DNA from: Asterias amurensis
Taxonomy: Eukaryota > Echinodermata > Asteroidea > Forcipulatida > Asteriidae
Direction of reading: 5' to 3'
DNA: 64,000 nt
NCBI RefSeq assembly: GCF_032118995.1
Contig: NC_092667.1
Coordinates: 4,704,931-4,768,930, forward strand
The stretch's first letter is position 1. The number at the start of each line of letters is the position of its first letter. Below, in pieces: positions 1 through 64,000 of this stretch. A program made the position numbers and the translations under genes. The notes under the pieces are model-generated. The model was not told the origin of the DNA. It searched no databases and was given only the letters and a program-made list of their open reading frames with translations.

Positions 1-237
1 ATAATTAATTTGTAAAATAACATTATAATATTGTCACACGAGGCAACTTTTGCAGGCAACGGAAGGCAGCCAAGTGCGGCGAATGAGTGAACACTTTGGA
101 AGCACATGTCATTTACGATCACATCCAGCAAACATAATTATTTCAACACTCAAAATGTGAATGCTTTAATTTTTTGATGTGGGAGATTATCTTGAATTCG
201 TTGTCTCTAAATTGCCTTATCAATGTTTATTTTTCAG
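1..237. other. Non-coding flank or intron upstream of KH gene
   Basis: AT-rich sequence with no convincing coding exon. A pyrimidine-rich 3' splice acceptor (tatttttcag) ends at 237. This suggests that the stretch is intron and that earlier exons or a 5' UTR lie to the left. An in-frame ATG at 179 stays open through the acceptor, so a start there cannot be excluded. Confidence 0.5.
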
Positions 238-2944
238 TTGCCGTCTTTCTGTGGTTGACATGAGAACCGATCCCTGCTCATCTGGTTCTTCTGGCCCTGG
301 GACCAGTGGCATTGACTCGTACACAGTGGACGAGTCTGGTTCATCTGACACCAAAACCGTTGCGTCAACCTCTGGATTCCTTGAGATTGGACTATCTATT
401 GATGTGGTCCGTGGTTCGGACCCTAAATCGGGGTACCCGGAGTTTGACCGTGGGTCTGTTTCTTCTATTCCTATCACCAATAGGTAAGCTCTCAACACAC
501 CAATTTGGCAAGCTTTCAATACAAATATTGTAGCACATATTTTTTATAGTAATTTGATATACAACAAAATTAATTTCCCTATCAAACGGGTATTTAGCCC
601 AACCCTAAATTTGATCTTTATTAACATTTTGTGAGAGAATTATAATAGTCATTTTGCGAGTTGTCTTTGGCAGAAGTTTAGTTCTGATAATATAATTTAA
701 AAAAAGGTGTGTTCTCGAAGTTTGGCAGTAGGCCTATACCCTATACTCGTCTCTCTTCTCCCGAAGACAAGCAGTGTGTACTATTCAAAACGTCGAGAAA
801 CCAACATTTATCCAAAATGAGTTTGATGGCTGTATTATTACCCACAAGTTGAGTTTTTCCTATGAGCCACACACCATGCAAAGCTTCAAACCTCACTTAA
901 AGTTTTGCGTTTTATGTCCAGTTCTGCTTCAGATGTGGTAAAAGATAAGGTGGTGTTTGTGTGCAAGATCAAGAAAGGGTGCATGGGCCGCATCATTGGC
1001 AAAAAGGTAAATATTACATTCACACAGAACTCATAAAGAAACACAAGAAGTACTTCAAGAGAACTCAATGAAATCACAAGTAAAAACACTTTTTCCTCTA
1101 ACAGGGTCGTAAACTGAAAGAAATCAAGAGTGAGCTCCATGTTGACTTCTTGCATGGAACTTTGGACGAGAAATATGCATTCGTACGTCTTGAAGGTACG
1201 ATTCAAATTACAAATAAAATGTTTTCATTTTTATGTTATTTTTAACATGGGAACTCGATAACAATTCAATGTAAAATTTCAAAAAGCTGGATACAAATTT
1301 CTTCACTTGTTGATTTAATAAATATTTGTATGTTAAACATTACGATTTTACAATTTGTCTCCAAGGAGCTGCAGATGATGTGGAGGCAGCAAAAGCACTG
1401 GCTTATCAAAGCATTCAGACGGTAATTAGACATTCCTTTGTTGGCCCTGACGAAGTTTGAAAATTATTGGTGTATTTACAATAAATTACGTGAAGAGGTT
1501 TTTCAAGTATGATTCAACACCCGCGCCTGTAGTAACAAACTATGAGTTGTTTGAAATAGTAACAAATTATGAGTTTTTTTTTAAATAATTGTTTTCTCCC
1601 TTTTTAAACAACAACAACAGGGCATTGTTGAAATTGCACCCAGTGACATAGAAAACCGTATCGCCAACGATGATGACATTGTCACGTAAGTTCAACTGCT
1701 ATTTGGAAGTTCTTTCATATTCAAAGAAAATACTGTCATGAATAGTGCTATTATAATATCTGATGTATAATAAGACTTTCAGAATAAAATAATAAATATA
1801 ATATGCTGGGTTGTGAATCACACCATAGCGCAAGCAATCACAGTGTGTGTGTGTGTGTGGTGTTCCTTAAAAGTTGCAATAAAAGCAGGACCGACTGCAC
1901 GAGTCTAATATCCTTTCACATTATTGTTTGCATCCATGTTGCAGTGAAAACTTGTACCATGTACAAACACAACATGGCAGAGTTGTTGGACAAAATGTAA
2001 GTATTTATGATAATGGCTTCTAATAATAGTGCTCAAACCAGTCTGTCATTCAGTGACGCCCATATATTTACAGTCGTAGCTGCCAAATATGAAGCTCACC
2101 AAGCTGCCCCCCCCCCACTTCAAACAAAAACTGTTGAGCTCTAACACTTTGTTGAATAACACTTACTTATTGATAACAAATTAAAGCAATGCATATTGTG
2201 AACTTGCCTTTAATTGGGTTTACAACGCAGAAAACACCACTTTAACATTTAAAAAGCATTGACACATTTGAAAGTGGTCTACCATCCGTTTGAACAATGA
2301 TAATACAATGTAAATGTTAACGGGTTTATGACAATGAGGGCAGTGTTCATGTTTAGTGGAACAAATTTGTTTCTATTTCAGGGAGTAAATTTGAATCATA
2401 TGAGGAGTCTGGGTGTCGGTGTTAGCACATCAACTGAGCATCACCTGAAAGTTCTTACTATCAAAGGTGAAAGCCAATATTTTGTGTATAAATATTTTGC
2501 TTTAAAAACTTAACCACCTAGCAAAAATGGTAGTGGAATCCTCAAACAGTCAGCCAAATTAATGCTGACCACAGTAACATTAAATTTGTCTCAGCAAATA
2601 GAAAGTTTTTTAACTCAGCAGAGTGGTGAAACAAAGTCCTTCTGAGTTCAGCCTTTGTTTTTCATTGAACAATGATGATAAAGTATATAGGATTTGAGGC
2701 ATGCATGATGATAAAGTAAGAATTCAGCCTCTTTGAAAACTGAAATTAAAAGACAACAGTTCCAGTAGGTTGAATAAGACATTATTTTTTAACACGTACA
2801 GGTACTCCTGAGAGAGTTCAACATGTCCATGAGTGGATAAGGAACAACATTGCAGAGAAGAGCCTATTTGTGCCTGCCCCATTGCCTGGTGAAGTTCTCG
2901 CCCGGTGGTCAGATAACGCCCCCACGGCTATCGAGTCTGCCTGA
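238..2944 (+). CDS. KH-domain RNA-binding protein, eight exons
   Basis: Exons with GT-AG borders and continuous phase: 238-483, 922-1006, 1105-1195, 1366-1421, 1621-1685, 1945-1996, 2382-2466, 2802-2944 (TGA). From the ATG at 260 they encode 266 residues. Residues 1-75 are Ser/Gly/Asp-rich and look disordered. A type-I-like KH module follows, with the loop GRIIGKKGRKLKEI (GxxG = GKKG) and the strand YAFVRLEG. A second KH-like module has the loop RVVGQNGVNL (GxxG = GQNG) followed by a strand containing LKVLTIKG. KH folds bind single-stranded RNA or DNA through the GxxG loop, so an RNA-binding role is inferred from the family. The C-terminal 25 residues are Pro/Ala-rich. I do not recognise a specific orthologue. 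The reading frame is open upstream of 260, so the protein may be longer at its N-terminus. Confidence 0.82.
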
Positions 2945-3074
2945 AGGCCTACGCCTGGCCCAATGAATACGGGCATCAACTAGGAGACTCTTGCTTGGGC
3001 ACGCTGTTATTCTGAACTATTGTACCCTGAAGGTCACATACTCCAGCCCCAACCACTCTTCAACACTCAAACAG

Positions 3075-3260
3075 GGCCCAATATTAATAAAGCTGTTGAG
3101 CAGAAAATACTGCAACTGCTTGACAAAAATGTATTTTGCCAAGTAAAATTGAGTGGGGCACCAGTCACAACAATGTAGACTTAACGTCATTTTGGCCGGT
3201 AACCAGTTTCTGTTAAGCAATACTTGAGACTGTGCTTAGCATGTTTCTGTGCCTACAGTG
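3075..3260. repeat. MITE family 2 (GGGCCCAAT termini), in KH 3' UTR
   Basis: It starts gggcccaatattaataaagc and runs through caccagtcacaacaatgta to ctgtgcctacag. It is the same family as the copies near 10178, 17875, 18490, 25018, 40300, 40925, 46535 and 54825. The ends are imperfect inverted repeats of each other. Confidence 0.6.
3086..3091 (+). terminator. Possible proximal poly(A) signal of KH gene
   Basis: AATAAA lies about 140 bases after the stop codon, inside a GGGCCCAAT-type MITE copy. If used, the mobile element supplies the polyadenylation signal. A second signal follows at 3363. Confidence 0.35.
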
Positions 3261-3362
3261 CTTCCTTACAGTTTATCTGACAAAGGATCATGCTCCAGAA
3301 CAACTGCTTGAATGTCCAGGCAGTTAAATTTGTATTTGTCTACCATAGGTCCTAACTAGTAA

Positions 3363-3368
3363 AATAAA
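3363..3368 (+). terminator. Possible distal poly(A) signal of KH gene
   Basis: AATAAA about 420 bases past the stop, in ordinary AT-rich 3' UTR-like sequence just outside the MITE copy. It is the more conventional candidate for the 3' end. Confidence 0.45.
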
Positions 3369-3524
3369 TCATGTTTCCATTGCTACAGTAAAGGCATAAT
3401 AAGGGCGAACAAGGTTGATTTAATTGTATTTTTTGTATTGTAAGTGTGAGCATCACTGTCATAGAAATATTTATAGGTGGACACAGTTTTAATTTTGAGG
3501 CCACCAATTCATTATTGGTCTTTA

Positions 3525-5720
3525 GTTGCCGGCTGAGGGCGCTAGATCAAATTAACGGTCAGTGATTAGGCGTACATTAATTGTAAACGGATAATTATTA
3601 TTCTTGGAATCAAACGGTTGTAATTGCTGACAACAAAATCTTTCTCTCAAAGTATTACTCAATTAAAGTAATGGTCAAGAATCTAGATGTTTCATGATAC
3701 TCACCAAAGTTTTCAAGAAACTCTAGTTTAGAAAATAAGGGTAAAATTAGCCTAGATCGATCCCCGTCCATTTGCACCTTTCATCTAGATTCAATGCATG
3801 CATATGCAGCAGACGACCGCAAAAGACAACTAGCGCCAAACGTCACCTCCGACCAATCAAAACACATGATACAGAATGCTTCCGTCACCTGCTGAACGTT
3901 TATCCAATGAAATGGTTGTATCCAATGTAATAACTGGTTCCGAAAAGCAAGTACATGTACCATGTTTTATACAGTGCAGATAAAGACAGGGTACCAGTCG
4001 GACGGTCGCCGGCTGAGGGCGCTATATCAAATTAACGGTCGGTGACTTGGGGTTGCAAGATAATTATTTGGACTAAAACGGATCCGATTCAACTGTTGTA
4101 ATTGCTGAAAACAAACCTTTCCTCAAAATATTACTAAATCGAAGTGTACATCAAGAACCCAGATGTTTAATGATACTCGCAAAGTTTTCAAGAAATGCTA
4201 GTTTAGAAATGAAGGGAAGTTTTACCTGCGTTGAAGACCGGCACCGCAGCGAGATAACCACACTCAATCAACAGCTCTTTCTGAACGGCTTCTCCTATAC
4301 GCCTGTGTGGCCCGCGGAGCTGTGGGGTGGGCTCACGGGCTTCGGCACGGTACAATTCTCCAGGTTTTGTAGCAGGTGGGCACAACAACTAGAAGACAAC
4401 AATATAAACTGCAATATCCTCTCCTAAGCATACGGAACACAAAATACAGGTCCAGGATCAGAGATCGTCTGACATCGTCTGACCATGCATAGATCTGACC
4501 GCCCAAACAAAAATATGCGGCGAATGTGTTTAATGTGTACGGCCGGCCAATTACGTGTCATCAGGGATTCATGCCGTACATGCAGACGACCGCAAAATTC
4601 AACTAGATGCCGACCGAACGTCACCTCTGATCAATCAAAACACAGAAAGAATGCTTCCGTCAACTGCTGAACGTTTATCCAATGAAAATTAATGATTGTA
4701 TCACATGAAATAACTGGTTCTGAAAAGCACCATGTACCCACCTGTCTCTACTATCCTTGCGGATAAAGACAGGTACCAGTCATACGCCTGTGGGGCTGTT
4801 GAGGGCGCTATATCAAATTAACGGTCAGTGATTTGACGTTTGAAGATAATTATTTTTGGACATCGATCCGATTCAACTGTTGTAATGGCTGACCGTACAA
4901 CAAAACTGTTCCCTCAAATACTCAAGCAAAGTGTACGTCAATCTAAATGTTTCATGATACTCACAAAGTTTTAAAGAAATTCTAGTTTAGAAAATAAGGG
5001 TAAAACTTAGCCTAGAGGTCAATCCCCGTCAATTTCCCCCTTACATATAGATTCAATGCAGACGACCGCAAAAGGCAACTTGCGCCAAAAGTCACCGACG
5101 ACCAATAAAAACACAGTATACAGAATGCTTCCGTCACCTGCTGAACGTTTATCCAATGAAAATGATTGTACCCATGAAATAACTGGTTCCGAAAAGCAGA
5201 TACATGTACCGGGCTTTATACAGTGCGGATAAAGACATGGTACCAGTCGGACACGTCGCCAGTTGAGGGCGCTATATCAAATTAACGGTCAGTGATTTGA
5301 CGTTTCAAGATATTTATTTTTGGACTATCAATCCTAAAATTGCTGAGAAAAAACCTTTCATCAAAACAACTTGAATTCAAAGTGTACATCAAAAACCAGA
5401 AGTCTAATGATAAAGCTTTCAAGAAATCCTGGTTCTAGAAACAAAGGGAAGTTTTACCTGTTTGAAGCAGCGAGATATCACACTCAAGCACAGCTCTTTC
5501 CGACCTGCTCCTCTATCCTACACCCCGGGGAGCTAGCTGTGGCCATGGGGTGGGCTCATGGGCCGCGGTACGGTACCATTCTCCAGGTTTGTGGCAGGTG
5601 GACACTAAACAACTAGCAGACAACAATACCTGCATTATCCTCTCATAAGCATACGATACAAAATACAAATCCAGGGGTCGTCTGACCATAGAAAAAGGTC
5701 TGACCGTTTAATCGAAATGG
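3525..5720. repeat. Dimeric tandem repeat, about 1.25 kb unit
   Basis: The landmark gagggcgctatatcaaatta occurs at about 3535 (variant), 4015, 4801 and 5265, with spacings near 480, 785 and 465. A second landmark, gcttccgtcacctgctgaac, recurs near 3876, 4651 (variant) and 5129. A third block, cgaggtggg-poor sequence containing cacagctctttc or acagctctttc, is found only in the longer intervals (about 4270 and 5490). The pattern is therefore a short plus long unit duplicated once and diverged. No coding potential is seen. The short open frames at 4170-4427 and 5371-5616 are repeat-internal. Confidence 0.7.
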
Positions 5721-6225
5721 ACATTAATTGCAGAAAAAATGCGGGGAATGTTCATTGTGTGTACGTACATGGATGTTACATGTGTGTGCATGATGTTTAC
5801 GTACATCCATACACACAACAACGCTATGACGTCAAAAAGCAGTGACCATTTGTGGGCGGGATTTCATTTTTAGGCAATTTCATTGGTCAATAGTTCGTGA
5901 GTAGTTGGTGAGCACAAAGTAAGGGGCTGGGAATGGAGGGGGGGGGGGGGTATGTTTAATTATTTGCCTCATGTATAGAATCCTCAAATCTGATTGGTTA
6001 AAAATGGAGTCATGGAAATAGCTATGCCCCCTTTTTCTACCAAGATGACGTCATAGTGACTATGCTCGGGGCAGTCAATTTACTATGCTCGCTCTGAAAA
6101 TAATGCAACTATAATATGTATAATGTACGACTAGCGTTCTGTTCGACCTTTCTTCTCAGATGTCCTTTCACCGTATAGTCCGAGTGTTGTTGATTAGAAG
6201 AATAAATATCTTTTTAAGTATATAA
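5721..6225. other. Intergenic, no gene seen
   Basis: It contains a homopolymeric G run (about 5939-5950) and two TGACGTCA or TGACGTCA-like palindromes (about 5827 and 6045). Because the flanking genes converge here, these CRE-like sites are not obviously promoters and more likely belong to repeats. Confidence 0.5.
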
Positions 6226-6394
6226 AATAAATATTGACTGCTTAGTCGGGAAACAGTTCAAATTATAGGCCCTCGGTGAAGTCAAAACCATGGCTATGCC
6301 CTCAGCTTCGCTTCGGGCAAATCCATGGTTTTGACATCATCTTGGGCCTATAATTTGAATGTGCCTCTCATAGCAGTCAATATTTCTATATTAC
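6226..6394. repeat. Long inverted repeat (foldback element)
   Basis: The outer arms aatattgactgct / agcagtcaatatt enclose inner arms running ttcaaattataggccc ... tcaaaaccatgg and ccatggttttgaca ... gggcctataatttgaa. The loop is short and rich in gcttcgcttcggg. The structure is typical of a palindromic MITE. Confidence 0.75.
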
Positions 6395-7531
6395 GACATA
6401 AATGACTGTTAGGTCAGGTCAGGTGGTGTTGTTACTGTCTGAAGTAAATTCAACCAAGTACGCGTTGAGTAAATAAGCACTTAATTAATATAAAAATGTA
6501 TGCTCATCATACCAATAGAAACCCAAGTGAAATCATCAACAAATAGAAATAAAAAATAAAAAATCACAGAAATTAAAAAATTCATCACAAAAACAAACGT
6601 TATAACAAAGGACCAATCTCACTCTATAAATATATTATGACATTCGATAAAAAAAGTTTTATTAGTATTTACAAACGAATTTACAATTTATTCCCTACCG
6701 AAATTAAACCATTTAAAGTAAAGAAATCAATTGTAAGCAAACTTTAAATAGTAACAAAAAATTTGACTGTGATTCTTTCCATTATTTTTTTTGTGCTTGC
6801 ATTTCAGAATTTCTTGCATTGATAATTTATTTTTTAAGAATACACAAGCACAAATCGAAAAATAAAAATAATCATTACTAAAATGTGAATTAATTAAACC
6901 TGTTTATGGTTGACAATCCCAACTCTCTGAGCCAAATATACATGATGTCATGATTTCTTAATTTGGTTTGACCCACCATAGGTCAAAGGTTAATATGTGA
7001 TGAAAAAACAATCAAGAGTTGTAAGGGAACTTAAAAAAAACCTTCAGTATTATAAAACACTTTTTAAATTATCAAATCAACCATACAAAGATTTTTAAAA
7101 CTACTTCTGTTTGTGATTCTTTTATGGACAATAAAATAAAAAATCTGAGTTTTGCTAGCATTGGGCTCTCTTAATTCTTATAAAACAATACCTATTCTCT
7201 TTATAATTTCTCCAAAATAAATTTGAAAATATTTGGGACACTAGGTTGCAGCAGACTTCCAGGTAAATCTATTGTTCTCTTAGGAATGTGCGCCGTACCC
7301 AGAACGACGTACCAGTTTGTGCGGAGTGAGCCTGGCTTACAGTATGGATTGACATCACAATAACAAACAGAACACCAGGGTAACAGGCAGAGAAAGAACC
7401 GGAAAATACCACCAAGAAAAAAAACCCATAAAAGCCTTGACAACCAAATGAAGAAAATCTCTGAGTCACCTTTACAAAGACAGCTCGATTGAGGTGTACA
7501 AAATTTCCAATGAAACAAGTCCGAGTGATGC
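6395..7531. other. AT-rich intergenic sequence
   Basis: Very AT-rich DNA with many A/T homopolymers and no supported exon on either strand. The open frame at 7201-7623 overlaps the last PEX3 exon in another frame and is not supported. Confidence 0.55.
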
Positions 7532-7537
7532 TTTATT
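7532..7537 (-). terminator. PEX3: Poly(A) signal of PEX3
   Basis: AATAAA on the minus strand, 34 bases after the PEX3 stop codon. This would give a very short 3' UTR. Confidence 0.5.
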
Positions 7538-7570
7538 TGCGTTGTTGGGTCCGGTGGTTGGTAATGGTGT

Positions 7571-10500
7571 TCATGGGTCATGGGTAGGGTCAGGCGGGAG
7601 CTGGCTGAAGGCCTCGTAGACATTTGCTGCGAAGTCTTTCACGCACTTCATGAGTAGGAGCTCCTGCAGAAAACCAAAATATCCGAGGTTAGAATTTTTA
7701 ATCAAGGAACAAAAATGAATTAGTTTTCAATGGTGTGTGTAGATTCTCAAGGTTGTTTGAAATGTGTACTGTTGACCCAGCCCTGAAAATCGAACTTGAG
7801 GGTGAGGGGGCAAGGCTATTGTCATTTTGCTTTGCAAGGGGCACTTCCATTGGAAAAACTTTAACAGTTGCATAACAGACTATTTGAAACATTCAAAGGG
7901 TTACCAAGGCCTAGATCAGTGCAAGAGAGGACATGGCCTTCGTGTGATTCTAAGATTGTTGACTTCATAACCATTTTACAGACCCATTGAATTTAGAACA
8001 CATAATATTTAAGTAGTAGACTATTACCTGTATGTAAGGATTGGGCGTCTCTCCACACAGTGCATTGATCTGACCATTGATGACTGGAATTATTTTTGCT
8101 AGTGGAAGATGAGCATCAATCAAGCTGGAAAAGAAAGAAAAAATTCATCAAATAAACCAAATTTAACATAAAATTTGAACAAATTAGGTCTGTGGACTGG
8201 GCTCAAGCTCTGGTGTTGCTGGAGTGTGGGTTTGGGTCAACTGTGGTATTTAACATGCATTGCACCCAGGACTTTCAGCAATTATGGTTAAGTGGTTTGC
8301 TTACAAACACAAGTGTCAAGACCAGGACTTGAACCCACATTCTGCTGATCAGAAACACTAGAGCTTGTGTCAGTCTGGTGCTCTTAACCACTTGGCCATG
8401 ACACACCATTATGAAAACTACTCGATTGTGCTTGTAACAAGAAAGAAAATAATTGTGTTGAATGAGAATCACACAAATCCCTACAGGGTCAAAATTATTA
8501 CCCTGTTGTTGGTGCTGTTTCTGCTGAAAAGTCAGACGAAGGTCTGAAAAAGTCAGCCATGTTGTCGAGCACTCGGCTAAAGCCAATGTCCAAGCAAGTA
8601 TTGAGAACACTGTGGAAGTCGGAACTGCATGGATCAAAATAGAATGAAAGTGTAATAATAAAACAAGTGTAAAACCAAAACATAAAAAAATATTCATTAC
8701 CTCTGCTGTAAAGGCAGTGTAGAATAAGGACTAACGGTAATGGGACGCATGTTTTTTCCTGAAGTACAAAGAAGACTGATCAAAATAATCAAGGGGAAAA
8801 CAATACTTCACATAACTTCCAGGGGTTAGTGATGAGAAATCAATAAGGCTCGCTGCCTATGATAGCGAGGCTTGCTCGTTACCTATTTTGTTGTTATTGA
8901 TAGTCTGTTTTTCCCCTCTTGTTAGTCTGGGTTTGAACAATTGTTTTTCTTTTTGTTACATCACTACCTACCTCTCCAGCATGTCTCTTGTTTCAAGCAT
9001 CAGTTTACCGTTGACTGTGAGTTGATCTGAAGAAATCTGACACGCTGTATCTTCACCCTGGTCCTCATCTTCTTCCACTGGTACCATGTATCTCACCAAT
9101 GGATGAATGGTACACTCCATACCAGAACCTGCCACAATGAGCATCAGTGTATAAATAATGAACATTAACGAAAGATGGACTGTTCCATTTTTCAAAGAGG
9201 GGAAACTGGTTGAATGGAAAATTCTATCTTTCAACAAATATGTATCTTTCTTTCTATTGCACGAATGTAAAACATTCATTATTTGTTCCATGGGAAAATA
9301 TAAGTACCGGTAGCTGTTGCAAACATGGCTTCTGTTGCCCCATGTCCTGGCCTTGGTGCTTTTTTAAAAGTTTCCCACAGACTTGAGGATTTTCCAATGG
9401 AAGTGCCCTTTGGAAAATGAAAATGACCCGGCCCTCTCAAAGATAAAATTCCGTGCCTGTGAGTGGATCAATAAAACTGGCCTCCCGGGTTATCTAGCCT
9501 CAGTTATGAACCCTGGAGTTTAACTTGAGAATGTCTGTTTTTCTCCTACCTTGTTCTCCCAGCTTAGCTGCTTCAACCTGACATCTCACACTGCTGAATA
9601 ACCTCTCAATGTCTCTCAGACCAAGTGTCTTCTGTAATGGCATGCTATCAAACACAACACAAATCAGCTATGAATTAAAATACAAGAAACTTTGGCAAAT
9701 GAAAAATTGTCGTTTTCTCTCAGAGATGAACCTCCAGGCCTGCATAGTACATTGGATGCTACGCATGTAGTGCGTAGCACAACTTTCTAGTAAAAATAAA
9801 ACACATCATGTGATGCACTCTAAACCGATTACAAGGCAGAACCTCTTTAAGGGTCGTTATAAAATAAACTCGCTTTGAAAAGAAGGAAAGCAGCTTTCCT
9901 CAGATTGCTTAAGCTACAGTGAAAGTATACTTTTAGTTTTATCTTTGAATCTTTGGCAAACATCAGCAACCTTTTACATGTAGCTGTCAATAAAAATAAG
10001 CTTTTCCTTCTCATTGGAGTTGACTTACCTTCCAAGCACATTTTCTACTGCTTCACGGACAGCGGATACCATGCAAGACATTCCTGCGAAAACAAAATGG
10101 TTAACAAAAGTTATGTCATTATAGTGACTAAGCTGAACAGTGGCATACTCATCTGTGTCCAGTTGCAGGGATAACACCTGGGCCCATTTTTTTTTTTAGA
10201 GCTGCTTACACACAAAAAAATGCTAAGCATAACAGAATTATGCTTACCAGAATAAAGCTTCCAGTGTTTCTCCTATGTACTATGTTTGTGACTGGTATCC
10301 TGCTCATATCTGCTTAGCAGTAAATTGTTCAGCAATGTACATGTTTCTGCTTTTGCATCTCCATGAAATTTGGCTCTGTTCGTATAATTTCTAGTGAGTC
10401 CCTAATACCACGGACATTCAGTGTTTCAAGCTGATCGTTGACTAAACTCAGACGATTAGGTGTAGTCAGTTGGTCATTTCAAGTTTTCACAATGCAAGAA

Positions 10501-12554
10501 CAAAAATTCTTTCCAACCTACCGTCAGTGAGTAGGTACTGGACGTTTGCCAGATATCTCTTCTGCACATCAGGAGTAGCTAATATTCTCTCCTCACTCTG
10601 AAAATATGAAAATAAAACACAAATCTGAGGAAGTCATACATAGACGAGGAGCATGAAATATAGATTGTGTGATTGGTGTTTCTTCAAGGACATAACATCA
10701 CACCACTTTTATCATGGAATATGCAAAGGTAGACAAATTTCTGCAAACTAAATGCAGATGAGAAGTAGGATTAAATGTGTTTCAAATTAACTGGGTTGTT
10801 CATTAAATTACAATAATATTTAAATGTATTTATTAGGTGGTTATTTACTAATGGCCAGGGGCCAGAGGCAATGACCAAGGGGCATAGAGGCAATGACCAG
10901 GGGCATAGAGGCAATGACAAGGGGCATAGAGGCAATGACCAGGGGCAAAGAGGCAATGACCAGGGGCATGGGGACGATGACCAGGGTCATGGAGTCATTG
11001 GCCAGGGGCATGAAGGCAATGACTAGGCGCATGAAGGCATTGACAAGGGGCATTGTATACGTCCTTGGGCTGTCTCTTACCATTTCGTTCTTGCCCAACA
11101 AGGTATCAAGGTACATGTAGCCTCCAATAATATTGAGCTGTACTCTTAAGAAGACAACCAACATCGCTGTACTGTAAACTGAAGCTATCGTCCGGGAGAA
11201 ACCTGAACACACAATGAGGTAATAAATAGAATTGGCAATTTGGCGGTGGTTCGGGACAAATTTCAGTAAAACTTAAACGAACTGGTTATTAAGGTCACAG
11301 TCACACTGAACTGAAATGTTACTTACTGATTATCTTAAGATCATTCCATAAATCCACTTTGTTCTCCGGCCTGAAGAAAAAACAAAAAAACAAATGTATA
11401 GTGTTTTCAATTAATAAAACAAATTCTACTTCTGAACCTCCATTTATCTAGGGTGACCCATTAATGTAAATCACTAACTCACTACTTCTACAGAAAAGCA
11501 CAAAATCACCTTCTCTGGGTTGATGACACAAAAGGTTTGGGACTTGGAATTCAAATTTATGAGGTACTGTATGTGGAAATAATGATGTTTAGAATGAAAC
11601 TGACTTTGCTTTCAGCATCTGGATGATCCCATCAGAATCCAGCAGGAGGCTCAGGGCTTCCTTAGTCTTGGGTAGCATGGAAAGTACCGTCATGTTACAC
11701 GTTCTTTGATTACTGTCAAAGTGATGCTGCCTCCGTGCCATGACTAGGCACTCATCCGTCTCCTTGTCTTGCCATTGCTGTAGTTTCCATTCTCCGTACT
11801 TCCAGAGCAACACGGCACCTGCACATTATCAAAGATAATAAGAATTAGAACTTAGGCCTGTTTGCTTCGTTTTTTAAAGGGCAAGGGCACCAAGGCATTT
11901 TCTCCTTGGTAAAGTCAAGGGCACCCTGCTGACTGAGGAAATCTTATTTTTCTACTGGATTTTCTACTGGAACATTTCAAGGGATCAAGGGCACCAATGC
12001 AATGACCAGGAGGCATGGAGACAATCAATTGAGAACTAAAGCCGCACTCAGTCAGACCGACCTGAATTGATTGCACTGCTACGGAATATTTGAGGTGACT
12101 TCCATTGCTGATGTCAATGATGAAACCATGGATTGAGGAAGAAACATGCATTTGCATGGGCATGGCTCAGTGATCAGTCATGTGGTGTGTGTAGAGCCAC
12201 CCACCAGCACAATTCCATTATTTGTGTTTCTCAGTTAAGGAAAGTAACAGTAACGCAGATGCTTTAATATAGAGCTATGTAGTTCATATGCTATCACACA
12301 CGAGCGTAATTAATACTACAACCTCAAACAAAGATATGTTTCTAAATCTAACAACAGTACCACAAAGTAGACGTAATAATAGCGCAACTGGTTAAGGGAG
12401 GTTTTCTAGTTCTACACATACATGCTGATTAACAAAAACAATGAATTGAACTTTGAAGTAGAAGGTCGTCGAAAAACTTACCTCCAGTAACGACGCCAAG
12501 TACGACGAATTTTTTCTTATGCCGTCTCACAAAGTTCTTAAGTGATTCTAACAT
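7571..12554 (-). CDS. PEX3: Peroxisomal biogenesis factor 3 (PEX3), complete, 11 exons
   Basis: Exons in gene order: 12554-12482, 11818-11605, 11370-11327, 11202-11081, 10597-10522, 10083-10029, 9644-9550, 9128-8972, 8624-8502, 8124-8028, 7663-7571. All have GT-AG borders and continuous phase and encode 382 residues, close to the roughly 373 of the human protein. The N-terminus is a basic stretch (RRHKKKF) followed by a hydrophobic anchor ending LLWKYG. Family landmarks follow: [66 protein letters not shown] and [13 protein letters not shown] near the C-terminus. PEX3 anchors in the peroxisomal membrane and docks PEX19 carrying membrane-protein cargo (established for the family). The ATG at 12554 is used because the next ATG upstream runs at once into a stop. 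The gene looks intact and single copy. Confidence 0.96.
8270..8410 (-). repeat. tRNA-derived SINE-like unit, in PEX3 intron
   Basis: On the minus strand an A-box-like TGGCCAAGTGGTTAAGAGC and a B-box-like GGGTTCAAGTCC are spaced as in a Leu/Ser-type tRNA. Body sequence related to the copy at 36390-36540 follows. It lies in the intron between PEX3 exons 9 and 10. Confidence 0.6.
10178..10345. repeat. MITE family 2 copy in PEX3 intron
   Basis: It starts gggcccattttt..agagctgctta and contains ctaagcataacagaattatg and gcttagcag, matching the family copies near 25018 and 46535. Confidence 0.5.
10858..11056. repeat. 21-bp minisatellite in PEX3 intron 4
   Basis: About nine to ten copies of a unit close to caatgaccaggggcatagag+g, becoming more degenerate toward the exon. 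The array starts only about 25 bases past the donor of PEX3 exon 4. Related single units occur in intron 1 near 11995-12020. The apparent open frames across it on both strands come from the repeat. Confidence 0.85.
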
Positions 12555-13082
12555 ATCATTGAGTTTTTCAGGGGCAACTTTCAGTAAAATGGTGTAAAAT
12601 GATCATAGGGATGGAGTTAATGCATGAGCTTCGAGCACAACTTTTTATTTTAATGGTCTCATGAAAGGACGCCCTCTTGAACAATTTAATATTCATGAAT
12701 AATTATTTATCAGCGCCCTCTATTGATATTTATTTATTAACGGTCTCATGAAAGGACGCCCTCTTCGACGACATATTTTATTTTTAACATTATTATACAG
12801 CGCCATCTATTGACTTATTTTGATTTACGGTCTCATAACAGGGCGCCCTCTTTTATGATATATACATTTAACATCTATTATATATACATTTTTAACGTTA
12901 TTAAACAGCGCCATCTATTGACTCTATAAAAGTTTAACTAATGGGGGGGGGGGGGCGGGATAAACTTAGCATTTACAGGGTAGAACCATGGGGTAAACGA
13001 CTAAAAAGAATAACATTTTGTTTTCCATTTTCATTTATTTTTATTTCATAATAGTTTATACAAGATATAAATACTTTTAAAG
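12555..13082. other. PEX3 5' flank / boundary before the receptor cluster
   Basis: It holds the triplicated repeat and a G homopolymer near 12943-12954. No TATA element is convincing. The PEX3 promoter should lie here, but no specific motif can be assigned. Confidence 0.4.
12645..12925. repeat. Triplicated ~87-106 bp repeat upstream of PEX3
   Basis: Three units, each with ggtctcatgaaaggacgccc (about 12655, 12742 and a variant at 12829) and cagcgccatctattga (about 12711, 12798 and 12905). The array lies 90-370 bases upstream of the PEX3 start codon, so it occupies the expected promoter region. Confidence 0.75.
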
Positions 13083-13440
13083 GCAGTATAGACACGTAAT
13101 TTACTCAAAATAATTATTAGCATAAAACCTCACTTGGTAATGAGTAATGGGGAGAGGTTGATAGTATAAAACATTCCGAGAAACAGAAGAAGTAATTTTC
13201 CATAAATTTGATTTCGAGACCTCGGATTTAGAATTTGAGGTCCCGAAATCAAGCATCTGAAAGACCACAACTTCATGTGACAAGGGCGTTTTTTCTTTCA
13301 TTATTATCTCGCAACTTCGACGACCAATCAAGCTCAAATTTTCACAGGTTTATTATTTTATGCATATGTTAAGATACACCAAGTTAGAAGACTGGTCTTT
13401 GACGATTACCTATAGTGTCCAGTGTCTTTAATACTGAAAG
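13083..13440. repeat. MITE family 1 copy, left edge of segmental duplication A
   Basis: The element has imperfect terminal inverted repeats of the type ggcagtggacactattggta / taccaatagtgtccactgcc. Internal palindromic parts include gaggtctcgaaatcaagca-like segments. Its counterpart is at 33953-34345. Homology between blocks A and B starts at this element. Confidence 0.7.
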
Positions 13441-14113
13441 TATTTAACATAATTTGAAGATTTAATTTTTTTAAACTGTTAAGAAACACTTTAGAGGGGG
13501 TCTATTGCTAAACTCTGTATATATATAACAAGTAAGGTGAACAACTTTTTCTGGAGGATTGGCAATCATATAACCTTTATTTTCATTCAGATTTTGTCAT
13601 GAAACTGAGCAACCCCTGCCATAATAAAACAAATATTTTAGGTAGTCGGGCTCTTGTGTGGGTGACGTGATTCCTCACCAGTATTTCCATGGCTCAACTT
13701 TATTTTTCGGCAAAGGTCTCTGCAGAAAAAAAAATAACACAGATTAAAAGACATGTCTCAATTGTTCACATTTTTGGGGGAACAAAACAAGACAAACTCA
13801 GGGATAAGGTTGGCTCAGTAGTTTTTTTTGTTGTCATTAACCTCTGTGGACCCTGGTTCAAATCCCAGCACAGACCAGGGCCTAGCATGTGGATTTGGTT
13901 TTAGTCCCTACCTGGGGTGCAATTTGTCGGTCATAACCCATAACTGTTTCAGTTACTGGCCAGTCGTTAACCGATGGCAAGTTCAACCGAAACAGTTATT
14001 GGTTGAGACCGCCAGCTCACCACAGATTGCATGGGTTTTCCCCTTATAGGGTTTTCTTCCCACAACTAAAGCTGAACACTTCTTCGTGTCTCCTATTCAT
14101 CCTGTTACTGGTG
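13441..14113. other. 3' flank of receptor copy A
   Basis: Colinear with 34346-35459. It contains a degenerate SINE-like stretch around 13840-14040 with a B-box-like segment (ggttcaaatccca). TTTATT near 13576 and 13700 (AATAAA on the minus strand) could serve as a poly(A) signal for copy A. Confidence 0.4.
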
Positions 14114-17100
14114 CTAACAAAATAAGAGAACCGAGGGGGATTCTGGCTGAAACGGGTAAGGTGCCCTGGACGCCATTTCAGTAAGCAACTCATTTGATGT
14201 AACAATAGATAAGTGCAGACCTTGACCATTGCTATCAATGAAACAACACTTCTTGATGAAAAGGCACCCAAGTATAAGTCTTGTTATAACAACAAAAGAA
14301 CTCAAGTTGAGTGCTGTTGGATGTGTCATGAAATAAATCAAATCTCTGAGAAAACAAATTATCAACACCTCTTATTTGAGTTGTTTCCCTTCACATAATT
14401 ATACATCTATTTCCCGACAGTTTGTAACAATAAATTTCTGTTGTACCTTGTTAATGTTTTTTTTGTGTGGTTTGAGGGCAGGACATGGAGCTAGCACTAA
14501 CGCCTCTACTGGACTGACTGGAGGTGTTTTCAGGCATTCCTATTAAAAACAAACACAACCAAAATTCACAAAATTACAAGTTGTGTCAAAGAGATACACT
14601 TCAACAACAAATTCATCAAAATACATCACTATGCCTTGTGAACTCACTCATTCTCTCTTCTGTCACGGTAGTTTGTTTGGGTTCGAACAAAGATAATTGA
14701 CCATTAGGGAGCTCGCCAATATAGGGCTGGATAGCCCAGTTGGTAGAGCGTGGTGCATTCATCCAGAGGTCATTGGTTCAAGTCCTGCTCCAGTCAATTT
14801 GTCTTTGATCAAACACAAACTATTTATAAATTTACTCAGTCAGTTTCCGTTGTGGTTTATTTCAGCACAGTTGTACACAATCATTGCACACTATTGTAAA
14901 GTAATTAATGACTTAACAAGTCACATGAAAGACTAACTGTTATTCTCTAGAGGTTTTACCTGTTCGATTGGTTCGGGAGTAGTGACAGGTTCATTTGATT
15001 CGATGGGTTCGAGAGTAGCGACAGGTTCATTTGATTCGATGGGTTCGGGAGTAGCGACAGGTTCCACCGACACTGTAATAATAATAATAATAATAATTTA
15101 TATAGTGCAAATTCCAATAGAATTTTGTTCGAAGAATGCAATGAACAACAAAAGATTTTTAAAAAACAAGATGAATACACTGTAAAAATATACATATGCA
15201 CACATTCAAATGAGGAAAGGAAACATCAATAAAATTAATGTGTAATACAGACGAAGGAGCCAGACACTGTCATTTAAAGAGCATTTGATTTTTAAAATTT
15301 ATAAAAACAGTGACAACAATCAAGAAGAATGAGCCATCAACATCATTCCAAAGTTTTGTTACCAGCCAAAGACAACTGCTAAATACTAGAAAGTCCCTTA
15401 CCTGGTGGGGATGACGGAGTACCAGGGAGTTCCATTGAGCTACTGCAGGATGGAGGGCTTGTCCTGCTGGATACGACGATATCTAAAAAATAGAAAACAA
15501 CAGTCATTAGGAAACAACTATTGATTCATTGGGAGGATGAAGGTAGCCGGTTGCTGAGAAATGGTTCTCGCATGCAATGTCCTCCATGCAATACTGCAAT
15601 TATTGCATATGTATGTCTGCCGGACAGGTTTTGCACATGCAATCGTGTCCGCCCAGACGCTACTGCATAATGCAATTGTGTCCGCCCAGACACATTTGCA
15701 TATGCAGTTGTGTCCGCCCCGTGCAAAACCGTCCTTGCAGTAAATTAAACGCCCTTGGTCGACGGAACACGTTCGCAATTTCTTTTACAAGCTAAGTGCA
15801 TTTCATGAATGACATGGGAAATGTTCGGCCGTTGATTGGGTTGGGTACTCAGAGCTGTTCCACTTTGACCGACGGATTCTTGAAAACTGCACCTTTATAA
15901 GGTAACATCATGTGACAAGCTTTTTAAATAGAGCATTTTCATGTAAAATAAAGCATTTTTTTGCAAAATCAAGATACAACTTTTTTGCACTAACGTGACA
16001 ATATCTAGAGTATTTTTGGGGGAGACATTCGCTTTTTAGCGACAGTTAAATATATAACTTTCTTTAGCTCTTCTGTTATGTCGGTACATGTACTTGTGAA
16101 TTCAGGCCCAATTAAATATGATATCAATATTATTATAACATGGGGTGGAAGCAATTATAATTATTATATGATATTCTCACACCTTCTTTATGAATGTTTT
16201 CAGATTCTTGCTGGTCGGCGGGTCCATCCTCTTCAATTTGTATGCTAGGATCAGGTAAAAACTCAGTTTCTGTCACCTTTGAAATTTGCACTGACTGCAT
16301 GGGCAAACTCTGTGTAAGAAAAGAGAAATTAGAGAAAGAGTTTAAAAAGATGAATGCTGTCAACATTGCATTTCTAGAGGAGTAATTCTATAAAAATGTC
16401 TACTCATTTTGATTGAAAAAAATAAACTTGAGAATTTCCGAAAAATAATAATAAAAAAATTGTATAATGGGAGTACAATCAGGTGAGGTTTTATTGACGA
16501 TTCAACGTTCATCCCCCTCAAGACGATCAGAGCATACTGATCGAGAAGTTGAGTTGTCAACCACAGGTTCTTCTGAGAAACCACCACTACTCAAAAAAGA
16601 TTTACACAAGGTGCTACAGCAAAACCTCACCAGAAGGAAACTTTAACTGCCATCTAGAAAGATCTTAAAATCAACTTCTAAAATCAACGTTAATAACATT
16701 GATAAAGTTGTGTTTCAAAAATGTGAACAAATCGTGCATACATCATCATTTAAGGGAGGGTAAACCTTTGGTGAAGACTTTAAACATTAATGCACATGAA
16801 AACTCACTTACAGAGCACTTGCGAGCTGCTTGTATTATAAAATGTTGTTAGGAATGACAACCTTTGACCAACAAACCTGGCCGACAATGTGCCAAGAGGC
16901 ACTTTATACTGTCTCTCGAAGTGTCAAACTTTCCGCTAAGCTAATGAGTAAACTCTCTAATCCAAAAACATTTAACATGCAAATTTAACATCCATTAAAT
17001 TGTTGCAGTACCTGCTGCTAAAACATAGAATTCAAACTGCCTTAAGCTACCGGGCAATCTCAGTGGTCTAGTTGGTAAGACACTGCTCTAGAATTGCACT

Positions 17101-20100
17101 GGTGGTGGGTTCGAAAGTATTGAGTATACAAAGCAGTATACAAACACACATCGGTGCAAGGGTAAAACTAAATTTATTAAACTAGAACAATCTCGTTACC
17201 CTGGAGTTAAGTGCCATCTCCTGCCGACGCTTGTTTCGTTTACGCACAAAAGCTGCTCTGACCTAATAAAGATGGGCGGAGAAAAGTAACAATTCTTTGT
17301 AACAAGCTAATAAGTACAAAGGCCTGTTTCTTTATATTGATTACTTCTTCAGTTAAAAGGGAATGGTCAAACGGGAACGCTCACTAAAACATTTTGATAA
17401 CAAGTTCAGAGGAGAAATATTGTTTTTTAATGACAACTTCCCCCACCACTTTTCTGACAGTCTCCCTCCAACAAAACAGTAATAAATAACCCGACAAAGG
17501 ACTCCTTCTCTGTTCAGAGATATAGAGTCCTAGGTGTGAGAGCGGCAGGCCTCGAAAAAAACACAAGGCACCCACAGCGATTGCCATGGTGCCCTGTGCT
17601 TTTGCTGTGGTTCCCTTTGCAAAGTTCCAATGCAAAATTACTGTGCCCCTTGAAGAGCGAAGTTCAATGCCAAGGCCCGTTTCCCGGGCGGACAGTTTTC
17701 AGAGCTCTATAATCTTATCTGTAGGAAACTGTTTATCTCACCGAGTAAACATTTCATGGCTGCTCACATTTTCAGGCGGTGAGTTTTGGACATCAGTATT
17801 TCTCACAAACCTGTCATTTTTGTGATAAGCTCCGAGATAAATAGCTTCTTCAAGCACAAACAAACCAGCTAAGCATGGGAAAATCTTGCTTAACAAAAAC
17901 AGATTACCAGCCAACATTCCATCAAGTTTACACTGTTGTGACTGGTGCTCCACTCAATTTTTGTTAAGCAGTATTTTGCTACTCTGCTAAACAGCTTGAT
18001 GCAAATTGGGCCCTGCAAGTAACTCTTTGAAGGATTGAAAGTTCACTGACCTCTGAGTTGAATACGCAATAGATCAGAAAGATGAAGAGTCCCTGGAAAG
18101 AATTGAAGATGACGAAGAGATACTTGAAAACCTCGAACATTAGCAGTCCAAAGAGCCACGTCATTCCCATGATGGGCATGAGAACGAGGGCCCCCTTCAC
18201 GCCGGATCTTACGACAAGATGAAGGACAGAAAATCAGTAAAACGTAACATCTCACCAAACATGGGACCTATGTCATACTCGCAACTGAAGCAAAACATTC
18301 TCAGAAAAACTGAATATAAGGTCAACTGACTGGGTTAATTTTTTAATATTTAGGGCGACCACCAACATTAGAACTAGATAGCACGCATACAGTCAAAATG
18401 AAATGTACTTTGATTGACATTTTATTAATCCAAATTCGCCAAGCAATACTTTTTATCTAGTTAGCAAATTTTAACTTGGTAAAGATCAGTGCCCAATTTC
18501 ATAAAGCTGTTAAGCAGAAAATAGGTGGAGCACCAGTCACAACAATGTAAACCTTGTGGACGTTTGGCTGGTAAACAGTTTCTGCTCAGCAACATTTTAT
18601 CTTTGCTTAGCAAGTTTCTGTGCTTACAGGCTTTATGAAATTGGGCCCTGTACTTGGCTGCATATTTAGCTTGTTAAGATCAACTCAAGCTTGGATTGCC
18701 TAAGCATCGGGTCAGTGTTTGAGATGTTAAAGAAAAGGACGGTCTAACAATCCGGGAAGTTTGACATCACCCTCCCCCAACCACACATTGACATTATTTT
18801 ACTCACTTGATGTGGTCATAGTTTTTCTCTTGATGTAACCGAGCTGATTTCATAGTGATCCGGATCACCATCGTAAAAACAATCATGTTGAACTACGAGA
18901 AATCACAAAATCATAATAATAATATAATAAAACCATTCTTATATAGCGCATATCACCGTGAGGTCCCTATGCGCTGTAAAAGGAAATCAACATTTATTGT
19001 ACAAAGCAAATAGATATGTTTTTAACCGGGTTTTGAATTGTTCTGATGTCTCAGCCTGTTTAACAACCTCTGGAAGACTGTTCCATAACTGAACTGCATA
19101 TTGGAAAGAGCGGGAACCGTACGACTACATGGTCAAAATATGATTGTGGAATTCTTTTTAATTACTTGGATTGATGAAGGGGTCTTGAGGGCGAAACAAA
19201 ATTAATGCTTGTGGAAAATTGTTTCTGTTTGTCTCAAGTCAGAAGCTGCTTAGGGGATATTTACAACGATTACATACTCGTGATATTTTTTTTCGAAATT
19301 GTGTTGACCCATCGACACACCCCAATTTACGATTCATTATTTTTCTGAAAAGTTTTATGAGAGATCGCCTAACCTCACAAGACTAGATGGCTACTTCAAA
19401 GTGAGCGCTACACTTAACTGATTTGGGCTATCGATTTAAATCAACTGCCACTAGGGGATTGCCACCTACTGGGCTGAAACAGGGTTACCCCCTTCACAGT
19501 CTATAAGGATGTAGGCATGGGTAGCATCCACTAGGAGCCACCTACTACGGGGCTAAAACACGGGTACCCCCTTCACAGTCCATAAGGATGTAGGTAGCAT
19601 CCACTAGGAGCCTGACTGATAGAGCAGAATGCACTAGGAAAGGGCTACTGCCACCAGGGGAACGTTACCACCTACTCAGGGGCTGAAACAGGGTTACACC
19701 CTTCACAGTCCATAAGGATGTAAGCATGGGGGATCATCCACTAGGAGCCTGGCTGATAGAGCAGAATGCACTAGGAGAGGGCTACTGCCACCAGGGGCAC
19801 GTTGTCACCTACTCAGGGGCTGAAACAGGGTTACCCCCTTCACAGTCTATAAGGATGTAGCCATGGGTAGCATCCACTAGGGGCCTGGCTGATAGAGCAG
19901 AATGCGCTACCTTCCCAACTTTTTATGAAGCAATTATGGTCTGGTTTTGTTTCTACTTACCATTACAACTACTATGACTGGTACTACAAATAAGAAGGCA
20001 CTGTACCCGACAAGCCAACAACTGCAAGAAATAAATACATGTTCTATGATTCAAAAAAATGAATGAATATTTGGCATTGCAACACTCCTAGGATTGAAAA

Positions 20101-23100
20101 AATTATAATGATGGTAAGTATTGTCTGAAGCTTTGCATGGTGTGAATGACAAGGAAAAAACTATAAATAAACAGTAAAATAGGTCTCTTAAGTGGCAGTG
20201 TTGGCTCTGAAAAGAGCTGGTCTTCAGGAGTTGAGCAAAGTATACTGTTTAAAACGTCAAGACCACACCGGCTCTTTTCAGAGCCTTCGGCCTCGAGAAA
20301 TAGGTTCCTCTTCTGGTCACTCAAAGTCCCTCAGGGAAATAGACGTACACTAGTAACCTCATTGCCATTCAATATGTGTATAATAGTTACTTCCTAAATA
20401 TTATGGTAGATGATTGGAAATAATTTGTTCATAATTGATTATTTACACTGTCTTTGATCCGTATCCTCCGTTGTTTGCACCAAAAGATATGGCGCATATT
20501 ATGGCCGGAGCGACCCAGCCGATGAGAACGTAGCGGTACACCTTAATGTTCTCACTGCCGTAGACTTTGACCACCTTCATGTAGAGATGCACCCCCTCTA
20601 CCAACATCCAACCAAAGACAGACAGGTAGAAGAAATGCAGAAACAGGGCGATGATCTTGCAGACAACCTATCAGAAAGCAGATAATTACATACAGTGTTG
20701 TAGCTAGAACAACTGTAGTGTTTGGGCTCTTAATCCAATTTAGTCCACCAAGGGCGAGCCGTTCAACAAAATTATTCATGTTTGGGTATGGGGCCATCAT
20801 TGCTGAAGTGCAATCGTGGGGAAAACTGTGCTGGGCAGCACTGTGTATTTTGCTCAGAGTGCTGGTTGGAATTTGTTAGTTCTAGGCAGGCCTGCCCAGC
20901 ATCAACGTTTTTTAACATTTGCCAGCCCAACAGACTAAGAAGTTTGCTGTGTCACTGGCTTCTACTCTACGCAAAGAAGTCGTATGAACTTGAGAAGGAA
21001 ATGGGTTTGGTGCACAATGATTTGAATACAGATGAAAAAGACAAAATGGCAGCGTCATGATAAAGGTATACAGCAGGAATAATTGAACAGACTACTGACC
21101 GTATCGTTGCAGTACCCGCTGCCAAAACATAGGATTCAAAATGCCTCTAGCTACCAGGCAACCTTGGTAGTCTAGTTGGTAAGACACTGCGCTAGAATTG
21201 CAAGGGTCGTGGGGGCGAATCCCACCCGAGTAACATGCCTGTGATATTTTTTCACAGGACTCGGGAAAGTACTGAGTATACAGTACTATTAACACACATC
21301 GGTGTATGGGTAAACAAAACAAAAAATTAATATTCTTTGTCCCCGATGCAAATTTAACATCTCTTAGAGTACTGACCGGGTTTCCATTTCCACGATCAAC
21401 ACCGCCAACAAATAAGATCAGAGCCACCAAGAGAGCTACAACTAGGTTAGTATGAATGAAAATACGATCAAACTGCAACATCCTCCTGACGGAAAGAAAA
21501 ATAAAATGATTAGTAACAGTTGTTGCAAAAATCACCTATGGTCGGGGCTTGAATTCAGGCGGAAAATCTACAAGGCCGCAGCGTCGTTGCGGTAGGTTTA
21601 CTACGCAAAGTTGTTCCCAATGGACGTTTTAGCGACTTGTTACCGTGGCTGCGTGGAAGTCTTCCGCGACCTCTTTTGGCGTGTTAGTTTAACATCACGG
21701 TCGCAGTAAGTTGACAGGGAGGTCAGTTTACCATGTGTCCCCATCGGATTTAATTTTGTCATTAGAAAAGTTGCAGTACTTTAACCAAAAAAAGTCCAAT
21801 GGGAACTTGACTTTATTGGTGTTTACTTCATTACTCATACAATTGAAAAGTTAACATTTGACTATCTTTCTTTTCTTCTTCATTATTTTCTTGCAACTTC
21901 GATGACCAATTTTCAAGGGTTTGTTATGAAGTGAGGATACTGGTCTTTGATATATCAAAAGTATACCCTGCTTTAAAAATGAGACAAATACTTGCTTACC
22001 ACAAATAGATGTAAATAGTGAGTTGGAGGACCAGTGCTAATATCGACACCCCCACGCCAATATTAGAAAGCCAGTCGATAGGTCTTAGAATCGTGTTTTT
22101 TGGTAGAACCTTAGTTTCCTACAGTGAATGTTGAAAGCACAAACGTAATGGTTAGCATGTTTAGAGCACTATCCGTGGGGGCGCTCTTCGCCAAGCATAA
22201 CCGACTACAAAAGAACTTGTCGCAAATACTGAGGTGCGCGCGTAAAGCTTGGAATTAGGTGCATTGTGGTCTAACTGGTGATCAAATTTGATCCATATCT
22301 ATCCCACAATGCACCTCATTCAACTGTCTGCGCTTGCGCACTGGTATTTGCGAAAAGGTCTTTGCTCACAAAAAAACAACTTCACATTGTTTTCGGATTG
22401 AAAAATAATTACACCCAATCCCAATGTCAAAATGATTTGGCAGAGCGGTCGTAGGCAAAGTTTGTTAGTTCGTTTGGAGATGACAATACTCTCAAATAAA
22501 TTTATGGCTGCAAAAAATCCAAGATGCTGTTATAATTTCTTAAAACATTAATTTCCCTGAGTGAGGCGGGTGAACAGCTGTGCCTTATATCTCACTTTTT
22601 AATCTCAACTGCACTATTCTGATTCAGGCTCAGGTGTCATTTTCATCCACATCTGTCGATTTTGTTTGTTTTTGTTTTGTTTTGGGGGGTTTTCCTGGAG
22701 GAAATTTTTTGTCAATTTAATTAGTTCTGAATCTGAATCTGAATTATATAGTTGCCAAAGCATCCTCATGGAAACAACACACCAACTTTTAGTAGAAGGA
22801 AAATTTTCCAAACCATATACTACTACAAAGGGAATCCTTTCTCAAAATAGTTTATACTATCAACAGCTGCAGTCCTTCTCACCAAGTAAGTTTTTATAGT
22901 CATTATTTTTTGGATTACTAACAAATCTATGACCCTCACAAACAAAATAGAAGAGGTATACAGAATTAAACCTTCTTTTTTTATTAGTGCTTGGTGATGG
23001 TGTGATAAAGATACACTTGAACGAGTCATCTCTTATCCTTTTACCTTATAACTAATGTCCATAAGAATCCCAAAGTTTGTTGAATGATTGCAGTCGCATT

Positions 23101-26100
23101 TGGAGAAATGTGTTGTTGAGAATACCGTCTTGCATCCCCTAGTTGACCATCTTAAAAATAAAAATATAACAGCAAATCAAAACATTCTCATTTAAAGGAG
23201 AGCAGACTTTGTTATGCAATTTCATAGTGTACGTGAAAGAACCCACAACACTTATGGTGGAAAAGTACGGATTAACCCTGGTGTTTTTGGTTCACAAGCA
23301 AGCATTTACAGGTTTTCTTGCGTTGTGAGCTCCAGTGACTATTAAAGCCATTGGACCCTTTCGGTACAGAAAAAAAAAAAAAAGTTCACAGATTTACAAA
23401 TAATTTACAGGGTTTACAGAAGGTAATGGTGAAAGACTTCTCTTGAAATATTAGTCCATGAAATGCTTTACTTTTTGAGAAAACGGTAAAACAATATAAA
23501 TTCTCGTCAACGAGAATTACGGAGTTGTTATAAACACATGTCATGACTGGGCGAAACGCGCGAAAACAGGAGTGGGTTTTCCCGTTATTTTCTCCCGACT
23601 CCGATGTCCGATTGAGCCTAAATTTCCACAGGATTGTTATTTTATATATAAGTTGTGATACACGAAGTGTGGGACTTGGACAATACTGTTAACCGAAAGT
23701 GTATAATGGCTTTAAGTTCACTTATGAGCCATCCTTGGTTTCATTGCTAGATAATAATAGTTCTGGTAAGCAACATTTTGTTGTGCTTACCTACATTATT
23801 TGCTAAAAGCAGATGAGGTTGTATTGGCCACAGTTCACATGATACAACGGTCATAAATTTAAACTTACGTTTCGTTAATCTCGTTCCAAAATGCGCATAT
23901 GGGTGTTCTGATGACCTCATAAAATGCTGTATCATCAATGGGAAGTATTTTTGTGCCAGTATCCTAGCAAGAAAATTACAAATCGGGCAATTTGACTGAC
24001 AGCTTGTTTTTGTCAATATAAAAAATGTATTGGTAAATAAAGGGAAAAAAAGAGGGGTGAAAAGACAATTGAAATTTGAAATTTTGTCAAAAATATATGA
24101 CTTTTTTTTATACAAGCTAGATTCAGGACTGCGAGAACAGAATAAAAATAATAAATCCTCCGGGCTATGTATGTCAACAGCACGCACATCTACATTCATT
24201 GGGGCTTTCATGGGAGGAGATAAATTGGGGGGAGGGGGATGGGAGGATGGAAAATCCTCCAAGGAATTTGTACTCTTCATTGAGGAAAAATAGAGAGAGA
24301 GAGAAGGAAAAAATCTGGCGCTTCTAACAGAATCTTTGTTCTCTTTGCTTTGTTACTCTCTGAGAAAAAAATATTTCTGACAATTCTAAGAAAACTTGTC
24401 AGGGTTTAAGGGAAAAAACTGAAGATTTCTGGCATTTGGTTGTAGACAAACAATGCTCAACGTATGTTTCATATTTACTACAATGTGCTGAAGGCGGAAG
24501 GCAACAGGCACCGATGTTTTATTGCCTTCAACAAAGAGCGAGAAGGTCAAGAGGGCACTGTTTACTTCTTGAGTCGTCTCGTTGTAAGCAACTTCAGTCC
24601 TGCAAAGTCAGAAAGAAAAAAAAACTGACTGGGACAACTGTTTTGGAGCGTGAAGCTTTAGGGCCGGACCGAATCTTGGCAGGCAATGGATTTGTCCGGA
24701 ACACCCAAGCCCTATTCTACAGCCAGTGTGCATAGCTGAGGTTTCTAGTATTGAATGCAGTTTTAATGGGTCTTAATTGTTATAAAATCACCATCTTGTT
24801 GTCTGGTTCCCTATAAACAATTGCTTTCATGTACAAGTTATCAGTTTTCACATTAAGGGGACAGACTATTTCTCCTTCTAGCCTCCGTTTGAGTTATTCC
24901 ATTGTTCAAGTCGTTCACATTTATGCTCACATTTACAACAACAATGGATTTACCTGGTAGGTCTGCTGCCACCTAGTGACCCAAAAAGACGCCCGTTATA
25001 GACCAAAAGCAAGCCCTAGTTTCATTGAGCTTCTTAAGCACACATAGCTAAGCATAACAAAATTATGCTTATCAGAATCAGGTAACCAGCCAAATTGGTA
25101 ACCAGCTCAATTCTGCTAAGCAGAAAATTTGAAAGCAATATTTTCCAACGAGTCGCGTCTAACCTTTCAGCCTCGGTTTTGTATTGCTACGAGTGCGGGA
25201 TTTAAAACAATTTCGGTCTTGGTTGTACTTACTCTGTTTCGTTCAGAAAAACTGTTCTGTTCAGATTATTCTCTTTCCTCAAGACCACCAAAATGAAATT
25301 CCCTGACAAGTAAATAAAAAAATAAAAAAGATGAAGTGCATTCAGTGCGTCCGACATTTCCCAACAACGTGGTGATTGCTGGTCAGGGCAATTTCCCCAA
25401 CAGCTTTGCATCCACGGCAACACACAGTCCATTCATCCTCTAATGATAAAGTATTAATTAGTATACCATTATATCATGATATCGTCCAGGCTTAAAGACA
25501 CTGGACACTATTGGTAATTGTCAAAGACCAGTCTTTTCACTTGGTGTATCTCAACATATGCATAAAATAACAAACCTGTGATAATTTGAGCTCAATTTGG
25601 TTGTTGGAGTTGCGAGATATAAATGAAACAAAAAACACCCTCGTCACACGAAGTTGTGTGCTTTCAGATGCTTGATTTCGAGACCTCAAATTCTAGATCT
25701 GAGATCACAAAATCAAATTCGTTGAAAATTGCTTCTTTCTCTAAGCACGTCACTTCAGAGGGAGCCGTTACTCACAATGTTTTATACTATCAGCAGTTCC
25801 CCATTACTCGTAATCAAGAAAGGTTTCATGCAAATAGTTATTTTGAGTAATTACCAATAGTGTCCACTGCCTTTGATGGCGGCTATCGCAAGTCAGTGGT
25901 CTACTAGTACACCGTCTTTACTTACCATCATCAGAAAGTAGGTCACTGAAATCCGCATCCAGGCTATCCTGGGATGACGAGGCAGAAGTTTCCACGTTCT
26001 GGACAAATTCAAATGCTTTAAGATCGTCTACAGTCTGGTAGCTGCATAAGTCAGCACCTTTGGTCAAAGTAAATATTAAAAGTACAAGCATTGGTTTTGG

Positions 26101-29100
26101 AAGACAAGCACACAGTGCTGAAAGTAAAACCTATTATTAGAAAGGTTTCTTTTCAAGGTAATGTGGTTCTGAAAAAGTTGTCAGCGAAAATTGCAAGCAC
26201 AATAGTGTGACAAAATATTTGTTCCCAATTAAATCATAAATGCACTCCATCGGTGTTTACCACTTTTAATTCTACTTCGAGCAGAAATGACTTTGCACTT
26301 TTCTACTCCCCATTGACCACTGACACTGTCAATCCTGTCATGCCCTTCTTTCAAATCAATCTGCCCTGCCTTTGTGTTCTGGTCTAATCATACTTACTGT
26401 TTTGTTGCTGTGTGAGCGTTGTGCACGTGCCAGGTTCTAAAGTTCCAGCCAAAACCTTCATCGCGTCTTCTGTATTAGACACTACTTCCATCTCATTCTG
26501 AATTGACTGTTGACGTAAACAACAATAACTTGATAGATTTTCATAAGGAATAATGCACATTAGTTTTACCCAAATGCCATTAAGTGGAAAGCACCGTTTA
26601 TTCATTAATTTTCCCAGAGTCCTGTGAAAAATTCACAGGCATATTACCAGGCCTGGAATTACACAGATCTCCTTTTTTCATTTCATTTCAGAAACATTTA
26701 TTTCCACATAAATAAGCACTATAGAAAATCAACGCAGTTGTTACAAGAAAACTAGTATGTGGAGGTATTACACAAGAAGCCGAAGCTATGGAATGCCTTA
26801 AAGGAGGCTGAAGTTTTCTCGAGGATTGAAGTTTTCAATAGCAAATGTCAACATCAAAAGCAAAGGAAAAAAAATCAATCAACAGTGCCATCCGGTCAAC
26901 TTACCAAAGTCTGTTCAGGTTCCGTTAGCTTTGAAAACGCGTACAGAACACCCTGCAAAAAAGTAAAAATGTAAAGGAATTTTACTTGTTGTCTATACGC
27001 CTCTCTAATAAATAATATTTATGCATGAGTACGTCACAATTCTAAACCAAAACGAGGCCATTGCACTAGAGGAGCAACCACTGCAAGTGGAGAGGAACGT
27101 GCGCCTATTGGCCTAATTTTGGGTAAGAATTATGTTGTCATGATCATTATTAATATTAGACTTAGAAAGGTGTAATATATTACTTTACTTTAGGTTTTCA
27201 GAATCTTTTGTAAATTAGCAGTATACTTTTAAGTATACTGCAACTAATACTATATAGACCTACTTCTAGAAACTATAAGGCTCCCCTGTGAGGAGCCTTT
27301 GACCCACGCGCTCCCCGACGCTTTTTTAATTTTGACTTTTTTTAGAGTTAGATCATAGGATAGATCATAGATGGTCTTGTTCTGCTTAAATAAATTGCAC
27401 AATATTGACAATATTAATTATAAAATTATATCGATAAACTAATACAAAAATAAATCATATAAGAAAAACAAATTACGACCTCGTCACAAATTTCTGAGGG
27501 CGCTGTTGAACCCACACAAAGGTGTAGGCGTTGCGTGCGCGAGTCGTACAAACTGCATAGTAACCGCCCCATATTCCTTCCCACAATGCAGTGCGTTTCT
27601 GAATCGCGATAAACCTTATTGGTTGGATAAATTGGTGGCGAAGTGCGATAAATTATCCCATACTTACTCAAGTCACTGGGTGGGGCTGTAACATCATCCT
27701 TCCCAGAAGAGAAACTTTGGAGCATGGAGCCATGCTCCCTTCATTTTATGAATCATAGTAATAGTGAGAATGTACAGAGAAAACTGCTACCCTATCTATC
27801 TGTCACGTCAAAAGCTGGCCAAACGGAGAAGTGACAGGTCAAAGGTCACGGACACAAACTTTTATGCAAATGAGAAAGTTGTATCGGCCCAAGAGGGCGC
27901 ACTTTTGAGCTGAAAATTTTGGCCAGTTTATTTTTTGTTCTTGTGGTTGGGACCGCACGTAGGCTCTATATCTGAATACTTTCTGGATCAAAAAGACCTG
28001 ACCGGGACTGGTCCCCTCAGGGCTTGACCCATTTTGGATCAGTACGAACCAAATCTTATAGTCAAACATGACACAAAGGGTCAAAAATTATACAGAATCC
28101 GAGTTAAACCCAACTTTCCGGGTCAGATTACCTCCAGAGAAATGGATCGTGTCACATGCCACTTCTGAACGGAGAGATTTCGGACTCAAAGTGTGGACAG
28201 AACACAAATCATGAACATGACAGCTTTACAAAAACAGTCATCATCATTAATCATTACTACTGCCGTTCAATTTTGACATTCTTTTTTACTCTCGCGATTG
28301 TATCTGAAGTAAACTATAGCCACCCATCCCCCCGGCCCCCCACCCCGACTTACCGTAGCGATGCTATCCGTCACGTTCTTCGACAGCTGTTCGGTGGGCA
28401 GATCCGCAATGTTCGTAATAAAGTCTTCCAGGGCGGACTTCTCGTCGGCTGTTAGCTTCTCAGGAGCCTCGTCATCAAAACTGTCATTCCTCCTAACGTT
28501 ACTGCTGCTGCTGCTGCATTCGAGGGCAGCCTGAATGGAATATAGTGCAGTTTTAAAGGCAGTGGACACTAATGGTAATTACTCAAAATAATAATCATCA
28601 CAAAACCTTTCTTTATTACCAGTAATGGGGGAAAGGTTGATAGTATAAAACATTGTGAGAAACAGCTAATTTTCCACGAATTTGATTTCGAGACCTCAAG
28701 TTTAGAATTTGAGGTCTCGAAATCAAGCATCAGAAAGCACACAACTTTGTTTTATCTCGCAACTTCTACAACCGATTGAGCTCAAATTTTCACAGGTTTG
28801 TTATTTTATGCATATGTTGAGATACACCAAGTAAGAAGACTGGTCTTTGACAATTACCAATAGTGTCCACTGTCTTTAAAGGCACAACACCTTTGGTAGT
28901 AATTGTCAAAGACCAGTGTTGGTGTACCCCAACATATAAATGCATAAAATAACAATAATATCTGAACATATTATTTTGACTCAATAAGTCATCGAAGAAA
29001 CACCCTTGTTGCTCCCATGTTGTTTGCTTTCAGGCCTAAAGTCTTTTTTCAGTGAGCAATTACCCCTTTCTTGAAGGGGGGGGGGGGGTCGGCAAGTCTA

Positions 29101-32100
29101 GAGTCATTTAAAGGAGTTAAGGACTGGGGCCGAGGAAAAAACTTATAAACATCACCATATAACTAAATGTTTTTGGCGTATTATTGATTTTCACAACACC
29201 CCCTTTCTTTAGTAAAACAGTTTTATAAAAATTAACTCTCATAAAGGGAAAGCTTGGGAAAGGTCTGGTCATGTTTTTACCCCATCCTGTCCCTCGAGTT
29301 TGCTGAACAATGATTAGTTTTCAAAACTCTTGCTGATACGCTATTTACGTATTTATTTATCTTCATTTTCGTTGATATTGTCAATTTTTTGTCATTGAAT
29401 ATGGCATGTCATGTTCAGAAGTAGTAATGTTCGAAATGGGGGAACAATAATTGCTGCTTCTCAAGGCGGGTACCGGGAATTTTATTGAGATTATTTTTTA
29501 TAACAATAAATGAACAATGTGTTCACTATTAATATCCTCTTTCAGAGTTGACTTGTTAGTCGTAATGATGATGAAACTAATTAGCTTTAGTGATTTTCTT
29601 TCAAACACCATGATCATGTCAAAGACTAACGACTTTTTTAGCATGCAATTAATCAGTATGAGCGAGCACTGATGCGTAGTACAAACGTTACGAAACAATT
29701 TCGTTCATCCTTTCAAAAAAAATTAATCATTATAAATATTATTACCAGAAGCCGTTAACGAGAGACACTTCTTTATCCCAGTTATTTATCACTTCTGAAC
29801 CTAATATTCAATGACATCATTAACGAAAAGGATGACACATAAAAATAATAACAAGCCTTGGTAACCGAGGCTTGTTATTATTTTTACGCATCATCCTTTT
29901 CGTTAATTGAACTTGGTTACCTTTTGAAATTTGAACCAAGATTCGAGTAATTAAAATGACAGAGTCTCGAATATTGATCAAACTTGAGCAAACTCGAGTG
30001 GTTCGGATGGGGTTAAACATAATCAAACCATGAAGTTGTTCGGACCATGATTGAAGTAAGCATTAGATAGACTAATGTTCACGTCCAATGATGAGAGAAG
30101 GAGCAAAGAGCTTCATTAACAAAAAAATCACATCACCGTCACACTAAATCCAACATACCTCAAAAGTATCCACTTGTCCCCCGCAGAAATTCGGTGGAGC
30201 TGCTGTTGGCAATTCAGTGGTGGTTGACTCGACTTGGGGCGTATGTTGCAAAGGGGCAGTTGATTGGTCAGTTGAAGGTTGATGATCAAATGGGTTGGTA
30301 GTGGTTAACGGTTCAACAGTTGTGGTTGGATGTTGATACATCGTCGTTGATTGGTCACTTGTAGATTGATGATCAAATGGGTTTCTAGTGGTTAACGGTT
30401 CAACAGTTGTTGTTGGATATTGATACATGGTCGTTGATTGGTCACTTGTGGATTGAAGATCAAATGGGTTGGTAGTGGTTAACGGTTCAACAGTTGTGGT
30501 TGTAGATTGATACATCGTCGTTGATTGGTCACTTGTAGATTGATGATCAAATGGGTTGGTAGTGGTTAACGGTTCAACAGTTGTGGTTGTAGATTGATAC
30601 ATCGTCGTTGATTGGTCACTTGTAGATTGATGATCAAATGGGTTGGTAGTGGTTAACGGTTCAACAGTTGTGGTTGTAGATTGATACGTGGTCGTTGATT
30701 GGTCACTTGTGGATTGAGGATCAAATGGGTGGGTAGTGGTTAACGGTTCAACAGTTGTGGTTGTAGATTGATACGTGGTTGTTGATTGGTCACTTGTGGA
30801 TTGAGGATCAAATGGATGGGTAGTGGCTAACGGTTCAACAGTTGTGGTTGTAGATTGATACGTGGTTGTTGATTGGTCACTTGTGGATTGATGATCAAAT
30901 GGGTGGGTAGTGGTTAACGGTTCAACAGTTGTGGTTGTAGATTGATACGTGGTTGTTGATTGGTCACTTGTGGATTGATGATCAAATGGGTGGGTAGTGG
31001 TTAACGGTTCAACAGTTGTGGTTGTAGATTGATACGTGGTTGTTGATTGGTCACTTGTGGATTGAGGATCAAATGGGTGGGTAGTGGTTAACGGTTCAAC
31101 AGTTGTGGGTGTAGATTGATACGTGGTCGTTGATTGGTCACTTGTGGATTGAGGATCAAATGGGTTGGTAGTGGTTAACGGTTCAACAGTTGTGGTTGGA
31201 TATTGATACGTGGTCGTTGATTGGTCAGTTGAAGGTTGATGATCAAATGGGTTTCTAGTGGTTAACGGTTCAACAGTTGTGGTTGGATATTGATACGTGG
31301 TCGCTGATTGGTCACTTGTAGATTGATGATCAAATGGGTTTCTAGTGGTTAACGGTTCAACAGTTGTGGTTGGATATTGATACGTGGTCGTTGATTGGTC
31401 ACTTGTGGATTGAGGATCAAATGGGTGGGTAGTGGTTAACGGTTCAACAGTTGTGGTTGTAGATTGGTAAGTGGTTGTTGATTGGTCACTTGTGGATTGA
31501 GGATCAAATGGGTGGGTAGTGGTTAACGGTTCAACAGTTGTGGTTGTAGATTGATAAGTGGTTGTTGATTGGTCACTTGTGGATTGAGGATCAAATGGAT
31601 GGGTAGTGGTTAACGGTTCAACAGTTGTGGTTGTAGATTGATACATGGTCGTTGATTGGTCACTTGTAGATTGGTTGTCAGTAGTTGCATTTGGGTTGGC
31701 AGTACCTGCATTTGGGTTGCCAGTACCTGCATTTGGGGTTGGCAGTGGTTAAAATGGTCAGTTGCGTTTGGGTTGGTAGTGGTCAACTAGTCAGTTGCAT
31801 TTGAACTGCAGTGGTTAATGGGTCAGTTGCATTTGGGTTGATAGTGGTCAACTGGTCAGTTGCATTTGGGTTGGCAGTGAGTTGGGCTGGTATGAATTGA
31901 TTTGCTAGCTGAAGTTTGGTATCGGTAGGTTGAGGTTATTGATTCGGTAAAAATGGTTCGAACGGAAACGACAACCATAGACAGAAACTTAAGTCTAGTC
32001 CTAAGTTAGGTCAAGCATGGGTCGAGTAACTCGTCCTAACTCATGATAAGACTTGAATCCACCCCTGGTTCATTCTTTGCGCGAAAACAAAAGACAAGCG

Positions 32101-33095
32101 ACTTGGGTTCACCCACCCCAATTAGATGTTGCAAGACTTATGCAGAAGTAATGAGAGGCGCTGTTTGTCAACTATGGTGACGCAATAAAATTCTCTTTGC
32201 TTTAGCGTGAAATCACGAACCGGGCTTTACGCGACCTAGCATTTTGACGCCAATCACAAAACAAAAGAAATAGCAGTTGTTGAATAAAACAAATATAAAA
32301 ATAATAGTAATAATAACATTTTTATACAGTGCTTTATACACTGCGTCTCAAAGTGCTTCTAACATGATTACCCTTGATCACTGGACCTTTTCATTCCTTA
32401 AACCATGAGCTCCAAGTAGTTCTTGAAAGCTCACCTTTTGAAGTAGTACAGTACCATTTTAACTAAAACGACCAATACAAAATATAGACGTAGATAAGTT
32501 CTGTGTATCATTTTTGTTGACAACTGCACTGTCAAACAGTATAGTCTTGAACAAAATAGTAATGATAATATTCAGACAATAAACTTAGTTTTCTGAGAGA
32601 AAAATAAACTTCATTATGGCATATTTAACTTACATGTGATTATGATCGTGCCCAAGAGAACTACCTGTTTAAGATAAAAAAAACAAAATGAGAAATACTA
32701 AATAGATTATAGCAAGTTCTTTTGTACCGTCGTTTATGCATCAAAGGTTTGATCGAGTCAAAAACCTCAAACAGAAAGCAAACATCGAAAGTGGTCAAAA
32801 ATTAAGCTGTATAAAAAGAATGCTTTGCCGCATTCGATAAATCGATGAAACAAACGTAAACTTATAATTGACAATGGGAGTCAAACGTAAAGGTGGAATA
32901 AAAACGATTGTGAATATTTGACAGGGTTCGAGATAGGCTAAGGGGGTTAAAGTAATTTTGATTCGATTAACACGATTTTTTTTACAAACGTGAATGGTAG
33001 AAAAAACAATTGTTTTTAAAAGTGAGAGATAAATAAAATAACAAATTGAAATCATCAAACTTACCAACGCCGTGAGCCGAAGCATCATGTATCAA
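14114..33095 (-). CDS. Adhesion GPCR copy A (mucin stalk, GAIN/GPS, 7TM), ADGRD-like
   Basis: Exons in gene order: (33095-33065), 31726-30159 (stalk), 28530-28354, 26952-26905, 26506-26398, 26057-25926, 25302-25233, 24599-24479, 23963-23869, 23150-23045, 22118-22000, 21485-21377, 20667-20447, 20021-19961, 18892-18807, 18207-18051, 17262-17200, 16309-16183, 15482-15402, 15072-14960, 14539-14447, 14188-14114. From the GAIN exon on, phase is continuous for 720 residues. The GPS has CAFWNEINETW and KCDCNHSTNFGILM, with the expected cleavage at HS/T. TM3 reads SVFGWMLVEGVHLYMKVVKV, TM6 GMTWLFGLL, and the TM7-tail junction FNSEVRAAF. Adhesion GPCRs self-cleave at the GPS and signal through a tethered agonist (family knowledge). 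The ADGRD-like assignment rests on remembered motif similarity. The 5' end, signal peptide and promoter are not identified. The 5' part of the stalk exon is decayed, so functionality is uncertain. Confidence 0.85.
14722..14800 (+). repeat. tRNA-like pol III unit (SINE head or tRNA pseudogene)
   Basis: A-box-like TAGCCCAGTTGGTAGAGC and a perfect B-box core GGTTCAAGTCC. A seven-base acceptor helix GGCTGGA / TCCAGTC can form, but the anticodon and T stems pair poorly. The duplicated counterpart is at 36022-36095. It is probably a tRNA-derived repeat rather than a working tRNA. Confidence 0.5.
14960..15072 (-). repeat. 12-residue tail repeat in copy A (EPVATPEPIESN)
   Basis: A coding minisatellite in a cytoplasmic-tail exon, with three partial to full 36-bp units (VATPEPIESNEP, VATLEPIESNEP, VTTPEPIEQ). 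The same exon in copy B carries four to five units. It is acidic and Pro-rich and likely disordered. Confidence 0.8.
15073..15098. repeat. AAT microsatellite
   Basis: About seven AAT/TAA units immediately upstream of the tail-repeat exon acceptor. The same tract is found at 36935-36957 in block B. Confidence 0.8.
15570..15745. repeat. Truncated TGTCCGCC foldback element, copy in block A
   Basis: It carries several units of tgcaattgtgtccgccc and tgcatatgcagttgtgtccg. It matches the left half of 37425-37905 and ends where the other two copies continue. The right half is deleted in block A. Confidence 0.7.
17045..17115 (+). repeat. tRNA-like SINE fragment
   Basis: ggtctagttggtaagacact followed by gggttcgaa, an A/B-box arrangement. 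Related copies lie at 21160-21300, 39530-39600 and, inverted, 48765-48870. Confidence 0.5.
17875..18020. repeat. MITE family 2 copy (block A)
   Basis: Ends in aaacagcttgatgcaaattgggccctg, with the internal segment gttgtgactggtgctccact. The duplicated counterpart is at 40300-40440. Confidence 0.6.
18490..18655. repeat. MITE family 2 copy (block A, second)
   Basis: It starts gcccaatttcataaagctgt and ends ctttatgaaattgggccctg, a clear terminal inverted repeat. The counterpart is at 40925-41085. Confidence 0.7.
19445..19910. repeat. ~105-bp tandem satellite in copy A intron
   Basis: About four to five units, each with gctgaaacagggttaccccc, cacagtctataaggatgtag and a catccactaggagcc segment. It ends in agcagaatgcactacc, the same tail as the SINE-like unit at 36190-36540. 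Block B has fewer units (41660-41955). Confidence 0.8.
21155..21310 (+). repeat. tRNA-like SINE fragment
   Basis: gtctagttggtaagacactg and a degenerate B-box region (gggggcgaatcccaccc), followed by a tail with cacatcggtgtatgggtaa. Confidence 0.5.
22185..22345. repeat. Foldback element unique to block A
   Basis: The arms tcgcaaatactgaggtgcgc ... aggtgcattgtgg and ccacaatgcacct ... gtatttgcga are inverted. The corresponding site in block B (about 43800-43835) lacks it. A diverged relative lies at 62180-62300. Confidence 0.65.
23345..23712. repeat. MITE family 1b copy
   Basis: The ends aaagccattggaccctttcg and gaaagtgtataatggcttt are inverted. Internal tctcgtcaacgagaattacg and gcgaaacgcgcgaaaac are present. 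The close relative at 51030-51275 shares the first half. Confidence 0.6.
25018..25150. repeat. MITE family 2 copy (block A, third)
   Basis: tttcattgagcttcttaagc and ctaagcataacaaaattatg, ending in ctgctaagcagaaa. The counterpart is at 46535-46690. Confidence 0.55.
25493..25882. repeat. MITE family 1 copy in copy A intron
   Basis: It runs from aaagacactggacactattg to caatagtgtccactgccttt with near-palindromic internal structure. It is absent from the matching interval of block B. Confidence 0.75.
28555..28882. repeat. MITE family 1 copy in copy A intron
   Basis: It runs from aaaggcagtggacactaatg to caatagtgtccactgtcttt, with the internal inverted pair tttcgagacctcaagtttag / aatttgaggtctcgaaat. 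A second partial copy follows at about 28880-29040. Confidence 0.75.
29818..29908. repeat. Near-perfect hairpin, about 40-bp arms
   Basis: The arms ttaacgaaaaggatga ... aataataacaagcct and aggcttgttattattttt ... tcatccttttcgttaa flank a loop of about nine bases. Block B carries only a degenerate single arm at about 52485. Confidence 0.85.
30159..31726 (-). repeat. Mucin-like stalk exon of copy A: sixteen 29-residue repeats
   Basis: Coding tandem array with an 87-bp unit, close to YQSTTTTVEPLTTT + H/N-PFD-PQSTSDQSTT. It is very rich in Thr/Ser/Pro, the composition of O-glycosylated stalks. It ends AAPPNFCGGQVDTFE before a clean donor. Upstream of about 31726 are remnants of the 21-bp NATT-type units seen in copy B, interrupted by frameshifts and stops. 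In A the acceptor used by B is missing. A cryptic CAG/GT at 31727-31726 keeps the same phase. Confidence 0.85.
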
Positions 33096-33344
33096 CTGAA
33101 GAAAGATAAAAGGGTCCAAAACTTGATCAAAATTGGTTTTTATATTCCAGATTTCTTTCGCAAAAGAAACAAAAATACCTGTAGCATCGTCATTAAAAAG
33201 TACAACCTCATCGTGTTTGTAAAAAGAGCTCATAAAATCACTTAGCGAGCTGTGGGCAGATCTGAAGCTATTCGTCACGGTGCACAGCCCTTGCGGTGAC
33301 AAAGACAGATGGCAATAGTAAAACCGTTTAAGGGCAAATGACAC
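33065..33344 (-). CDS. Possible N-terminal exon(s) of receptor copy A
   Basis: The 31-nt segment 33095-33065 (LIHDASAHGVG) has a strong acceptor and a GTAAGT donor, and its phase fits the stalk exon. It is conserved at 57729-57699 in block B (LIHDDSTHGAG). In A the frame stays open upstream to 33344 with plausible protein (DEVVLFNDDATGIFVSFAKE), so the exon could be longer or the gene could start here. No signal peptide is evident. In B the upstream part is shifted by a one-base difference. Confidence 0.4.
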
Positions 33345-35459
33345 GTTTTGTAATTACTCAAAATATTAGCACAAACACTTACTTGGCTAACGAGCAACCA
33401 AGAGCTTTGATGATAGTATAAAAACATGGTGAGAAAGACTCCCTATTATCATAATTTAACCTAAATATGTTTTTTTGGAGGAAGTCCGAGTATAATCATT
33501 TATTGTTTTAAGTGCACCATACTGTACACAGTGCCAATTAAAAGTTAAAACTTAAAACTGAACTCCCCCTGAAGTAAATTAGTTTTTGAGAAAGAGGCAA
33601 TTTCTCAACAATTATTTTGAGTCTGAGAAAGACTTCCGACCTGATGAAGACTTTCTCGGCCATCTTAAAGCAAACAAGTTTGTGCAGCAAGTGTGTGTTT
33701 CTTCAACGTTATTTTCTTGCAACTTCGATGACCATTGAGCCAGAATTTTCAGATTTGTTATTTTATGCATTAATTATTTTGCTTGGGATACACCAAGTGC
33801 GAATACTGTCTCTTACAATATTACCTAACGTGTCTTATCTCGAGTTAGAACAAATTACTCGTCCTTACTGAGGACTATAGTCATACGTTTTAATATCTCC
33901 TAGGACTAGTCCTAAGTTAGGACTAGACTCTTTGTGAAATCGACCCGTGACTTTAAAGGCAGTGGACACTATTGGTAACTACTCAAAATAATTTTAAGCA
34001 TAAACCTTACTTGGTAATGAGTAATGGGGAGAGGTTGGTAGTATAAAACATTGTGAGAAAGGGCTCCCTCTGAAGTGAAGTAGTTTTCGAAAAAGAAGTA
34101 TTTTTCCACGAATTTGATTTCGAGACCTCAGATTTAGAATTTGAGGTCTCAAAATCAAGCATTATGAAAGCACACAACTTCATGTGACAAGGGCGTTTTT
34201 TCTTTCATTATTATCTCGCAACTTCGACGACCAATCAAGCTCAAATTTTCACAGGTTTATTATTTTATGCATATGTTGAGATACACCAGGTGAGAAGACT
34301 GGTCTTTAATGATTACCAATAGTGTCCAGTGTCTTTAATACTGAAAGTATTTAACATAGTTTGAAGATTTAATTTTTTTAAACTGTTGAAGAAACACTTT
34401 AGAGGAGTCTATTACTTAAAAATTCTGTATATATAACAAGAAAGGCAAACAACTTTTTCTAGAGGATTGGCAATCATAACAACTTTATTTTTATTAAGAT
34501 TTTGTCATGAAACTGAGCAACCCCTGCCATAATAAAACAAATAATATTTTAGGTAGTCGGGCTCTTGTGTGGGTGACGTGATTCTTCACCAGTATTTCCA
34601 TGGCTCAACTTTATTTTTCGGCAAAGGTCTCTGCAGAAAAAAAAAATAACACAAATGAAAAGACATGTCTCATTGTTAACATTAGTTTTTGGCAAAATAC
34701 AAGACAAAACCAGGGGATCTGCGGGCTGAATTGTTTCTTTCCCCGTCTTTCACCTCTGTGGACCCCCTGTTCCAATCCCACCCCAGACCAGTGCCTTGCA
34801 CGTGGATTTGGTTCTTAGTCTCTGCCTGATTGCGTGGGTTTTCCCCCATTGGGGTTTTCCTCTCACGTCTTAACCATTTAGCCACTGGACCGCCCAGCCA
34901 CCTATCGATATACTGTACGTGGTAGGAGGAAACCTTGCTAGCTTGTGTTTGTAGAAAAAAAGGAACGTCAAAAGAATCTTCGATAGTCATTATTAAGCTA
35001 ATGAAGCTAATGATGATGAAATTATTTAGCTCTTACCCCAACAAAACGCTCATCAGTAAACACAAAGGAAACTGTATTTATTCATCATTCATGATAATAT
35101 TGTCGAAAACTCACGCCTTCGCATTTAATCAGTATATAGTTGAGTCAGATAAAAGCCTTGAAAAGCTATTGTGTCCGTTTTATCTTTACAAACAAATTTT
35201 CGCCATAAAAATTACCGTAGCCGTTTAACGAGAGACATTTATTGTTCTCATGCGAACTTGTACTTTTATACAAATATCAAGGTTCAAATTGTGCATAAAA
35301 TTTAAGCTGTGGCTATCTTTTAAAATTTGAACTACGATTCCAGTAATTAACTGCAAGAATCTTGAAATATTAGTTTTCAGCAAACTCGGGCGGTGCAGGG
35401 ACTACAGGGTTAAACAGATAATTCCTTCTTGTCTCCTATTCATCCTGTTATTGTCGTAA
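33096..35459. other. Interval between receptor copies A and B
   Basis: No complete gene is seen apart from the possible N-terminal exon of copy A up to about 33344. It holds diverged MITE family 1 (33340-33790), a family 3 MITE (33835-33950), the duplication junction MITE (33953-34345) and a SINE-like stretch around 34740-34910. The promoter of copy A should be here or just upstream of 33344, but cannot be recognised. Confidence 0.45.
33953..34345. repeat. MITE family 1 at the A/B duplication junction
   Basis: It runs from aaaggcagtggacactattg to caatagtgtccagtgtcttt. It marks both the end of block A and the start of block B, so it may be the recombination site. Confidence 0.75.
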
Positions 35460-38400
35460 TCAAAGACAAGAAAACCAAACTCTACGGTTCACTAGACGCC
35501 ATTTCAGTAAGCAACCCTTCTGATGCAACAATAGAAGTGCAGACAATGACCATCCTCCATGACTATTTCACGTTTCAACAACAAAAGAGCTCAAGTTTAG
35601 CGCTGTTTGATGTGTCATGGAATAAATAAAATCTCTAATAAAATGAAGTATAAACATATTATGAGAACCTCTTCTTTGAATTGTTTCCCTTCACATAATT
35701 ATACAATTATTTCCCTACAGTTTTTAACAATAAGTTTCTATTGTACCTTGCTAATGATATTTTTGTGTGGTTTGAGGGCAGGACATGGAGCTAGCACTAA
35801 CGCCTCTACTGGACTGACTGGAGGTGTTTTCAGGCATTCCTATTAAAAACAAACACAACAAAAATTCACAAAGTTACAAGTTGCGTCAAAGAGATAAACT
35901 TCAACAACAAATTCATCAAAATACAACACTGTGCCTTGTGAACTCACTCATTCTCTCTTCTGTTACAGTAGTTTGTTTGGGTTTGAAAAAGATAATTGAC
36001 CATTAGGGAGCTCGCCAATATAGGGATGGGTAGCTCAGTTGGTAGAGCGAGGTGCATTCAGGTGTCATTGGTTCAAGTCCTGCTCCAGTCAATTTGTCTT
36101 TGTTCAAACCCAAACTATTTATAAACTTACCCAGTCAGTTTCCCTTATGGTTTATTACTGGTTAATTTGTTTGATTACCAAGTTGTCATGGTAACACGCC
36201 TACCCTTGGGCGGAAACAGGGTTAACAGTCACAGTCTGTCAGGATGTAGGCATGTGGGTATCATCAACTACACAAGGAGCCACCCACTCCTGAGGCTGAA
36301 ACAGTGTTACCCCTTTACAGTCCCTAAGCATGTAGGTATGGGCATCATCCACTAGGACCATGGTTGGTAGAGCAGAATGCACTACCTTCCCAATTTTTAC
36401 AAAGCAATTATAGTTAAGTGCCTTGCTCAATGGCATAAGTGTCATGACCAGGATTTGAACCCACACTGACTGCTGACAGCACCAGAGCTTGGGTCCGGTG
36501 AAGTAGACCGCTCAGCCACGACACGCCACAAGCTTTCTGAGAGCTTTGTTTTTTCCCCATAGACAATGGCCAGATTGGTGAAAAGACTTTATCAGTGTCA
36601 CTAGCCATTGGCCAATGTGATCAAGGCATTTAACTCAAATAATATTGTTGTTTTACCTAGACTGAATTCAGCACAGCTGTACACGATCATTACCATTATA
36701 TTAAAGTTCATAACGACATAACAAGTCACATGGAAGACTAACTGTTACTCTTTAGAGGTTTTACCTGTTCGATCGGTTCGGGAGTAGCGACAGGTTCATT
36801 TGACTCGATCGGTTCGGGAGTAGCGACAGGTTCATTTGATTCGATCGGTTCGGGAGTAGCGACAGGTTCATTTGATTCGATCGGTTCGGGAGTAGCAACA
36901 GGTTCATCTGGTTCGCTTGGTGCCACCGGCACTGTAATAATAATAATAATAATAATTTATACAGTGCAAATTCCAAAATAATTTTGTTCGAATGCAATAA
37001 ACTATAAAACATAAAATAAATAAAAAAATACACTGTAAAAATATACATATGCACACATTCAAATGAGAAAAGGAAACACCAATAATATTAATGTGTAGTA
37101 CAGTAAAAGGAGCCAGACACTGTCATTAAAGAGCATTTGAGTTTTAAAATTTATAAAAACAGTGACAACAATCAAAAAGAATGAGCCATCAACATCATTC
37201 CAAAGTTTTGTTACCAGCCAAGGACAACCGCTAAATACTAGAAAGTCCCTTACCTGGTGGAGATGACGGAGTACCAGGGAGTTCCATTGAGCTACTGCAG
37301 GATGGAGTGCTTGTCCTGCTGGATACGACGATATCTAAAAAACCAGAAAACAACAGTCATTACGAAACAACTATTGATTCATTGGGAGGATGAAGGTAGC
37401 CGGTTGCTGAGAGATGATTCTCGCATGCAATTATGTCCTCCATGCAATACTATCCGGAGGACATTATTGCATATGTATGTCTGCCGGACGGTTTTGCATA
37501 TGCAATCGTGTCCGCCCGGACGCTGCTGCATAATGCAATTGTGTCCGCCCGGACACATTTGCATATGCAGTTGTGTCCGCCCCGTGCAAAACCGTCCTTG
37601 CAGTAAATTAAACGCCCTTGGTCGACGGAACACATTCGCAATTTCTTTTACAAGCTAAGTGCATTTCATGAATGACATGAGAAATGTTCGGCCATTGATT
37701 GGGTTGGGTATTCGCTGCAATCATAAAATACGTGAATATTCATGCTGCATAGGTTCAGTGCATGCACGCTCGCTTACGTGCACACATACTTGTACATTCA
37801 TGTACATGTCCACCGGACGTTTTTTGCATAGCCCCGGACACAATTGAATATGCAAAAGTGTCCGGAGCGGACAGTATTGCATGGCGGACACAATTGCATC
37901 TGACATGGGCACTTGCCAGGGTGCGACTCAGTTATGGAAGTTGGAGTAACCAAAGTTTTCTGTTAAATGTGCCATTTATTTTCTCTGTGTGCGCCTTGGG
38001 TTTCTTTATTGACAGACATGTGCGCGGTATAAATATATAACTATTATAAATTATTATATTACCGACAGACTGTGCTTGTCTCGCTCTTGGCTTGATTCTA
38101 GCGAGTCCAGCGTCAATGTTAAATGGGCAATCTTTGGACCAGTGCCCTGACAGTCTGCAGCTGAAGCAAATGTCAGCAAGTGGCATGCCTGTCCAACAAA
38201 AACATGGAAAACTAGAGCTGAGTGATCGTTTGCGAACGAAACACAGAGCTGTTCCACTTCAACTGACGGATTCTTGAAAACTGCACCTTTATAAGGTAAC
38301 ATCATGTGACAAGCTTTTTAAATAAAGCATGTTCATGTAAAATAACGCACTTTTTGCAAATTCAAGATACAACTTGTTTGCATTAACGTGACAATATCTA

Positions 38401-41400
38401 GAGTATTTTTTTTGACATTCGCTTTTTAATGACAGTTAAATTTTTAACTTTCTTTAGCTCTTCTGTTATTTCTGTACATGTACTTGTGAATTCAGGCCCA
38501 AATAAATATTATATCTCTATTGTAATAACATGGGGGTGAAAACAATTGAAAATTTTATTTGATTTCCTCACACCTTCTTCAGGGACAGTTTCAGGTTCGT
38601 GGTCGAGACCATCATCTTCAATTTGTATGCTAGTAGGGTCAGGTAAAAACTCAGTTTCTGTCACCTTTGACTGCATGGGTAAGATCTGTGTAAGAAAAGA
38701 GAAGTTTGAAAAAGAGTTTAAAAAGATGAATGCTGTCAACATTGCATTTCTAGAGGAGTAAACCCATTAAAATGTCTACTCATTTTGATTGAAAAAAGTA
38801 AACTTGATAATTTCCGAATTAAAAAAAAACACATACTGATAGCATACTGATCGAGAAGTTGAGTTGTCAACCACGGGTTCTTCTGAGAAACCACCACTAC
38901 TCAAAAGAGATTTACACAAGGTGCTACAGCAACACCTCACCAGAAGGAAACTTTAACTGCCATCTAGAAAGATCTTAAAATCAACTTCAAAAATCAACGT
39001 TAATAACATTGATAAAGTTGTGTTTTAAAATGTTTATAAATGGAGCATAAATTGTTCAGCGCCAAGAAGCATGTTTCATGGATGGGAGCTATATAAATTG
39101 TCATTATTATTTATTATTATACATCATCATTTAAGAGAGGGTAAAACGTTTGGTAAATACTCGAAAATGCCCATAAAACTCACTTGGTAAAAAGCACTTG
39201 AGAGCTGCTGATATTATAAAATGTTGACCAACAAAAATTATCAACAATGTGCAGAAAGGCACTTTATACTGTCACTCAAAGTGTCAATCTTTCTGCTAGG
39301 CTAATTTTGCATCTATTAAATTGTTACAGTACCTGCCGTCGATTTCACAAAACTCTTCCTAACTTAGGATTAATTTTAGGACTTAGGACGAGTCCCAACC
39401 CTGCACTGTAGCATGCAGACCTTAAGATTAATCCTAAGTTACTCGTCCTAACTCAAGATAAGACGAGTCCTTTTTTGTGAAATCGACGGCTGCTACTAAA
39501 ACATAGGATTCAAACTGTGCCTCGAGATACCGGACAATCTCATGGTCTAGTTGGTAAGAAAACAACGCTCTAGAATTGCACTGGTGATGGGTTCTAAAGA
39601 ATTAAGTACACAAAGCAGTATAGAAACACACATTGTTGCAAACCAAATTTACTAAACTAGAACAATCTCGTTACCCTGGAGTTAAGTGCCATCTCCTGTC
39701 GACGCTTGTCTCGTTTACGCACAAATGCTGCTCTGACCTAATAAAGATGGGCGGAGAAAAGTAACAATTCTTTGTAACAAGATAAAGTACAAAGGCCTGT
39801 TTCTTTATATTGATTATTTCTTCGGTTAAAAGGGATTGTCTCACTAAAACATTTTGATAACAAGTTCAGAGGAGAAATATTGCTATTTAATGACAACTTC
39901 CCCCATCACTTTTCTGACAGTCTCCCTCCAACAAAACGGTTGTACATAACCCGACAAAGAACTCCTTCTCTGTTCAAAGAAACAGGGTCCAAGATACAAA
40001 GGTCGACAGGCCTTGAAATAACCAAAGGCACCCACAGCGAGTGCCATGGTGCCATGTGCTTTTGCTGTGGTGCCCTTTGCAAAGTTCAAATGCAAAATTG
40101 CTGTGCCCCTTGACAAGCGAAGTTCAGGGTGGACGATTTTCAGAGCTCTATAATCTTATCTGTAGGAAACTGTTTATCTCACCGAGTAAACATTTCATGG
40201 CTGCCCACATTTTCGGGCAGTTGGTTTTGGACATCAGATTTCCCTTAAAAACCTATATGAGATGAATAGCTTCTTCTAGCACAAACAAACCAGCTAAGCC
40301 CTGGAAAATCTTGCTTAACAAAAACAGATTACCAGCCAACATTCCATCAAGTTTACACTGTTGTGACTGGTGCTCCACTCAATTTTTGTTAAGCAGTATT
40401 TTCTGCTAAACAGCTTGATGCAAATTGGGCCCTGCAAGTAACTCTTGGAAGGATTGAAAGTTCACTGACCTCTGAGTTGAATACGCAATAGATCAGAAAG
40501 ATGAAGAGTCCCTGGAGAGTATTGAAGATGATGAAGAGATACTCGAAAACCTCTCCGCTGCCATCGAACATTAGCAGTCCAAAGAGCCACGGCATTCCCA
40601 TGATGGGCATGAGAACGAGGGCGCCCTTCACGCCAGATCTTACGACAAGATGAAGGACAGAAAATCAGTAAAACGTAACATCTCACCAAACATGGGACCT
40701 ATGTCATACTCGCAACTGAAGCAAAACATTTTTCTCAGAAAAACTGAATATAAGGTCAACTGACTGGGTTAATTTTTTAATATTTAGGGCGACCACCAAC
40801 ATTAGAACTAGATAGCACGCATACAGTCAAAATGAAATGTACTTTGATTGACATTTTATTAATCCAAATTCGCCAAGCAATACTTTTTATCTAGTTAGCA
40901 AATTTTAACTTGGTAAAGATTAGCCCCCAATTTCATAAAGCTGTTAAGCAGAAAATAGGTGGGGCACCAGTCACAACAATGTAAACCTTGTGGACTTTTG
41001 GCTGGTAAACAGTTTCTGCTCAGCAACATTTTATCTTTGCTTAGCAAGTTTCTGTGCTTACAGGCTTTATGAAATTGGGCCCTGAATATTTAGCTTGTTA
41101 AGATCAACTCAAGCTTGGATGGCCTAAGCATCGGGTCAGTGTTTGAGATGTTAAAGAAAAGGACGGTCTAACAATCCGGGAAGTTTGACATCACCCTCCC
41201 CCAACCACACATTGACATTATTTTACTCACTTGATGTGGTCATAGTTTTTCTCTTGATGTAACCGAGCTGATTTCATAATGATCCGGATCACCATCGTAA
41301 AAACAATCATGTTGAACTACGAGAAATCACAAAAATAAAGTACATGGTCAAAATACGATTATGCAATTCTTTTTAATACTTGGATTGATGAAGGAGTCTT

Positions 41401-44400
41401 AAAGGCGAAAAAGAAATAACTCTGTCGAAAAAATTATGTTTGTCTCAAGTCAGAAGCTGCTTTTTAGGGGCTATTTAGAATGGTCAATGTTCAATAAAAA
41501 TTCAGATATTTTTTTTTGAAATTGTGTTGACCCATCGACACACCCCAATTTACGATCCATTATTTTTTAGAAAAGTTTTATGAGAGATCGCCTTACCTCA
41601 CAAGACCAGAAGGCAACTTCAAAGTGAGCGCTACACTTAACTGATTTGGGCTATCGATTTAAATCAACTGCCACTAGGGGATTGCCACCTACTGGGCTGA
41701 AACAGGGTTACCCCCTTCACAGTCTGTAAGGATGTAGGCATGGGGATTCATCCACTAGGAGCCACCTACTCCTGGGGATGAAACAGGGTTACCCCCTTCA
41801 CAGTCCATAAGGATGTAGGCATGGGTAGCATCCACTAGGAGCCACCTACTCCTGGGCTGAAACATGGGTACCCCTTCACAGTCTATAAGGATGTAGGCAT
41901 GGGGGATCATCCACTAGGAGCCTGGCTGATAGAGCAGAATGCACTACCTTCCCAACTTTTTATGAAGCAATTATGGTCTGGTTTTGTTTCTACTTACCAT
42001 TACAACTACTATGACTGGTACTACAAATAAGAAGATACTGTACCCGACAAGCCAACAACTGCAAGAAATAAATACATGTTCTATGATTCAAAAGAATGAA
42101 TGAATACTTAGCACTGCAACACTCCTAGGATTGAAAAAATTATAATGATGGTAAGTATTGTCTGAAGCTTTGCATGGTGTGAATGACAAGGAAAAAACTA
42201 TAAATAAATAAATAATAAAATAGGTCTCTTTAGTGGGAGTGTTGGCTCTGAAAAGAGCTGGTTTTCAGGAGTTGAGCAAAGTACACTGTTTAAAACGTCG
42301 AGACCACACCGGCTCTTTTCAGAGCCTTCGGCCTCGAGAAATAGGTTCCTCTTCTGGTCACTCAAAGTCCCTCAGGGAAATAGACGTACACTAGTAACCT
42401 CATTGCCATTCAAAAAGTGGATAATAGTTACTTCCTAAATATTATGGTAGATGATTGGAAATAAATTGTTCATAATTGATTATTTACGTTGTCTTTGATC
42501 CGTATCCTCCGTTGTTTGCACCAAAAGATATGGCGCATATTACAGCCGGAGCGACCCATCCGATGAGAATGTAGCGGTACATCTTAATGTTCTCACTGCC
42601 GTAGACTTTGACCACCTTCATGTAGAGATGCACCCCCTCTACCAACATCCAACCAAAGACCGACAGGTAGAAGAAATGCAGAAACAGGGCGATGATCTTG
42701 CAGACAACCTATCAGAAAGCAGATAAATACATTCAGTGTTGTAGCTAGAACAACTGTAGTGTTTGGGCTCTTAATCCAATTTAGTCCACCAATGGCGAGC
42801 CGTTCAACAAAATTATTCATGTTTGGGTATGGGGCCATCATTGCTGAAGTGCAATCAAGGGGAAATCTGTGCTGGGCAGCACAGTGTATTTTGCTCAGAG
42901 TATTTTGACCACCGTGGCTACAACACTGCTTGCATTATAAGGTCAGGTGGACAGTAAAACATTTGGTGTACGTTTTTTAACATTTGCCAGCCCAACAGAC
43001 TAAGAAGTTTGCTGTGTCACTGGCTTCTACTCTGCGCAAAGAAGTTGTCGAACTTGAGAAAGAAATCGATTTGAATACAGATGAAAAAGACAAAAAGGCG
43101 GCGTCATGATAAAGGTATACTTTGCAGGAATAGTTGAACAGACTACTGACCGGGTTTCCATTTCCACGATCAACACCGCCAACAAATAAGATCAGAGCCA
43201 CCAAGAGAGCTACAACTAGGTTAGTATGAATGAAAATACGATCAAACTGCAACATCGTCCTGATAGAGAGAAAAATAAATTGATAAGAAACAATTAATAA
43301 CTATTCAAAATGAGAAGAAAAAAATTGCTTGCATAGTTTAACATGAATTTAACTTGTTTTATATGCGAGCACAAAGACATGTACGAGAACATTTATGTCA
43401 TTTTTCTTACAAATAAATTATACCTGAGAACTCATAGAATTGAACAAAAATTAACAATTGTTTTTCTTCATTATTTTCTTGCAATCTGGATGACGAGTTG
43501 AGCCAACATTTTCAAGACATTGTTACTTAAGGTTACATGAAGTTTGGATACTGGTCGTCAACAATTACCCATATTATACCCTGCTTTTAAAATGAGACAA
43601 TAACTTGCTTACCACAAATAGATGTAAATAGTGAGTTGGAGGACCAGTGCTAATATTGACACCCCAACGCCAATATAAGAAAGCCAGTCGAGAGGTTCCA
43701 AGACTGTGATTTCTGGTAGAATCTTAGTTTCCTACAGTGAATATTAAAAACACAAACGTTATGGTTAGCATGTGGAAAGCTCTATCTGTGGGGGGGGGGG
43801 GTCTTCGCTAAGTATGATCGACGACTTTTCTCACAAAAGAACAACTTAACATTGTTCCGATCAAAAAAAAATTACGCCAATCCTTAATTAAAAATGATTT
43901 AGCAAAGTGGTCATAAGCAAAGTTTGTTAGTTCATTTGGAGATGACAATACTCTTAAATAAATTTATGGTTGCAAAAAATCCAAGATGCTTTCATAATTT
44001 CTTAAAACATTAATTTCCCTCGGTGAGGCGGATGACCAGCTGTGCCTTTTATATCACTTTTTAATCTCAACTGCACTATTCTGATTCAGGCTCAGGTGTC
44101 ATTTTCATCCACATCTGTTGATTTTGTTTGTTTTGTTTAGTTTGGGGGGTTTTGCATGGAGGAAATTTTTTGTCAATTTAATTAGTTCTGAATCTGAATC
44201 TGAATTACACAGTCGGCAAAGCATCCTCATGGAAACATCACACCAATTTTTAGTAGAAGGAAAATTTTCCAAACCATATACTACTACAAAGGGAATCCTT
44301 TCTCAAAATAGTTTATACTATCAACAGCTGCAGTCCTTCTCACCAAGTAAGTTATTGTCATTATTTTTTGGTGCACTTACCAATCTATGACCCTCACAAA

Positions 44401-47400
44401 CAAAATAGAAGAGGTATACAGAATTTAACCTTCTTTTTTATTAGTGCTTGGCGATGTTGTGATAAAGATACAGTTTTGAATGAGTCATCTCTTGACCTTT
44501 TACCTTATAACTAATGTACATAAGAATCCCAAAGTTTGTTGAATGACTGCAGTCGCATTTCGAGAAATTTGTTGTCGAGAATACCGTCTTGCATCCCAAA
44601 GTTGACCATCTTAAAAATAAAAATATAACAGCAAATCAAAACATTCTCATTTAAAAGAGAGCAGACTTTGTTCTGCAATTTCATAGTGTACGTGAAAGAA
44701 CCCCGGGGTGGATTTCACAAAGAGTTAGGACTAGTCTTATCTTGACTTAGGACGAGTAACTTAAGACTAGCTATGCATTTTTGATATCTCTTAGGACCAG
44801 TCCTAAGTTAGGACTAGTCATAACTCTTTGTGAAATCGACCCCAGAACACTTATGGTTTAAAAAAAGATTAACCCTGGTGTTTTTGGTTCACAAGCATGC
44901 ATTTACAGGTTTTCTTGCGTTGTGAGCTCCAGTGACTATTAAGTTCACTTATGAGCCATCCTTGGTTTCATTGCCAGATAATAATAGTTCTGGTAAGCAA
45001 CATTTTGTTGTGCTTACCTACATTATTTGCTAAAAGCAGATGAGGTTGTATTGGCCACAGTTCACATGATACAACGGTCATAAATTTAAACTTACGTTTC
45101 GTTAATCTCGTTCCAAAATGCGCATATGGGTGTTCTGATGACCTCATAAAATGCTGTATCATCAATGGGAAGTATTTTTGTGCCAGTATCCTAGCAAGAA
45201 AATTACAAATCGGGCAATTTGATGACTGACAGCTCATTTTTGTCAATATAAAAAATGAATTGGTAAATACAGGCACAAGCAGCAGAATAGGCGAAGACAG
45301 TTGACATTTGAAATTTCGTCGAGAATATTAGAGGTTTTTATTCAAGCTAGATTCAGGACTGTAAATTCTCCAGGCAAGGTATGTCAACACCTCCCACATC
45401 TACATTCATTGGACTTTCCATGGGAGGGGATAACTTGGGGGCGTGTCCATTGGAGGAAACAGAACCGTGCAGAAATGTTTACTCTGAAAAAATTTCTTAA
45501 AAAATCCTTCGCTACAGAATCTTTGTACCCGTGATTTTGTTAGGTCATGGTTTCTTTGTGACAGCAGTGCTCTCTGAGAAAAATGGTTCTGACAACAACC
45601 CCCCAAAACCTGTCTATTTTAGGGGGGGGGAACCTTTGGAATGGAAAACAAATTTGAAGATTTCAGGCATTAACTAGTTAAAGATCAACAATGCTCAAGG
45701 ATTGGTTAATGATTACTTCAATGTGCTGAAGGCGGAAGGTAACGGGCACCGATGTCTTGTTGCCTTCAACAAAGAGCGAGAAGGTCAAGAGGGCGCTGTT
45801 CACTTCTTGAGTCGTCTCGTTGTAAGCAACTTCTGTCCTGCAAAGTCAGAAAAAAATAGAAACTGACTGGAAGAACCGTTATGGAATGTGAAGCTTTAGG
45901 GCCGGACCGAATCTCGGCCGGCCATGGATTTGTCCGGAACGCCCAAGCCCTATTCTACAGCCAATGTGCATAGCTGAGGTTTCTGGTATAGGATGCAATT
46001 TTAATGGGTCTTCGTTATAAAATACCACCATCTTGTTGTCTGGTTCCCTATAAACAAGGGCGTTAATGTATACGACATAAAATTTAACATTAAGGGGACA
46101 GACTATTTCTTCTTCTAGCCTCCGTTTGAGTTATTCCATTGTTGACGTAGTTCTAATAAGGATGCTCACATTTGCAAGAACAATGGACTTACCTGTTAAG
46201 TCTGCTGCCACCTAGTGTCGCAAAAAGTCACCCATTATAGATGAGTCCATGCTAGACTTGGCCCTTGTCTTTATCCGCAAGGATAAAGACAGGTCCCTGC
46301 TCTCAGAGCCAGTGTTTCCATTAGATACAATTATATGCAGTGACATGAGCTTTCCATGCCCAAACAGTACAATGCTGTCACGTCCGCAATAGAATTTGAC
46401 TGCGTATCTCTATGTGAAATGAATGAAGGTCAAAGGTGAAAGTACACGCCGGTTTGGAGACGGGTCTCTGGCCTTATTCACGAGCCTCGAAGCGTGACGT
46501 TAGATGTTCAGGCTAGGTCCAAGCAAGCCCCTATTGCATGGAGCTGCTAGCACACATAGCTAAGCATAACAAAATTATGCTTACCAAAATAAGGTAACCA
46601 GCCAAATTACCATCTAGCACAATTTGTAACTGGTATCCTGCTCAATTCTGCTAAGCAGAAAGTTAGTAAGCAATATTTTCCAACTAAAAAAAAAAAAACG
46701 TGTTTTCCCTTTCAGCCTCGGTTTTGTAATGCTATGAGTGGGATATAAAAAATATGTCGGTCTTGGTTGTACTTACTCTGTTTCGTTCAGGAAAACTGTT
46801 CTGTTCAGATTATTCTCTTTCCTCAAGACCACCAAAGTGAAATTCCCTGACAAGTAAAATAAAAATTAAAATATCAAAAAGATGAAGTGCATTCTCTTCA
46901 GCCTAAAACCTAAAGCCTGATCCATAAAGGTCGTGTTTTTGTGGACAACGAGTCAATATGGTGGTTTAAAGTGTCTTTCTTATCAAACTGTTGCCTCCTA
47001 ACTTGAGAAAAGTCCCTACTTGAGAACTATAGTTGGGTCCCAACTTCAGTGTTACAATTGGGACAGCCTTACTATAGCTGGAACTCGCAGATCTTTTCTC
47101 TGTGCAGAGGATCAACCACTGAGACACAAAGTGTTCCCGCAGAAGGTGCGGGTGCGTGATGGTGGATGGAAATGCAGAAATAGATTCTTATTAATTTCTC
47201 TCAAGTTTTATCAATGATTTCCAAATATCACTTACTAGTCAAGTTCTAAGTCGAGAGAATTTTCAGATGACTGAAATTACTTTATAGAGGCCCACAGACT
47301 GATTGCACTGTCGGGCGATCCCATCTATAGTTGGGCCAACCCAACTGCAGTTGGGATGAATCTACAGTTGGGATGAATAAAACCATTGGGTTTGTAAGAC

Positions 47401-50400
47401 CACTGCCCGTCTTTATCCATGGTTAAAGACTGGGGACCAGCCTCCCATGTGATGTAATGTTCCCTAGATCCCTTGCGTATCTTGCAACATGACCCAAACA
47501 GCGCCCTCTCTATGGTCAATAAAGCCCTAACATTGGGCGTGAGTGTTGCGCAGACACACATGCACGTTTTCATTGACCTAATTGATGGCAGCCAATGCAT
47601 GTGGTCTACTACTTTAAGTACACCGACATTACTTACCATCATCAGGGTCAAAGTCACTGAAATCCGCATCCAGGCTATCCTGGGATGATGAGGCAGAAGT
47701 TTCCACTTCCTGGACAAATTCAAATGCTTTAAGATCGTCTACAGTCTGGTAGCTGCATAAGTCAGCACCTTTGGTGGCAAGGTATAAAAATGTTGGTTGA
47801 AAAAAATATCAAAAGTACAAGCATGAGCAATAGTTATGGAAGAAATCTGTTCCATTCCACTCACTGTTAACAGGTAGAGCCATAGATTGGTAAATATGCC
47901 AACAATTTATGACCATAAATTCTTATTTGCTGAGAAGCAATGCAGCTTTGGAGAAAATAGTTTAAGACAGGATTCCGTTTGAGGTTGTATGGTTTGGATA
48001 ATTTGTTTAGCCAAAAACGTTTGAATCTGAGGTATGATTCATACATGCTCAGAATTGTTTCAAGGAGTGAGGTAGGGACTGAAAATCCAATTGCGGTGTT
48101 CTCAAGAAACCAAGGTCTCCGAGGTGGAAAGCATGCGAGACACCACACTATGACAACCCGTCCACCCATAAACGCATTCCATTGGGCAGTGCTCATTTAC
48201 TGTGTTCTCTTTTGACACTAATAATGCTGTTGAAAAATTGAGCAGAGAAACGACTTGCACTTTTCTACTAACCATTGCAAGTCAAAATATCTTGCGATCA
48301 CTGACACTGTCCTGCCCTTCTTTCAAAATCAATCTGCCTCGCCTTTCTGTTCTTGTCTAATTATACTTACTGTTTTGTTGTTTTGTGAGCGTTGTGCAGT
48401 TGCCAGGCGCTAAAGTTCCAGCCAAAACCTTCATCGCATTTTCTGTGTTAGACACTACATCCATCTCATTTTCAGTTGACTGTTAACGTAAACAACAATA
48501 ACTTGATTTGCAAAAGGGATAATGCACATTAGTTTGACACAAATGCCATTATGTGGAAAGCACTGTTTGTTCATTGATTTCCCCAGAGTCCTGTGAAAAA
48601 TTCACAGGCATATTACCAGGCCTGGAATTACATGGGCCTTCATTGCCATTGGTCTTGGCTTTGGTGCCCCTTAAAAATTTCCCATTGACTTTCCAAGATT
48701 TTCCAACGGAAGTGCCCTTTGCAAATTGAAAATGGCCTTTCCCCTTTGAAGATGAAATTCCAGGCCTGTATTACTCTAGTGGGATTCAACCCCATGACCT
48801 TAGTGTTCTAAAGCAGATGTCTTATACCACGCACTAGACCGACGGAGACTGCCCGATGGCTAGAAGAAACTTGAATCTGGCTGTATTTTAGCGGCGAGTA
48901 CAACAACGAAACAATAGATGTTAATTTTGCATTGGGGATAAACAACAATAACAACAACAATTTTGTAAATTAGGTTAATGGAACACGTTGCCTTGGATCG
49001 GACGAGTTGGTCTTCACAAAACATTTGAAAACGTTTGTTATAAAATGCATATGGTTGGAAAGATGTTTTAAAAGTAGAATATAATGATCCACAAAAGTAT
49101 CACTAAAAAATGCACGTTTTTCATTTTACGTCGCGAACTAACACGGTCGGCCATTTATGGGAGTCATAAATGGCCGACCGTGTTAGTCGACGAGGTAAAA
49201 AGAAAACCACGCAATTTCGAGGCATATTTGTGTAGATCATTGTATTCTACTTTGACAACATCTTTCTAACCATAACGATTTTATAACAAACGGTTACAGA
49301 ACGCTTTTCAAGGACCAACCCGACCGATCCAAGGCACTGTGTTCCTTTAAATGCAAGCAGAGATTTTAATGTTTAATATTTTCTTTTCAATAGAAATCAT
49401 TTACATAGAAAGAAAAGGAACAAATCAAAAGTGTCATCCAGTCATCTTACCAAAGTCTGTTCAGGTTCCGTTAGCTTTGAAAACACGAACAGAACATTCT
49501 GCAAAAATAAAAATGTCAAGGAATTGGACTTGTTGTCTATTAGTATTTAGTATTACTATCTAAAAGTTTTTGGAGTCTTTTAAATAAAAGTGTATTGATT
49601 CAGTTTGCAACACATCGTATAGGAGGCAATGCATAGTGCGGAGTTAACTCCCTGCCCCTTTTTTGTAAATTTTAATATCAATGGTCTTTTTTCTGCTTAA
49701 AAAAATATATTGTCAAAAACTTATTTTAAAAAGAGACTCACTATCTCATCTCAACTCAGTCTCACAGTCAATCTACTTACTTATTTTTTAGACATCACCA
49801 AATACTATCTATTAGGTGGAAAATTGTCCAATCTTCTTAATAATGCACGTCTTAAGACATAATGATTTATAATGAAACATAATTGTAGCCCAATAAATAG
49901 TGTCAATCCACTTCGGATACGATGGATAACTTTCCGTATGGCGCCACCACTTTTTCACTCATTTTTACAAAAAGGTATATCTCATTGAGGTAAATTGGAT
50001 ACTATATTGTATCATATCAAATGAAAAAGTGGTGGCGCCATACGGAAACTTTTCCGATACGATAAGTGCACTCAGGTCCTCAGGATAACCTAAACTTCCT
50101 AAAATAAAAACTAAACTAAAGTCGTACACACCACCATGATCATGTACACCAATCAATGTACATTTTTGTGCGTGGCGGGTCCTGTGAATGACTTTTCTTC
50201 TTCTGTTGGCAGAATGACTTGGTATAAAACCCAAAACGTACTCACTTAAGTTACTGGTTGGGGCTCTAACATCATCCCGCCCAGATGAGAAACCTTGGAG
50301 CATGGTAAGAGCCATGCTCCCCACAAATTTAATAGAGAGAATTTACAGACAAAACTGCTACTCTGGGCTGTCTCTGTCGAAAGCCAACGGAGAAGTGACA

Positions 50401-53400
50401 GGTCGAAGGTCACCGATACAAACTTTAATATGCAAATGAGAAAGTTGTCTCGGCCCCAAGAGGGCGCACTTTTGAGGTGAATTGGCCCAATTATTTTTTG
50501 TTCTGCTTTTGGGAACGCACGCATCAAGCGAACCCTTTCTGGATCAAAAGGTCTGACTGGGTCCCGTTGGGGCTTGACCCATTTTGGATCAGTAAGACCG
50601 GGATCAGGGTCAAAATGACACAAAAGGGTAAATATTAGACAGAATCCGAGATGAAAACCCCACTTTCCGGGTCAGGCCCCCTCTACTGGGACCGTACCAA
50701 GTCAATTCTGACCCGAGAGATTTCGGAGTGTGAATAAAACACACACAGGAACATTACTACGGCCTTGTACATTTCGTCGTTGTTATAGCCACCCCCCAAT
50801 CCCCGACCTACCGTAGCGACGCTATCTGTCTCGCTCTTTGACAGCCGTGTATCTGTGGGCAGAGACGCAATGCTCGTAAGGAAGTCTTCTAGGGCGAACT
50901 TCTGGTCAGCCGTTAGCTTCCCAGGAGCCTCGTCCACGCCAATGCTGTTATTGTTATTCCTGCTGCTGACGTTACTGTTGCTGCTGCTGCATTTGATGGC
51001 GTCCTGTAAAATAGAATATTGTGCAATTTTAAAGCCATTATACACTTTCGGAACAGAAAAAAATAATAAAAATTCACAGATTTACAAATAACTTACAGGG
51101 TTTACAAAAGGTAATGGTGAAAGACTTCTCTTGAAATATTAGTCCATGAAATGCTTTACTTTTCGAGAAAACATTAAAACATTAAATTATCAATTCTCAC
51201 TAACGAAAATTACGGATTTATTTTGAACACATGTTTAGACAATACTGTTTACCGAAAGTGTCCAATGGCTTTAAAGGCACTGGACACCTTTGGTAAAAAT
51301 CTCATTCGGTGAAATCCCAACATAGAATACTGTAACAAACCTTAGAAAATTTGAATTATAAATTGGTATTGAAGTTGCGAGGAAATAATGAAAGGAAAAC
51401 ACCCTGTTTTTGTATGCAAGTCGCCAGACACACATGCAAGGCCTGAAGGCCACTTCAAGGTGTTGGCTACAAATTCGTTGCACATTTTGTGTGCTTTGCC
51501 TAATAAGAGGCTTCAGGCCTGAAGTATTTTAACATAACATTGAGTGAGAATGTTATATGAACTACTACCAACAGCTCCCCATTACTCGTTACCAAGTAAG
51601 TTTTTTATGCTAACAATTATTTTGAGTAATTACCAATAGTGTCCACTGCCTTTAACTTGGGGGTAGCAAGTCTGTAGGCACGTCTTAAGGAGTCAAGGAC
51701 TATAGGGGCAGAGGAAAAACCTATTAACATACCAGCCAATAACTAACTGTTTTTGGCTTGATCAAAAGCTTAACATATTATTATTAATTAGTTAGATATA
51801 GAGGATTTTCATGAAGGCAACCCCTTCTTTTAGTAATCAATTTCACAAATTTCACTCTCATGAAACGGACAGTTTGGGAAAGGTCTATATAATTTTTAAT
51901 TTTTTTAATCCCCGTCGCTCGAGTTTGCTGCAATGAATAATGTCTAGTTTTCAAGACTCTTTCAGTAATTAAGAACGTGTTTCAAAGGGCAATATCCAAA
52001 TCTTGTTACTTCAATATGTATTTTTTTATCTCCCTTTTCGCTAGTTTTCATTTCTTTTATTTTATCATTGTATATTTCATGTGAATAATTTATATACTTG
52101 CATGGAACAATATTAAGTGCCTTTTGTTATTAATGGTTACCGGGAATTTTTTAGCGATTATTTTTTATAGGATGGGCAATAATTGTTTGTGTTCATAGTG
52201 AGTTCCTCCTTTACCATTCACTTGTACGGTGAAACTAATTAGCTTTAATGTGATTTCTTTCTTCACCATGATAATGTCGAAAAACTAATGACTCGGCATG
52301 CAATTAATCATTATGAGCATTGATGCGAGGTGTAAGCCTTCAAAAACAATTTTGTTCATCCTTGAAAAAAGGAATCATTATACACAAATTACTGGTAGCC
52401 GTTAACGAGAGGCATTCATTTTGTTGTTTCCCTAGTATTAATTTATCACTTCCGAGCCTAAATGAATAATCATGAAATCATTAACGAAAAGGACAATTGT
52501 ACGTAAAAATACAACAAGTTATGGGTATCTTTTGAAATTCGAACTGAAATTCTAGTAATATTTACTGACAGAGTCTCGGAAAATGATCATCTTTTTAGCA
52601 AACTCAAGCGATTGGAATAGAAATAATTGAGGTCTTCGGAAATGATTGACTGAGTAAGCACTGGATAGGACAGGTGGACTATTGGTCACGTTTAAATGAT
52701 GAGAGAAGGGGGCCTTTCTGTTGTGTTTTGTTTCGGTCACAGATGACCGGTTTTATATAGTTTCGAGTTGAGAGGTTTTTTATTAATGCCCTTTTTCTTG
52801 TTTGCACATCTTCCTCAACCTATAGGGATCGGTTGCCATGGTTTGAACTTTGCATTTCTCTAATGCATGGCAACAGACCCAATATTAAATATTTGTACGT
52901 ACGAGAGTAACTTTGTGGGCAGGTTTTGTTATAAATGAAACACAAAAGAAAAGTAACAGAACTGAGAAGTCTCCCGAACCTCCATTTATCTACTCCGCGG
53001 CAGTAGAATAAAGCAAGACAGTTCCCTAAGAACAACTCTACCTGGCAAGTAGATACACACATGGTGTTACCGCAAACCAAATATACAAAAGTAACATTGT
53101 TAATAGACCTTATGCACATGACGTCATTTCAGTACGGCGCCCCCGCATCGAGGTCAAAAGGAGTTTGTTCATTGGCCAATCTATGTGCGTTTCGATTGTT
53201 TCGTCACCGTTTGACCTCAAAGATGGCGGCTGGATGACGTCAATGCATAAGGTCTATGTTTGCCCTTATGGACACGTTTAAAACTTTTATCATAGTACAA
53301 CACTGCAGGGGGAAATCCCACAATGTCTGTCGATCCGATAAGAATGTCACATTATTTTGACCTAATCACGTCACCACTACGTCACACTAATCCAACATAC

Positions 53401-56400
53401 CTCAAAAGTGTCCACTGGTCCCCCGCAGAAATATGGTGGAGCTGCTGTTGTCATTTCGTTGGTTGACTCGACAAGGGGTGTAGATTGATACATGGTCGTT
53501 GATTGGTCAGTTGTATATTGAAACATGGTCGTTGATTGGTCAGTTGTAGGTTGGTACATGGCCGTTGATTGGTCACTTGTAGATTGATACATGGTCGTTG
53601 ATTGGTCAGTTGTAAGTTGATACATGGCCGTTGATTGGTCAGTTGTAGATTGATACATGGTCGTTGATTGGTCAGTTGTATGTTGATGATCAGTTGGGTT
53701 GGTAGTGGTTAACTGGTCAGTTGCATTTGGGTTGGCAGTAGTTGCATTTGGGTTGGCAGTAGTTGCATTTGGGTTGATAGTAGTTGCATTTGGGTAGGCA
53801 GTAGTTTCATTTGGGTAGGCAGTAGTTGCATTTGGGTTGATAGTGGTTGCATTTGGGTAGGCAGTAGTTTCATTTGGGTAGGCAGTAGTTTCATTTGGGT
53901 AGGCAGTAGTTGCATTTGGGTAGGCAGTAGTTGCATTTGGGTTGATAGTGGTTGCATTTGGGTAGGCAGTAGTTTCATTTGGGTTGATAGTGGTTGCATT
54001 TGGGTAGGCAGTAGTTTCATTTGGGTAGGCAGTAGTTGCATTTGGGTAGGCAGTAGTTTCATTTGGGTAGGCAGTAGTTTCATTTGGGTAGGCAGTAGTT
54101 GCATTTGGGTAGGCAGTAGTTGCATTTGGGTTGATAGTGGTTGCATTTGGGTAGGCAGTAGTTGCATTTGGGTTGATAGTAGTTGCATTTGGGTAGGCAG
54201 TAGTTTCATTTGGGTAGGCAGTAGTTGCATTTGGGTTGATAGTGGTTGCATTTGGGTAGGCAGTAGTTTCATTTGGGTAGGCAGTAGTTTCATTTGGGTA
54301 GGCAGTAGTTGCATTTGGGTAGGCAGTAGTTGCATTTGGGTTGATAGTGGTTGCATTTGGGTAGGCAGTAGTTTCATTTGGGTTGATAGTGGTTGCATTT
54401 GGGTAGGCAGTAGTTTCATTTGGGTAGGCAGTAGTTGCATTTGGGTAGGCAGTAGTTTCATTTGGGTAGGCAGTAGTTTCATTTGGGTAGGCAGTAGTTG
54501 CATTTGGGTAGGCAGTAGTTGCATTTGGGTTGATAGTGGTTGCATTTGGGTAGGCAGTAGTTGCATTTGGGTAGGCAGTAGTTGCATTTGGGTTGATAGT
54601 GGTTGCATTTGGGTACGCAGTAGTTGCATTTGTGTCGGTAGTGGTTGCATTTAGGTTGATAGTGGTTAATTGTTTAGTTGAAGTTGGGCTGGTAGTTGAA
54701 GTTGGGTATTGGTAGGTTGGGATAATTGGTTCGGTTGTGGCAGTCACATTACCTAAAAGTGGTTCGAACGGAAATTGCAACAATCAATGACAGTGAACGT
54801 GTTTATATTCATCATAACAAGTAACAGGGCCCAATTTCATAGAGCTGCTTTCCAGCAGATTTCTTAGCAGAAAAGAGCAGGATACCACTCACCGATTGTA
54901 CATGTGAAATGTTATTTTGGCTGGTAACCTCATTCTGGTAAGCATTATTTTTGTTGTGCTTAGCTACTTTTTTGTTCTTAAGCAGCTCTATGAAATTGGG
55001 CACAGGAATTGAGTTATATTGCAAAACAGATACATCAAAGTCTGCAATACGATGGTTATGGCCGTAAACACGCTGGCCGGAATGCCCAAAAGTGCAATCC
55101 TCTGATATTTACTGTTGTCGTTTCAGCCAACAGCCATGCCGCGCCGTAGCCGAGTCGCTGGATTTTTCGGGTTCATTCTTCGCGAGAAAATGCACGAGAA
55201 ACAAATTTTGGTTCCCCCACCCCCAATTTACCCAATGCAAGACTTATGCAGAAGTTAAAGTGCCTGTATTTTTTAAGATTATATATTGTGATACTTGGAA
55301 ACAAACAAACAAACAAACAAACAAACAAACAAACAAACAAACAAACAAACAAACAAACAAACAAACAAACAAACAAACAAACAAACAAACAAACAAACAA
55401 ACAAACAAACAAACAAACAAACAAACAAACAAACAAACAAACAAACAAACAAACAAACAAACAAACAAACAAACAAACAAACAAACAAACAAACAAACAA
55501 ACAAACAAACAAACAAACAAACAAACAAACAAACAAACAAACAAACAAACAAACAAACAAACAAACAAACAAACAAACAAACAAACAAACAAACAAACAA
55601 ACAAACAAACAAACAAACAAACAAACAAACAAACAAACAAACAAACAAACAAACAAACAAACAAACAAACAAACAAACAAACAAACAAACAAACAAACAA
55701 ACAAACAAACAAACAAACAAACAAACAAACAAACAAACAAACAAACAAACAAACAAACAAACAAACAAACAAACAAACAAACAAACAAACAAACAAACAA
55801 ACAAACAAACAAACAAACAAACAAACAAACAAACAAACAAACAAACAAACAAACAAACAAACAAACAAACAAACAAACAAACAAACAAACAAACAAACAA
55901 ACAAACAAACAAACAAACAAACAAACAAACAAACAAACAAACAAACAAACAAACAAACAAACAAACAAACAAACAAACAAACAAACAAACAAACAAACAA
56001 ACAAACAAACAAACAAACAAACAAACAAACAAACAAACAAACAAACAAACAAACAAACAAACAAACAAACAAACAAACAAACAAACAAACAAACAAACAA
56101 ACAAACAAACAAACAAACAAACAAACAAACAAACAAACAAACAAACAAACAAACAAACAAACAAACAAACAAACAAACAAACAAACAAACAAACAAACAA
56201 ACAAACAAACAAACAAACAAACAAACAAACAAACAAACAAACAAACAAACAAACAAACAAACAAACAAACAAACAAACAAACAAACAAACAAACAAACAA
56301 ACAAACAAACAAACAAACAAACAAACAAACAAACAAACAAACAAACAAACAAACAAACAAACAAACAAACAAACAAACAAACAAACAAACAAACAAACAA

Positions 56401-57729
56401 ACAAACAAACAAACAAACAAACAAACAAACAAACAAACAAACAAACAAACAAACAAACAAACAAACAAACAAACAAACAAACAAACAAACAAACAAACAA
56501 ACAAACAAACAAACAAACAAACAAACAAACAAACAAACAAACAAACAAACAAACAAACAAACAAACAAACAAACAAACAAACAAACAAACAAACAAACAA
56601 ACAAACAAACAAACAAACAAACAAACAAACAAACAAACAAACAAACAAACAAACAAACAAACAAACAAACAAACAAACAAACAAACAAACAAACAAACAA
56701 ACAAACAAACAAACAAACAAACAAACAAACAAACAAACAAACAAACAAACAAACAAACAAACAAACAAACAAACAAACAAACAAACAAACAAACAAACAA
56801 ACAAACAAACAAACAAACAAACAAACAAACAAACAAACAAACAAACAAACAAACAAACAAACAAACAAACAAACAAACAAACAAACAAACAAACAAACAA
56901 ACAAACAAACAAACAAACAAACAAACAAACAAACAAACAAACAAACAAACAAACAAACAAACAAACAAACAAACAAACAAACAAACAAACAAACAAACAA
57001 ACAAACAAACAAACAAACAAACAAACAAACAAACAAACAAACAAACAAACAAACAAACAAACAAACAAACAAACAAACAAACAAACAAACAAACAAACAA
57101 ATGAACGCGCCGTTTTCCCAATAAGGTATAAGGTAAGAAATGCGCCTTGTTTTTGCGTGAAGTCTAAACCGGGCTTTATGCGACCAAGCATTTTGACCCT
57201 AATTGCAATAACATTTGTTTTTATAAAATCATACAATATTTCGAATATGGAAAGAATGAAACTAGGCAATAGTAACTTACATTTGATCGTGGCCAAAAGA
57301 AAGACCTGTTTATGATATAAAAACATGATGAGAACATATCAATTATAGACTATGACAAATCTAGTTCCCTATACACCAAATTTTTGACCGAGTCATCGAT
57401 TTTAGTCAAACAACCCCTAAAACAGAGAGTAAAGATCTAAAAAGATATACAAAAAAAAGGCCATAAAAAGCATATACCTTGCCGCATTCGATATACCAAT
57501 CAAACGTAAACTCAGTTGACAATACAAATCAAACGATTAACAAATAAAACCTCAAATTTATAAAATTTGGACAGGGTCTATTTATAGGATAAGCGATAAA
57601 AGCATATTTTGTTTTGACCAAGACGTTAGTCACAATTATATTTTTGATTATAGTTGAAAAATGCGAGATAAATATCAAAATGAAATCATCAAACTTACCA
57701 GCTCCGTGAGTCGAATCATCATGTATCAA
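35460..57729 (-). CDS. Adhesion GPCR copy B (N-glycosylation-rich stalk, GAIN/GPS, 7TM), ADGRD-like
   Basis: Exons in gene order: (57729-57699), 54752-53401 (stalk), 51003-50812, 49498-49451, 48479-48371, 47768-47637, 46846-46777, 45837-45717, 45190-45096, 44609-44504, 43731-43613, 43259-43151, 42708-42488, 42058-41998, 41316-41231, 40638-40470, 39737-39675, 38685-38574, 37334-37254, 36931-36765, 35839-35747, and a last exon ending at 35460. Phases agree with copy A throughout. The GPS reads KCDCSHSTNFGILM (Asn to Ser before the His). TM3 again has FGWMLVEGVHLYMKVVKV. The TM6-TM7 exon is 12 bp longer than in A (DGSGEVFEYLF). The last exon lacks A's acceptor AG. A nearby AG gives a different ending (GCLLKWRLVNRRVWFSCL). 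The stalk exon is fully open with a good acceptor (cacttttag). Expected to be a self-cleaving surface receptor. The promoter and signal peptide are not found. Confidence 0.87.
36022..36095 (+). repeat. tRNA-like pol III unit, block B copy
   Basis: Perfect A-box TAGCTCAGTTGGTAGAGC and B-box GGTTCAAGTCC. Stem pairing is poorer than in the block A copy at 14722. Probably a tRNA-derived repeat. Confidence 0.5.
36185..36540 (-). repeat. Composite SINE: tRNA-Leu-like head plus satellite units
   Basis: On the minus strand, GTGGCTGAGCGGTCTACTTC (A box) and GGGTTCAAATCC (B box) are followed by the aagtgtcatgacc body. Two units of the aaacagggtta / aggatgtaggca satellite come next, as amplified at 19445-19910. 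It shows that the satellite originates from a SINE-like body. Confidence 0.6.
36765..36931 (-). repeat. 12-residue tail repeat in copy B
   Basis: Four full VATPEPIESNEP-type units (36 bp) in the cytoplasmic-tail exon, preceded by VPVAPSEPDEP. Copy A has fewer, showing copy-number change after duplication. Confidence 0.85.
37425..37905. repeat. TGTCCGCC foldback element, block B
   Basis: The left end gcatgcaattatgtcctcc and right end ggcggacacaattgcat are inverted. The interior has repeated tgcaattgtgtccgcccgg and palindromic ccggac/gtccgg units. A full relative is at 58420-58892, and a truncated one at 15570-15745. Confidence 0.8.
38045..38202 (-). pseudogene. Isolated CCHC zinc-knuckle exon in a B-specific insertion
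   Basis: The minus strand has an acceptor (ttgttggacag), then ATGCCACTTGCTGAC... encoding ICFSCRLSGHWSKDCPF, and a donor-like GTAATA near 38062. The spacing C-x2-C-x4-H-x4-C is an exact zinc-knuckle. The frame continues with basic residues (RIKPRARQAQ). AATAAA on the minus strand follows at 38010-38005. It sits in a copy B intron, next to the foldback, within about 540 bases absent from block A. It is probably a captured gene or retroelement fragment, and no full gene is visible. Confidence 0.5.
39345..39490. repeat. MITE family 3 copy (GATTTCACAAA termini)
   Basis: It starts gtcgatttcacaaaactctt and ends tttttttgtgaaatcgacgg-like, with internal ctaacttaggatt / aatcctaagttactcg. It is absent from block A. 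Confidence 0.75.
40300..40440. repeat. MITE family 2 copy (block B)
   Basis: Duplicate of 17875-18020, ending in gatgcaaattgggccctg. Confidence 0.6.
40925..41085. repeat. MITE family 2 copy (block B, second)
   Basis: Duplicate of 18490-18655, with termini cccaatttcataaagctg and gctttatgaaattgggcc. Confidence 0.7.
41660..41955. repeat. ~105-bp tandem satellite, block B (about three units)
   Basis: Same unit as 19445-19910 but with fewer copies, at the same position just upstream of the 41998-42058 exon donor. Confidence 0.8.
44707..44845. repeat. MITE family 3 copy
   Basis: The ends ggtggatttcacaaagagtt and aactctttgtgaaatcgacc are near-perfect inverted repeats. The inside is repeated ctaagttaggactagtc. 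Confidence 0.85.
46225..46535. repeat. B-specific insertion with short perfect hairpin
   Basis: Absent from block A near 25000. It contains tgtctttatcc-gcaa-ggataaagaca (11-bp perfect stem). Its right end, gcctcgaagcgtgacgttag, also occurs at 58918 next to the third foldback element. Confidence 0.55.
46535..46690. repeat. MITE family 2 copy (block B, third)
   Basis: Duplicate of 25018-25150, containing agctaagcataacaaaattatg-type sequence. Confidence 0.55.
48765..48870 (-). repeat. tRNA-like SINE fragment, inverted
   Basis: On the minus strand gtctagtgcgtggtataaga and ggggttgaatccca resemble A and B boxes of the ggtctagttggtaagac family. Confidence 0.45.
48970..49350. repeat. Long palindromic MITE in copy B intron
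   Basis: The outer ends ggaacacgttgccttggatcgg-type and ccgatccaaggcactgtgtt-type are inverted. The centre, 49138-49186, is a perfect 22-bp-arm palindrome (ctaacacggtcggccattta / taaatggccgaccgtgttag) with a five-base loop. Absent from block A. Confidence 0.85.
49911..50066. repeat. Inverted repeat with 28-bp arms (GTATGGCGCCACC)
   Basis: actttccgtatggcgccacc... at 49929-49957 and ggtggcgccatacggaaact at 50040-50050 region, with flanking cgatacg / cggatacg. The interior is about 75 bp and AT-rich. Block A has no matching element. Confidence 0.8.
51030..51655. repeat. Two adjacent MITE family 1 copies in copy B intron
   Basis: 51030-51275 is family 1b (aaagccattatacactttcg to gaaagtgtccaatggcttta). 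51275-51655 is family 1 (aaaggcactggacacctttg to caatagtgtccactgccttt). Confidence 0.65.
53105..53257. repeat. MITE family 4, palindromic, TGACGTCA-bearing
   Basis: agaccttatgcacatgacgt at the left and atgacgtcaatgcataaggtct-type at the right are inverted, with an inner tcattggccaa. Relatives are at 60465-60600 and 63712-63888. Confidence 0.85.
53401..54752 (-). repeat. Stalk exon of copy B: seven-residue N-glycosylation repeats
   Basis: Coding 21-bp minisatellite, about 45 units of NATTAYP, NETTAYP or NATTINP from about 54650 to 53709. Almost every unit has an N-x-T sequon and adjacent Thr residues. It is followed by 11-residue DQSTTMYQST-type repeats, and ends AAPPYFCGGPVDTFE, as in copy A. 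A block of 19 monomers is present twice in the same order, showing a recent 399-bp duplication inside the array. The Pro/Thr/Asn-only composition predicts an extended, heavily glycosylated rod. Confidence 0.9.
54825..55000. repeat. MITE family 2 copy upstream of copy B stalk exon
   Basis: It starts gggcccaatttcatagagct and ends agctctatgaaattgggcac, a clear terminal inverted repeat. Confidence 0.75.
55299..57101. repeat. Perfect AAAC tetranucleotide array, about 450 units
   Basis: Roughly 1.8 kb of uninterrupted AAAC with no variant visible. Long open frames on both strands (KQTN and CLFV repeats) are artefacts of a stop-free tetranucleotide. It lies in the intron between the N-terminal exon and the stalk exon of copy B. 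The matching site in block A (about 32150) has no array. Confidence 0.98.
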
Positions 57730-58419
57730 CTGAAGACAGTAGATAAGGTCCAAAACTTGATCAAAAGATCGTTTTAATTTTCCAGATTTCTTTCGCAAAA
57801 GGAACAAAGTCCCGTAGCACCGTTATTAAAAAACACGCAACCTCACTCGTGTTTGCGACAAGAGTAGTAATTATCCACTTTGGGTTTTCAAGAGCTCATT
57901 TGGTGAAGTCTAAAATCACTTAGCGAGCTGTGGGCATAGACTGCGGATCTGAAGCCATGCGCCACGGTTCAATGCCCTTTGCGATGACAAAGTAGTTAAA
58001 CAGTTTAAAGACACTGGACACATTTTGTAATTACTCAAAATATATATCAGCATACAGAAATTAGCCAACGAGTAACGAAGAGCTTTTAATGATAGTATAA
58101 CATTATTGTGAGAAAGACTACCTGTTATCATATTATTATAATATAATATAATCATTTATTGTTTTAAGTGCACCACATACAATTATCTCAGCACACTGTA
58201 CACAGTGCCAACCGAAAGCTAAAAGTTAAACTTAACTCCCTCTGAAGTAACGTAGTTTTTTGAGAAATTTCTCAACAATTATTTTGAATCTGAGAAAGAC
58301 TTCCGACCCGATGAAGCCTTTCTTAGGCATCTCAATAAAGCAAACAAAGTTGTGCAACGGTGGTGTCTTTCTTTATTCGTTATTTTTTTGGCGACTTCGA
58401 TGACCATTGAGCCCGGTGT

Positions 58420-58892
58420 CGCATGCAATTATGTCCTCTATGCAATACTATCCGGAGGACATTATTGCATATGCAATAATGTTCGCCGGACGGTTTTGCA
58501 TATGCAATTGTGTCCGCCCGGACGCTGCTGCATAATGCAATTGTGTCCGCCCAAACACATTTGCATATGCAGTTGTGTCCGCTCCCGTGCAAAACCGTCC
58601 TTGCAGTAAATTAAGCGCCCTTGGTCGACGGAACACGTTCGCCTTTTTTTTTAAAGCTAAGCGCATGTCATGAATGACATGGGAAATGTTCGGCCGTTGG
58701 GTATTCGCTGCAATCATAAAATTCGCTGCAATCATGAAATACGTGAATATTCTTGCTGCATATGCTGCTTACGCGCGCACATACATTATACAGTCATGTC
58801 CACCGGACGATTTTTGCATAGCCCCGGACACGATTGCATGTGCAAAAGTGTCCGGAGCGGACAGTATTGCATGGCGGACACAATTGCATCTG
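58420..58892. repeat. TGTCCGCC foldback element, third copy
   Basis: Full-length relative of 37425-37905, inserted in MITE family 1 sequence. Left end gcatgcaattatgtcctct, right end ggcggacacaattgcatctg. Confidence 0.8.
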
Positions 58893-59250
58893 ACACCGGT
58901 CTGTGGCGTTATAAACGAGCCTCGAAGTGTGACGTCAGATGTTCAGGCTATGTGTGACACCAACGAAAAGATGAAGGAGGGTGTTTCAACAGAGGGCGCT
59001 ATCAGAAGTAGTTTGTACACAGTTTGCCTTATAGGGGACAAAATCTTTCGACACACTCGTGCCACGCAGTAGATATTTACAAGGAGGAAGTTATGTCAAA
59101 AGAGGGCGCCAGGGAGAGGGGGGGGGGCACACAATCTCCGGCACATAATCTCCACCGGTTTCTGACGTAATCCAAGAGCCTGGAGGTGGTGTACGTCATC
59201 ATCTTGGTGTCCCAGTGTTTAGAGTCAGGGTTTATAGAAATAACTAACTG

Positions 59251-59256
59251 TTTATT
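59251..59256 (-). terminator. Possible poly(A) signal of receptor copy C
   Basis: AATAAA on the minus strand about 160 bases after the copy C stop codon. Confidence 0.4.
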
Positions 59257-59415
59257 ATTTACAATATCATACAATCGCAATGTTAAATCCAATAGTCCAA
59301 GTTTCAGCTTGCTGACACCATGTAGAACAAGACAGGAAAGTTGCCATTGAATTCAAACATGGCGAACATCCAGTGACACTTTTAGCTAATCTGGTAGACG
59401 ATGCGTTTTTTGTAT

Positions 59416-62400
59416 CTACCAGTATCGCCACGGAATTGGGCCAACTTTCGGCGTACCTCTTATCTGTTTAAAAAGAAAAAAGAAAAACAAAGTTTCATTT
59501 TACACTGTCTTTCATGTTAACTTCTGATACGGGTAGCACTATTCCTTCATGCACTAACTAAGCACAAACAAACTGTATGGGCTTTCGTAGCAACAACTAT
59601 ACTTCATTTTGATTGTATCGGATGAAGTAGTTGTTGCTACGAAAGCAAAATATTTACCCACTTCTGCCTTGATGATACGGAGGTCGAGCCGGCATCATTC
59701 TCGCTACTTGATAAAGAGGAGGCCCTCTCGGGTTCTGTCTTTTCCAATACGGGGGCCTGACCTGACCCGGAAAAGGATGAACAACATCGGTATAAACTGT
59801 TAAAGTTTGGTGTTAAAGTATGTATTTGTGTTCAGATATTTTCCTTAGATATTCAGATATCTACAGTGGTTTTCTTCTATTTAACTATATTTATACTTTA
59901 TCTATTGAAAAAATGTCAAAGTTGACTCATAATCTTAGTCGTTTTTAAGATTGATTTTTAATTGGTTATAATTTATGACCCTCTTGAAAATTGGCAGATC
60001 AGATATTAAACAAACACATACCATCATTCAAAGACGTGAAGTTATCATTACCAATAGTTGGCTCAACACATTCACAGTCGTCATCGAAACAAACAAGCCC
60101 TCTCGGGTCATAAATCCGTGTAGTTTCCTGTAGAATCGTCCTGGTATTTATCGCAACACAATGCACCTTTAAAGGAGTACAAAATGTCATCGAGTTTTCA
60201 TTCTATCCATAGCAAACACAATAACTCAAACAACAAACACACGCACAATCACAGATTCGTTTTCTGGCAATCCTTCCTTTAACACAAAACTATTGACACA
60301 ATTCAGGATGATGATCAGAATAGTTTTGGTACAATGCGCTATGTGGTCTCGTTTTACACGAACCACCGCGCATCTATGCCATTTGTGGCTTGAACAAACT
60401 GTTCAAACGACGGTAAGAAGACTAATGCGTTTCTAGGTATTGCATAGGCTTGTGTAATGGCGTCATCCAGCTGCCTTCTTAGAGGTAAAACGATTGGAAA
60501 TCAATTGAACGCGAGGCGCACAGGATTGGTCATTGAACAACCTCCATTTGATCTCTAGGCGAGAGGGTGCCCTACTTAAATGAGGCCATGTGTATTAATT
60601 TGTGTTACCTTATGTTTACTCGGCTGGGGAGGCGCTTCAATTCTTGGCGGTGCAATCCCTGCGTAACAAGGAGAACAATATTAACACATTTAGGCCTTAG
60701 CAATGGATTTAAAGTTTACAATATCATTTGAAAAGAAAATTGGAATTATACATTAGATAATCTAGAGATACGTTTTTTACGCCGTATACAAGTGTTTCGG
60801 TTTTGGCTCAGTGATAGATAAACTGTAAAAGAAACTTATTTGGTCACGGTCATTAAAACACGCGCGCCCAGTGACGTCATGCTTTCCGCCAACAATTCCC
60901 CAAAGCCCTTTCGAAACCATGGCTTCTGGGCTTGGGCTCCAGCTCAGGCTCTGTGTCAAATGAACCGTGCGCTTTCTAGTATGAGGCTATGATGCGGACG
61001 AAAGCATTTCGAGAGCCCAATCAGAATCCGTGGTTTCGAAAAGACCCTTGTGAAATCCATTGAGAAGGAGGAGGAGCAAAAGTAACCTTGTTCGGCGAAG
61101 TTGAATGCAGATTCATCTTCATCTTTACGCCCTCGGTCGGCTGGGCTGGGCAAGCATGTTAACTCCGTGACCTGCTTGCTGACATGCCCGGATGTGGACT
61201 GAAAACCAACCATTGAAAAAAAACCAAATAAACAAACATTAGCAACGAATAAGGAACCAGTAATCGGGCATCATAAATGAGTCTTTCGTCACGAACACCG
61301 AGTCGAGAAGTATGTACTCACCCCGCTCGATGTTCCCCATCCAAGTGCTCTTATTCTTGTCCCTCTTTTTCGAGCAAATGCAGCTTTTATCTGATTGGTA
61401 TGTAACAAAAATCTCTATTATTAGAATCATCTTAAAGAAGGCATCAATTTCATTTTCAGTTAATTATGGAAGGTTAAGTCCCTGAAATGGAAAGTTCACT
61501 GACCTCTGAGTTGAATACGCAATAGATCAGAGAGATGAAGAGTCCCTGGAAAGAGTTGAAGATGACGAAGAGATACTGGAAAACGATGGTGGCGCTGTTG
61601 AAGGCAAGCATTCCAAAGAGCCATGTCATGCCCAGGATCGGCAGCAGTACGAGGGCGCCCTTCAAGCCAGCTCTGTTCATAAAGAAGAAAATGAGAATGT
61701 GTTTTTATGATGTAACGCGAGGAAATCAGTACGAAAATGTTATGTCAATATTCGTCATGTACCCCGTATCCAATATTAGTCGTATGTATAGGGGTACCCA
61801 CTCTCTGAGAAGGGTATCAGACTTTTCTCTCCACCCACTCTCGCTTTGGTTTGAATGCTATACAAGTTGGGACTGCATCATTGTGATTTACCAGGGAGTA
61901 GTTCGCCTCTTCCCCAAATGCTGGGGAAAAAAACTTTTGAAAAATTCAAAAAATGAAAATGGAATCCTAACTTCTCTCTTACTTGATGTGGTCATGTTGT
62001 TTCTCTTGATGGAGTTTAGTTGAATGGACCACGATACGAACAACCATCGCCAAAACAAGCATGTTGAACTGATGGGAAAATTATAAGCAATAACATGTCA
62101 ATATGACACAGTGCAGTTTGGAAAATCCAAAACTTTGAAAAGCTATAGGTGGCAGCAAACATCCATGGTAAATTTCCATTAGACCTGATCGCAGATACTC
62201 GGTACGTGCGCGTTAGGCATGTTAATGAGGTGCATGTTGATCGCTAGCTAGACCAGCATGCACTCCATTCAACAGTTAGCACTTGCGCAAGAAAACTAAA
62301 ACATCAAGTAAACACAACCTATGAACATCTCGGTTGCAAGACTAGTTATAGCTGAACTATTTCTTACCGTTATGACAAGTAACGCCGGAGCTACGAAGGC

Positions 62401-64000
62401 CCATATCGCCCCAGATGTCGTGTCCAGCCAACAACTACATGATTGTACAAAAAATAGCACACGGGCATTACAAATATATTATAACAGCAACTATGTTGTT
62501 CAACATAGTCTCCATTGGGAACGCTAGTTTTGTAATAACAACCAGTATGGATACAACATCGACTGACTCGGAGGGACTGGGCAAATCTACGAATCTTGAT
62601 GTAGTAATTTTTACATGAGTAATTTTTCAAACATTGTCATACGACCCATAAGAAAATTATGTGAACATTCAAATGTGAATGCCTTTGTTCTTGGATATTG
62701 CCTGGAACTGGTTGCCTGTTAATTGCCTCATGTGATATGGGCCTTAGAGATAAAGAAATCTCTTCTCCAGTAATTCTGGCCGTGTGATACCGGCAACAAC
62801 TCAACCAAACGAACGTCTCTAATCAAGACTAGTCTCTTACCTACGATCTGTCCCGTATCCATCATTATTCACAGCTACCGATATCAAGCAAATTACGGCA
62901 GGTGCGACCCAGCCGATGAGAACGTAGCGGTACATCGTAATGTTCTCACTGCCATAGACTTTGACTACCTTCATGTAGAGATGCACCCCCTCTACCAACA
63001 TCCAACCAAAGACAGACAGGTAGAAGAAATGCAGAAAGAAGGCTATCACTTTGCACACAACCTGCGAGAGAAGTTTGATCAAGTGAAAATCTATTGAAAT
63101 TTTCATCGAGAAGTATTGTTTCTGGAGAAGGTGCGAAAGTTGCAAGTATCTTGTTATTTTAAAGGTGTGTCTCATTGTCGATTGTCAGTTAATACTCACT
63201 TTGATTTCGACTCTGTTTATACCAGCAATGAATAGGATCTGAGCTGCTAAGATTGAGATCGATAAATTGGTGTGGATGAAGGTGCGGTCTGAACGCAGCA
63301 TTCTCCTAGAACAAAACAAGCAAAAAAGGACATTCTTGTAAAACAGACTCCAAGTTATCAAACCACATAGGAATGAAATATCTTTCACGGTATTTTTTTT
63401 CTGGGCAAGATATCAGCTTGTGCAGAATCTTGACCAGGAAGTACGTCATTGGTGCAGTGCATAGCATTGTGAGCGTGATGCATGATGGGACTGAGCATTT
63501 TCCGCATAGACCAATGAGCGTGCTTGGTACGTTTGGCCAACCCAGCGCCTTTAGTTTATAAGGCAAGGCGTTGGGACGAGCGAGGGGGGGGGGGGCAGCA
63601 TCCCATGAGGACAGATTCCCTGGAACACCTGCTCAAGAAAGAGCCCGAAACAAAAAAAGAAAGCCATACAATATGGGTGGTTGACACATCAGGACAGATG
63701 ATACGATCTTGGCAATAGACATTATGCATTGACGTCATCCAGCCGCCATCTTAGAGGAAAAACGGTGACGAAACAATCGAGACGCACAGATTTGTACGCG
63801 CGGCGCACAGTATTGGCCAATGAAAAACCTCCTTTTGACCTCTAGGTGAGGGCGCCCTACTGAAATGACGTCCTATGCGTATAAAGGTCTACAATGGATT
63901 TTTGCTCACCAAAGGTAACCATAGATTGATAGAGTAAGGAGTAATCCAGCAATCGATGTGCCGCACCCGATATACGTGATGAGTGTCAGAGCTTGCGAAC
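59416..64000 (-). CDS. Adhesion GPCR copy C, 7TM and tail (5' end beyond window)
   Basis: Exons in gene order: >64000-63910 (TM1), 63305-63200 (TM2), 63061-62841 (TM3-4), 62434-62368, 62068-61983 (TM5), 61672-61504 (TM6-7), 61390-61322, 61198-61087, 60658-60609, 60127-60022, 59761-59658, 59463-59416 (TAG). Phase is continuous. Intron positions match A and B through the 7TM region. TM3 FGWMLVEGVHLYMKVVKV and TM6-7 LLPILGMTWLFGMLAF and YLFVIFNSFQGLF mark it as the same receptor family. The segment CWLDTTSGAIWAFVAPALL resembles ADGRD-type receptors as I remember them. The tail differs: it is longer, has a Cys/Asp-rich segment (CFDDDCECVEP) and a Ser-rich exon, and ends GPIPWRYW. The GAIN domain and stalk lie to the right of the window. 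It is an older paralogue, more diverged than A and B are from each other. Confidence 0.88.
59581..59646. repeat. Hairpin next to a copy C splice donor
   Basis: Perfect 19-bp arms gctttcgtagcaacaacta / tagttgttgctacgaaagc, extended inward by ACTTCAT/ATGAAGT with a two-base bulge. On the minus strand it starts about 12 bases after the exon that ends at 59658. Confidence 0.85.
60465..60600. repeat. MITE family 4 copy in copy C intron
   Basis: taatggcgtcatccagctgc at one end and ccctacttaaatgaggccat at the other, with gcgcacaggattggtcattg inside. It matches 63712-63888. Confidence 0.6.
62180..62300. repeat. Foldback related to 22185-22345
   Basis: agatactcggtacgtgcgcg ... gaggtgcatgttgatcg and cagcatgcactccattcaac ... 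gcacttgcgcaag are inverted. It lies in a copy C intron. Confidence 0.5.
63712..63888. repeat. MITE family 4 copy in copy C intron
   Basis: The ends attatgcattgacgtcatcc and gaaatgacgtcctatgcgta are inverted, with ttggccaatgaaaaacctcc inside. It is the opposite orientation of 53105-53257. Confidence 0.7.

Follow-up and report, generated by a model that had tools for sequence, protein, structure and literature searches.

One predicted stalk exon, different coding minisatellites in sister adhesion receptor genes of the sea star Asterias amurensis

Mucin-like stalks of adhesion receptors

Adhesion GPCR stalks are proposed to carry force to the tethered agonist, and EGF modules are the hallmark of the ADGRE/EGF-TM7 receptors. 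The mammalian adhesion GPCR ADGRG4 (GPR112) is described as having a very long, mucin-like ectodomain stalk of Ser/Thr repeats that has been proposed to act as a spacer and shear sensor on the GAIN domain and that lies between a pentraxin-like tip and the HRM domain (PMC10687090). ADGRE receptors (EMR, CD97) bear "mucin-like" in their older family name (PMC13197933). In mucins, PTS repeats are reported to have been recurrently gained and expanded in existing genes (PMC12776774), and VNTR exons such as that of MUC1 hold a coding minisatellite.

Here we describe two genes, A and B, both on the minus strand of a 64-kb window (the whole stretch of DNA analysed, to whose positions all coordinates refer). 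They share with ADGRG4 a predicted ectodomain stalk of Ser/Thr repeats, but in our models this stalk directly follows the signal peptide, and that of B is dense in sequons. The closest solved structures by sequence include ADGRL3, ADGRD1 and ADGRE5, and Pfam found no EGF modules in the scanned parts of A and B. As in mucin VNTR exons, the minisatellite is coding; here, however, it sits in a receptor family whose sister genes amplify different units, one of them dominated by N-x-T. The process is of a known kind, coding-minisatellite turnover, here in a mucin-like receptor stalk. This family was absent from the literature matches listed, at the level of titles and starts of abstracts, for stalk repeats, sequon or minisatellite paralogues, and sea-star and echinoderm adhesion GPCRs.

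Two sister receptor genes and their stalk exons

By their predicted domains, A and B are adhesion GPCRs (class B2; Table 1). After conceptual splicing, gene A matches the GPS (PF01825, E 1e-11, full 45-position profile) and the secretin-family 7TM domain (PF00002, 7tm_2, E 1.1e-32) in Pfam, and B was placed in adhesion GPCRs through alignment of its segments to A. The cleavage site of adhesion GPCRs, given as H-x-S/T (PMC13062082), is present as CNHSTNFGILM in A and CSHSTNFGILM in B, whose C-terminal residues are RPLPKNKVEPWKYW at 34630. GAIN-region exons are conserved among the paralogues, and the Pfam scan returned no GAIN match. In phase-consistent models, both genes encode a predicted signal peptide, the stalk, a GAIN-type region, the GPS and the 7TM domain; the junctions from signal peptide through stalk to exon 4 are in frame, and the length difference in exon 2 (31 bp in A, 25 bp in B) is likewise in-frame. 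In either model, leaving out the stalk exon changes the frame and brings in an early stop, so that stalk-skipping transcripts would yield no receptor. The first-pass annotation had taken A and B for sister receptors with a homologous exon, and indeed 98 of 102 residues are identical over two 7TM segments. Across 16 segments, picked as open-reading and trimmed to their aligned parts where lengths differ, the pair shows 29.5 synonymous and 38.5 nonsynonymous differences (pS 0.088, dN/dS 0.38).

Table 1. Features of genes A and B in window coordinates.
Feature	Position	Strand	Details
Gene A 7TM segments TM1 to TM7, with introns	18048..22076	-	Pfam PF00002
Gene A GPS exons and intervening intron	23045..23963	-	CAFWNEINET and WSTRGC...CDCNHSTNFGILM
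Gene A exon 4	28354..28530	-	GAIN-region helix and second conserved Cys; end read from sequence
Gene A stalk exon	30159..31726	-	acceptor candidate 31726, or else 31705; 522 aa with sixteen 87-bp units and 2 sequons
Gene A frame-broken NAT repeats	31727..31880	-	probably intronic now; stops in all three frames
Missing-acceptor site in gene A	31941..31950	-	19 bp holding B's stalk acceptor missing; A/B alignment
Gene A exon 2	32634..32664	-	remainder of predicted signal peptide, VVLLGTIIIT; AG/GT bounds
Gene A exon 1, 3' part	33065..33095	-	5'UTR end and ATG at 33088, MMLRLTAL; GT donor, homologous to B exon, phase-consistent; inferred
Gene B 7TM segments, with introns	40467..43689	-	by similarity to A
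Gene B exon 4	50812..51003	-	GAIN-region helix and second conserved Cys; end read from sequence
Gene B stalk exon	53401..54752	-	450 aa, 46 sequons; acceptor ccacttttag/GTAATG, donor gtatgt
Gene B 33-bp array TDQSTTMYQST	53479..53687	-	6.3 copies (TRF)
A-type 87-bp unit copy in B	53642..53719	-	near-complete: 78/87 bp, 86%; genome search, coordinates converted to window
Gene B 21-bp N-sequon array	53719..54656	-	44.7 copies; 18-unit (378 bp) block present twice, identical
Gene B exon 2	57281..57305	-	remainder of predicted signal peptide, VFLLATIK
Gene B exon 1, 3' part	57699..57729	-	ATG at 57722, MMIRLTEL; inferred

Both stalk exons end in AAPPxFCGGxVDTFE and run into the same donor, as first annotated, the exon end being AAPPNFCGGQVDTFE in A (at 30159) and AAPPYFCGGPVDTFE in B (at 53401), each followed by gtatgttgga; the upper limit originally given for the region, 54752, is exactly the stalk acceptor of B. 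The earlier counts of sixteen 29-residue units in A and about 45 seven-residue units in B hold as well. The A array at 30259-31673 has a period of 87 bp (TRF: 16.3 copies, 95% match, 0% indels) and comprises sixteen full units, 15 of them distinct as DNA, that make sixteen exact 29-residue steps, while the B array has a period of 21 bp (TRF: 44.7 copies, 87% match, 0% indels). In the genome searched (491.5 Mb, 23 contigs), one 87-bp A unit as query scored at 21 or more places, of which 17 lie in A and 4 in B, and a 42-base pattern of two 21-bp units gave at least 27 matches, all inside the B array, against 0 for the reversed control.

The predicted surface chemistry differs accordingly in sequon density: A has 2 sequons in 522 aa, below a shuffle mean of 5.6 (76 of 2000 shuffles were as low), and B has 46 in 450 aa, a number reached in 0 of 2000 shuffles with a mean of 17.6. 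The A stalk is 44.6% Ser plus Thr and, like mucins, fills a large exon with Ser/Thr-rich tandem repeats, here of a 29-aa unit, as does the stalk of gene C (see below); the B stalk combines 32.4% Ser plus Thr with its sequons. A proposed switch from O- to N-type sites survives as this large change in density, with glycosylation itself predicted from sequence, and is not supported in its polarity (see below). Pfam also matched the B stalk to DUF6640 with E 7.1e-5, which falls short of the curated cut-off; we set this hit aside as a composition artefact. Every one of the 44 full B units retains N-x-T, x never being proline; the Asn codon is invariant and the sequon Thr codon varies only synonymously. 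Within the B array pN/pS is 1.67 (1.22 among distinct units), which gives no sign of general purifying selection.

Part of the growth of the B array is recent, since its 378-bp block is present twice and identical while pS between A and B is 0.088. This exact repeat and a perfect 1.8-kb AAAC run nearby would also suit an assembly in which the arrays were collapsed or expanded, an error of a documented type (PMC6868369), but unit types, flanks and paralogue differences are independent of copy number and nearly all A units are distinct, and we consider it highly improbable that the unit counts are artefacts of this kind.

A probable two-repeat ancestor and the gene A acceptor

The A/B ancestor probably carried both repeat types, as had been proposed, because B keeps one copy of most of the A unit (78 of 87 bp, 86%) and the NAT/NATT relics still present in A follow the order of B's repeats. 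This putative ancestor is local to the A/B pair. The relics of A (about 31728-31879) had been described as broken NATT-type units; broken they are, but mainly of a 33-bp unit (TRF) of the NATDQLTT(I/T)NP type. Their anchors are spaced by 33, 32, 33 and 35, which breaks the frame, and then by 21 and 21, this last part being three NATT-type units with the sequon kept in one. Their best explanation is the loss of a splice acceptor, by which they probably became intronic.

The splicing of A is in doubt because the B-type acceptor is missing from it. Scanning of AG sites left two candidates, 31726 and 31705, that are in phase and keep the whole array open; both are T-poor, with 2 and 3 T per 20 nt as compared to 6-15 at 17 other inferred sites and 7 at that of B; the pyrimidine fraction at 31726 is 0.55, the same as at the acceptor of A exon 4. 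An AG at about 31910 was rejected as acceptor, since in the right phase it leads to a stop after about 17 codons. Gene A may be spliced weakly or by another route, or it may be dead. If its stalk were hardly or not expressed, be it through another first exon, mis-splicing or a dying N-terminus, the O-type stalk would be no real alternative to that of B, and the loss of the old acceptor and the T-poverty of the two remaining sites point that way. However, the sixteen array units are free of indels (though recent amplification could keep arrays open for a while), pN/pS within the A array is 0.61, the predicted signal peptide is intact, and the 16 receptor segments are open, though they were picked for being so; on balance, an impaired A stalk seems to us rather unlikely.

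Paralogues on chromosome 20 and a spacer model

A search with the TM exon gave at least 25 matches, of which seven, with at least 68% identity, were taken on, the others reaching at most 59%. Five relatives of A and B, named C to G, lie on chromosome 20. C has a different array of about 68 units of 17/18 aa (58.6% Ser plus Thr; stalk start set behind a signal peptide recognised by eye), and E and F have other Thr/Ser-rich stalks, their starts being guesses. No stalk array was recognised in D; the TRF rows used were those of arrays >100 bp, and the ORFs used those of at least 50 aa. G matches the flanks of F without the array, with a short open remnant only; the two seem to form a pair in which F has the stalk array and G does not. 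The stalks of C, E and F have no 6-mer in common with those of A or B, and on this ground a simple two-way switch was rejected. The switch, originally drawn within A and B, belongs to a pattern that extends to C-G and further repeat types; since C, E and F share no 6-mer with the pair, and with D and G as they are, its direction is not supported. C has 11 sequons in 1242 residues, slightly above the shuffle mean of 7.2 (11 reached in 46 of 2000 shuffles), and the contrast between N- and O-type stalks is thus less than absolute. A 30-bp QWETTQPYTS array of C was rejected as a second stalk, since it sits between exon 4 and the later GAIN exons; this placement and two spacings that are off by 1 bp (of 38 intervals, one is 29 and one 59) led us to use it as a rough non-coding control.

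Before the donor, the exons end in FCGGQVDTFE (A), FCGGPVDTFE (B), CGEEVNSYE (C), CSLPDVNSYQ (E) and CSEGPVDSLQ (F), with less similar ends in D (CTLDDVHNCFA) and G (SSEGPADFLQ). In the sequences compared, E contained a single X residue. Six of the seven paralogues have both a stalk-end Cys and an exon-4 Cys, and G has neither, as for a predicted disulphide clasp at the stalk base. The position of the predicted stalk exon holds fast-turnover, in-frame coding minisatellites, while the 3' end of this exon, the exon after it and the 7TM domain are conserved. Such turnover could be neutral, a disordered spacer tolerating any in-frame Thr-rich minisatellite and the sequon density of B being a by-product; the repeat content, different in each stalked paralogue, unrecognised in D and absent in G, agrees with this, as does a pN/pS above 1 in the B array. 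Yet N-x-T is kept throughout the full B units, though recent duplication makes these non-independent, and Thr/Ser content is held at 32-59% across the five stalks measured. We regard neutrality as a real possibility, if with somewhat less than an even chance.

With moderate confidence we favour reading these exons as one N-terminal stalk exon in adhesion GPCRs that arose by tandem duplication and in which a glycan stalk serves as spacer; the arrays keep an open frame over 16 A units and 45 B units. From an ancestral exon with NAT-type and TDQST-type repeats, the B lineage would have amplified the 21-bp sequon unit and the A lineage the 87-bp Thr-rich unit, with the old acceptor gone. The mature receptors would start with the glycan stalk and no adhesive domain before it, predicted to be mainly O-glycosylated in A, C, E and F and N-glycan-dense in B. 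As a spacer it would transmit force from drag or bound lectins to the GAIN domain, thereby exposing the tethered agonist after the HS-T break; the class of sugar may set stiffness, reach and lectin partners at constant 7TM coupling. The mechanosensing step is drawn by analogy from the published proposal for ADGRG4 (PMC10687090). That one hypermutable exon gives each sister its own N- or O-linked coat, selected for lectin or mechanical inputs and possibly allele by allele, we consider quite unlikely; if it were so, B would to our knowledge be the first receptor with an "N-glycan mucin" stalk made from a sequon minisatellite.

A near-identical 7TM domain behind stalks that differ in length and predicted glycan class, together with F and G, makes a natural set for testing stalk glycans, and the family suggests that recurrent repeat gain, known in mucins, can repeatedly rewrite a receptor ectodomain.

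The tandem pair and its chromosome 20 relatives

The tandem sister adhesion-GPCR genes A and B are similar in many blocks across ca. 22 kb, introns included, when the two genes are compared, and gene C enters the window from the right side. A conceptual splice of gene A matches GPS and 7tm_2, with ADGRL3, ADGRD1 and ADGRE5 among the best solved relatives by sequence. Searching with the TM exon gave at least 25 scored hits, of which seven reached at least 68% identity, all on chromosome 20 (others at most 59%), and the five loci outside the A/B pair (C to G) were studied over 30 kb each. An unrooted FastTree of 102 residues groups A with B (support 0.948) and F with G (0.998); outside its pair, A is nearest to D (84/102 identical; C 78/102).

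Coordinates of features (window positions; C20, chromosome 20; F and G, positions in those loci)
Feature	Position	Strand
Gene A	~33.1k to 13.7k	minus
Gene B	~57.7k to 34.6k	minus
Gene C, 7TM exons	61-64k	
Stalk acceptor of B	54752	minus
Candidate stalk acceptors of A	31726, 31705	minus
AG site in first 87-bp unit of A	31662	minus
(AAAC)n run	55299-57101	
31-33-bp tandem units	15630-15719, 37484-37582, 58439-58582	
30-bp array of C	C20:4772648-4774189	
GPS stretch of D	C20:3794875-3794979	
First F/G flank match	F 21316-21367 = G 19389-19440	
Second F/G flank match	F 21935-22013 = G 19435-19510	

The (AAAC)n run is perfect (450.8 copies, 100% match) and lies in the inferred intron between exon 2 and the stalk exon of B. 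A tandem unit of 31-33 bp around TTGCATATGCAATTGTGTCCGCC is found again in every gene unit and at locus D too, where the GPS stretch (SDCISNHSTSF vs. SKCDCNHSTNF in A) lacks one usual cysteine.

Repeat units of the A and B stalks

The first-pass annotation had counted sixteen 29-residue units in A and about 45 7-residue units in B, and step counts confirm both: the stalk of A (522 residues, 87-bp units) runs in exact 29-residue steps (n=16) and that of B (450 residues, 21-bp NATT-type units) in 7-residue steps (n=45), the final one continuing into the following segment, with a second array of 6.3 copies of a 33-bp unit. Stalk A contains 44.6% Ser+Thr and two sequons (potential N-glycan sites); stalk B contains 32.4% and 46 sequons, exceeding 2000/2000 shuffles. 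Across the 44 full B units, the sequon keeps a single Asn codon and its Thr codon shows synonymous changes only, amino-acid changes falling in codons 2, 5, 6 and 7. Selection on the sequon is suggested at most, since overall pN/pS among B's non-independent units is 1.67 (A units, 0.61; C units, 0.56).

With one 87-bp unit as query, at least 21 scored matches were found, 17 in A's exon and four in B's, one of the latter covering 78/87 bp at 86% identity. Together with the broken NAT repeats upstream of A's array, this copy supports the earlier proposal of an ancestor with both repeats; in this A/B ancestor their order would have been NAT, then TDQST. An identical 378-bp block is present twice in B, set against an A/B synonymous difference of 8.8%; amplification is thus partly younger than the gene split.

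Receptor start and the acceptor of stalk exon A

The putative signal peptide, read by eye, is encoded by a pair of short exons (A, MMLRLTAL|VVLLGTIIIT; B, MMIRLTEL|VFLLATIK). In both models phases match from signal peptide to stalk exon and on to exon 4, and skipping the stalk exon meets a stop immediately in B and ten residues on in A, so that the mature receptor appears to begin with the stalk.

In the A/B alignment, 19 bp that contain the stalk acceptor in B are missing from A. Downstream of this gap, NAT repeats spaced by 33, 32, 33 and 35 bp have a stop in each frame, in keeping with their first description as broken relics. Among the AG sites examined, only 31726 and 31705 combine fitting phase with an entirely open array; 31662 is open in a different phase. 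Both candidates lie inside NPNAG variants of the 21-bp unit and have two and three T, respectively, in the upstream 20 nt, compared with seven at the B acceptor and 6-15 at 17 other inferred acceptors. In our reading, the old exon boundary was lost and a weak new acceptor within the repeat is now used; the rival explanation is that gene A is impaired. The pyrimidine fraction at 31726 equals that at A's exon 4 acceptor (both 0.55), and an A/B dN/dS of 0.38 over 16 segments indicates that the pair has been constrained, which is no proof of A's present intactness.

Stalk turnover across the family

Stalk C has 1242 residues in units of mostly 17 and 18 residues (68 anchors), stalk F 217 residues with 99-bp periods and stalk E 131 residues; no TRF array >100 bp was found in E or in D, whose exon end resembles its relatives'. 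A and B have 16 6-mers in common and C and F one, while no 6-mer of stalks A or B occurs in stalks C, E or F. A 30-bp array (51.5 copies) 3' of exon 4 of C is probably intronic, as 1-bp changes break its frame (pN/pS 0.76 to 1.16 by frame).

F's array is absent from G, where its two flanks are contiguous, with an open frame of ~25 residues; the array may have collapsed in G or, alternatively, arisen in F. An immunoglobulin-like exon precedes the stalk position in both genes: the G exon matches Ig_3 at E 1.5e-7, and the F exon matches Ig_3 at E 1.9e-5, short of the Ig_3 cut-off, and C2-set_2 above its own. Stalk-exon ends are similar in A, B, C, E and F, with weaker likeness in D and G. The stalk-end and exon-4 cysteines are both kept in six of seven paralogues and jointly absent in G, a pattern suggestive of a stalk-base disulphide.

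From sequence, we show the architecture and repeat turnover of the stalk exon. Mucin exons are already known to contain coding VNTRs, and recurrent gain of repeats is known too (PMC12776774). Neither this receptor family, in the adhesion-GPCR and echinoderm literature searched, nor a GPCR whose stalk is an N-sequon minisatellite was found among the matches listed. For ADGRG4, long glycosylated stalks have a proposed role as spacers and shear sensors (PMC10687090), and N-glycosylation influences adhesion-GPCR cleavage and trafficking (PMC13197933). In A and B, a near-identical signalling core would be coupled to different glycan stalks.
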